Assembly: GCA_016934295.1 (NCBI GenBank)
Contig: JAFGTD010000314.1
Location: 1-39,030, forward strand
Direction: 5' to 3'
From: Acidobacteriota bacterium
GTDB taxonomy: Bacteria; Acidobacteriota; UBA6911
DNA length: 39,030 bases
The translations under genes and the position numbers were made by a program. Within the stretch, counting starts at the first letter, position 1. The number at the start of each line of letters is the position of its first letter. The notes under the pieces were generated by a model. The model had not been told where the DNA came from and did no database searches. It saw nothing but the letters and a program-made list of their open reading frames with translations. This document shows, in pieces, positions 1 through 39,030 of this stretch.

Positions 1-30
1 AATGGCCGCTTATCAAGCGGCCATTCTTTT
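1..30. terminator. Hairpin terminator at window edge
   Basis: An 11-bp perfect stem (aatggccgctt / aagcggccatt) with a 3-nt loop is followed by a T-rich run on the plus strand. This fits an intrinsic terminator for a plus-strand gene that lies left of the window. Confidence 0.6.
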
Positions 31-61
31 ATATTAATCGGAACTTCGATGGATATAAAAT

Positions 62-92
62 AAAAGAGCCGCTCATTTTGAGCGGCTCTTTT
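62..92. terminator. Bidirectional intrinsic terminator
   Basis: A 13-bp stem (aaaagagccgctc / gagcggctctttt) with a 5-nt loop carries A and T tracts on its two sides, so it can terminate in both directions. It sits about 20 bp beyond the stop codon of the minus-strand PEP-CTERM gene and is its likely terminator. Confidence 0.8.
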
Positions 93-113
93 GGTATTGA
101 TAAGTGAACCTAG

Positions 114-794
114 TTATTTTTGTCTCTTGCGATATGCAACAAGGCCGGCCCCAATCAAGCCGATTCCAAGCAGAGAGAGGGTAGCAGGTTCCGGCACTGT
201 GCTGATGTAAGCGTCAGGTCCCGTTCCAAAAGCAAATGTAACTGAAGAAATTGTAGTATTCTCAGTAAAATTCGCAGCACTGATTTCAAAGTGAGCTGTT
301 CCTAGAATAAAAGGATCAAACTGTCCTCCAAAGCTTCCAGCATTGATCTGACTCAAATCAGGATTCATGATCAAATGATCCGGCTGCCCCCCGCCAATAG
401 CCAGAAGTGTTGTTGTGGGGATTGTAAGGTGCCATCTTGGTAAAGGTTCCTGCTTCGGATTGATGGTTGTAGCGATTTTGGTTACTGCATCAATGTTTAC
501 CGTATGTCCCCAACTTGTAATAATAGAAGTAACTCCGGGATCAACAGGGTTATCAGTCTGAAAAGACAACCCGCTTATTGTTTGACCGACGCTTATAATC
601 CCTGTCTGCAAATTTGTCAGGTCTATTTCCAGAGTTCCCATACCAAAAGTAAATACGGCTTCTGCTGAAACGGGGCCATCCGGAGTCAGAGCACCTATCG
701 GAGTAGTAACTGTAATAGGATTAGCATGAGAGACTACCGATAATATCAGTATTACAATAACTGGGATAACGCATCTTGATATGATTCTAGGCAT
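114..794 (-). CDS. PEP-CTERM sorting domain protein
   Basis: Secreted protein of about 226 residues. It has an N-terminal signal peptide (hydrophobic run VIPVIVILILSVVSHA) and a C-terminal sorting signal: VPEPATLSLLGIGLIGAGL followed by the basic end YRKRQK. This is the tripartite PEP/TM/Arg tail recognised by exosortase. The body is Thr/Gly/Asn-rich and matches no domain I recognise. Two ATGs are possible. I chose the second (position 794) because AAAGGA lies 9 nt before it, against 3 nt for the first (800), and because it avoids an acidic residue at the signal-peptide start. A sigma-54-type promoter (829-845) and a 17-bp palindrome (974-990) lie upstream, and a strong terminator lies downstream, so it is probably monocistronic and PrsR controlled. 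Its specific role on the cell surface or in the matrix is unknown. Confidence 0.9.
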   Translation of the reverse strand: MPRIISRCVIPVIVILILSVVSHANPITVTTPIGALTPDGPVSAEAVFTFGMGTLEIDLTNLQTGIISVGQTISGLSFQTDNPVDPGVTSIITSWGHTVNIDAVTKIATTINPKQEPLPRWHLTIPTTTLLAIGGGQPDHLIMNPDLSQINAGSFGGQFDPFILGTAHFEISAANFTENTTISSVTFAFGTGPDAYISTVPEPATLSLLGIGLIGAGLVAYRKRQK

Positions 795-828
795 TTCCAT
801 ATGTCCTTTCTCGTCCTTTTATTATGTA

Positions 829-845
829 AGCAATTTTTCTGCCAA
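829..845 (-). promoter_or_regulatory. Sigma-54 (-24/-12) promoter of the 114-794 gene
   Basis: Read on the minus strand the sequence is TTGGCAGAAAAATTGCT. The GG and GC are exactly 10 nt apart, as in the RpoN consensus TGGCACG-N4-TTGCW, with the -12 TTGCT intact. It lies about 35 nt upstream of the chosen start. The enhancer-like palindrome at 974-990 is about 140 bp further upstream, the usual geometry for a bacterial enhancer-binding protein. Confidence 0.7.
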
Positions 846-973
846 ATCTTGACGCTACTTTGTAGAAATTAGTGGGGCGATGCAAATTACATAAAATAAA
901 GAAGTTAAATATACTGCTTCAGCAGTGATTTTTGATCTGGGTCACTTAAAATCGAAAATGTGTGATTAAAGAA

Positions 974-990
974 TGTAAGATTTTTTTACA
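974..990. promoter_or_regulatory. 17-bp inverted repeat, proposed PrsR site 1
   Basis: TGTAAGATTTTTTTACA is one of six 17-bp TGTAA-N7-TTACA sites in the window, all in intergenic DNA upstream of PEP-CTERM genes. It lies in the roughly 300-bp gap between the first PEP-CTERM gene and the TIGR03790-like gene. That gap otherwise holds the -24/-12 promoter and a short palindrome (ACTGCT-TC-AGCAGT, 913-926) of unknown role. Assignment to PrsR is inference. Confidence 0.6.
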
Positions 991-1096
991 TTGTCCAAGT
1001 CTTTTATATTATAAGTATTTAATAATCAGCAACTTAGATAAATTATTGATTGTAAAGAAAACCGACACTTGAGTCCCATCTGAATGAATGATGGTT

Positions 1097-2908
1097 TTAT
1101 TTTCTTTGGATCACCATCTCCTGTAACTGCTTGACTTCCTCCGTCTTCTCCAACTCCGGATCGATTTCCAGGGCGCGCTCCAGGGCTATTTCCGCCTGGA
1201 GGGTATTGCCTGTTGCTGCGCTGACAATGGCGAAGTGAAGGTGGATCTGCGCGTTCGGGATGTTGGCGCGGGCTGCTTCTTCCAGATATTCGATGGCTTT
1301 ATCATCCTGTCCCGCAAGGTGAAGGATCCAGCCCAGGGTGTCGGCCAAGTTGGGGTTTTTATTGGAAAGTTTATAAGCTTTTTCAGCCAGCGGGAGCGCT
1401 TCTTCGATGGAGTTTTTATGCACGGCCAAGGCATAAGCCAGATTGTTCAATACCACTGCGTTGTCCGGAGAAAGATCCAGGATTCTGCGATAGCGTTCGA
1501 TGGCCTTTTCGTATTCCTTGTCCAATTCATATAGATTCGCCAGGATGAGTTGAGGAGAGGGCAAACGATCGTCAAGTGCCAGATACTCTTCAAGAGCTTT
1601 CTTTGCCCCGGACCGGTCGTTCTTCGCCAATCGTGCTTCGGCCTGGAGAATCGGTTTGATTGCATCAGGAAGAACTCCTGCGCTTTTATAGGCGACCATG
1701 GATGCGTTTTTCAGTTTCCTACTTCCAAAAAATCGGGGGAATTCTGTCTCGAGATCGATCCCGGGATCTATTTGATCGGCAGACAAATAACTTTTGCGGA
1801 AGGGTGCGCATAGAGGATCTCCAATCACGACGGTCTGCCAGCTCAAGTATGGCACAGCCAGGTAATAGGATTCTATAAGGTTGAATCCGGACATATAGGC
1901 CGGGAACAGAATATTCGGACGCACGGTTGCTTCAAGGAATGGTTCGGCGACATACGCTGCGATCCCCGTAACACCTTCTCGGATAAGATCCCCGGCGAGG
2001 GATTGGGGGGAGCCGGCAAAATGAGTGTCTCGATTGTCCCAGGTTCCTATCTGCCAGTCAGCAGGAGGTTCGGTGAAGGTGCGCCCGTCGGAACTGACAA
2101 ACATACCGGCAAGAGCACCCGGCGTGAATTTCATCCCAAAATGGCGGATTTTGATGGCGGGATCGTTGGATCCCCAGGAATAGTAGCCGAGGACGTTTGA
2201 AAATCCCTGCAACGTTTTCTCGGTGTTGTCAAGAACGACGCGGTCTTCGAATCCCATGCTTTTTAAAGCACTTGCGGTCTCCTGCAGCCATAAATCGCCC
2301 CCCTCTTTCGATGAGCTTTTGGCGTCCAGAATAATTTGTCCCTCTTTAGCGGGTGTAAAACCGGTGTCTATCAGTTTGTAGATGTCGGCGGTATTGTATC
2401 CGTCAAGACGGCTGACCAGGTAAATATCGTAGTCCTGATGATTGAATTGTTTTGCCTGATTCAGGGGGGTGTCATTTAAAAAGTATGGATTCCCGAAAGG
2501 TCCGGCTACGGCGATATTATGTCCCATCATTCTCGGATAAAGGAGAGTCAATTCGGAATCGACACTGGACGTTGTTGCATCTTTGCCGGATGTACCTGTT
2601 ATCCGAAAAGGAATGCCTTTGGTCAACACTATGTAGAGGATGCGGTCCTGAGCGAAGTTGCGCGTCAGCCAGGCCGCGATCGGTTGATGGATCTGGCCCT
2701 GGAAATTTGCGGGGGTGATTTCGTCGTCAGCTTCGGTCCGGATCCTGATGATATTCGATTCCGGTATGCCGCGCTTCTGCGCGTAATAGGCTCCAATATC
2801 CATAGAAACCGGGCTGGTTTCATTGAGAACCAGCAGAACATTTTCCGCGGTCTGAGAAAACAACGGGGCACCAAACAAAGTCATTGCTAAAATTATACGT
2901 AGTATCAT
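1097..2908 (-). CDS. TIGR03790-like secreted protein with C-terminal TPR domain
   Basis: A 603-residue protein with a short N-terminal signal peptide (MILRIILAMTLFGAPLFSQ). The first two thirds match my memory of the TIGR03790 family: 'VLLVLNE.SPVS..IGAYYAQKRGIP..NIIRI' near residues 24-58, 'YIVLTKGIPFRI' near 95, and 'YYSWGSND' near 242. No biochemical function is established that I know of. From about residue 425 the chain becomes tetratricopeptide repeats ('NLAYALAVHKNSIEEALPLAEKAY', 'LADTLGWILHLAGQDDKAIEYLEEAA', 'ALERALEIDPE'). These TPRs resemble those of the PrsT proteins further along. It is unlinked in operon terms: a 300-bp regulatory gap lies on one side and a repeat pair on the other. 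The start has no strong ribosome binding site. A role in the cell envelope is inference. Confidence 0.75.
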   Translation of the reverse strand: MILRIILAMTLFGAPLFSQTAENVLLVLNETSPVSMDIGAYYAQKRGIPESNIIRIRTEADDEITPANFQGQIHQPIAAWLTRNFAQDRILYIVLTKGIPFRITGTSGKDATTSSVDSELTLLYPRMMGHNIAVAGPFGNPYFLNDTPLNQAKQFNHQDYDIYLVSRLDGYNTADIYKLIDTGFTPAKEGQIILDAKSSSKEGGDLWLQETASALKSMGFEDRVVLDNTEKTLQGFSNVLGYYSWGSNDPAIKIRHFGMKFTPGALAGMFVSSDGRTFTEPPADWQIGTWDNRDTHFAGSPQSLAGDLIREGVTGIAAYVAEPFLEATVRPNILFPAYMSGFNLIESYYLAVPYLSWQTVVIGDPLCAPFRKSYLSADQIDPGIDLETEFPRFFGSRKLKNASMVAYKSAGVLPDAIKPILQAEARLAKNDRSGAKKALEEYLALDDRLPSPQLILANLYELDKEYEKAIERYRRILDLSPDNAVVLNNLAYALAVHKNSIEEALPLAEKAYKLSNKNPNLADTLGWILHLAGQDDKAIEYLEEAARANIPNAQIHLHFAIVSAATGNTLQAEIALERALEIDPELEKTEEVKQLQEMVIQRK

Positions 2909-2921
2909 TTTCTCATCATAT

Positions 2922-3001
2922 CATGCGGAAGCTTGCTCCCGCTTTAATCTGGCATCGATATAACGAAGGCAGCTCGCAAGGTTTGCTTGCGAGCGCACTC
3001 C
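2922..3001. repeat. Paired REP-like hairpins, copy A
   Basis: Two short hairpins in inverted arrangement: GCGGAAGCTTGCTCCCGC near 2925-2942 and CTCGCAAGGTTTGCTTGCGAG near 2973-2993. The right end reads gcgcactcc. This is a diverged member of the GGAGTGCG-ended paired-hairpin family also found at 5796-6123, 7125-7338, 8279-8366 and 26602-26732. Confidence 0.6.
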
Positions 3002-3144
3002 ATATATATTCCTTTTTACGAAATGTGATGTTTGAATTGCACCCACCCATTCATTTTTTTCGCTCAATCGCAAGCATTCCAATTATGAAGCACAGGGCCT
3101 TCTAATACCATCGGCTTTCCTCGAAGATTTGTTATGGAAATGAC

Positions 3145-3276
3145 TTGCATAGAACGACCGAAACATTTAAAAAGGATACTTTCCAAGAGACAAAGCCGCC
3201 TCTCAATGAGAAAGAATTCCGTCGCCGGATTCATGCAGCTAAGGAAAAGGTTAAAACCAACATGATCGTTGCATGA
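3145..3276 (+). pseudogene. Possible gene remnant (C-terminal end)
   Basis: An open frame without an ATG ends with charged, protein-like sequence (KPPLNEKEFRRRIHAAKEKV... then NMIVA and stop). A TTG at 3145 is the only candidate start and has no ribosome binding site. The composition looks like the end of a small helical protein such as an antitoxin, so I read it as a decayed gene. The rest of the 2909-3336 gap holds only repeat copy A and the ribosome binding site of the next gene. Confidence 0.25.
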
Positions 3277-3336
3277 AGTCCGTGAATTTGTGCTAATCTT
3301 ATTATAAATGCAGCGTGGTTGTCGATAAGGGTATCT

Positions 3337-4332
3337 ATGTACGAAAAATTTTACGGCCTGAAAGAAAGAGCTTTCAACCTTACTCCGGACCCGACTTTTC
3401 TTTTCCTTAATAACAGGAGCAGGGAAGCTCTGGACCAGATCCTTTACGGGATCGAGCGAAGGGAAGGATTCGCCCTGATTGTAGGAGATATCGGAACGGG
3501 CAAAACGACCCTGTGCTGGACCCTTCTTGAAAAGCTGGAAAAGAAAAAAGTTCGTACTGCTTTAATTCAGAATCCGATGCTTCCCGAATCGGACATCCTG
3601 AGGTCCATCCTGCAGGATCTTGGCGCTCGTGCCGAAGAAGTGCAGCCCCATCCATCGAAAGATGATGAAAAACGGCTTGAAGCATTTGATACGGATTGGC
3701 TGGACGGCCTGAATAAAAAACAGCTTCTTGACCGGCTCAACAGGTTTCTGGCCGCGAGAGCCCAGGAGGATGTGTTCACCGTCCTGATTGTGGACGAGGC
3801 GCAGAATATTTCCATAACGCTTCTGGAGCAGCTGAGGCTACTTTCAAATCTTGAAACGGCAAAGAAAAAGCTGCTTCAGATTATCTTTGTGGGGCAGCTG
3901 GAACTTGACCAGAAGCTCAGGGCGCCGTCGATGCGGCAGTTGAACCAGAGGATCTCGGTTCGCTTCGAAACCAAGCCTTTTTCAAAGGGAGACACAGAAA
4001 AGTATATTCGCCACAGGCTCGCGAAAGCAGGCGGCGGGAGCAAACTGCGCTTCCGGACCGGGGCTTTTACGAAGGTGTGGCGCTATTCAAAAGGCTGCCC
4101 GCGGCTGATCAATCTTATCTGCGATCGAGCGCTTCTTGCCGCATACAGCGAGCGGTCTTTCGTCATCACTTCCAAGTTTATCCGTAAAGCAGCCCACGCT
4201 CTCCAGGGTAAGGAGTATACCGGGCATGTGCCCACGGGGTGGTTCGGGAGAACGGTGCCATACCTTGTCCCGGCCATTCTGCTGCTCGGTGTGCTATTGT
4301 TTGTAGCCTACAAGGGGCTGGCCCAGCTTTAA
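3337..4332 (+). CDS. XrtA/PEP-CTERM locus ExeA-like AAA ATPase
   Basis: A 331-residue P-loop ATPase of the ExeA/GspA type, the group found in PEP-CTERM loci (TIGR03015-like). The hallmark N-terminus MYEKFYGLKERAFNLTPDP is present. Walker A is GDIGTGKTT at residues 50-58, and Walker B is VLIVDEAQNIS near 146-156. Arg-rich sensor regions follow ('QLNQRISVRF', 'GCPRLINLICDRAL'). A single hydrophobic segment near the C-terminus (about 306-327) predicts an inner-membrane anchor. I start at the ATG at 3337, which has AAGGG 6 nt upstream and restores the family N-terminus; a TTG at 3319 would add six unlikely residues. Family members are thought to support export or assembly of exopolysaccharide or surface proteins, but the substrate is unknown. 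It precedes an HPt-like protein and the CAAX-protease homologue on the same strand. Confidence 0.9.
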   Translation: MYEKFYGLKERAFNLTPDPTFLFLNNRSREALDQILYGIERREGFALIVGDIGTGKTTLCWTLLEKLEKKKVRTALIQNPMLPESDILRSILQDLGARAEEVQPHPSKDDEKRLEAFDTDWLDGLNKKQLLDRLNRFLAARAQEDVFTVLIVDEAQNISITLLEQLRLLSNLETAKKKLLQIIFVGQLELDQKLRAPSMRQLNQRISVRFETKPFSKGDTEKYIRHRLAKAGGGSKLRFRTGAFTKVWRYSKGCPRLINLICDRALLAAYSERSFVITSKFIRKAAHALQGKEYTGHVPTGWFGRTVPYLVPAILLLGVLLFVAYKGLAQL

Positions 4333-4527
4333 ATCTGCCTGTCAACGACAAAATTCATTCAATTATTAAACATTTTTCATCAAAAATTAATAAATACTGG
4401 ACAAAGCACTATATTTAGTGTATGAAGAAATTGCGTACACAATATAAAGTTGTCAGACTTGGATTTTTCAGATTGCTCGCGTTGCAGTTGATATTTTATC
4501 CACAGATCTGAAACTGGAAGAGTGCCA

Positions 4528-4983
4528 ATGAGCACCGGTGTAATATTCAATAAAGCTCGGGACAGCAGGGATACCATCTTCGGCCAAACCGGCGCTGTTT
4601 TCCCTATAGACTCCCAATTTCGATCACTTCGCCTCTATATTGAAGACGGGAAAACCACCTTAGATCAAATACGGGTGGATTTTTCCGTTTCTCAATCCAA
4701 TCCGGGGGATTCGTCAAGATTACAGAGAGCTGCGAAAAAACTTTCAGGATTCTGTATCGATACCGACGATTGGGGATTTGAGAGGCTTTACAAGGTCGCT
4801 TTCGGGCTACAGGCCCTCCTGGTCAATTCCTTCAACAGGACACACAACGACCTTTTCTGGGAAGTCTTAACGCAGGGATTAGCCATGTTAACGGCTCTTC
4901 TAAATCAATGTGAAAGCGAGTATCGCCAAAGACTGGCCGTTGACGACATGCTTGAAAGTTTCAACAGAGCCGCCTGCAATTAG
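4528..4983 (+). CDS. Small helical protein, possible degenerate HPt-like domain
   Basis: A 151-residue cytoplasmic protein with no signal peptide or membrane segment. I do not recognise a named family. Its C-terminal half (about residues 65-140) has the pattern of a CheA-P1/HPt four-helix domain: 'LQRAAKKLSGF', then 'GFERLYKVAFGLQALL', then 'VLTQGLAMLTALLNQC'. HPt domains usually read 'AAHxLKG', and here the phosphorylatable His position is Lys, so it should not relay phosphate if the match is real. The ATG at 4528 is preferred (GGAAG about 9 nt upstream) over the GTG at 4522. It lies between the ATPase and the CAAX-protease homologue in the same direction, so it may be part of the exosortase accessory set. 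Function is unknown. Confidence 0.7.
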   Translation: MSTGVIFNKARDSRDTIFGQTGAVFPIDSQFRSLRLYIEDGKTTLDQIRVDFSVSQSNPGDSSRLQRAAKKLSGFCIDTDDWGFERLYKVAFGLQALLVNSFNRTHNDLFWEVLTQGLAMLTALLNQCESEYRQRLAVDDMLESFNRAACN

Positions 4984-5131
4984 TCCTTAAGAGAGTGTGA
5001 TTCCAAAATCCCGTACGGGATTGTAGTCGGAATTATCTCCCGATAAATAGTTTTGCCAGCCAAAAGAAAAAATTCCTTTCCATCGAGACGCTTGCCGCCG
5101 ATAACGCATGAGATTACAATAAAGGCTCTCT

Positions 5132-5791
5132 ATGCTGAAAAGGATTCAATCTTCTCCAATTCTTGCCCGCGTTGTTCCATTCGGTGTTTTTGCGCTTCTG
5201 ACGCTTCTTCAGGGACAATTGGGAGAAAATTCTCAATACTGGATTTATGCGCTCAAAACCGGTATCGGGGCATGGCTCCTTTGGCTCGTGCGCCCGTACG
5301 TCAAGGAAATGCGGTGGAAGCTCTCCTGGGAAGCTGTGATTGTCGGAGTGTTTGTGTTCATAGTTTGGGTCGGATTGGACGGACACTTCCCGAGGCTGGC
5401 TGAACGATCGGGCAGCTTCAATCCGGGCGCTGCCTATGGTGCCGGCAGTTTTCTTGCCCTTTTTTTTATCGGTGTGCGGATTATCGGTTCATCGCTCGTA
5501 GTTCCGCCTCTTGAAGAAGTCTTTTACCGTTCATTCATTTATCGTTACATCCAGAAATCCGACTTTCTGAAAATTCCGCTCGGCCGCTTCCACTGGGTTT
5601 CGTTCCTTGTCACAGGGATCATCTTCGGTGTCGGGCATTATGAATGGCTCCAGGGCATCATTTGCGCTTTTGCCTACCAGGGCCTCGTCTGCAGAAAAGA
5701 CCGCCTGGGGGATGCAATCTGGGCCCATGCGATCACCAATTTTCTTCTGGGTGTGTATGTAGTCGCCCGTGGCGCCTACATCTTCTGGTAA
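5132..5791 (+). CDS. XrtA-locus CAAX prenyl protease-related membrane protein
   Basis: A 219-residue multi-spanning membrane protein of the CPBP/Abi (CAAX protease and related) superfamily, matching the subfamily that accompanies PEP-CTERM/exosortase loci (TIGR03008-like). The glutamic-type protease motifs are all present. Motif 1 is PPLEEVFYRSFIYR, with the Glu pair at 128-129 and Arg at 133. Motif 2 is FGVGHYEW, with His at 169. The last is IWAHAITNFLLG, with His at 199 and Asn at 203. Length agrees with the family. It probably acts as an intramembrane protease or scaffold in PEP-CTERM protein or exopolysaccharide handling, but its substrate is not established. An AAAGG lies about 9 nt before the ATG. 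The downstream 600 bp is repeat-rich noncoding DNA. Confidence 0.9.
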   Translation: MLKRIQSSPILARVVPFGVFALLTLLQGQLGENSQYWIYALKTGIGAWLLWLVRPYVKEMRWKLSWEAVIVGVFVFIVWVGLDGHFPRLAERSGSFNPGAAYGAGSFLALFFIGVRIIGSSLVVPPLEEVFYRSFIYRYIQKSDFLKIPLGRFHWVSFLVTGIIFGVGHYEWLQGIICAFAYQGLVCRKDRLGDAIWAHAITNFLLGVYVVARGAYIFW

Positions 5792-5795
5792 TCTT

Positions 5796-5936
5796 TTGGA
5801 GATGGGCGCACGTAAGCGAAGCTTGCGCGCTTGCATTGCGCCATTCGAGGTTTTACAACTCCATCAAAACTCTTTATAAAAGAAAATCCACATCCTGAGT
5901 AATTTTTTCTATTACGGCGGTTTGCTGCCGCAATAC
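5796..5936. repeat. Paired REP-like hairpins, copy B1 (degenerate)
   Basis: Left unit 'ggcgcacgtaagcgaagcttgcgcgc' is nearly identical in design to the left unit at 26602. The right unit 'ggcggtttgctgccg' (5917-5931) is the inverted partner. Together with copy B2 it fills the first part of the 5792-6396 gap, where I see no coding sequence. Confidence 0.5.
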
Positions 5937-5965
5937 AAATATCTAAGATTGCCTGCGCCTTATGT

Positions 5966-6123
5966 GGAGTGCGCAAGCTTGCTTGCGCCTTTCGAGGCAT
6001 TACATGCCATCAAAAATTTTTCATATAAGAAAACTAAACATTCTAAAGCAATTATTTTATTGCTGCAGCCTTGTTTTCCCATTGCCGAGTTGTTGTAAAG
6101 GCTGCAGCAAGCTGCAGCACTCC
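5966..6123. repeat. Paired REP-like hairpins, copy B2
   Basis: The left unit starts ggagtgc and continues GCGCAAGCTTGCTTGCGC (5966-5988). The right unit is aaggctgcagcaagctgcag followed by cactcc (6098-6123). The outer ends are inverted copies of GGAGTGC and the stems differ in sequence from other copies while keeping their pairing. Confidence 0.65.
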
Positions 6124-6207
6124 AAGGAATATACGACATACGGTATTCGATATAATGAATTCAGCGACGGAAGTAAATTAGCAAAATATCACTCACTTAG
6201 GGGAATT

Positions 6208-6381
6208 CCATTATCGAGTTCCGCACAACATAGGGACCTTGTTGGAAGAAAGCTCCGAAGGAGCGATTTATTAATAGCCGCGGGCGTAAGCCCGTGGAAC
6301 AAAGCACATCATTGATAGAGCCCCGGAGGGGCGGCACTTGCTTCATATTTTAAAGTCTCTATATTATGCGGAATTGAATGG
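6208..6381. mobile_element. MITE-like element with terminal inverted repeats, copy 1
   Basis: The left end (6208-6240, core gagttccgcacaacataggg) is the inverted complement of the right end (6352-6381, core ctatattatgcggaatt). Inside are three GC-rich hairpins: gctccgaaggagc, cgggcgtaagcccg and gccccggaggggc. It encodes nothing. A shorter copy with the same ends and the gccccggaggggcggcactt core lies at 33424-33522. It ends 16 bp from the toxin gene stop codon. Confidence 0.65.
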
Positions 6382-6396
6382 TTCTAAATCCTTGCA

Positions 6397-6846
6397 CTAG
6401 CTGATGTCCGTCGAAATTACGCAAACATGATCCTCCGCCTTCACCCCCTCCGGCAAAAGATTTAGAATCCCCCTGTCAAAGGTTGCCAGCAATGCCTCAT
6501 TCCGTAATGCCAGGGATAGCAGGTGAGCGTCGGAAACTTGTCGATAGGTATGTATCTTTTCCACAGGAATAAATCGATTGTCCAGTATGGAAGCTTCTTC
6601 CTCCCAAAATACATGTCCTTTCAGTGAGATTAGATCCTTTAAATACAGCGCGGCTTCCCTGGGGGACCTGGCTTCCGGAATTATTCTGGGATTGGAGGAT
6701 ATCCGAATGAAACCGTTTTCAGTAGCCGGGCAAGTGGCCCATCCGGATTCTTTCTGTTTCTGAAACCATTTCCTGGCAGGCAAGTGGTGGATATGATTCG
6801 GCCATGCAATGGCTACCAGTACATTAATATCCAGTAGTGCGATCAA
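6397..6846 (-). CDS. vapC: PIN-domain toxin (VapC-type ribonuclease)
   Basis: A 149-residue PIN-domain protein. The metal-binding acidic residues of the fold are in place: Asp6 (ALLDINVLVA), Glu43 (ATENGF), Asp106 (SDAHLL) and Asp124 (ATFDRG). The layout resembles the Mtu_PIN (TIGR00028) group. Known relatives are Mg-dependent endoribonucleases that cleave tRNA or rRNA when released from their antitoxin; the target here is unknown. Translation starts at a TTG whose first base overlaps the antitoxin stop codon region (shared TTGA, 6843-6846), indicating coupling. It follows the antitoxin gene as is normal for vapBC. The pair sits in a repeat-rich intergenic island and is probably an acquired module unrelated to the exosortase system. 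Confidence 0.88.
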   Translation of the reverse strand: MIALLDINVLVAIAWPNHIHHLPARKWFQKQKESGWATCPATENGFIRISSNPRIIPEARSPREAALYLKDLISLKGHVFWEEEASILDNRFIPVEKIHTYRQVSDAHLLSLALRNEALLATFDRGILNLLPEGVKAEDHVCVISTDIS

Positions 6847-7070
6847 AAAGAATCCTCGTCAGCATCACGGACCATTTCAGGAGTTAGTGGGGGAGCATTT
6901 TCTGAAACTCTGAAAGCCGGAATGTCATCGATATGCTCATTATAGCTGTTCGAATAAAGCCCTTTCCTGATCAGATTCGAAACCACATCTCCGATGTTTT
7001 TGTGTTCCGTGAGCGCAATACTTTTCGCGGCTTGATAGACATCGTCATCAATTTTTAACGTAGTTCTCAT
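6843..7070 (-). CDS. vapB: Ribbon-helix-helix antitoxin (VapB-type)
   Basis: A 75-residue protein with an N-terminal ribbon-helix-helix DNA-binding segment ('MRTTLKIDDDVYQAAKSIAL...NIGDVVSNLIRKGL', residues 1-38). An acidic, Pro-containing C-terminal tail follows and would wrap the PIN toxin. Antitoxins of this kind bind their own promoter and neutralise the partner. The stop codon overlaps the toxin start by 4 bp. Upstream (7090-7120) is a short direct repeat, 'gatgtcaa gatgtcaagatga', that could be its operator; that is a guess. Confidence 0.85.
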   Translation of the reverse strand: MRTTLKIDDDVYQAAKSIALTEHKNIGDVVSNLIRKGLYSNSYNEHIDDIPAFRVSENAPPLTPEMVRDADEDSF

Positions 7071-7124
7071 AGAACCAATAGTACCATTTGATGCATTGAT
7101 GTCAAGATGTCAAGATGATTACTT

Positions 7125-7338
7125 GGAGTGCGGGAGCTTGCTCCCGCCTTCTCAGCAAACTGTTTAATATAAGCCATTTATTTAACTATGCGAGACGGCA
7201 GCACTTGTCCGGCGTCTTGTCAGGCATAACCCGCAGGGTGAAGCCTGAAGCCCGGCCGAATCTTCGATTCGGCTTAGGCAAAGCCGGAAGCTGCCGTCTT
7301 TAAGTGATCATTCAAGGTGCAAGCAAGCCTGCGCACCC
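7125..7338. repeat. Paired hairpins, copy C, with nested structured palindrome
   Basis: The left unit is ggagt followed by GCGGGAGCTTGCTCCCGC (7125-7147). The right unit is aaggtgcaagc aagcctgcgcaccc (7314-7338). Between them a 107-nt palindromic block runs from agacggcagc (7193-7202) to gctgccgtct (7290-7299). It contains inner hairpins caggc...gcctg and gccgaatcttcgattcggc (7256-7274). No coding potential fits the region. Confidence 0.55.
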
Positions 7339-7346
7339 AATAATGA

Positions 7347-8045
7347 CTATCGATGGTATCTATCAATTTTGCAGCTTCGCTGTTTTCTTCGGATCACCAG
7401 AACTCCTAACAACCCAAATCCCACCAGAACCGCTGTCGCCGGCTCCGGTACCGTGGTTGGATCGGTATAAGAAATGGGAGTTCCAGAAACGACAAGATTA
7501 TCAATTCGATTATTCCCCGAATAGCTCGTAGCCCCGTCAAAGACAATCCGGAATCCTGCCCAGGGATTATTATTCAGCGCATCTATTTTTCCAAGGTCGA
7601 AACTCTGCAGCCCGAAATCCGTTGCCGGCTCATACGGGGATCCGTATCCGAACCATGAAAGCCCCGAGTCGATACTGTAGAAGAACTGATTGGAATTGAA
7701 TCCAGTACCGGTTCGCCGGGTGGCAAAACTAATGCTGATGGCGGAAAAGCCCGTTGTGTCCACCATCCAGGTAAGGTTATGTCCGTTATTATCCCTATCT
7801 TTGAGCAGAAGAGCCAGGCCCGCCGGATCCCCGGGAAAGCCGTTTACGGTACTTCCGCCTGAATTCTGGATATTTGCTTCCTCAAAATTACTGGCCATTG
7901 TTCCTGTGCCGTAATCCACAAGGAATTCCTGTTCGCCTCCACTTGTACCTGCAGTCGCATCGTTGAAATTCCACAGGGAAATGACCTCTGCGTTCGCAAT
8001 AGAAACAAGGCAAAGAAATATTACAGTGAGACTGACATATCGCAT
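7347..8045 (-). CDS. PEP-CTERM sorting domain protein with extended C-terminal tail
   Basis: A 232-residue exported protein. The ATG at 8045 is preferred: AAGGAG lies 8 nt upstream and it yields the clean signal peptide MRYVSLTVIFLCLVSIANA, whereas the upstream start (8087) would add 14 charged residues. The mature part ('VISLWNFNDATAGTSGG...') looks like a beta-sandwich surface protein of the kind common among PEP-CTERM substrates. The sorting signal is TTVPEPATAVLVGFGLLGVLVIRRKQR, but about ten further residues (SCKIDRYHR) follow the basic cluster, where most PEP-CTERM proteins stop. Two TGTAA-N7-TTACA sites lie upstream, shared with the divergent gene at 8591. I could not find a -24/-12 element at correct spacing on this strand. 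Function is unknown. Confidence 0.88.
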   Translation of the reverse strand: MRYVSLTVIFLCLVSIANAEVISLWNFNDATAGTSGGEQEFLVDYGTGTMASNFEEANIQNSGGSTVNGFPGDPAGLALLLKDRDNNGHNLTWMVDTTGFSAISISFATRRTGTGFNSNQFFYSIDSGLSWFGYGSPYEPATDFGLQSFDLGKIDALNNNPWAGFRIVFDGATSYSGNNRIDNLVVSGTPISYTDPTTVPEPATAVLVGFGLLGVLVIRRKQRSCKIDRYHR

Positions 8046-8125
8046 TTCTGTTCTCCTTTCTTTTCCGTCAGTCTCAATGTTTCGCAATTTCCCCCTTCAT
8101 TTTAAAAAACTGCAATATTTTTTTG

Positions 8126-8142
8126 TGTAAACCTTCTTTACA
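8126..8142. promoter_or_regulatory. 17-bp inverted repeat, proposed PrsR site 2
   Basis: TGTAAACCTTCTTTACA lies between the divergent PEP-CTERM genes at 7347-8045 and 8591-9349, about 80 bp from the minus-strand start. The half-sites are the same TGTAA/TTACA as in the other five copies. Confidence 0.6.
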
Positions 8143-8217
8143 ATCCACCAGAAAATAATGTCCTTATATCGTTGATATATAAATAATTATGGGGATTTGT
8201 ACTGATCTGTAAGCCGC

Positions 8218-8234
8218 TGTAAAAGGATTTTACA
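8218..8234. promoter_or_regulatory. 17-bp inverted repeat, proposed PrsR site 3
   Basis: TGTAAAAGGATTTTACA is a palindrome with 7-bp arms. It is 92 bp from site 2 and about 300 bp upstream of the sigma-54 promoter at 8532. The paired spacing resembles the 89-bp spacing of sites 4 and 5. Confidence 0.6.
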
Positions 8235-8278
8235 ATAACCTATATCAATAATTTCCTCCTCTAAAGGCATCATAACTT

Positions 8279-8366
8279 GGAAGTGCGGCAGCTTGCTGCC
8301 GCCTTGGATAATTTCATAAATCTTTAATATTCAATAAATTAAGGCGGCAGCTTGCTGCCGCACTCC
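8279..8366. repeat. Paired REP-like hairpins, copy D (best preserved)
   Basis: Two identical stems, GCGGCAGCTTGCTGCCGC, sit in inverted arrangement (left 8283-8302, right 8343-8362). An AT-rich 35-40 nt spacer separates them and the ends are ggaagtgc and gcactcc. The element lies between the PrsR-like sites and the -24/-12 promoter of the 8591 gene. The rest of the 8046-8590 gap is AT-rich regulatory DNA. Confidence 0.8.
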
Positions 8367-8531
8367 AAAAGTGTCGATACCTGGAACTAATATCTTTTAA
8401 ATGTAAGTAATTATTCGCTTTGTGAATGAATAACAAATGAACTTGATATTAGTTATTTACACAGAATGAACGGATATAAGTTTATTAATATCAATGATTT
8501 ATAGTTTTGTTTATATTCGTAGCCGTAGTTA

Positions 8532-8547
8532 TGGAATGCTTTTTGCG
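8532..8547 (+). promoter_or_regulatory. Sigma-54 (-24/-12) promoter of the 8591 gene
   Basis: TGGAATGCTTTTTGCG keeps the GG-N10-GC spacing and the -12 TTGC. The -24 half deviates from TGGCACG in two places and shares the TGGAATG variant with the promoter at 11763. The predicted transcript start is near 8558, 33 nt before the ATG. Confidence 0.55.
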
Positions 8548-8590
8548 TCTTATTAATCAAAATTTCATAAAGGCAAGGAGGCCTGGATAA

Positions 8591-9349
8591 ATGAAGGGAT
8601 TAATAAAAACAGCTTTTCTAATTTCCAGCATAATGATTTTGGTTATGGGTGCAGCTTTTGCGGATACGGTCATTCCATTTACCGATAATGCCCCGCCAAA
8701 CTTTTGGCCTGGTTACCCGAGTGATTCATTGGATAATTCAAGGGAAACTATTGGAGAGCCGAATATCTCCGGAGGAGAGATTGTTCTTACCGACGACGGT
8801 TATTTGGAGGAAGTATCCTTCTTTTTCACAGAATGGGGATTCAGCCTTATGAAACCCGGGGATCTCTTTCTGAATACGGACAACGATCCGGAATGGGATT
8901 ATGTTATGTCTCTTTATAATAGAGCGGATGGCACCAACGTAGCTTACGATAATGGCGTCAACAGCCGATATATACCGACAACCGCGTACAATAATGTTCC
9001 TCTATATGCGGTCGAAGAAGATGCAACACTGCTTTTAACCGGTGCAGATAATTCCGGCTATTGGAGCGGATACCTGATTCGAAACAATCACCCCTTTGCC
9101 TATACCGGGATGGATGATAACGCTTTGGGTTATGGTTCAGTCTCGGGTGGGTTCGAAGATGATTCCCCGCTCACATTTGCTCTTCCTACTGACACGCTTT
9201 TGATTACTGACTACCTGGCAATAGGCTTCGCGCAGAATTGCGCCAACGATCCTGTATACGAAACCGTTGTGCCGGAACCTTCAACTCTTATCTTCCTCGG
9301 AAGTGGACTGCTGCTTCTTGGCGGATATCTTAGAAAAAAACGTTCCTGA
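8591..9349 (+). CDS. PEP-CTERM sorting domain protein
   Basis: A 252-residue exported protein. The signal peptide (MKGLIKTAFLISSIMILVMGAAFA) is followed by an Asp/Asn/Tyr-rich body of unknown fold. The C-terminal sorting signal is VVPEPSTLIFLGSGLLLLGG, then the basic end YLRKKRS. AAGGAGG lies 9 nt before the ATG. A -24/-12 promoter (8532-8547) and two distal TGTAA-N7-TTACA sites precede it, and a strong terminator follows directly (9380-9412), so it is a single-gene unit. It is transcribed divergently from the PEP-CTERM gene at 7347-8045. The protein is presumably an exosortase substrate displayed on the cell surface or in the matrix; the specific role is unknown. Confidence 0.9.
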   Translation: MKGLIKTAFLISSIMILVMGAAFADTVIPFTDNAPPNFWPGYPSDSLDNSRETIGEPNISGGEIVLTDDGYLEEVSFFFTEWGFSLMKPGDLFLNTDNDPEWDYVMSLYNRADGTNVAYDNGVNSRYIPTTAYNNVPLYAVEEDATLLLTGADNSGYWSGYLIRNNHPFAYTGMDDNALGYGSVSGGFEDDSPLTFALPTDTLLITDYLAIGFAQNCANDPVYETVVPEPSTLIFLGSGLLLLGGYLRKKRS

Positions 9350-9379
9350 TTCATTCAACGTTTCATCGTTTCATACCTG

Positions 9380-9412
9380 CCCGCGGGAAACAACATCCCG
9401 CGGGTTTTTTTT
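9380..9412 (+). terminator. Intrinsic terminator after PEP-CTERM gene
   Basis: A 9-bp GC-rich stem (cccgcggga / tcccgcggg) with a 7-nt loop is followed by eight T residues. It lies 31 bp after the stop codon at 9349. Confidence 0.9.
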
Positions 9413-9500
9413 GGTGTGCCCGGCAGGGCGCACAACCGGCCCGCATTTCTTACAAGCATTCATCCGCTAAGTGTTCCATGCTGCTGTTCTGATACGATGT

Positions 9501-9523
9501 GGGGCGAACCTTGTGTTCGCCCC
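9501..9523. repeat. REP-like hairpin
   Basis: A perfect 9-bp stem, ggggcgaac / gttcgcccc, with loop cttgt. It has no T-tract and so is not a terminator. Similar hairpins are common dispersed repeats in environmental genomes. The remainder of the 9350-9753 gap shows no coding sequence. Confidence 0.5.
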
Positions 9524-9685
9524 GAATCATTCCAGGTTGACTCCTTAATCCTTATTTTTCCCATGGTTTCTACTGCGACACAGAGGACCGTTCACTCAAA
9601 CTCATCATGCCGTAAATAAGACTGTGTTTGTTCGATGGCTGAGTAATACTGGCTAAAGTATGAGTGTCTTTGATACGATAAATTA

Positions 9686-9718
9686 AATGCACCAGAGTGT
9701 ATGATTGTTGGGTGCATT
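9686..9718. promoter_or_regulatory. Inverted repeat upstream of the DPDPVE lipoprotein
   Basis: AATGCACC (9686-9693) and GGTGCATT (9711-9718) form an 8-bp inverted repeat about 40 bp before the start codon. It could be an operator or a leader hairpin; nothing identifies the factor. Confidence 0.3.
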
Positions 9719-9753
9719 CTTAAAGAATTATAAGGTTGAGGAGTAGGATTCAA

Positions 9754-11340
9754 TTGTATAAGAGACTGGCAGTAGCAGTGGCGCTTATCGCATTGGCGAC
9801 GGTTCTGTTGCTCGGAATGGCCTGCAGCGGTACTCCCCGTTCCGGTGGAACAGACCCCGATCCCGTCGAAGATCCCGATCCCGTCGAAGATCCCGATCCC
9901 GTCGAAGATCCCGATCCCGTCGAAGACCCCGATCCTGTCGAAGATCCGGATCCTGTCGAAGATCCTACTAATCCCAGCTTTATAATTGTTTCCCCCGAAA
10001 ACGGCACATCAGTCCTCGGCAGCAAGCAGATTGTAGTGGAAATAGTCGATATGGATATTACCTCTGTCGAGGTAAAACTGGACGGCGCCGGAGATCCCGT
10101 CTGTGCAATTACGGAGACGCCGTACACCTGCCTGATTGACCTGTCCACTTTCGAGGTCGGCACTGTACATTCCATTACGGCCGAAGGTCATAATAACGGG
10201 AGCATCGTAGCAACCGACACTATTGACTTAGTCCGTGCGGCTTTTAAAAATGACATTTGTACGACTAATACAGGAGGAAACGAACCGCTTGTGGACTGTA
10301 TTGCCGAACTTTTCAACCAGGGACTGGCGGCGGAGAACATCGACGATCAATACGAAAACCGTGATAACAATCATACATCCATCAATATTGCGGAGCACCC
10401 GCAAGTGTCATATATCCACGGGCCCTACGGCATGAGCGAAATCGGCCTGACTCCCCAGAATAATAATCCCGACGAACCGCTAACCGGTAATGCATCGATC
10501 TGTATCGACGGCGGCGCCGGTTGGTGCGAAGGAGGTGTTCATTACCTCATGAGAACCGGAAGAGCCGATATAATGTATGATCTTTACGCGGGCAGCAACT
10601 TCTACTGGTTCCCGGAGCATAAGGACCACGATGCAGAGGATCTCGCCTTCTATATGGTGCCCTTTGTTAACAGTTCACAGGGTTCTTCAGGATCGGAAAT
10701 GGACGAGATCAGCAAGTGGCTGTATACGCTTGCAGCATTTACTCCGGAGACCAAAGCTGCGTTGGTCTCCTCCCGCCTGTTAATGCCGACGGTACAGATG
10801 ATTTTCCGTCGGACTCGCGTTGCGAGTGACACGGAGTATCTATCGGAGCTTGCTCATGCCAATGCGTTTGAAAACACGGCGAATGCGCACACCATGGTGC
10901 GTGTGGCAAACAATATGGCTGCCGACGCGATTCCCCCGATGGTGCAGCTTACGGTCATAGAAGATACCTTCGATGCGACATGGGGAGAAAAGGCCTTTAC
11001 CACACCGGTAGCAATCGCACGCTCCTGGCATACGGCTCCAGACACCCCGCGTCGGATTGTGGTAAGCGCCGTGAATTCATTCGATCCCAACAACCGCTCC
11101 CTGACATTCCACTGGCGGCTGATCCGCGGCGATTCCGAGCATGTTCTCATTACGCCTTTTGGTGAAAATAACTCCAGCGCCGAGATTGAGATAGATTTTC
11201 ACCCTGCGGAACAGATCCAAATCGGGAATCAAGAACGCACTTCAACCCTGGTCTCCGTCGCTGTGTTTGCACACAACGGTGAATATTTTTCGGCGCCCGC
11301 TTTCATCACATCCTCCACCCGCGATTACATTCCGTATTAA
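9754..11340 (+). CDS. Putative lipoprotein with DPDPVE-repeat stalk, unknown function
   Basis: A protein of about 528 residues. The N-terminus (MYKRLAVAVALIALATVLLLGMAC) is a lipoprotein signal with Cys near residue 24. Six exact DPDPVE repeats (residues about 34-69) form a rigid acidic, Pro-rich stalk. An Ig-like module follows ('FIIVSPENGTSVLGSKQIVVEIVD...VEVKLDG', about 75-165), then a central Trp/His-rich region I do not recognise ('GGAGWCEGGVHYLMRTGRADIMYDLYAGSNFYWFPEHKDHDAEDLAFYMV'). A C-terminal PKD-like strand pattern ('VVSAVNSFDPNNRSLTFHWRLI') closes it. I chose the TTG at 9754, which has AGGAG about 10 nt upstream; a TTG at 9736 is the alternative. It has no PEP-CTERM tail, no -24/-12 promoter and no TGTAA-N7-TTACA site upstream, so it is probably not in the same regulon although it sits among its members. 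Confidence 0.85.
   Translation: MYKRLAVAVALIALATVLLLGMACSGTPRSGGTDPDPVEDPDPVEDPDPVEDPDPVEDPDPVEDPDPVEDPTNPSFIIVSPENGTSVLGSKQIVVEIVDMDITSVEVKLDGAGDPVCAITETPYTCLIDLSTFEVGTVHSITAEGHNNGSIVATDTIDLVRAAFKNDICTTNTGGNEPLVDCIAELFNQGLAAENIDDQYENRDNNHTSINIAEHPQVSYIHGPYGMSEIGLTPQNNNPDEPLTGNASICIDGGAGWCEGGVHYLMRTGRADIMYDLYAGSNFYWFPEHKDHDAEDLAFYMVPFVNSSQGSSGSEMDEISKWLYTLAAFTPETKAALVSSRLLMPTVQMIFRRTRVASDTEYLSELAHANAFENTANAHTMVRVANNMAADAIPPMVQLTVIEDTFDATWGEKAFTTPVAIARSWHTAPDTPRRIVVSAVNSFDPNNRSLTFHWRLIRGDSEHVLITPFGENNSSAEIEIDFHPAEQIQIGNQERTSTLVSVAVFAHNGEYFSAPAFITSSTRDYIPY
9853..9960 (+). repeat. 18-bp tandem repeat, six units, coding for DPDPVE
   Basis: Six in-frame 18-bp units of gaYccSgatccYgtcgaa, differing only at synonymous third positions. 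Such a tract can gain or lose units by slippage and so vary the stalk length. Confidence 0.95.
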
Positions 11341-11546
11341 CAAACCGCCTCAAGGTGTTCTTTGATATACCGCGCTTCACAGCTTGCAGGATGCTGGTAA
11401 AAAAAGAGCGAAGATGAAAAGAGGATGACTCCCTCAGCCTGTTTCTGACATATATTGGCGAATCATCGACTTGGTTTCGATAAAACCTCTTTATTTAGTG
11501 CCCATTAACAATAAACATAGCTGAAATTCCATAGCGGTGCCGGAAA

Positions 11547-11563
11547 TGTAAGCTTTTTTTACA
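11547..11563. promoter_or_regulatory. 17-bp inverted repeat, proposed PrsR site 4
   Basis: TGTAAGCTTTTTTTACA lies about 210 bp upstream of the -24/-12 element at 11763. The whole 11341-11846 gap is AT-rich regulatory DNA with no coding sequence that I can support. Confidence 0.6.
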
Positions 11564-11635
11564 CTTGGCTAAATTACCATATCTTAATTAAATAAAAGGA
11601 TTTACATTATTTGGCCCATACAGATGGTTCAATAG

Positions 11636-11652
11636 TGTAAAGTTCTATTACA
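11636..11652. promoter_or_regulatory. 17-bp inverted repeat, proposed PrsR site 5
   Basis: TGTAAAGTTCTATTACA lies about 120 bp upstream of the -24/-12 element and 89 bp from site 4. A further split pair, attgtaa (near 11704) and tttacaat (near 11730), lies closer to the promoter but with non-standard spacing. Confidence 0.6.
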
Positions 11653-11762
11653 ATTTAAAGAATATTGTTAATCCGTTCACATGCCCGTAAACCAGGGATC
11701 TTCCATTGTAATTAATTGACATAAAAGCGTTTACAATATAATCGGTCGTTGCCGGGATTAAG

Positions 11763-11778
11763 TGGAATGAATATTGCT
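11763..11778 (+). promoter_or_regulatory. Sigma-54 (-24/-12) promoter of the vWA PEP-CTERM gene
   Basis: TGGAATGAATATTGCT has GG-N10-GC spacing and an intact -12 TTGCT. Its -24 half is the same TGGAATG variant as at 8532. The predicted transcript start near 11789 leaves a leader of about 58 nt. Confidence 0.62.
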
Positions 11779-11846
11779 TTATCCAAAAATACGTCATCAA
11801 AAGGATTTGGGAAGCTTAAGATAATAACCTTAAAGGAGTAAGTATA

Positions 11847-12593
11847 ATGAAAAAACTTCTAGTATTTGTAGCAGCCGTTATGCTGATGGCAGGATTTGCT
11901 ACGACTGCATCCGCAGCTTCATATGCGGATATTGTTTTCATGGTAGATCAGTCGGGCAGTATGGGGGATGATTTCGCTTGGCTGGCATCCAGCATTAATA
12001 CCATTAATGCAGGTGTTCAAGCTGCCGGTATAACCGCAAATTTCGGTCTCGCCGGATTCGAATATGATGCTGGAACTGAGTATTATTATAATGCATACCA
12101 GGATCTCACCAGCAATCCCGCCCTGGTCACCGCCGAGGCAAATTATGCCGGCACGCATCTTTATGGCGGAGCTGAGCGAAGCTACCATGCAGCTGCTTGG
12201 GGTGCCGTTTCTCCGAACTTCAGCTATACCGGTGGTGATTACGCCAAGGTTATGGTTTTGATCACGGACGAGTATCCCTATGACGTCTATTCAGGAGGCT
12301 GGACTGAGGGATCTCTGGGTGCATATATGGATGCCAACAATGTTCTGCTTAATGTTATTACGCTTCAGGGCTTGTTTGGTTACTGGGATGGAGCCGTGTA
12401 TACTACAAGCTCCTACCAGGGACTGTTTGACTTGGGTTACCTCAGATCTAATCCCACCCAGTTCACACAGGACTTCATAGACGCTAAAGTTAAAGAAATC
12501 ATCGAATACAATGTTCCGGAGCCCTCAACACTTCTGCTGCTGGGCGGCGGACTTCTGGGGCTTATCGGCTTCAGGAAAAAATTCATGAAATAA
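11847..12593 (+). CDS. von Willebrand factor A domain PEP-CTERM protein
   Basis: A 248-residue exported protein. The signal peptide (MKKLLVFVAAVMLMAGFATTASA) is followed by a vWA domain. The MIDAS metal site begins DIVFMVDQSGSMGDD, with the DxSxS motif at residues 34-38; a later strand 'YAKVMVLITDEYPY' supplies the expected Thr/Asp. The chain ends in VPEPSTLLLLGGGLLGLIGF plus the basic tail RKKFMK. vWA domains bind protein or matrix ligands through the metal, so this is a candidate matrix-binding exosortase substrate. AAAGGAG lies 8 nt before the ATG. It has a -24/-12 promoter, two upstream palindromes and its own terminator, so it is a single-gene unit under probable PrsR control. Confidence 0.93.
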   Translation: MKKLLVFVAAVMLMAGFATTASAASYADIVFMVDQSGSMGDDFAWLASSINTINAGVQAAGITANFGLAGFEYDAGTEYYYNAYQDLTSNPALVTAEANYAGTHLYGGAERSYHAAAWGAVSPNFSYTGGDYAKVMVLITDEYPYDVYSGGWTEGSLGAYMDANNVLLNVITLQGLFGYWDGAVYTTSSYQGLFDLGYLRSNPTQFTQDFIDAKVKEIIEYNVPEPSTLLLLGGGLLGLIGFRKKFMK

Positions 12594-12642
12594 CTGGAAC
12601 TGCTTATAAAAAAAGTCAGCGGTTCTAACATCTATATAATAA

Positions 12643-12675
12643 GAAACTGCCCCGGTAACGGGGCAGTTTCTTTTT
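12643..12675 (+). terminator. Intrinsic terminator after vWA gene
   Basis: An 11-bp stem, gaaactgcccc / ggggcagtttc, with a short loop is followed by a T5 run. It lies 50 bp downstream of the stop codon. Confidence 0.9.
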
Positions 12676-12765
12676 CAGTTCGCCTTCTCTCTGTACATCC
12701 AACAGAGATAAAAGCCTCAACTAACTTCACCTGTGAATATCATAGGTATGGATATTTTCGTAAAC

Positions 12766-12797
12766 CGAAAACGTGTGTGTCGGTGACACATGTTTCG
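12766..12797. repeat. Isolated palindrome
   Basis: The sequence cgaaaacgtgtgtgtc-ggt-gacacatgtttcg folds into a long imperfect hairpin with the inner core gtgtc-ggt-gacac. It has no T-tract and lies about 170 bp after the vWA gene. The remaining DNA to 12995, which is the 3' side of the UDP-glucose dehydrogenase gene, shows nothing I can name. Confidence 0.45.
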
Positions 12798-12995
12798 CTG
12801 TGCTTATTCAGAAGTTACTCCATCGACGTGTAATAATTTTCTCTCCCCACTTGTCCTTTCATGTAGAAAAATTTTGACCAGGAGCCTGCGCCGAAGAAAA
12901 CACGTGATATCTGGTTCAAAGTTATTTTAATGTCTCTATCTACGCACCAGTTGATGGGGTTCCATCCTTTCTTCGTAACATCGTGCTGATTTGCA

Positions 12996-14369
12996 TCAGA
13001 AATGCTTCAATGGTGGGTGCCCCAGGGGAAAGACGTTAAATCCGATATTGAAGAGCTTCTCGATATCGAGGATGTTGCGTCCATCGAATACAAAGGCCGG
13101 CTTTTCCATTGATGCGTAAATTTTATCCCACGAAAGATTCCGATATAGATCCCACTCGGTCATTATGGCCACGGCATGAACACCCCGGGCTGCCTCGTAA
13201 GGATCTTCGATGTAATTAATGTTCCCCTCACATCCGGCCAGGTCAATACGCGCATTTTCGATCGCTTTGGGATCGGTGATCACCACGTCCGCTTTCTCTT
13301 CAAGCAGTTTTTTAGCCACATAGATAGCCGGAGACTCCCTGGTGTCACCGGTGTTGGACTTGAAGGCAAATCCAAACAAGGCAATCCGCTTGTCGACAAT
13401 TGTATTGAACATGGAACGGACCATATTCCGGACAAAGCGCGATTCCTGGTATTCGTTCATTTTCAGGACCCACTCCCAGTATTGGGCGACTTCAGGAAGA
13501 TGGTAGGCTTCGCAGATATAGACGAGGTTCAAAATATCCTTCTTGAAGCAGGATCCGCCAAAACCGATGCTCGCATTAAGGAACCGGCTGCCGATGCGCG
13601 TATCCATACCAACAGCATGGGATACTTCCTGAACACTGGCTTCAGTCCGTTCACAGAGAGCGGAAATGCTGTTGATGGATGAGATCCGCTGCGCCAGGAA
13701 GGCGTTGGCTACAAGCTTGGATAATTCCGCACTCCATACATTGCTTGTGACAATGCGATCAGCCGGGACCCAGTTTGCATAAATATCGACGATTGACTGC
13801 CGGGCTTTCAATCCCCCAGGGGTTTCCCGGGAACCGATCAGTACCCGGTCGGGCTCCAGGAGGTCCTTTACCGCCGTGCCTTCGGCAAGAAATTCGGGAT
13901 TGGAGATAACGTCGAAATGGATATTTTTGTCGTTGGCATTCAGGATGTTTTCCATCGTCTGCGAGGTTTTAACGGGCAGAGTGCTTTTTTCGATGACTAT
14001 CTTGGGAGATTCGGATTCATGAAGAATCTCTCGGGCTACTTTTTCCCAGTATTGAAGATCGGCCGCTTTCCCAGACCCTTCGCCGAAGGTCTTGGTGGGG
14101 GTATTCACCGACACGAAAATGATCTCGGATTCCCGGATGGCAGCATCGATGTCGGTAGAGAAAAACAGGTTCCGTCCGCGCGCCTCCTTTACGACTTCCA
14201 GAAGTCCGGGTTCATAAATTGGAAGATTTTCGGTCTGCCAGGCTTTTATACGAGCCTCATTGACGTCCACAACAGTCACTTTATATTGCGGGCATTTCAT
14301 GGCGATCACAGCCATGGTGGGCCCGCCTACATAACCGGCTCCGATACAGGCAATGTGCTTTTCAAACAT
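12996..14369 (-). CDS. ugd: UDP-glucose 6-dehydrogenase, eukaryote-like form
   Basis: A 457-residue NAD-dependent dehydrogenase that oxidises UDP-glucose to UDP-glucuronate, a precursor for acidic exopolysaccharide. The N-terminal Rossmann motif is IGAGYVGGPT (residues 9-18). The NTPTK loop is at 89-93, the ISNPEFLAEGTA motif is near 155-166, and the catalytic Cys274 sits in GFGGSCFKKD. The GGPTMAVIA opening, the long C-terminal domain and 'FGFAFKSNTGDTRESPAI' resemble the animal/plant-type enzyme more than the short bacterial Ugd/TuaD form. GGGAG lies about 10 nt before the ATG. It is convergent with the vWA gene and divergent from the PEP-CTERM gene at 14833; the TGTAA-N7-TTACA site at 14652 lies between them. 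I found no -24/-12 element for this gene. Confidence 0.95.
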   Translation of the reverse strand: MFEKHIACIGAGYVGGPTMAVIAMKCPQYKVTVVDVNEARIKAWQTENLPIYEPGLLEVVKEARGRNLFFSTDIDAAIRESEIIFVSVNTPTKTFGEGSGKAADLQYWEKVAREILHESESPKIVIEKSTLPVKTSQTMENILNANDKNIHFDVISNPEFLAEGTAVKDLLEPDRVLIGSRETPGGLKARQSIVDIYANWVPADRIVTSNVWSAELSKLVANAFLAQRISSINSISALCERTEASVQEVSHAVGMDTRIGSRFLNASIGFGGSCFKKDILNLVYICEAYHLPEVAQYWEWVLKMNEYQESRFVRNMVRSMFNTIVDKRIALFGFAFKSNTGDTRESPAIYVAKKLLEEKADVVITDPKAIENARIDLAGCEGNINYIEDPYEAARGVHAVAIMTEWDLYRNLSWDKIYASMEKPAFVFDGRNILDIEKLFNIGFNVFPLGHPPLKHF

Positions 14370-14651
14370 GTTCTTGGGCTCCCTTTCTTTCCACTAATTA
14401 CTACTATAAAATGCTTTTAATTATATAGATAATAATTACGCCCTGATTCTGATTTTTCCGTTTTTACGTCAGGTTGCCCGTTGTTCTCAATAAATCTTTT
14501 AAAATAAACAATTAAATAGAAACGTGAGAATATTTATCGGCCGCATCCCTATATTTAATGATGTCGAATAATATTACAATCGGCATTTTGACGGAAACCT
14601 TAATTTTTAGTTATATTTAGCCTGTTACTGACCTGTATGCGCCCCGAGTGT

Positions 14652-14668
14652 TGTAAAGATACTTTACA
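14652..14668. promoter_or_regulatory. 17-bp inverted repeat, proposed PrsR site 6
   Basis: TGTAAAGATACTTTACA is a palindrome with 7-bp arms, centred about 107 bp upstream of the best -24/-12 promoter in the window. The remainder of the 14370-14832 gap is AT-rich with no coding sequence. Confidence 0.68.
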
Positions 14669-14766
14669 TTTTAAATAATGCCCTGGAGTTTGAGGGGGAT
14701 GGGAGTAAATACATAAGTTGTTTTTATTCAAATAGATAGACGGTAATTTGGGCTGTTTGTAAAAAT

Positions 14767-14782
14767 TGGCACGGAACTTGCT
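14767..14782 (+). promoter_or_regulatory. Sigma-54 (-24/-12) promoter, consensus match
   Basis: TGGCACGGAACTTGCT fits the RpoN consensus TGGCACG-N4-TTGCW at every defined position. The predicted start is near 14793, 40 nt before the ATG at 14833. It is the strongest evidence in the window that PEP-CTERM genes here are sigma-54 dependent. Confidence 0.87.
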
Positions 14783-14832
14783 AGAATTAATGGCAGAAAT
14801 GGAATGATGCAATTAAAAATATGGAGGATGCA

Positions 14833-15534
14833 ATGAGAAAATCCATGAAACCAGTTTTACTAGTAGCAGCAATAAGCATTTTCGTTATAGGACTGGCAGT
14901 CAATGCGCAGGCCGCCGCAGTACTGACTCTTGATGATGGTGATGGCCACACGGTATCCATTACTGATAATGGCGTTGGCGATAGTAGTGGTACACTGGGC
15001 GTCATTAATTATAACGGTGATTTAGGTGGAGGCGTATGGACCGTCAACATAACTACCGGTATTACAGATCCTGTTTTCCCCGCCTATCCGGGCTATGCAA
15101 AAATGGATCTTAACTCGGTGAATGTTTCTTCCGACGGTGCTGGAACTCTGAGTATCGTCTTTGAAGATATGTTCGATAACGACGGTCTTGAAGGAAACCT
15201 GACTGCAGGTGTTGGCGGGACACTCAATGGTACAGGCTCTTTTGAAGTCTATAAAGAGTATGAGAACGATCTTGGCGTCCTGACGACTGCGGCATACGTT
15301 GGTCTGGGCCCGTTTGGACCGGGTGCTTTCTCCGATACCGGATTTGACGGCCACGGGGCGCTCGATATCTATAAAATGACGCTGGCTGCAAGTATCACTC
15401 ACACTGCTGCAGGCCAAGTCAGTTCATTCGATCTGGAAGCCGTGAATCAGATTCCGGAACCTACGTCGCTTCTGTTGCTGGGAACCGGCCTGCTGGGCAT
15501 CGGTGCAATCGCCCGGCGCCGTTTTCAGAAATAG
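14833..15534 (+). CDS. PEP-CTERM sorting domain protein
   Basis: A 233-residue exported protein. I start at the ATG at 14833 because GGAGG lies 5 nt upstream. The ATG at 14821 contains that ribosome binding site inside its own coding frame and is unlikely. The signal peptide is MRKSMKPVLLVAAISIFVIGLAVNAQA. The body is Gly/Asp/Thr-rich and beta-type, with repeated 'GDG', 'NGVGDSSG' and 'GTLNGTGSFEVY' patterns typical of PEP-CTERM surface proteins. The tail is IPEPTSLLLLGTGLLGIGAI followed by ARRRFQK. A consensus sigma-54 promoter and a perfect palindromic site precede it, and a terminator follows, so it should be strongly PrsR dependent. The biochemical role is unknown. Confidence 0.92.
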   Translation: MRKSMKPVLLVAAISIFVIGLAVNAQAAAVLTLDDGDGHTVSITDNGVGDSSGTLGVINYNGDLGGGVWTVNITTGITDPVFPAYPGYAKMDLNSVNVSSDGAGTLSIVFEDMFDNDGLEGNLTAGVGGTLNGTGSFEVYKEYENDLGVLTTAAYVGLGPFGPGAFSDTGFDGHGALDIYKMTLAASITHTAAGQVSSFDLEAVNQIPEPTSLLLLGTGLLGIGAIARRRFQK

Positions 15535-15577
15535 ATCCAGAGGTACTGTAACGGATCTGAAAATCCTATAAAGTTTA

Positions 15578-15610
15578 AAGGGGGCTCCAAGAGCCCCCTT
15601 CTTGTTTTAT
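15578..15610 (+). terminator. Intrinsic terminator after PEP-CTERM gene
   Basis: A 10-bp stem, aagggggctc / gagccccctt, with loop caa is followed by a T-rich tract. It lies about 44 bp after the stop codon. Confidence 0.85.
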
Positions 15611-15799
15611 GTGCTTCAGAGATTTATTGGATGTATCCAGAGAAAGAGCCGGCAGGTTTGGAGAATTATGCCGGTGCCGATATCAAACACCGCTGCACAT
15701 TGTATACGCCAAGCAGAATTTCAGAAAATTTCCGCAGTTAAGCTGCTGATCCGCATTTCTAGTGATCGTTAGAAGCTATTTCTGAGTGACCGCACTGAC

Positions 15800-16188
15800 T
15801 TGACCGAATTAATAACCACATTAAAAGTTGAACCGCGAAGACCGCGGAGAAAATTCTATTTGTAGGCTTCTTGGTTATCGTTTTTGCCAGATCATGCGCT
15901 GGATTCCATGCTTAGTGCGCGTGACCTTCCAGTTAAGGAGGAAGCCGATGGAATGTCCGCTCAGCTTGAGATAGGTAAGCAACCGGGCTCGATGGATGGG
16001 ATGGATCGCATCAACAGTTTTGTTTTCGACGAGAATGCATTCATCAACCAAGAGATCGGCCCGATATCCACAATCAAGCACGACCTCTTTTTTTTGCGGT
16101 CTTTGTGGTCTTCGTGGTTCACAATACAAAACCCAACCAGCATCATGTATCAATAAAACCTGATTTGACCGGAATTAGTAACCACATT
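15800..16188. mobile_element. Possible GxxExxY-associated insertion unit
   Basis: A 24-nt imperfect direct repeat bounds the segment: ttgaccgaattaataaccac at 15800-15819 and ttgaccggaattagtaacca at 16164-16183, each extending a few bases. Inside it, an inverted pair flanks the truncated GxxExxY frame: gaaccgcgaagaccgcgg near 15831-15848 and the complement of gaaccacgaagaccacaaag near 16100-16122. The arrangement is not symmetrical (6-nt and about 38-nt gaps between direct and inverted repeats), so decay or chance juxtaposition remains possible. Confidence 0.4.
15875..16153 (-). pseudogene. Truncated GxxExxY (PD-(D/E)XK superfamily) protein
   Basis: A 92-residue frame. From residue 24 it reads 'VVLDCGYRADLLVDECILVENKTVDAIHPIHRARLLTYLKLSGHSIGFLLNW', which matches the C-terminal half of the GxxExxY family (PF13366-like). 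The PD-(D/E)XK-type residues appear kept: Asp in YRADL and the E-x-K in VENK. The N-terminal half that holds the family's namesake Gly-x-x-Glu-x-x-Tyr motif is missing. It is replaced by residues read through a repeat ('CEPRRPQRPQKK'). I therefore call it a pseudogene or remnant; a very small functional protein cannot be excluded. No partner gene is nearby. Confidence 0.65.
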
Positions 16189-16583
16189 TACAACTGCTGC
16201 TCAGATTTTATCCTTTATTTATAAGTACTTCCGGAATCGGTGCCCGAATTTTCTCCCAAACCGGTCAAGTCGGGCTTTAAGAATGTGAGGTTGTTGCACT
16301 AAACGTGCAGGCGGATCATGTTCGCTGGGTGTTGATGGCGCCGCCGAAGCAATCGATATTAGATTTATCCGGAAAGCTGAAAGAGTGCAATGCGATTTTT
16401 GCATCAGTTTCGGCAGTTTAGGAAAAACAAATTGGGATCGCTCCCTCAGGCTCTTTGATGCAACGAAACCTGACGTGAAGCGTTAGGCATGCCTCGCGGG
16501 GCCTTCGGCCGTTTCGCTTTCACGAAACTTTGTAAGAAATGCGGGCTGAGAGCCCCTGTTGCCCGGTTCTTTGGCGCAACAAA
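16189..16583. other. Noncoding stretch with repeat debris
   Basis: No coding frame is convincing here. The segment 16524-16546 (gaaactttgtaagaaatg) is nearly the same as the right end of the 168-bp element at 20718-20885, so it is probably a decayed copy end. The sequence ccgcggg-like and cgggctgagagcccctgttgcccg runs near 16500-16565 can form weak hairpins and may end transcription of prsT from either side. Confidence 0.4.
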
Positions 16584-19500
16584 TTAGTTTTCTAAGGCGG
16601 TTAAAATTTTGTTTGCTTCCTCAAATCCCGGGAAATTGCTGTTTAGGGACAACGCCTTCTTAAGGGATTCCTTCGCATCGGATATATTGTTATTTTTGTA
16701 ATAACACATACCCAGATGATAATGCAAAACGGCATTCTGAGGATCTTTGAGCAGGGACTCCTTGAGAATATCGATAGCCGTTAAATAGGCTTCTTTTTTG
16801 TAGTAGACCCACGCTAAGGTGTCTGCCACCTCCGGATTATCCGGTTGGCCTTCATTTGCCGTCGTGGCCAGCTTCAGGGCTTCGTCGAGGGATTCCCCGG
16901 ATTCAACCAGTATCCAGGCCAGGTTATTGGCCGCGATCGATAACTTGGGATCAATCTTGAGAGCTTCCCTGTAATGGTGTTTTGCCTTGTCGGTCTGGTT
17001 TTCAATCTGGCTGAATTGTCCCAGGATCACGTGGGCTTGAGCGTTCTCCGGATTACGTTCCAGTGCTTGTTCAAACTGCGCTTTTGCTTTTTCCATGGAA
17101 TCCATGAGGATGTACAGTTGGCCGAGATAGCGGTAGGCGGAATATCTGTTTCCATCGAGAGATATTGCCTTCAGGTATGTCTCTTCAGCTTTTGTGTACT
17201 CCTTTTGAATGCGGTATGTCTGCCCTAAAAGCTCGTACAATAATGGGTTGTCGGGGACTTTTTCCAGCTCCCGGTTGAGGCGCAGGACTGCCTTGCCGGG
17301 CTCTTTTTCCGCCAGATAAAGGTTCACCAGTGAGGCGAGAGGGTTCAGGTTGTCGGGATTGATTTGCAGCGCTTCATTGAACAGGGACTCGGCTTTTTCA
17401 AGGTTTCCCCGTCCTGCGTAGGCGACTCCAAGGCTATGAAACCCTTCGGCGTTTCCCGGATTCATTTTTACGAATCTCTCAAGGACTTGAGTGGCCGCAG
17501 GAAAATCTTTCAGACTTATGTTCGCTGCCCCGAGTAAAAGTGCGGCATCGCTGTTTGTGGGGTCCTGTTGTAAAGCGGACTGAGCGTGCCTCCTGGCTGC
17601 AGCGAAGTCTCCCGAGGCCAGTTTCATTTGTGAGAGGCTTAAATGGGCACGCGGAAGGTTTTCGTTACGCATGAGGGCTTCATTGAACTCGGATTCCGCC
17701 GGTTGAATTTGTCTGTTATGTTGATATGCCAGACCCAGGTAGTAGTGAGTCTGAGCGGATAGAGGATCATTCGTAACGGCGTTTTTCAGCTCTACGACGG
17801 CTTCGGATATTTTGTTTGCCGCCAGAAGAGCACGCCCCTTGATAATACGGGCTTCGGTGTCTTTGAAATCGTTTTCGAGTATTTCATCGGCCAGTTTCAT
17901 GGCCTTGTCAAAGGAACGTTGTTCCAGGTAAACGTTTGCAAGGGCCTTTTTTATATCTGCATTGTCCGGATCTTCGCCAAGCATTTTCCGATACTCTTCG
18001 ACGGCTTTATCCGGTTTTCCCGTGTTTCTGTAGAAATCGGCCAATCGAAGTTCCTGGTTATCCGGATCGATTTCCGCCAGTTTTTGCAGTATTTCTTCCG
18101 CCTTGGAGTGATTGTCCAGTGATATGTATATTCTGGCCAAAGCAATGTAATAATTGACCTCATCCGGAGAACGGGAAATTTCACTATTCAACCGTTCAAT
18201 GGCTTTATCAGGTTTGTTTTCAGTCATGTAAAGGCTAACCAGCCCGATTAATGCGTCTGACTTTTCCGGATCTTCCTTTAAGGAACGTTCGAATTCAGTT
18301 TCCGCCTGGGTAAGATTTCCTAATCCGGATTGGGATAATCCGAGCAGATAATGTGCCGTGGGATTATCCGGTTCCCGCTGCAGGAGCTTTTTAAGTTCGG
18401 TGACGGCATTCTCAAAATTTTGATTATTGTTCCAGGCCCGGGCCAGGATCAATTGTGCATCGGTCAGGTCGGGATTTATCTTTAATGCCTGTTGGGAGTA
18501 TTGAACGGCTGCGTCAAAATCGCCGCTTTCGAGTTTCAATTGTGCCAGTGCTATAAACGGTAAAACAAAACGCTCCGCGATTTCAATTGTTTCGGTCCAC
18601 TCTCTTTCTGCCCGGGCGATATCCCCGGTTTGGCGGTAGGCTGCTCCAAGATAGTATTTTGCCGCCGCGGAGGATGGATCTGCATTGACGGCATTCTGGA
18701 GCGGTGCGATTGCCTCGTCGGGTTTGTTCCGGCTTAAGAGAATGCGGCCTTTAAGAATATAAGCGTCGCTGCTGTTCTTATCCTGCTTCAGCATTTCATC
18801 GGCAAGGGCCGCCGTTTTCTCATAATTCCCTTGTGACAGGTATAGCTGGGCCAGTGTATTCCTGGCCGAATTGTTCGAAGGCTGGTTCTTCAGCAGAGTT
18901 TCGAGGGTTTCTATGCTTTTTGCGATGTTGTTGCTGCGGGAATAAAAATTCACCAAAGCCATCTGTTGCCGGTTGTTTCCCGGATCCAGTTCCGCCGCTT
19001 TCCGGTAGGCTTCTTCCGCTTTTGCCATATTGTTCAAGGAAACATAAGTCTGACCGAGTATTTCGTAAAGCCTCGGACGGTTCGGGAATTGGTCGATCGC
19101 TCCGGTGATGCACTGAATCGCCTGTTCCGGCTTTCTCTGGTTTACGTAAAATCCGGCAAGGGCCAGAAGTGTGTCTGCATTCGACGGATCTTTTTTTAAA
19201 GCCGCCTCGAACTGCAAGCGGGCTTGATTCATTTTTCCTTGAGACATGTAGAGCGCGCCAAGGGTTCGGAGCCCGGCGGGGTCGTCGGGATTTCTTTGTA
19301 TAAAGCCCTCAATTTCTGTTGCGGCGGTCTGAAAGTCTCCCTTGCCCGCGTAAGCGCCGCCCAGGACCAGGTGGGCTTGATCCAGACCGGCATCGAGATT
19401 CGCTGCCCGTTTCGCGTCGGCAATGGCGGAATCGAAATCGCGGATCCTGAGTCTCAGTTCCGCCCGTACGATGTAGGCCGGCGCTAAAGCGGCATCGTAG

Positions 19501-20675
19501 TTGACGGCAGAGGATAATTCCTCCTCGGCCCGGCTGGAATCGCCGGCTTGAAGGTAGGCGAGTCCAAGGAAGTACCGGCCCAATGCGGAAGCAGGGAATT
19601 GTCTCACCAGGCGCTTCATCTCTTTGACGGCTTCCTGGGTTTTATTCTGGGCTAAAAGCAATCGTGCCATTATGAATCGGGCATCCGCATTGTTTTTATC
19701 CTGTTCGAGAATTTTGTTTGCCTGTTGCTCTGCTTCCTCCATGGAATTGAGGCTAAGGTATATATTGGCAAGACGATTCCTGGCCGTGAGATTTTCAGGA
19801 TTTTCTTTTATTATTTGTTTAAACGCTTCAATGCTTCTTTCGGTTTGTTGGGAAGCGAGATAAAAATCGCCCAGGATAATTTCAGGCCTGATTTCTCCCG
19901 GCTGCAGTTCGATTATTTTTTTATAGATGCTTTCCGACGAATCAAATGCTTCCGTCTGAAGATAAAAATAAGCAAGAGCGTTGAGCGCGTCGTAAGAGTC
20001 GGGTTGATTTTCCAGCGCGGCTTTCAGCGTTTCTTCCGCTTCATCGTAACGTTTCAGGTGAAGACAGTAGTTGGCCAGGGCCAGGCGGGCTTCGATGGCC
20101 TGATCATCGATGGTAACGGCTTTATAGTAGATGTCTTCGGCGAGACGGGGATTCAGATCGGCTTCCTGCCCGGCAGCCAAATCGAGGAAGGAAGGCATCA
20201 GTCGGGGCTCCCTTTCGAATCCGAGCCTTATTTCTTCTATGGAATCGTTGATGTGTATCAGTCCCGCATAGGAGTTGGCTTGAAGAATCAGGGCGTGCAG
20301 ATTTTGGGGTTCCTTTTTCAATATCAATTCGGCTTTGGCCCGGGCCTCGAGAAAATCGCCTCTGTTGAGAAGCAGGTTGCCGAGCTTCAGCTGTGCCGCT
20401 GTCCGGTCCGGTGTTATAGACGCTGCCTGCTGAAATTCCTGGAATGCATCTGAGAAATATCCGAATCCGAAGGCGAGATAAGTCAGTCCCAGATGATAAT
20501 GCGCGTCGGCCATTCTGGGATTAATTTTAATTGCATTTCGGAATTCCAGCGCGGCTTCAGGATATTTCTTTTCGGAGAAATATTTTTGCCCGTTTTCAAC
20601 GTGTTTTCCCGGATTTTTGGAACACGATGTGAGTACAAGTACCGTAACAATAAGGCAAAGGGCAATTTTTTTCAT
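16584..20675 (-). CDS. prsT: XrtA/PEP-CTERM system TPR-repeat lipoprotein PrsT, copy 2
   Basis: A 1,363-residue TPR solenoid with a lipoprotein signal (MKKIALCLIVTVLVLTSC, Cys18). It matches the PrsT family (TIGR02917-like), which is normally around 900 residues, so this one is oversized. The first repeat starts at about residue 28 (GQKYFSEKKYPEAALEFRNAIKINP) and TPRs run to the end. A higher-order repeat is visible: 'FIMARLLLAQNK' at 334, 'YILKGRILLSRNK' at 639 and 'RIIKGRALLAANK' at 943 recur every 304-305 residues, about nine TPRs. PrsT is thought to act as a membrane-anchored scaffold in exopolysaccharide or PEP-CTERM protein assembly; partners are unknown. It follows a full-length paralogue (20931-25019) with the same architecture, separated by a 255-bp gap holding a palindromic element, and probably arose by tandem duplication. 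Confidence 0.92.
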   Translation of the reverse strand: MKKIALCLIVTVLVLTSCSKNPGKHVENGQKYFSEKKYPEAALEFRNAIKINPRMADAHYHLGLTYLAFGFGYFSDAFQEFQQAASITPDRTAAQLKLGNLLLNRGDFLEARAKAELILKKEPQNLHALILQANSYAGLIHINDSIEEIRLGFEREPRLMPSFLDLAAGQEADLNPRLAEDIYYKAVTIDDQAIEARLALANYCLHLKRYDEAEETLKAALENQPDSYDALNALAYFYLQTEAFDSSESIYKKIIELQPGEIRPEIILGDFYLASQQTERSIEAFKQIIKENPENLTARNRLANIYLSLNSMEEAEQQANKILEQDKNNADARFIMARLLLAQNKTQEAVKEMKRLVRQFPASALGRYFLGLAYLQAGDSSRAEEELSSAVNYDAALAPAYIVRAELRLRIRDFDSAIADAKRAANLDAGLDQAHLVLGGAYAGKGDFQTAATEIEGFIQRNPDDPAGLRTLGALYMSQGKMNQARLQFEAALKKDPSNADTLLALAGFYVNQRKPEQAIQCITGAIDQFPNRPRLYEILGQTYVSLNNMAKAEEAYRKAAELDPGNNRQQMALVNFYSRSNNIAKSIETLETLLKNQPSNNSARNTLAQLYLSQGNYEKTAALADEMLKQDKNSSDAYILKGRILLSRNKPDEAIAPLQNAVNADPSSAAAKYYLGAAYRQTGDIARAEREWTETIEIAERFVLPFIALAQLKLESGDFDAAVQYSQQALKINPDLTDAQLILARAWNNNQNFENAVTELKKLLQREPDNPTAHYLLGLSQSGLGNLTQAETEFERSLKEDPEKSDALIGLVSLYMTENKPDKAIERLNSEISRSPDEVNYYIALARIYISLDNHSKAEEILQKLAEIDPDNQELRLADFYRNTGKPDKAVEEYRKMLGEDPDNADIKKALANVYLEQRSFDKAMKLADEILENDFKDTEARIIKGRALLAANKISEAVVELKNAVTNDPLSAQTHYYLGLAYQHNRQIQPAESEFNEALMRNENLPRAHLSLSQMKLASGDFAAARRHAQSALQQDPTNSDAALLLGAANISLKDFPAATQVLERFVKMNPGNAEGFHSLGVAYAGRGNLEKAESLFNEALQINPDNLNPLASLVNLYLAEKEPGKAVLRLNRELEKVPDNPLLYELLGQTYRIQKEYTKAEETYLKAISLDGNRYSAYRYLGQLYILMDSMEKAKAQFEQALERNPENAQAHVILGQFSQIENQTDKAKHHYREALKIDPKLSIAANNLAWILVESGESLDEALKLATTANEGQPDNPEVADTLAWVYYKKEAYLTAIDILKESLLKDPQNAVLHYHLGMCYYKNNNISDAKESLKKALSLNSNFPGFEEANKILTALEN

Positions 20676-20717
20676 ATTTATCCCCTGTCGGAATTTCCTT
20701 TAAATGTCCTAGCCTGT

Positions 20718-20885
20718 ATTTCTCACGAGGTTTCGTAGTCAGGAGGTGCAGAGGGCCGTGAATACAAGGCGCGCGACCGAAGACCCCGCACAGGCGTACT
20801 TGAACAGTACGTCGAGGAGCCTGAGGGAGCGCAACGCTGTAGACATGGTGTTCTGTGCCTCCGCAGTAGAAACTTTGTGAGAAAT
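20718..20885. mobile_element. 168-bp palindromic element between the prsT copies
   Basis: The left end (atttctcacgaggtttcgta) and the inverted right end (atttctcacaaagtttctac) match over about 36 bp. The inner arms continue the pairing (ggaggtgcagag at 20742 with ggaggcacagaa inverted from 20862). The centre is cgtact-tgaac-agtacg. The whole unit can fold as one long imperfect hairpin and has no coding capacity. It fills most of the gap between the two prsT genes. A related right-end fragment occurs at 16524-16546, just beyond the other end of the downstream prsT gene. Confidence 0.65.
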
Positions 20886-20930
20886 GGGGGCTGGATTGCC
20901 AAAATTTCAATAATGGGATTGTGAAGCTGC

Positions 20931-23900
20931 TTATAACCTTCTAAGAATGTCTTTGGCTTCCTCTATCCCGGGGAATGAACTGCTCAGTTTTACGGCTTCA
21001 GCCAGGGATTCTTTGGCCCTTAATTTGTCGCCGTTTTTATAGTAGCTCATTCCAAGGTGGTAATGATATATAGCATTCTCAGGCTCTTTTCTGACACATG
21101 CAATGAGTGTAGAAATGGCGTCCTTATAATTGCCCTTTTTATAATGGATCCAGGCCAGTGTATCCTGAATGTTGGGCAGGTCGGGAAGCATTTTGCTGGC
21201 CGTATTGGCCAGTTTCAGGGCTTCGTCGAGATCTCCTCCCGTCTCCGCAAGTATCCATGCCAGATTATTGGCTGCAACCGGCGATTCCTGGTCTATGGAG
21301 AGGGCTTCCCGGTATTGAAATTTGGCAGCTTCCCGATCGTTTAATGATTCATATATAGCTCCCAGTATCAGTCTGGCTCCAATTAAGCGCGGATTCACTT
21401 TGAGGGCGTTTTTATATTCCTGGATGGCTTTTTCATGGGAATTTTGTGCGATATAAAGCTGCCCCAGCATTCCATAAGCGACCAGGCTGTTCTTATTGAT
21501 CTCAAGCGCTTTACGATAGGATTCTTCTGCCTTCGCGAAGTTTTTCTGGGAAAAATATATCTGTCCCAGAAGCTCATGCAATCCTTCCTTTTGTGGAGAT
21601 TGCTCTATTTGCCGATTGACGAGCTGGATTGCGGTTTCCGGTTTCTTTTGAGATACATATAAACTTGCCAGCGCGTTGACTGTCGCAAGGTTTTCTTGAG
21701 ATGCCTCCAGGGAATTTTTCAGACTGGCTTCCGCCTTAGCCGTTTCTCCGGATGCTGCATAGGCTATCCCAAGTCTGTAGGATACTTCTGAGTTTGCGGG
21801 CATCGATTTGGCCAATATCTCGAATTCGTTTACCGCAGCTTTGGTGTCCCCGCTGTTCATTAAGGCGATCCCTTGAACCATGCGAACATCGTTCAGATCG
21901 GGATTTATCCGGAGTGCCTGCCGGGTGTATTTTATAGCCGCGTCCGGATCTCCGGATTCCAGCTTGAGACGGGCCAAAGACAGATAGGGAGGCATGTACC
22001 TGTTATCGGCTTTTAACGCATTGCTCCATTGGGTTTCAGCTTCTGACAGCTGTTTGTTCTGCACGTAAGCGAGTCCGAGGAAATAGAGTGCCGGGGCTGA
22101 ATTTGCATTGGACTTAACCGCCTGTTTCAGTTCGGATATGGCATCCGTCGTTTTATTTTGCGCCAGCAGTCCCCGGCCCTTGAGGACTTTTCCTTCTGCA
22201 GTGTCGGTTTCGGCAATATCGTTTGCCAGCTGATCGACTTTATCATAAGCCTGCTGACGCAGGTACAGATCAGCCAGTCTCTGTTTCAGAACTAAATCGT
22301 CAGGATTGCCCTTCACTAAATCATCGTAGATTTGTATGCTCTTTTCAGTATTGCCGGTAAGATCATAGAAATCGGCAAGCACCGTTTTCTGGGGGATATC
22401 GGTTGGATTCACATCCGCCGCTTTAATATACAATTCTTCCGCTTTGTCTAAATTTCTCTGCATAAGATAAACCTGCCCAAGCATCTGGTACAGCTTGGCA
22501 GGCGCATCTCCCTGTGCCAGCCTTTCATTGAGACGCTGAGCGGCCATGTCCGGCTGATTCTGGGACTGGTACACGGATGTAATCCCAAACCAGGCCATTA
22601 CATTGTCCGGATCATTTTTCAGCACCTTTTCAAATTCGGCCAGCGCCGGGCCTGTTTCTCCCTGTGCAAGATAGGACTGGCCCAGCTGCTGAATTCCCGG
22701 AATATGGTCGGGATTCTGGCGGACCAGTTCTTTCAGTTCGATAATGGCTTGTTGGTGATTTCGGACAGCTGCGTATGCTTTTCCCAGGATAAATCTTGCC
22801 TGAGAAAGATTGGGATTAATGCTCAATGCTTGCTTGGCGTACATAATGGCGGAATCAGGATCCCCTGTATCCAGCTTCAATCCGGCCAGAGAAACATAGG
22901 GTTGAACAAAGCGCCCGGCATTCTTTACCGACTCCATCCATTCGACTTCGGCCCGCTTTGCGTTGTTGGACTGTAAATATGCCAGCCCCAGGAAATACCG
23001 GGCTAAGGAAGATGTGGATTCCTGGTTCACCGCCGCCTGAAGCTGATCGATCGCTTCCTGCATCTTCCCTTGAGCCAGAAGTACTCCGCCCTTTAAAGCC
23101 ATGGCGCCGGCGTTTTTGGGATCCAATACCAATAGTTCATCCGCAGTAGCGGCTGCATCGTCAAATTTTTGATTTGAGAGATACATGTTCCCAAGGCGCA
23201 TCAGTGCATCCTGGTTGCCGGAAGAATTTTTCAGAACGGACTTTAAAACCTCCACGCTTTTATCGACCTGACCGGTTCTGTAATAAAAATCCGCGAGCGC
23301 CATCTGTTGATTTTCATCTCCGGATTGCAGCGTAGTCGCTTTTTGATAGGATTCTTCCGCTTTGGCGGCGTCGTTCCGGGAGAGGTATATCTGCCCCAGC
23401 AGCTGATATAAATTGGGATTTGAAGGATAGGCTTCTATCGCCTGTTTTATCCGGTTTATGGCTTTATCCGGAGCCTTCTGGTTCAGATAAAGGTTTGCAA
23501 GTGCGATCAGGCTTTCGAGATGTTCCGGATCCGATTTCAAAGCCGTATCAAATTGTTTTTCAGCTTCTTTTGCATTCCCCTGTCTGAGATAAAGAAGGCC
23601 CAGGCTGTATCTCCCCAGTGGACTTTCAGGATTTTGCTGCAGGAAGGTTTCGATTTCCTGAGCGGCTTCTTCATAATTTCCTTCCCGGAGGTAGGCATTT
23701 CCCAGAATTAAACGCGTGTTGACGACGTTGGCATTGATATTCAACGCTTCTTTGGCAAAACGGATTGCGGCTTCCGAATCTCCCATTTCCAGCTTTAATT
23801 GTGCTAACGCGATATACGCCTGCAGGAATGTTGGATTAAGACGAATCGCATTCATTAATTCCTCTTCAGCCTTTGCGTTGTCCCGATTACGGGCTCTGGA

Positions 23901-25019
23901 GTAGGCAACTCCCAGGAAAAACCTTGCCTGGGCGGAACGGGGAAGGGCTTTGACTGCAGCTTTAAGCTCGGTCATGGATTCCGGCACATTCCCCTCTTCC
24001 AGAAAAATTCTCCCTTTGATCAGGCGCGCTTCTGCGTCTTCCTGATGTTTTTTCAGGATCTCTTCTGCAATCAGGTTGGCCTTGTCGGAATTTCCCAAGC
24101 TGAGGTATAGGTTCGCCAGGCGTTTTTGGGCCAGTAAATAATGCGGATCTGTTGTAGGAATCAATTGATATATCTGAACGGCGTTTTCTGTTTTATTGAT
24201 TCCGGAATAGAAATCGCCGAGTACCATTGTGAAGTAGGATCCTTGGTCAGAGCGGTCTTTCAAATCCAGATAGACCTGTTCGGCCTGGTCGAGCTGCTTT
24301 GTCTGGATAAAGAAAAATCCAAGCGCCAAACCGGCTTCAATGGATTGAGGATTGGCGGCACAGACAGCTTCATACAGCTTTTGCGCTTCATCATTTCTTT
24401 CAGATAACGTGTAGTAGTTTGCCAGTGCCAGCTTCGCTTCGATGGAGCTTTCATTCTGCTCTATGGCTTTTTTATATATGTCCTCGATCGTCTTGGGATT
24501 TGCTTTAATCTTATCAGGCACGCTCAGGGCCAGGAATGCCGGGATCAATCTCGGTTCTATTTCAAAAAAGCGGTTTATTTCATGGACGGATGCATTGATA
24601 TCGATTTTACCTGCGTAACTGTTGCCCTTAAGCATTAGTGCGCGGATGTTGCCGGGATCCTGTTCCAGGATCGAGTCGGCCTTAAGGAGTGCGTCTTCGA
24701 ATTTGCGCTGGAGTATCAGGAAATTGCCGGCAAGTATCTGCAAATCCGCATTGTTGATATCGATGGATGCGGCCTGAAGAATAGAATCCCTGGCGTCGCC
24801 CAGTATACCCATATCAAGATACGCAATACCGAGCTGATAATGAGCCTCTGCAAACCTGGGGTTCTTTTTAATGGCATTTCTGAACTCAAGGACGGCTTCG
24901 CTGTATTTTTCATCGGCTAGATATTTCTTCCCCGTTTCAAGCATTTTTTCGGGGCTTCTTGAACAGGCAACTGCAAATAACAATACGGTCATCGTTAAAA
25001 AATTGATTGTTTTTTTCAT
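20931..25019 (-). CDS. prsT: XrtA/PEP-CTERM system TPR-repeat lipoprotein PrsT, copy 1
   Basis: A 1,362-residue TPR lipoprotein (MKKTINFLTMTVLLFAVAC, Cys19), colinear over its whole length with the downstream paralogue. The opening 'GKKYLADEKYSEAVLEFRNAIKKNP', the irregular section near residues 140-190 ('RFFEIEPRLIPAFLALS') and the closing 'AANNLAWILAETGGDLDEALKLA' all have counterparts there. The same super-repeat is present: 'LIKGRIFL' at 333, 'ALKGGVLLAQ' at 641 and 'VLKGRGLLAQNK' near 945. Sequence identity between the paralogues is moderate, so the duplication is old and not a recent assembly artefact. GGAAGG precedes the ATG by about 8-10 nt. It starts 60 bp after epsI, on the same strand, so xrtA-epsI-prsT is a plausible operon. 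The protein would be anchored in the periplasm or outer membrane, scaffolding export or assembly. Confidence 0.93.
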   Translation of the reverse strand: MKKTINFLTMTVLLFAVACSRSPEKMLETGKKYLADEKYSEAVLEFRNAIKKNPRFAEAHYQLGIAYLDMGILGDARDSILQAASIDINNADLQILAGNFLILQRKFEDALLKADSILEQDPGNIRALMLKGNSYAGKIDINASVHEINRFFEIEPRLIPAFLALSVPDKIKANPKTIEDIYKKAIEQNESSIEAKLALANYYTLSERNDEAQKLYEAVCAANPQSIEAGLALGFFFIQTKQLDQAEQVYLDLKDRSDQGSYFTMVLGDFYSGINKTENAVQIYQLIPTTDPHYLLAQKRLANLYLSLGNSDKANLIAEEILKKHQEDAEARLIKGRIFLEEGNVPESMTELKAAVKALPRSAQARFFLGVAYSRARNRDNAKAEEELMNAIRLNPTFLQAYIALAQLKLEMGDSEAAIRFAKEALNINANVVNTRLILGNAYLREGNYEEAAQEIETFLQQNPESPLGRYSLGLLYLRQGNAKEAEKQFDTALKSDPEHLESLIALANLYLNQKAPDKAINRIKQAIEAYPSNPNLYQLLGQIYLSRNDAAKAEESYQKATTLQSGDENQQMALADFYYRTGQVDKSVEVLKSVLKNSSGNQDALMRLGNMYLSNQKFDDAAATADELLVLDPKNAGAMALKGGVLLAQGKMQEAIDQLQAAVNQESTSSLARYFLGLAYLQSNNAKRAEVEWMESVKNAGRFVQPYVSLAGLKLDTGDPDSAIMYAKQALSINPNLSQARFILGKAYAAVRNHQQAIIELKELVRQNPDHIPGIQQLGQSYLAQGETGPALAEFEKVLKNDPDNVMAWFGITSVYQSQNQPDMAAQRLNERLAQGDAPAKLYQMLGQVYLMQRNLDKAEELYIKAADVNPTDIPQKTVLADFYDLTGNTEKSIQIYDDLVKGNPDDLVLKQRLADLYLRQQAYDKVDQLANDIAETDTAEGKVLKGRGLLAQNKTTDAISELKQAVKSNANSAPALYFLGLAYVQNKQLSEAETQWSNALKADNRYMPPYLSLARLKLESGDPDAAIKYTRQALRINPDLNDVRMVQGIALMNSGDTKAAVNEFEILAKSMPANSEVSYRLGIAYAASGETAKAEASLKNSLEASQENLATVNALASLYVSQKKPETAIQLVNRQIEQSPQKEGLHELLGQIYFSQKNFAKAEESYRKALEINKNSLVAYGMLGQLYIAQNSHEKAIQEYKNALKVNPRLIGARLILGAIYESLNDREAAKFQYREALSIDQESPVAANNLAWILAETGGDLDEALKLANTASKMLPDLPNIQDTLAWIHYKKGNYKDAISTLIACVRKEPENAIYHYHLGMSYYKNGDKLRAKESLAEAVKLSSSFPGIEEAKDILRRL

Positions 25020-25079
25020 AGGGTGGCTTTCCTTCCCGTTGGGCGCATTTCACAAAACGTGAATATTTTCAGCAGAACT

Positions 25080-25721
25080 CTATTCCGGTAAATAACGTTC
25101 CAGCATTGGGAAAAGACTTTCAACGAAATCCACGGCGTTGGCTTGAGCAAATTCTTCCGCATCCGAATCCAGTCCTTCTATGGGACAGATAATGCGAACG
25201 AGAGCCGCATCCGTTCGGTTTGTTTTCAGGGCATCAATCACGGTATAAATTTTGCCCCAATATTCACTCGCAATGACCCGGCCATGGCTTTGATACCAGT
25301 ATAATACCAGCTGTTTTTGAATGCCTTTTAAAATTACTATGCTGTTTATTTTTAGGGATTTCTGATCGATGGCAATAGGGATGAGCTCCTTTTTTACAGG
25401 ATTCCATCCTGCGCCGGGCAGGCAATTCAGGGGCGAATGAATAGTATCTCCCGACCGCTGGCTTTGGTAGTATCCGATGTATAAACCGGTCGGGTATCGG
25501 TCCCGGTTATAATATACTCTGTTAATGTAGTCATCCACCCCAAGCACGTTCATAACACGGCCTTCTATTTCCCCCGCATCCACTCCCTTCCACGAGCCGA
25601 TCTGCATCGGCATGTTGGAAAGGGATTCCCGAATTGGAATTATTTCCGGCCTCGAGGCGTGGGCTATGAATGCAGAAGCTGCAAGCAGAATTACACAAAC
25701 AATAACAATACGGTATATCAT
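25080..25721 (-). CDS. epsI: EpsI-family protein, exosortase companion
   Basis: A 213-residue protein with one N-terminal membrane segment (MIYRIVIVCVILLAASAFIAHA) and a periplasmic EpsI domain. Family landmarks are 'MQIGSWKG' (39-45), 'Y.VY.....YPTGLYIGYYQSQRSGDTIHSPLNCLPGAGW' with the conserved Cys100, and 'LVLYWYQSHGRVIASEYW' near 137. EpsI domains accompany exosortases, sometimes fused to them as the C-terminal half; here the gene is separate but overlaps xrtA by 4 bp, so the two are translationally coupled. The molecular activity is unproven; it is required for exopolysaccharide production in the original methylotroph system. Downstream by 60 bp is the first prsT gene. Confidence 0.93.
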   Translation of the reverse strand: MIYRIVIVCVILLAASAFIAHASRPEIIPIRESLSNMPMQIGSWKGVDAGEIEGRVMNVLGVDDYINRVYYNRDRYPTGLYIGYYQSQRSGDTIHSPLNCLPGAGWNPVKKELIPIAIDQKSLKINSIVILKGIQKQLVLYWYQSHGRVIASEYWGKIYTVIDALKTNRTDAALVRIICPIEGLDSDAEEFAQANAVDFVESLFPMLERYLPE

Positions 25722-26584
25722 TTTTCACCTTTTGAATGTTTTTGTGCCGGGATTCTTTTTTTCAGGGGTGCTATCCATATAACGATTCGATGCAGGATAA
25801 ACATCATGATGAATGCGACAATAAAAATAATCCATCCGGAGAAACTGTGGAAGAAACCTTCTGCGGCCTGCGCGCCGTAATAATGGGCTGCAACCCCCGT
25901 ACCGGCCACGCGAAACCCATTGGCGGCAATGGCGATCGGAATCGTTCCGATGGCCAACACGATACGCACCCATAGCCTGGAATCGACAAAATATCCATAT
26001 ACTATTCCCAGGGTTAAGAGTGAAATAAGAGACCGGATGCCGCTGCAGGCTTCGGCAACTTCCAGGCTTGTATTGGCAAGATGGATGACATTTCCCTCTC
26101 GCAGGACCGGTATTTGGATTATTATCAAGGCCGCTTCACCGAAACGGGAAGCCAGCAGCTGAAGCGGGAATGCCACCTGGTTGAAGATAATTGAGGGAAT
26201 GGGAATCATTAAAAGCAGGAAAGCGACGGGTAACAGCAGGATTTTGAAGTGTTTCCACCCAAAGATAAATAATATTATCCCGGCAATGGTTCCCAGTATT
26301 GAAATGCGTGTAAGAAACAGCTCGGAGCCCAGAATGCCGGCCAGCAGAGTAGCCAGGCTGCCTAGTAGAATTACGAGTCCCAACCAGCTGGGATTTCGTT
26401 CGGCTTCTTTGATCCTTTCCCGGCGTTCCCATACAAAATAGAGCGCAATCGGAACAATAAGAAATCCGTGTGAGTAATTGTCGTCGATTGACCAGTCGTG
26501 AACAAGCTTTGCGATTACATTGTAGTACAGGTAAACGAAGCATCCTGCGAGCAGCGCGAAAACTACAGCATTTTTTTTATTCAT
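25718..26584 (-). CDS. xrtA: Exosortase A
   Basis: A 288-residue inner-membrane transpeptidase/protease with about eight membrane spans. Exosortases cleave PEP-CTERM proteins at the sorting tail and are thought to pass them on to a cell-surface acceptor. The catalytic triad is readable: Cys180 in EVAEACSGIRSL, Arg225 in NGFRVAGTG and His246 in GFFHSFSGW. The N-terminal 'DWSIDDNYSHGFLIVPIALYFVWERR' is the usual exosortase opening. The form is XrtA rather than another subtype, judged by its company (PrsK, PrsR, PrsT, EpsI, amidotransferase and O-ligase homologues). It overlaps epsI by 4 bp. A repeat pair (26602-26732) separates it from prsR upstream, so it may have its own promoter. Its substrates include the five PEP-CTERM proteins of this window. 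Confidence 0.96.
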   Translation of the reverse strand: MNKKNAVVFALLAGCFVYLYYNVIAKLVHDWSIDDNYSHGFLIVPIALYFVWERRERIKEAERNPSWLGLVILLGSLATLLAGILGSELFLTRISILGTIAGIILFIFGWKHFKILLLPVAFLLLMIPIPSIIFNQVAFPLQLLASRFGEAALIIIQIPVLREGNVIHLANTSLEVAEACSGIRSLISLLTLGIVYGYFVDSRLWVRIVLAIGTIPIAIAANGFRVAGTGVAAHYYGAQAAEGFFHSFSGWIIFIVAFIMMFILHRIVIWIAPLKKRIPAQKHSKGEK

Positions 26585-26601
26585 AGGTAATCAGCGTTTT
26601 T

Positions 26602-26732
26602 GGAGTGCGCACGCAAGCGAAGCCTGCGCGCCCGCATGCCTCCTTTATTCCGTTTAAATTATTTTCTATCGATTATATGCAAAGAAGGCGGCAGACCCGA
26701 CATCTACAGGTCGGATTAACTGCCGCACTTCC
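26602..26732. repeat. Paired REP-like hairpins, copy E
   Basis: The left unit is ggagtgcgcacgcaagcgaa followed by gcctgcgcgc. The right unit, from about 26685, is aaggcggcag...ctgccgcacttcc with an inner stem ccgacatctacaggtcgg. It fills the gap between prsR and xrtA and could act as an mRNA-stabilising or terminating structure after prsR. Confidence 0.65.
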
Positions 26733-26738
26733 AAAGTT

Positions 26739-28127
26739 TTACAGCCCATACCGGGACATCAGGTCATAAAGTGTAGGGCGGCTTATACCTAATGCTTTGG
26801 CCGTTTTTGATATATTCCCGTTGTTTTCCTGCAATGTATTGGCCAGGATCTTACGTTCCAGGTCTTCTTTGGCTTCCTTCAGCGTTGCGGAGGATCCGTT
26901 CTCGCCGTTTGGCACTTCAAGCTCTAATTCAGCCGGACCGATGGAAGGCCCATCGGAGAGAACGAGAGCCCGTTTGACCCTGTTCTGCAGCTCCCTGACA
27001 TTCCCCGGCCAATTGTATGCACGTAAAGCTTCCAAGGCCTTTTTTGAAAAATTTTTCGATGGCTTTTTCAATTCTTTGGAAAAAGCCTGCACGAGGTGTT
27101 CGGCCAGTTGAATAACATCGTTTCCACGTTCTCTCAAGGGTGGTAAAGCGATCTTGACGACTGCGAGACGAAAGTAAAGATCCTCACGGAAGTGGTTATC
27201 TTTCACTTCGGTTTCGAGGTTTTGGTTGGTTGCGGCGATGACCCGTGAGTTTACCGGAATAAGTTGCCTTCCTCCAACGCGTTCCAGCACATTTTCCTGA
27301 AGAAAACGCAGAATTTTAACCTGCAGCTCCGGAGCAAGATCTCCAATTTCATCCAGAAACAGGGTGCCGTTGTTGGCATATTCCAGCTTACCTTTGCGTT
27401 GGGTTGTGGCGCCGGTAAAGGAACCTTTTTCATATCCGAAAAGTTCGCTTTCTATCAGAGTGTCGGGGATTGCGCCGCAATTTATTGCGATGAACGGGCC
27501 GGTTTTTCTCCGGCTCAGATTGTGAATGGCATTAGCAATCAATTCCTTGCCGGTTCCGCTTTCGCCTGTAATAAGAACCGGGACATCTGTCTTGGAGATT
27601 TTTTGTATGGTGGCGAAAATCTCCTGCATGGGTGGGCTGGTGCCGATGATTTTCTCAAAGGATACCCGTTGGCCCAGGTTGCGTTCTTCCAGGCTTTCCT
27701 TTTCAAGGTCTATACGCCGGTAAACGCGATGAAGGACCACTTTGAGTTCTTCCATATCCACCGGCTTTGGGAAAATGTCGTGCGCGCCTTTTTCCACGGC
27801 AGCCAGGGCGTTCTGTCTCTCGGAATTTCCGGAAACGATAATAACTTTTATCAGAGGATCCAGGCCGATCAGTTCTTCAAGCGCTTCCAGACCTTCGATC
27901 GCTTCCCTGGGATGGGGCGGGAGCCCCAGGTCAAGCAGAATAACGGGTATTTTCTCTTCCTTGAAAATTTCCAGCGCTTTTGTCCGGTCACCGGCAGAAA
28001 AAACGCTGAATTCTTCCGATAAAGCCCAGTGTATCTGCTTACGGATCTGCTCGTCATCATCGACAATCAGAATTTTCGGTAGATCCGTATTCGTTTTTTC
28101 ACTTTCCGCTTTTTTCTTTTTTCTCAC
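26739..28127 (-). CDS. prsR: PrsR, sigma-54-dependent response regulator of the PEP-CTERM system
   Basis: A 462-residue NtrC-type activator. The receiver domain (about 17-135) has acidic pocket Asp23-24, phospho-acceptor Asp66 (LLDLGLPP) and Lys121 (FPKP). The AAA+ domain (about 157-390) has Walker A GESGTGK at 188-194, the sigma-54 contact loop GSFTGA at 235-240 and Walker B LFLDE at 256-260. A Fis-type helix-turn-helix ends the chain (ISKTAKALGISRPTLYDLMSR, 439-459). The contact loop is GSFTGA rather than the usual GAFTGA; Ser at that place occurs in some working activators. The start is GTG (28127), 23 bp after prsK, so the two form an operon. It should bind enhancers and activate -24/-12 promoters; I propose the six TGTAA-N7-TTACA sites as its targets. 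Confidence 0.95.
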   Translation of the reverse strand: MRKKKKAESEKTNTDLPKILIVDDDEQIRKQIHWALSEEFSVFSAGDRTKALEIFKEEKIPVILLDLGLPPHPREAIEGLEALEELIGLDPLIKVIIVSGNSERQNALAAVEKGAHDIFPKPVDMEELKVVLHRVYRRIDLEKESLEERNLGQRVSFEKIIGTSPPMQEIFATIQKISKTDVPVLITGESGTGKELIANAIHNLSRRKTGPFIAINCGAIPDTLIESELFGYEKGSFTGATTQRKGKLEYANNGTLFLDEIGDLAPELQVKILRFLQENVLERVGGRQLIPVNSRVIAATNQNLETEVKDNHFREDLYFRLAVVKIALPPLRERGNDVIQLAEHLVQAFSKELKKPSKNFSKKALEALRAYNWPGNVRELQNRVKRALVLSDGPSIGPAELELEVPNGENGSSATLKEAKEDLERKILANTLQENNGNISKTAKALGISRPTLYDLMSRYGL

Positions 28128-28150
28128 GATTATCCGCTGAATTGTTGAAA

Positions 28151-30244
28151 TCAGGTGCCTTGTGTCGACTGCGGGGAGACTTGCCGGGCAACAGGAAATG
28201 TCAGTATTACCGTCGTTCCCGATCTCTCTTCACTTTCCACGTGAATAGATCCCCCGTGTGCATCCATAATCTTTTTTGATTGGAACAAACCGATGCCCAA
28301 CCCCTCGCTTTTTGTGGTATGGAAAGGCAGGAACAACTCCCTTTCCATAAATTCCCGGCTCATGCCTTTCCCGTTGTCTTCAACGGTAAGACTGACGTTT
28401 TCTTGCTGCCAGCCGGTTCTTACAATTATAACTCCGTCTTCGGATATTGCTTCGCGTGCATTTATTATAAGATTTTGAAGCACCCGCTTCACTTCTTCCT
28501 GGTCCACCAGCACCTGAGGAATACTGTCCAGTTCAAACTTTAAGTTTTCCTTCAGGCCCGTATTAAGATTATCGGCAACGGCATGCACAACCTGATTTAA
28601 ATCCACAGATTTTTTGTCGGCAGCAAGTGTACTTGAAAAAGTACGCAGGCTGTTGCATAAACGCTTCATCTTTTCAGACGTGTCATACACTGATTTAAAC
28701 GCATCTTTTTGAAAATCGGGATTTTCCCGATGCCGGGGAGCGTTTTGGGCAATCAGCGAAAGGGTTGAAGCGAAGTTCTTCAGGTCATGGAGCAGGAATG
28801 TGGAAAAGGCCCGAAATGCTTCGTCCTCCTTGGCTTCCACTAAAGTGGCCAGCAGATCGGATTTGTGGAATTCTCCGGCTGCATGGCCCGCAAGGACGCG
28901 CAAAAACTCCCTGGCTTCCCAGTCAAAGGGGCGTCCACTGCGATCGGGTCCGACCGTAATCACTCCAACGATGCGATTGCTGGATTGAAGAGGGACAAGA
29001 AGGGAGGCGTGGGTGTTTTCCATAAAATCCTTTATCCCTTCAGGTTCCTTTAATTTATCAAGATCATCCTGCGATAGGGGTTCTGAAATATTCAGGAGTT
29101 TTTCGACAACGCCGGCAACTTCGCTTTCCAGTGAATCGGAAATTGCGCCCAAAGAATATAATAATTTCAGCCGGTTGGGATTCCATTGACGGATCCAGAC
29201 GCTGATGTCGATAGCCCCGAGAGACCTGTGAACGATATCGGCCAATGCTGCGGCTGTATCCTCGGGCGGGTCAATAGAGCGAATCCGTTCGGTTGCCTCA
29301 AGCCAGAACTGACGGTAATCGTATCGTCCTGCAAAGATATTCCGTCGAATCCAGCGGCGCACGCGATGGCGGAACGAAGTGGCGAGCAATAAAACGGCCA
29401 TAATAAAGGCGGAGAGAAGAAAAATAAGCGCCTCGGCAGGCAGGCCGATATCACCCCATTGGCTGACCCAGCGTGCGATCAGGCTGGATGCTATCAGATA
29501 GGCGCCGACGGCCAGGAGCGTTATGGAACTGTAGACCAAACCATGGGAAACAACCACTTTGGAGCGTCCCGAACTGCGCTTCCATGACAGAAAAATCATG
29601 CCGCAACACAGCAGAAAAATTATCGGGAATAACGAGAGCGCATCTTCGGAAATTTGTCCGAAACGGGGCGGGTACAAAAGTATCTGCGAACTGATGTAGA
29701 TGGTTGCGGCGAAGGAGATGCCTATACCCAGGAGCAGAAATTTAATTTCCCAGCGAATACTTTCTTCCGCGTGCCTGAAGATCTGTTCCATTTGGGCCAG
29801 AATAATTACGGAGAGAACTAACAGGAGAATGCCTATAATATAGCCGATCGGCCCAAGGAATATATGGTCGGCAGGCATCAGATAACCGTCAGGCGCCGAA
29901 TACTGTATAAAGTAGAAAGCGACGGCTAGGGCAGGTCCGGCCACGGCAAACGGCATCAGCCATCGCATTTTTATTTTGATATTGCGGATATAATCTTCGC
30001 TATCGATGCCTAAACAGGCAAAAACGGCCCCGGTTGCAGCTATAAGGAGAAAGGAAAGCGTCATCCGGATATAAGGATTCCCTTCCGCTTCAAATGCCAT
30101 ATTTCCGGAGGTTATAGCGGCAGGCATTAGAAACAGAACCAACAGCCAGGATCCCTTCCCGAATCTTGGGAAAAGCAGTACAAGGCATGACATCAAGACA
30201 CCTGCGACCGCAGCCGTCCATTCAATGGGATTGAGAATATTCAT
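28151..30244 (-). CDS. prsK: PrsK, membrane sensor histidine kinase of the PEP-CTERM system
   Basis: A 697-residue kinase. The N-terminal half (to about 292) is a multi-span membrane domain of roughly eight helices, as in the PrsK family (TIGR02916-like). A GAF-like domain follows (about 325-460, 'LLVPLQSSNRIVGVITVGPD'). The phospho-acceptor is His486 in FLLHDLKNF. The ATPase domain has an N box (NLIINAREAI), a G1 box (VEDNGKGM) and a G2 box (GLGIGL). It would phosphorylate PrsR, encoded 23 bp downstream. The signal sensed is unknown; the membrane domain suggests an envelope or lipid-linked cue. It is divergent from the amidotransferase gene with 120 bp between them. A weak -24-like TGGCAGG in that gap lacks a proper -12. 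Confidence 0.95.
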   Translation of the reverse strand: MNILNPIEWTAAVAGVLMSCLVLLFPRFGKGSWLLVLFLMPAAITSGNMAFEAEGNPYIRMTLSFLLIAATGAVFACLGIDSEDYIRNIKIKMRWLMPFAVAGPALAVAFYFIQYSAPDGYLMPADHIFLGPIGYIIGILLLVLSVIILAQMEQIFRHAEESIRWEIKFLLLGIGISFAATIYISSQILLYPPRFGQISEDALSLFPIIFLLCCGMIFLSWKRSSGRSKVVVSHGLVYSSITLLAVGAYLIASSLIARWVSQWGDIGLPAEALIFLLSAFIMAVLLLATSFRHRVRRWIRRNIFAGRYDYRQFWLEATERIRSIDPPEDTAAALADIVHRSLGAIDISVWIRQWNPNRLKLLYSLGAISDSLESEVAGVVEKLLNISEPLSQDDLDKLKEPEGIKDFMENTHASLLVPLQSSNRIVGVITVGPDRSGRPFDWEAREFLRVLAGHAAGEFHKSDLLATLVEAKEDEAFRAFSTFLLHDLKNFASTLSLIAQNAPRHRENPDFQKDAFKSVYDTSEKMKRLCNSLRTFSSTLAADKKSVDLNQVVHAVADNLNTGLKENLKFELDSIPQVLVDQEEVKRVLQNLIINAREAISEDGVIIVRTGWQQENVSLTVEDNGKGMSREFMERELFLPFHTTKSEGLGIGLFQSKKIMDAHGGSIHVESEERSGTTVILTFPVARQVSPQSTQGT

Positions 30245-30364
30245 TGGTGTATTCTATAGCCGCTTTATATTATTGGAAATATTTTATATTGCAATATTTA
30301 TGGCAGGATTCCTGATTTGTTAACATCTGCCTGATAAAGACCGATAATTCCTGTGGAGGTGGGA

Positions 30365-32248
30365 ATGTGCGGAATTTGTGGTTTCCTGTATTTCGATAAC
30401 AGACCGGTCGATTCAAAACTCGCCGAGCGTATGTCCGATGTTCAAAAACATCGCGGCCCCGACCAATCGGGTGTTTATTCCGGTCCCGGGATTGCTCTGG
30501 CGCACCGCCGTTTAAGTATCATAGACCTTGCTTCCGGGCGGCAACCCCTTTCCAATGAAAATGAGAAAGTCTGGATAACCTACAACGGTGAAATATACAA
30601 TTTTGAAGACCTTAACCGTATGCTTGCCGGCAAACACCGTTTCCGCACGCGCTGCGATACCGAAACTATTGTTCACCTGTACGAACAGTACCCCGAAGAC
30701 TTCGTGTCGATGCTTCGCGGCATGTTTGCATTCGCTGTTTGGGATGAATCCGCGAAAACGCTGATCCTGGCAAGGGACCGAGTCGGGAAAAAACCTCTTT
30801 ATTACTACCTGGATAATGAAAAGCTGGTTTTTGCCTCAGAGATAAAATCACTTTTAAGCCACGGAAACCTGGACCTGGAAATTGACCAACAGTCGGTCAG
30901 CGATTACATATCCCTCGGATACATTCCGGCCCCGAAATCCATCTATCGGCGAATTCGCAAGGTTCGTCCCGGACATTACCTGAAAGTGACGGGACAGAAC
31001 GTCAGGGAGATATGCTACTGGGATATTCGCTTCCGGGAAGACAATCACCCTACGGAGGCTGAATGGATCGAGCAGTTTCTGGAGCAATTTGAAGAAGCGA
31101 TCCGAATCCGGTTCATGAGCGAAGTGCCGCTTGGCGCCTTCCTCTCCGGCGGCGTCGATTCATCCGCGGTCGTTGCCATGATGAGCCGGATAATGGACCA
31201 GCCGGTCCGTACGGCTACCATCGGATTCAATGAAGATAAGTTTGATGAATCGGGGTATGCCAGGGAAATCGCAAAATTTTTGCAGACGGATCACTATGAG
31301 CGCACGGTAACGCCGGACAAAATCGGAGTTATTGAGAAACTTGTCTGGCATTACGATGAGCCGTACTCCGATTCCTCGGCCCTGCCTACGTATTATGTCA
31401 GCAAAGTGGCGCGGGAGTGTGTCACTGTCGCATTGAGCGGCGACGGGGGAGACGAAAATTTTGCCGGGTATCGCCGATATCTTTTTGATGTTCGGGAAAA
31501 CAAGGTGCGCCGAATGCTGCCGTACGGTTTTCGTAAATGGATATTCGGTCCTCTGGGTATGCTTTATCCGAAAATGGATTGGGCTCCGAGAGTATTCAGG
31601 GCACGCTCCACCTTTCAAAGCCTGTCCTATGATCCGGTTGAGGGTTATTTTGAGACGATGTCCATTTTTCGCAGAGATGATAAAGCACAAATCCTGTCCA
31701 GGGACTTAACAGCCGGCCTGAAGGATTATTCGACCCGGGATGTTTTCCGTTCCCATTATAATTCCGCCGGAACCGACGATCCTTTATCCAGGATCCAGTA
31801 TCTGGACATCAAGACCTATTTGACGGACGATATTTTGACAAAGGTCGATCGGGCCAGTATGGCGGTTTCGCTTGAAGTGCGCTGCCCCCTTCTGGACCAT
31901 AAGTTGATGGAGTTGCTGGCCCGTATGCCATCCTCCTTAAAACTTCGCGGAAGTACGGGGAAGCATCTTTTTAAAAAAGCGATGGAATCCTATTTGCCCG
32001 GCAACACCATTAATCGCACTAAAATGGGATTCGGTGTTCCCCTGGCTGAATGGTTTCGAAGCGGGATTCGTGATTTTGCCCGCGCGTATATAATTGACCG
32101 CGAGGATCCGTTTCTATCCGGTTCGTTTATTAGTAAGATTTGGAAACAGCATCAATCCGGTGTGAGGGACCGCTCTTCCCAACTCTGGAACGTTCTGATG
32201 TTTCGTCTCTGGATGGAGCGTTTTGGAACCACCGGGGGGAGGCTTTAG
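30365..32248 (+). CDS. XrtA/PEP-CTERM system amidotransferase (asparagine synthase-like)
   Basis: A 627-residue class II glutamine amidotransferase fused to an asparagine-synthetase ATP-pyrophosphatase domain. It matches the exosortase-associated amidotransferase (TIGR03108-like) in length and context. I start at the ATG at 30365 so that Cys follows the initiator Met (MCGICGF); Cys2 is the N-terminal nucleophile, and GGAGG lies 5-7 nt upstream. The GTG at 30353 would bury it. The PP-loop SGGVDSS is at 261-267. The glutaminase also shows 'NGEIYNF' (74-80). The acceptor is probably an activated sugar or a carboxylate in exopolysaccharide synthesis, not free aspartate, but this is not established. 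A glycosyltransferase follows after 52 bp on the same strand. Confidence 0.94.
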   Translation: MCGICGFLYFDNRPVDSKLAERMSDVQKHRGPDQSGVYSGPGIALAHRRLSIIDLASGRQPLSNENEKVWITYNGEIYNFEDLNRMLAGKHRFRTRCDTETIVHLYEQYPEDFVSMLRGMFAFAVWDESAKTLILARDRVGKKPLYYYLDNEKLVFASEIKSLLSHGNLDLEIDQQSVSDYISLGYIPAPKSIYRRIRKVRPGHYLKVTGQNVREICYWDIRFREDNHPTEAEWIEQFLEQFEEAIRIRFMSEVPLGAFLSGGVDSSAVVAMMSRIMDQPVRTATIGFNEDKFDESGYAREIAKFLQTDHYERTVTPDKIGVIEKLVWHYDEPYSDSSALPTYYVSKVARECVTVALSGDGGDENFAGYRRYLFDVRENKVRRMLPYGFRKWIFGPLGMLYPKMDWAPRVFRARSTFQSLSYDPVEGYFETMSIFRRDDKAQILSRDLTAGLKDYSTRDVFRSHYNSAGTDDPLSRIQYLDIKTYLTDDILTKVDRASMAVSLEVRCPLLDHKLMELLARMPSSLKLRGSTGKHLFKKAMESYLPGNTINRTKMGFGVPLAEWFRSGIRDFARAYIIDREDPFLSGSFISKIWKQHQSGVRDRSSQLWNVLMFRLWMERFGTTGGRL

Positions 32249-32300
32249 CATCTCTTAATCGACAGGGCGCTGACTTGCTCCTTTTACGTGAATCACTGAA

Positions 32301-33407
32301 ATGAAATCGGGTCCCAGGAAAGTTCTCCACGTTCTTCATGCTTTTTCGCATGGAGGGCTCGAAAACGGTATTGTCAATATAATTAACGCTTCTCCGCCCG
32401 ACCTGGAGCATGCATTATGCCTGCTGACAACTGCAGGTGAATTCATCCACAGGCTGAAAAAGCCGGTTCCGTGTCATGAACTTCATAAGAAGCCGGGAAA
32501 CAGTGTAAAGACAATTCTGCAAATCCGTCGAATAATCAGAGAATCAAATGCCGATATCGTGCATACACGCAATTGGGGGGCATTCGACGGGGTCATTGCC
32601 GCGTGCTTGTGTCCCGGGGTTACACTCCTGCATGGCGAGCATGGACGGGATATTACGGATCCCCGGGGAATAAATCGGCGCAGAAACATGCTCAGGAGAC
32701 TGTTTGACCGCCGCATTCGCAAATTTACCGCTGTTTCAAAAGACCTGGCGCGATGGTTGCACGATTTGGGGATCCCAGGGGATAAAATAACGTTGATCGT
32801 AAACGGTGTCGACACTCAAAAATACTATCCGCATCGCGATCATGCGCTTCGAAAGGAGCTCGGCATCTCCGACAGGGAGTTGGTCGTGGGAACAATCGGA
32901 AGGCTGGATCCCGTGAAAAATCATGCCGGCCTGGTTGGGGCTATTGGGCGTTTAGCAAAGGCGGGGCAGAATGTCCGTCTGGTCATTGTTGGGGATGGCC
33001 CGGAAAGGCAAAACCTGCAGGCTCTCGCCCGGGAGCTTGCATTGACTCCCTCTCCGGTTTTTACCGGATATCGCAAGGACATTGAACGTTTTTACGGAAT
33101 TATTGATATTTTCGTATTGAATTCCGTTGCCGAGGGAATGTCGAACACTCTGTTGGAGGCAATGGCGTGCGGGCTTCCGGTTGTGTGCACGCCTGTAGGC
33201 GCCAATGTAGACATCGTCGAAGACGGAATACGGGGCCGGTTCGTTCCTGTCAATGAAGAGAACCGGCTGGCGGAGGCGTTGCTCGATTTAATAAATATGC
33301 CCGATCTGTGCCGTCGTTTTGGATCCGAAGCCAGAAAATTCGTCGAGGAGAGCCACTCTCTGTCCCATATGATCGAGCAATACAATAATCTATACCTCAA
33401 TATCTAA
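32301..33407 (+). CDS. XrtA-associated glycosyltransferase (TIGR03088-like)
   Basis: A 368-residue GT-B fold, family 4 glycosyltransferase. The N-terminal domain has 'VLHVLHAFSHGGLENGIVNIIN' (8-29) and 'IVHTRNWGAFDGVIAA' (around 86-101), then 'LLHGEHGRDITDPRGINRRR', features I associate with the sugar transferase linked to PEP-CTERM/EpsH loci. The donor-binding C-terminal domain has 'VGTIGRLDPVKNHAGL' and the EX7E-like segment 'NSVAEGMSNTLLEAMACGLPVV'. It acts on the cytoplasmic side in exopolysaccharide repeat synthesis; the sugar is unknown. It probably forms a two-gene unit with the amidotransferase and ends just before a MITE-like element and the convergent glycan operon. Confidence 0.92.
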   Translation: MKSGPRKVLHVLHAFSHGGLENGIVNIINASPPDLEHALCLLTTAGEFIHRLKKPVPCHELHKKPGNSVKTILQIRRIIRESNADIVHTRNWGAFDGVIAACLCPGVTLLHGEHGRDITDPRGINRRRNMLRRLFDRRIRKFTAVSKDLARWLHDLGIPGDKITLIVNGVDTQKYYPHRDHALRKELGISDRELVVGTIGRLDPVKNHAGLVGAIGRLAKAGQNVRLVIVGDGPERQNLQALARELALTPSPVFTGYRKDIERFYGIIDIFVLNSVAEGMSNTLLEAMACGLPVVCTPVGANVDIVEDGIRGRFVPVNEENRLAEALLDLINMPDLCRRFGSEARKFVEESHSLSHMIEQYNNLYLNI

Positions 33408-33423
33408 CCAAAGCGGTCCCGAT

Positions 33424-33522
33424 TATTGAGTTCCTCATAATATAGGGACGCTGCAGGAAGAAAGCCCCGGAGGGGCGGCACTTATTCGATGCTTTAAGTC
33501 ACTATATTGTGCGGAACTCAAT
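33424..33522. mobile_element. MITE-like element with terminal inverted repeats, copy 2
   Basis: A 99-bp unit whose left end (attgagttcctcataatata) is complementary to its right end (core tatattgtgcggaactcaat). Its single inner hairpin is gccccggaggggc, followed by ggcactt. It is the compact form of the 6208-6381 element. It sits exactly between two convergent gene units, 16 bp after one stop codon and 4 bp before the other, where it may double as a terminator. Confidence 0.7.
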
Positions 33523-33526
33523 ATAT

Positions 33527-34744
33527 TCACTTAAAGGAAATTTGCAGCGCTTTACTGTACACATCTTCATAAGCCATTGTTGTTTTTTCCCAGGGACGTT
33601 CCTGATGGACCCACTGGAAGGCTCTTTCGGTCAATTTCTTTCTCAGGTTTTCATCCGCAAGTGATTTTTCGATGGCGTTCGCCAGGGCGGAAACATTCCC
33701 GGCCTGAAATAATATTCCCGTTTCCCCGTCCCGGATGAGTTCTTTATGTCCACCGACGTCGCTGGCAATCACCACCTTTCGCATAGCCATGGCTTCCAGG
33801 GGTTTCAGCGGCGTGACAAGTTCGGTAAGACGCATTGAATAGCGGGGGTATACGAGAATATCCGTGAGTGCATAAACGGACGGCATGAGATTATGGGAAA
33901 CCCGGCCCGGCATAATGACTTTACCGGGCAGCTCCAGGGCTTTGATTTTTTCTTTAAGCTCCTTCTCCATTTCTCCCCCGCCGACAAGGAGCAGGACGCA
34001 ATCTTCATTCTTTCCCGATATAGAGGCGAAGGCTTCCAGAAGCAGATCCAGTCCTTCATATCGATAAAAAGAGCCTAAGAATCCAATAACCTTCCTGTTC
34101 TTGAGATTCCATTCGGCGATCATTTCTTCATTCGGCGGACTCTCCATGAAATCATTGTCATTAAAACCGTTTGGAATAATCGTCAGCTTGTCCCGGGGGA
34201 TACCGCGATGGATTAATTCATTACGAAGGCCGCTGCAAATGACCGTCACTCTGTCCGCCTTCCGGCAGGCCCGCGTTTCAAGTGCTCTAACCATTCGGTA
34301 TTTCCATGAATTCTCGCGATAGCTGTTGTGATCTACGGCGGCGTCTTCCCAGAAAGCCCGGATTTCATATACGACGGGGATTCGGAATTGTTTTCCGACC
34401 CGGAATGCCGGGAATGCGTTTAAAACCGGTGAATGCGCGTGGATTATATCCGGCCTGGTGATCGAAACCACCTCGTGCATACGCCGCCGCAAGGCCGAAA
34501 TAAGTCTGTATTCCTTGTACCCGTCAATTGGAAGTGAATCCGTTAAGTTGGTGCGATAGTGAGGAAAACCTTCGAGGTTTTCAAACAGGTTCCATTTTCC
34601 TTTCCAGCTCTGTTGATGCTTCGGGGAAGTCAATACCGTCACCTGCCAGCCTTTTTGGGATTGAGCCCGGAATATGTTGTAACTCCGGAAGGTATAACCG
34701 CTGTGAAGAGGCAGGCTGTGATCCAGTATGTGGAGGATATGCAT
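33527..34744 (-). CDS. XrtA-associated glycosyltransferase (TIGR04063-like)
   Basis: A 405-residue family 4 glycosyltransferase with the diagnostic opening MHILHILDHSLPLHSGYTFR, which I recall from the exosortase A-associated glycosyltransferase group. The N-terminal acceptor domain shows 'DIIHAHSPVLNAFPAFRVG'. The C-terminal domain shows 'VIGFLGSFYRYEGLDLLLEA' and 'ELVTPLKPLEAMAMRKVVIASDVGGHKELI', the latter carrying the donor-binding Glu residues. It is the last gene of the minus-strand glycan operon, with only 4 nt between it and the preceding glycosyltransferase gene. It probably adds one sugar of the exopolysaccharide repeat unit; donor and acceptor are unknown. Confidence 0.93.
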   Translation of the reverse strand: MHILHILDHSLPLHSGYTFRSYNIFRAQSQKGWQVTVLTSPKHQQSWKGKWNLFENLEGFPHYRTNLTDSLPIDGYKEYRLISALRRRMHEVVSITRPDIIHAHSPVLNAFPAFRVGKQFRIPVVYEIRAFWEDAAVDHNSYRENSWKYRMVRALETRACRKADRVTVICSGLRNELIHRGIPRDKLTIIPNGFNDNDFMESPPNEEMIAEWNLKNRKVIGFLGSFYRYEGLDLLLEAFASISGKNEDCVLLLVGGGEMEKELKEKIKALELPGKVIMPGRVSHNLMPSVYALTDILVYPRYSMRLTELVTPLKPLEAMAMRKVVIASDVGGHKELIRDGETGILFQAGNVSALANAIEKSLADENLRKKLTERAFQWVHQERPWEKTTMAYEDVYSKALQISFK

Positions 34745-34748
34745 TATT

Positions 34749-35960
34749 TCAGGGGACCCGGCTCAGTTGTTTTTCTTTGTACGAAACAACAGCAGTCTCT
34801 AGGACATTATAAACAGATTGCGCCGCCCGATCCCATGAATGTCCGTCGGCTGAACGAATAATTTCCTCATATTCCCAGGATTTTGAAAGGGCTGATAGGA
34901 TCGTTTCCGCGAAGCTGTTTTCATTCCTTTCACAAAGCAGTCCCACCCGGTCGGATCTGATTATCTCGGGTATGCCGCCTACATTTGTGGCTATCACCGG
35001 CGTACCGCAGGCCAACGATTCCAGGATTACATTCGGCCATCCCTCCCGGCTGCTGGCCAGGCAGAACAGGTCGGCGGCACTATACAACTGAAACAATTTC
35101 TGGTGAGGCATAACTCCCACCAGCCGGACGGATGCCGTCAAATTCATGCTGCGGATGAGTTTTTCCAAACGGCTCTGCTCCTTCCCGTATCCCGCGATCA
35201 CCAGATACAAATCCTGTCTTTCGTGCACATCCCGCAAAATTCGCATTGCACGAATCAGGATATCGAATCCCTTGAGCTCCACAAGACCACCGACAGAGAG
35301 TATGATTTTTTTTTCTATGGGCAATCCTAATGCTTTCCTCGCTTCTGTTTGTGGTATTGGATGAAATTTTTTACTGTCCACTCCGTTGGGAATTACGTGA
35401 ATTTTTTCAGACGGCACTTTCAAATCCAATATCGAATCTTTCAGAGCCCGGCTTACTGTGACGACTCGATCTGCTTTGTTAAGGCATCGGGTCAACAGGG
35501 GGCGAATTGTACGGAAGCATTGAAATAAATTGATATCGCTGCCCCGGGCCGTAATTATCACGGGTTTCTTTACGTCTTTTCCGATTATAGCGGATGCAAA
35601 TCCATCGGGATAAACGTAATGTGAATCTATAACGTCAAAATCAAACTCTTTTCTAAGTTTTTTAACGGCCGGGAGAAGGGATGCCGCCATGAAGTAGCCG
35701 TATAGGGGCATCCCGATCTTTGGAGTCAGAAAATACCGTGGATGTCGGACATCCAGTCCTTCAATAACCTCTCGATTTGCTACCTGGGAGAATTGCCAGC
35801 GATGGCTGATTTTAAGATTCGGGAAATAGGGAACCGGTGCGAGGACTTTTATCTCTATACCGGGCAAGCGGGACATGAAGGAGATACGCTCCTTGACAAA
35901 TACGCCATGGTGCGGCCGCACATTATTCGGGAAGAGGGATGTTACTACTAAAATTTTCAT
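34749..35960 (-). CDS. Family 4 glycosyltransferase
   Basis: A 403-residue GT-B glycosyltransferase. It opens MKILVVTSLFPNNVRPHHGVFV and has the acceptor-domain motif 'DVIDSHYVYPDGFASAII'. The donor domain carries 'ILSVGGLVELKGFDILI' and 'LASSREGWPNVILESLACGTPVIATNVGGIPEII', the latter with the two donor-site Glu residues. It resembles the 'teichuronic acid biosynthesis' or generic WcaA/RfaB-like annotations that accompany XrtA clusters. It lies 18 bp after the sulfotransferase and 4 bp before the TIGR04063-like gene in one operon. Its sugar specificity cannot be read from the sequence. Confidence 0.9.
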   Translation of the reverse strand: MKILVVTSLFPNNVRPHHGVFVKERISFMSRLPGIEIKVLAPVPYFPNLKISHRWQFSQVANREVIEGLDVRHPRYFLTPKIGMPLYGYFMAASLLPAVKKLRKEFDFDVIDSHYVYPDGFASAIIGKDVKKPVIITARGSDINLFQCFRTIRPLLTRCLNKADRVVTVSRALKDSILDLKVPSEKIHVIPNGVDSKKFHPIPQTEARKALGLPIEKKIILSVGGLVELKGFDILIRAMRILRDVHERQDLYLVIAGYGKEQSRLEKLIRSMNLTASVRLVGVMPHQKLFQLYSAADLFCLASSREGWPNVILESLACGTPVIATNVGGIPEIIRSDRVGLLCERNENSFAETILSALSKSWEYEEIIRSADGHSWDRAAQSVYNVLETAVVSYKEKQLSRVP

Positions 35961-35978
35961 AAAAAGAGCAACGTTTTG

Positions 35979-36911
35979 CTATTCCGGTTTCCAAAATGCC
36001 TCGGGATCCAGTCCGCTGTAGAATGGCAGATGAAATTGAGAGACAACCTTGTCCAACTCATCCAGCTCGCGTGGACTGATGTTTTTCTCCCATTTATGTA
36101 TCTCCGTCCGTGGATTGCGATTTTGGCCGTATCCCGGTCCTGAGGCGTCAAGGTTCCTGCCTGAAACAAACCGCTCCATTTCCTCTGTCCACTGGAGTCC
36201 CAGGAAATCAACCAGGCTGCGAATCCTCCCAACCGGATCCATGCAATACCATTCGTGTTCGTGCATTATCCACCCCGGGCGATGCTGCCGGACCTGCATC
36301 AGGGAAACCGCTCCCCAGAATGCCCCGGTTTTTTGCCAGAAGGTTTCAGCCAGCCGAAGGATATCACTGTACGGTCTCAGAGGACCTTCAATAAGTGAAG
36401 TCTGCGACAGGAGCAGTTTCAAAGCATGGCCCGGATCCCATTCCCTCGCTTTCCAGCTTAATGCAAGAGGTACGGGATGTCGAATAGTCTGCACGACGAT
36501 TGCATCCGGGAAAGTTTCTGCAAACCAGTCAAGACAGAGAACCAGCTTCACCCATTTGATGAGAACGGTTTCCGACCTTAAAACACCCAGCATTTCACGG
36601 AAACCCTGCTCTGCAATGACATATCCCGTGTGAATGCGGCCTGAGAATGCCTTTTTCAGGTGGTTTTCAAGATCAGGCTCGGCGGCTCCTGATGCAATGT
36701 AGCGGTTTGAATATTTCTTGGATAATACGGAATCCGGTTCAAAGTAATAGGAAACGCGCGGTGCCAGAGATAGGGATTTGGCAATCCATGAAGTTCCGCT
36801 TCTGGGAAGGCCGGAAACGACGATACGCTTTTTAACGAATCGCAGCCCGGGAAGGGTTGTAGCAAGGATTTGCCGAAGCGCAGGTCTAAGGTTTTTGAAA
36901 TAGAAGCTCAT
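35979..36911 (-). CDS. Sulfotransferase family protein
   Basis: A 310-residue PAPS-dependent sulfotransferase-like protein. The 5'-phosphosulfate loop is VVSGLPRSGTSW (31-42). The 3'-phosphate binding segment is 'IVVQTIRHPVPLALSWKARE', where 'RHP' and the later Ser are the usual PAPS contacts. No membrane span or signal peptide is obvious, so it should act in the cytoplasm on a sugar precursor or lipid-linked oligosaccharide. Sitting inside the exopolysaccharide operon, between an O-ligase homologue and glycosyltransferases, it suggests the polymer is sulfated. No PAPS synthesis genes are in the window. The acceptor is unknown. Confidence 0.88.
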   Translation of the reverse strand: MSFYFKNLRPALRQILATTLPGLRFVKKRIVVSGLPRSGTSWIAKSLSLAPRVSYYFEPDSVLSKKYSNRYIASGAAEPDLENHLKKAFSGRIHTGYVIAEQGFREMLGVLRSETVLIKWVKLVLCLDWFAETFPDAIVVQTIRHPVPLALSWKAREWDPGHALKLLLSQTSLIEGPLRPYSDILRLAETFWQKTGAFWGAVSLMQVRQHRPGWIMHEHEWYCMDPVGRIRSLVDFLGLQWTEEMERFVSGRNLDASGPGYGQNRNPRTEIHKWEKNISPRELDELDKVVSQFHLPFYSGLDPEAFWKPE

Positions 36912-36966
36912 GATGGTTTTGCGTTGGATACGAACGCTGATAAATTATGCATCAATGTATCACAGA

Positions 36967-38283
36967 TTATGCGGGCTGGATTTCGGATTGCGGGTGCAGA
37001 TTATCGCCTGTCAGTTGTTCTTTTTCAGGAATCCCTTCCTTTTGAACCGGTTCTGTTTTTAAAATCCTTTTCATGGCAACAACAATAGCAATGAAATGGT
37101 AAAATAAATCAAAACTGGCCCTTCCCAGGAACAATCCTCCAACAAGGTAGGCAATCAGGGAAATCAACAGGGCATTACAAAGCCCCTCCGCCCATTGGTC
37201 CTTCCTGAGGCTCCATATCTTCCTCATTTTAATCAGAGAAAGAATCGCACTTGCGATCATAAGAAAAAATATTGCAGCCCCCGGGAAGCCGTGTTCCCCG
37301 AGTATTTCGAAGTAAATACTGTGAACGTCGTGTACGTTGTCCGGTTGCGGCGAATAAATCTGAAAAGTTTTCCGTGAATAGGTCTGAAAGCCGCCGCCCA
37401 CAATGGGACGGTCTTTGGCCACGTTCCATCCCGTTTTCCATGCATTGAACCGACCCTGGGCCGATGCATCCTGTTCGTAGTCCTGAATACTGTGGATTCG
37501 GTCATACCATGCATCCGGCAGGAACGGGATGGATATTATTATGCATGCCAGAATTATTGAGGCGACAATAATCTTCCGTTTCGATCGGAACCAGTAGAAA
37601 AAAAGGACGGCTATCAATGTCACGAATCCGCCCCTGGAGTAGGTCAGCAGAATTGAAATTATTGTGAAAATAACCAACAGGAGAAATAGGATCCTGTACC
37701 TCCTGTTCTTTTTAAGGTTCGTCTGCCATACGATCAAAGGCAGAACCATACACAGAGCATGGGCGAAATCATTATTGTCCGCGAGGAAAGAATTTTCCGG
37801 ACCGAAAACGAGATAAGCTCCGCCGGTGACCAATGAAAAAACTCCGCCCTTTAAAGCCAGAAAACCGATAGAACCGATGATGATCCATAAAAATACGGCA
37901 ATTTTTTTCCTGTCGACAAGCAGAATCATTGTCATGAAAGTCATGAACAGTATTTTGCTGACTCGTATCAATTCAGCCTTTGCCGGGTCCGGATTAAGAG
38001 CAAAAAATGTGGTCAGGCAGAACCACAACCAGAGTATCAGGAGAAAAACACCCTCTTTCTCAATTTGAAATTTCAGGTCTTTGGGTTTCAAGGCCGCACC
38101 GATGACGGTTGTAACGGTAATTACCATGGCTACTGGAAAATTGACGGCAAGGCCCCATGCCATGCGATGAGGATTCATGTAGCTTACCCAGGCAAAACCG
38201 CAAACTCCAAGCCAGGGCCGAAAGAAAGCGACCGCGGCCCAACCAAAGACGGTCAATAGAACTAAAATGTCACGAATGGCCAT
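36967..38283 (-). CDS. Putative O-glycosylation ligase, exosortase A-associated (Wzy/WaaL-like)
   Basis: A 438-residue polytopic membrane protein with about ten to twelve hydrophobic segments, like the O-antigen ligase/polymerase superfamily. It opens MAIRDILVLLTVFGWAAVAFFRPWLGVCGFAWVSYMNPHRMAWG, the signature of the XrtA-linked ligase group (TIGR03097-like). 'LLTYSRGGFVTLI' is the conserved Wzy_C region, and a long periplasmic loop follows ('AWYDRIHSIQDYEQDASAQGRFNAWKTGW...VGGGFQTYSRKTF', about 265-320). The Arg-rich and 'HSIYFEILGEHG' parts are typical ligase determinants. It could attach or polymerise glycan on PEP-CTERM proteins, but no member of this group has a proven acceptor that I know of. 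The start is 2 nt after the upstream glycosyltransferase stop codon. Confidence 0.93.
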   Translation of the reverse strand: MAIRDILVLLTVFGWAAVAFFRPWLGVCGFAWVSYMNPHRMAWGLAVNFPVAMVITVTTVIGAALKPKDLKFQIEKEGVFLLILWLWFCLTTFFALNPDPAKAELIRVSKILFMTFMTMILLVDRKKIAVFLWIIIGSIGFLALKGGVFSLVTGGAYLVFGPENSFLADNNDFAHALCMVLPLIVWQTNLKKNRRYRILFLLLVIFTIISILLTYSRGGFVTLIAVLFFYWFRSKRKIIVASIILACIIISIPFLPDAWYDRIHSIQDYEQDASAQGRFNAWKTGWNVAKDRPIVGGGFQTYSRKTFQIYSPQPDNVHDVHSIYFEILGEHGFPGAAIFFLMIASAILSLIKMRKIWSLRKDQWAEGLCNALLISLIAYLVGGLFLGRASFDLFYHFIAIVVAMKRILKTEPVQKEGIPEKEQLTGDNLHPQSEIQPA

Positions 38284-38285
38284 AA

Positions 38286-39030
38286 TTACTTTCTGATGTC
38301 CAATACTTTATCGTAAATGGTTTGAACGCACCGGGCATGTGTCGCGATGTCGAAAGTTCTTAAAGCCTTTTCGCGGGCGTTTTGTCCCAATCGCTTCCCG
38401 GTTTCCGGTTCCCTGTACAATTTCAGGATTGTGCTCTCCAGGCTTTCTGCATTTCCTGCCTGAAATATCAATGCTGTTTCTCCATCGCGGTTCATTTCCG
38501 CGCCTCCCCCGTGGCTGGGGACAATAAGGGGGCAGCCCATAGCCATACATTCGATCACCATCGTTCCAAGCGGTTCGGGGGATATGGAGGCTGAAACTAC
38601 TACGTCCATTCCCATATAAACGTGGCTCATGCTGCTGAGATGTCCCGTGAACACGACGACATCCCGCAGCCCTTCCCGGACGACGCGATTCCTGAGTTCC
38701 TTTTCGTAGTTCCTGAATTCGTCGGGAGTGCCTCCAACGATCATCATCTTCAGGTTCGGGATTTTCCGCGACAGTCCTTTCGCGGCGTCGATAAAAAGGT
38801 TCTGGCCCTTCCAGGGGATCAGGAGGCCGATCAGGCCCACCGCAAATGCGTTTTCAGGAATTCCGAACCTGCCGCGAAACTCCGAAGGGTCGGCTTTCAA
38901 ATCAAGTTTTTCCAGAGCGATGCCGTCATAAACGACAGTCTGCTTTTTCAACGAGACTCCCAGCGCCGTTATCTCCCTGGAAACCCAATGGGAAACCGGA
39001 ATAAAATGATCGGGCAGGCGGAAGCACCAT
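38286..39030 (-). CDS. Family 4 glycosyltransferase, partial (N-terminus outside window)
   Basis: The C-terminal 247 codons or so of a GT-B glycosyltransferase. The frame stays open to the window edge: upstream of the internal TTG at 38951 it reads 'FRLPDHFIPVSHWVSREI' then 'TALGVSLKKQTVVYDGI', a normal mid-protein GT4 stretch. The gene therefore starts beyond 39030. The donor domain shows 'VGLIGLLIPWKGQNLFIDA', 'VVVSASISPEPLGTMVIECMAMGCPLIVPSHGG' with the conserved Glu pair, and 'ALIFQAGNAESLESTIL'. It is the first visible gene of the minus-strand glycan operon and is 2 nt from the ligase start. Donor and acceptor are unknown. Confidence 0.9.
   Translation of the reverse strand, partial: WCFRLPDHFIPVSHWVSREITALGVSLKKQTVVYDGIALEKLDLKADPSEFRGRFGIPENAFAVGLIGLLIPWKGQNLFIDAAKGLSRKIPNLKMMIVGGTPDEFRNYEKELRNRVVREGLRDVVVFTGHLSSMSHVYMGMDVVVSASISPEPLGTMVIECMAMGCPLIVPSHGGGAEMNRDGETALIFQAGNAESLESTILKLYREPETGKRLGQNAREKALRTFDIATHARCVQTIYDKVLDIRK

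Follow-up and report, generated by a model that had tools for sequence, protein, structure and literature searches.

Paired candidate PrsR enhancer sites of two forms ahead of the sigma-54 promoters of PEP-CTERM genes in an Acidobacteriota bacterium

PEP-CTERM gene control in described systems and in the window

Regarding the control of PEP-CTERM genes, Haft et al. (2006; PMC1569441) described motif 1, a 17-nt sequence with the 3' end TTTACA located upstream of the sigma-54 motif 2, as the predicted PrsR site, and reported that 99 of 167 PEP-CTERM genes from Proteobacteria have motif 1 together with motif 2. The pepA gene depends on RpoN1 and its -24/-12 elements have been mapped (PMC9850573), the PEP-CTERM genes of Zoogloea are said to depend on RpoN and PrsK-PrsR (PMC9012009, citing other work), and the involvement of PEP-CTERM proteins in floc formation of activated-sludge bacteria (PMC9850573, PMC9012009) gives practical weight to their control. 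Among bacterial enhancer-binding proteins, enhancers usually lie approximately 100-150 bp upstream of the promoter and IHF often assists looping (PMC7057263); in the orp operons of Desulfovibrio vulgaris, a palindromic activator site (-131) and IHF sites (-42, -79) precede the -24/-12 promoter (PMC3897727).

The window, as the analysed stretch of 39,030 nucleotides from an Acidobacteriota bacterium is termed here, encodes PrsR, as the original prediction had held, and profile searches also detected PrsK. The prsR gene (26739-28127, minus strand; TIGR02915, 573.3 bits, cut-off 502.6) encodes a receiver domain, a sigma-54 interaction domain containing GSFTGA and a Fis-type HTH (PF00072, PF00158 and PF02954), together with an ESELFG motif. 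Also on the minus strand are genes encoding the histidine kinase PrsK (28151-30244; TIGR02916, 377.6 bits, cut-off 300), an exosortase (25718-26584; TIGR02602, 214 bits, cut-off 105.55; TIGR03109 XrtA, 223.6, cut-off 208) and, within 16584-25019, two consecutive prsT-type TPR genes (16584-20675 and 20931-25019; TIGR02917, 609.2 and 606.9 bits, cut-off 312.2). PrsR, PrsK and PrsT are thus all encoded in the home genome.

Six palindromes had been predicted at 974, 8126, 8218, 11547, 11636 and 14652, upstream of five PEP-CTERM genes; all six are exact at these coordinates, and the five open reading frames lie above the TIGR02595 PEP-CTERM cut-off (16 bits). Judged from the sequences, the sites at 8218 and 14652 have the perfect 7-bp arms ascribed to them and the other four have arms of 5-6 bp; all are 17 nt long and five end in TTTACA, the site at 11636 having ATTACA. 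Dinucleotide shuffling of the window, repeated 100 times, never yielded as many palindromes. Two companion sites, TGTCGGTTTTCTTTACA (1051-1067, minus strand) and TGTCGAATAATATTACA (14562-14578, plus strand), were missing from the original list.

Taking GG-N10-GC as the strict promoter and counting from the site start to the -24 element, the leftward gene 114-800 (minus strand; 24.5 bits) has a promoter TGGCAGAAAAATTGCT at 829-844 (minus strand), a proximal palindrome TGTAAGATTTTTTTACA at 974-990 (146 bp) and, 77 bp from the latter, TGTCGGTTTTCTTTACA as the distal site (223 bp); an IHF-like sequence with one mismatch lies in the site-promoter gap at offset -63 (895-907, coordinates derived by hand from the offset). 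Upstream of 11847-12593 (plus strand; 26.5 bits), the distal palindrome TGTAAGCTTTTTTTACA (11547-11563; 216 bp) and the proximal palindrome TGTAAAGTTCTATTACA (11636-11652; 127 bp) are 89 bp apart and are followed by the IHF-like sequence TAATTAATTGACA (11709-11721, one mismatch, offset -54) and the promoter TGGAATGAATATTGCT (11763-11778, plus strand). For 14821-15534 (plus strand, likely start 14833; 24.8 bits), TGTCGAATAATATTACA is the distal site (205 bp) and TGTAAAGATACTTTACA (14652-14668; 115 bp) the proximal one, 90 bp apart; the promoter TGGCACGGAACTTGCT (14767-14782, plus strand) matches at 12 of 12 scored positions, and the search for IHF-like sequences in this site-promoter gap gave no match. 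The divergent genes 7347-8087 (minus strand, likely start ATG 8045) and 8591-9349 (plus strand; 21.0 bits) share the palindromes TGTAAACCTTCTTTACA (8126-8142) and TGTAAAAGGATTTTACA (8218-8234), whose separation of 92 bp fits the pair spacing described below while their position does not fit the promoter grid: they lie 406 and 314 bp from the rightward promoter TGGAATGCTTTTTGCG (8532-8547, plus strand), the nearest strict one, beyond the tested site-promoter range of 60-300 bp, and no strict -24/-12 promoter was found upstream of the leftward gene.

Like motif 1, the window sites are 17 nt long, mostly end in TTTACA and lie upstream of PEP-CTERM genes and their GG/GC sigma-54 promoters, and motif 1 is likewise sometimes repeated and linked to PrsR, PrsK and PrsT (PMC1569441). 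The original reading of the palindromes as the predicted PrsR site is thus well founded, but the suggestion that the motif may be new is not, motif 1 having been assigned to predicted PrsR binding in 2006 (PMC1569441); what is added here is a two-form consensus and a precise promoter anatomy. That study gave 62.8 nt (32-92) as the spacer separating motif 2 from the last motif 1 before it, whereas approximately 35 of 42 nearer sites in the present promoters are farther away (>109 bp start-to-start), a comparison uncertain by a few nt depending on where motif 2 starts; the sites are therefore better regarded as a variant of motif 1 than as plain members. Motif 1 was found in Proteobacteria only, whereas the present DNA is from an Acidobacteriota bacterium, and the passages on motif 1 mention neither two forms, nor a fixed pair spacing, nor an IHF element (PMC1569441). 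The arrangement in the orp operons, a palindromic activator site followed by IHF sites ahead of the promoter, resembles that of the candidate sites and IHF-like sequences here, but represents a single divergent locus studied experimentally (PMC3897727), whereas here a sequence pattern recurs at many promoters with paired sites. The distance of the sites from the promoter is ordinary for enhancers of this class (PMC7057263).

Two site forms upstream of PEP-CTERM genes

The genome-wide count, named in the original prediction as a possible refutation, left the claim standing: TGTAAR-N6-TTACA occurs 17 times in the genome against 3 for the reversed control, and TGTAAV-N5-BTTACA 15 times against 3. 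One-mismatch palindromes were not enriched genome-wide (115 against 116 in the control), so the signal resides in the exact sites. Within the window all the palindromes fall in PEP-CTERM regions, but across the genome this confinement is not quite complete: of the 19 exact TGTAA-N7-TTACA sites, 12 are located before PEP-CTERM genes and seven elsewhere. Two of these seven (C50:2749 and C185:10913) are within paired-site arrays with a promoter-like element, and one (C274:4357) lacks a promoter and has a near-match companion. The remaining four (C2:17048, C2:41658, C142:1717 and C188:1177) stand alone, a number close to the control level.

The palindromic consensus is real but describes just one of the two forms in which the site occurs. 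The second, TGTCGG-N5-YTTACA, is oriented, equally common in PEP-CTERM upstream regions and pairs with the palindromic form. In 106 such regions of the home genome and 13 relatives, 73 exact sites (71 once two double-counted sites are removed) were found against one for the backwards control, and the TGTCG form was forward in 36 cases and reverse in three. In the home genome, 11 of 13 examined regions contain one or other form as an exact site, 11 of 13 have at least two sites with up to one mismatch (the regions of 7347 and 8591 sharing one pair) and 10 of 13 have a strict promoter; for the 7347 gene and for C267, the upstream region yielded sites and no strict promoter. As predicted, the sites accompany -24/-12 promoters, an exact site of one or other form being present in 38 of the 56 PEP-CTERM regions that have such a promoter and in 11 of the 43 that lack one (Fisher P 4e-5, uncorrected for relatedness).

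Spacing, helical phase and IHF-like sequences

Regarding promoter anatomy, a set of 50 BLAST-clustered promoters from the home genome and relatives was used, in which T occupies position 12 in 21 of 25 exact sites of the AA form and in 29 of 37 of the CG form. Of 35 pairs, 15 are separated by 88-93 bp, 18 by 99-102 bp and two by other distances (77 and 85 bp). Pairs outside these 35 do not all fit, with separations of 98 bp (G008:C179), 113 bp (C267, home genome), 19, 21, 31, 138, 155-158, 268 and 296 bp. NtrC recognizes TGCAC-N7-GTGCA and NifA TGT-N10-ACA; the present sites have the TG-N13-CA geometry of the NtrC site with a different half-site, and the NtrC site pair is narrower than the 88-102 bp spacing seen here.

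The nearer site follows a grid of roughly one helical turn relative to the -24 element (n=42 promoters), a periodicity matched by none of 5000 jittered sets, and by none of 5000 with the home genome left out (n=29). The distal site shows weak phasing with the promoter (at 10.5 bp, P 0.04 over all promoters and 0.36 with the home genome left out). The regular spacings look as if set faces of the DNA helix are kept. Leftover common descent may inflate such phasing tests.

IHF-like sequences in the site-promoter gap gave 32 matches in 25 of 42 promoters, with 10.2 expected (sd 3.0) and 3 for the reversed control, and their density was 17.65 per kb between -70 and -36, against 1.0 between -110 and -70 and 1.4 between -420 and -260. 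One protein of the home genome passed the cut-off of the IHF-beta profile NF001222 (120 against 115) and fell below that of TIGR00988 (108.6 against 119.95); another had its best match to IHF-alpha, under the cut-off.

PrsR and competing explanations

The recognition region of the window PrsR (ISRPTLY) resembles that of a PrsR encoded on a plasmid of the gammaproteobacterial Vibrio alfacsensis (ITRPTLY), where TGTCGATATATTTTACA lies 89 bp ahead of the -24/-12 element of a PEP-CTERM gene. The home genome has 24 NtrC-like matches, two of which are PrsR above the cut-off; the second PrsR (C125) ends before its HTH, and the C-terminal ends of four other NtrC-like proteins are unlike ISRPTLY. Of 149 genomes, 12 have PrsR above the cut-off, and within these 12 the palindrome clearly exceeds the control only in G000 (15 against 3) and in G008, a relative of the same genus (18 against 4), with 0-3 against 0-2 in the remainder; no site was found in the two usable regions of G019, and G018 has PrsR and gave no PEP-CTERM match. 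In G001, where prsK is at a contig edge, one of eight regions has an exact site. Our literature search, which covered few subscription papers, found no published test of PrsR binding, and one may exist.

These patterns are probably best explained by paired predicted PrsR enhancers of two forms which, with IHF-assisted looping onto sigma-54 polymerase, control chiefly PEP-CTERM genes. The palindromes would be one of two interchangeable enhancer forms for PrsR, the NtrC-like response regulator of the window, a phosphorylated dimer of which would occupy each 17-bp site (TGTAAR-N5-YTTACA or TGTCGG-N5-YTTACA). A -24/-12 promoter would typically be served by two upstream sites lying approximately 8.5 or 9.5 helical turns from each other, with 10-14 turns in most cases between the nearer one and the -24 element; bends of the IHF type between nearer site and promoter in many cases, and perhaps also between both sites, would let the PrsR oligomer contact sigma-54 RNA polymerase and open the promoter. 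The predicted regulon comprises mainly genes of PEP-CTERM surface proteins and a few others. On balance we lean towards a stereotyped module of two PrsR sites half-integer turns apart, an IHF-type bend per gap and an on-grid promoter; dozens of such promoters would provide regulon-scale evidence for helical-phase selection, and activation may owe its direction to the oriented TGTCGG form. This anatomy gives direct predictions on spacing, orientation and the need for IHF, and approximately 50 promoters with one presumed activator open the old idea of enhancer-promoter facing to statistics.

A reading of the palindromes as AT-rich sequence arisen by chance, or as hairpins that regulate nothing, would agree with the unenriched one-mismatch versions, but is hardly credible, the counts of exact sites and their positioning with promoters already contradicting it. 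It is quite improbable that they are enhancers of another sigma-54 activator while PrsR acts on different DNA. With 24 NtrC-like matches another activator could bind, the link of the sites to PrsR is drawn from sequence, and most relatives with PrsR lack a palindrome excess; however, the same site form precedes the Vibrio PEP-CTERM gene alongside a similar recognition region, and an exact phylogenetic-profile match was reported by Haft et al. (2006; PMC1569441). The paired pattern (26 matches; reversed control, four matches in four genomes) occurs in three of 137 genomes without PrsR above the cut-off, as another activator would allow, but in five of 12 with it (Fisher P 7e-5), a comparison that is not an independent test because the pattern was drawn up from the same genomes; one of the three, G009, is 81% complete, and neither PrsR above the cut-off nor PrsK was found in it.

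Binding of the two forms by different proteins, such as two PrsR paralogues or a palindrome repressor, appears unlikely. Two PrsR-type genes above the cut-off are present in the home genome, G008 and G012, one PrsR in each of the latter two having a different recognition region (ARSSLY), and the nearer position is nearly even (21 AA, 20 CG), whereas TGTCG predominates at the distal one (31 CG, 9 AA). Nevertheless, both forms share positions in all distal/nearer combinations (CG/AA 15, CG/CG 7, AA/CG 5, AA/AA 3), and G004, G006 and G007, with a single PrsR above the cut-off each, carry both. Similarly doubtful is a 10-11 bp grid arising from shared ancestry of duplicated promoters instead of helical-phase selection: PEP-CTERM genes may multiply through duplication, BLAST clustering (120 bp, 1e-10) joined just the evident copies, reducing 112 regions to 102 clusters, and G008 alone gives a weaker signal (nearer site, n=15, P 0.04; separation, P 0.07, periods 8-13). 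Yet distances differ by approximately whole turns, which copying alone would not produce, and leaving out the home genome keeps the grid, which the IHF-like elements show as well.

Palindromes in the window and in the home genome

All six TGTAA-N7-TTACA palindromes claimed in the original prediction (sites at 974, 8126, 8218, 11547, 11636 and 14652) are present in the window, a count that was matched in none of 100 shuffles of the window. A profile search of the window placed all five neighbouring genes, located at 114-800 and 7347-8087 (both on the minus strand), 8591-9349, 11847-12593 and 14821-15534, above the cut-off of the PEP-CTERM model TIGR02595; also encoded are prsR, prsK, two prsT-type genes, an exosortase and an EpsI-type gene. 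In the divergent region, sites 8126 and 8218 are 92 bp apart, as is usual for pairs, and the distances of sites 8218 and 8126 to the rightward promoter of the gene at 8591 (314 and 406 bp) are unusually long; no strict -24/-12 promoter was found for the leftward gene (7347-8087). An inverted-repeat element at 8280-8373, in which GGCAGCTTGCTGCCGC occurs twice (at 8287 and 8346), separates these sites from the rightward promoter, and exact copies were absent elsewhere among the loci compared, except in loci overlapping the same place.

The genome search suggested along with the prediction, for TGTAAR-N6-TTACA, gave 17 occurrences versus 3 for the reversed pattern, and TGTAAV-N5-BTTACA was found 15 times versus 3 in the control, while the genome-wide excess was gone for one-mismatch palindromes (115 versus 116 in the control). 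The home genome has 15 PEP-CTERM matches above the cut-off. Confinement of the palindromes to PEP-CTERM upstream regions, seen in the window, is incomplete in the genome, where 12 of the 19 exact TGTAA-N7-TTACA sites are so placed. Of the other seven, C50:2749 lies upstream of a -24/-12 element whose gene is past the contig end, C185:10913 belongs to a paired-site array whose promoter is weak, C274:4357 is accompanied by a one-mismatch site, spotted by eye, with no promoter found, and four are solitary. The suggestion that the motif may be new does not stand, as Haft et al. 2006 already described the motif pair and predicted PrsR as its binder (PMC1569441). In later reports, pepA is RpoN1-dependent, with mapped -24/-12 elements and a predicted enhancer (PMC9850573), and PrsK-PrsR dependence is stated for Zoogloea (PMC9012009).

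A second site form and its predicted regulator

On a mismatch-tolerant scan of PEP-CTERM upstream regions, a second form of the site emerged, TGTCGG-N5-YTTACA, paired with the palindromes. In the home genome TGTCG-N6-YTTACA occurs 19 times (versus 2 in the control), with six sites upstream of PEP-CTERM genes, seven upstream of other -24/-12 elements and six (on contigs C30, C32, C100, C118, C209 and C210) without a promoter in range, most of the latter within ORFs. Across 106 PEP-CTERM upstream regions (13 of the home genome and 93 of 13 relatives), exact sites of either form number 73, of which 71 are distinct (36 TGTCG, 35 TGTAA), the backwards control giving 1 and shuffles a mean of 0.25. 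The TGTCG form is oriented, with its TTACA end gene-ward in 36 cases versus 3. The genomes compared are drafts; 103 PEP-CTERM matches in the relatives provided the 93 anchors, including the short frames G008:C251 and G012:C87, after omission of seven second genes or overlapping matches, two very short frames (G008:C101, G012:C44) and G019:C6, which has internal stops. From the above-cut-off matches of the home genome, C33 (37 nt upstream only) and the second gene C185:9527 were omitted, and the 2x2 test of sites versus promoters covered those 99 of the 106 regions whose upstream sequence reaches 250 nt or more.

Outside these genomes, a plasmid of Vibrio alfacsensis, on which prsK and prsR are annotated, carries TGTCGATATATTTTACA 89 bp upstream of the -24/-12 element of a PEP-CTERM gene and a one-mismatch site 109 bp upstream of another -24/-12 element, and the recognition region of its PrsR is TRPTLY. 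Exact sites were absent from the Alteromonas mediterranea and Photobacterium loci searched, the Photobacterium record being unannotated, and the recognition region of the Alteromonas regulator differs. On the basis of the second form, its orientation and the Vibrio site, the palindrome seems to represent one variant of a broader predicted binding site, the PrsR-box.

The window PrsR comprises a receiver, a GSFTGA-containing sigma-54 interaction domain and a Fis-type HTH. The SRPTLY of its recognition region is common to 10 of the 12 readable PrsR of relatives (G006 left out), one PrsR in G008 and one in G012 having ARSSLY instead, and it differs in all four readable loci of the six encoding other NtrC-like regulators in the home genome. 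The PrsR search gave 49 matches, of which only that at L066 (83%) was taken as a true PrsR; the others, at 27-46% identity, seem to be different NtrC-like proteins. Matches to the strict paired pattern number 26, spread over 8 of 149 genomes (reversed control, 4 in 4 genomes), and the pattern is found in 5 of the 12 genomes with a PrsR above cut-off versus 3 of the 137 without; among genomes with PrsR, single palindromes are clearly above control only in the home genome and G008. G001 was not retained as a natural control lacking PrsR because its prsK is near a contig end and prsR may simply be missing from the assembly.

Regarding regulator copies, the home genome has a second prsK-prsR pair (L293, C125:1-6000), in which the contig end cuts prsR before the HTH, and two PrsR are likewise present in each of G008 and G012. 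An assignment of one site form to each PrsR paralogue found no support, since G004, G006 and G007 show both forms with one above-cut-off PrsR. In a more distant relative, G028 (loci L291 and L292), the right half of the site is altered (TGTCGG-N5-CTGACA, at 247 and 219 bp), weaker companion sites lie at 149 and 119 bp, and the PrsR C-terminus reads YELIDKLGIER versus YDLMSRYGL; a joint change of site and HTH is possible.

Spacing, phase and IHF-like elements

Spacing was analysed in 50 promoters, one per BLAST cluster (first member), each combining a -24/-12 element with one or more sites that lie 60-300 bp from the promoter and have no more than one mismatch; where there were several promoters, the one with most sites was chosen. 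Promoters were called by a strict GG-N10-GC rule and a -24/-12 consensus. The set includes three of the five window PEP-CTERM genes, six promoters of the home genome for which no PEP-CTERM gene is visible, and C185:10913, admitted with a promoter score of 8 where 9 was otherwise required. Sites at 80-164 bp were termed nearer and those at 165-260 bp distal, so that pairs such as 228/70 (G007:C28) are outside the 35 considered.

The starts of nearer sites precede the -24 element by 84-147 bp, with clusters near 105, 115, 126, 137 and 147; the usual enhancer distance for the activator class of PrsR is given as 100-150 bp in PMC7057263. Periodicity is strongest at 10.5 for the home genome (n=13, P 0.007 over periods 8-13) and at about 11 for the whole set (n=42), with none of 5000 jittered sets as periodic. 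Common ancestry among promoters, missed by the BLAST clustering, may remain; the periodicity was likewise unequalled in 5000 jittered sets without the home genome (n=29), and G008 alone gave P 0.04 (n=15). Phasing of the distal site to the promoter on its own was judged unconvincing (P 0.04 at 10.5 in the full set, 0.36 with the home genome left out). Spacing within pairs is 88-93 bp in 15 of 35 and 99-102 bp in 18, approximately 8.5 and 9.5 helical turns of 10.5 bp, the remaining two being 77 and 85 bp. A promoter-independent list of 44 adjacent pairs shows the same two clusters, one spacing each of 98 and 113 (the latter on C267, home genome) and scattered spacings of 19-31 and 138-296.

The gap between nearer site and promoter holds 32 matches to the IHF-like WATCAA-N4-TTR (at most one mismatch) over 42 promoters, with at least one in 25, versus 10.2 in Markov-shuffled gaps (sd 3.0, maximum 19 in 100 shuffles) and 3 for the reversed pattern. 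Starts are mostly near -42, -53 and -64 relative to the -24 element, and the density per kb is 17.65 at -70 to -36, 6.36 at -36 to -14, 1.0 at -110 to -70, 5.78 at -240 to -150, 1.4 at -420 to -260 and 0.75 downstream. The excess is weaker between paired sites (21 versus 6.6, sd 2.9; reversed control 10). Two of four HU/IHF-type matches in the home genome were classified, one being above the cut-off for the IHF-beta model NF001222 and not for TIGR00988, the other having IHF-alpha as best match, below cut-off. Among the 10 listed of 152 papers in a literature search on IHF at PEP-CTERM promoters, none combined all three terms sought, and papers pairing PEP-CTERM with IHF may have gone unlisted; the closest IHF-assisted architecture found is the system in PMC3897727.

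Other possible targets and neighbouring genes

Sites with -24/-12 elements also lie upstream of genes without a PEP-CTERM match, encoding a 299-aa protein with a DUF3466 match below cut-off (C184), a 505-aa protein without Pfam match (C241) and a TonB-dependent receptor (C337), and at the contig end of C12. At L046 (C185, approximately 6031-6240), the paired PrsR-type sites of C185:10913 and their weak -24/-12 element are followed by about 180 nt without a clear ORF, terminating in a terminator-like hairpin; this stretch may encode a small RNA belonging to the regulon or be a lost-gene remnant.

Within the window, an ORF at 9736-11340 between two PEP-CTERM genes begins like a lipoprotein, contains a tract of DPVEDP repeats and gave no match in an NCBIfam search. 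The exosortase and EpsI (25080-26584) are separate adjoining genes that each match one half of XrtD, a single-chain model (TIGR04152), with scores below its cut-off. The two consecutive prsT-type TPR genes at 16584-25019 are of near-equal length (1363 and 1362 aa), which suggests a tandem duplication.
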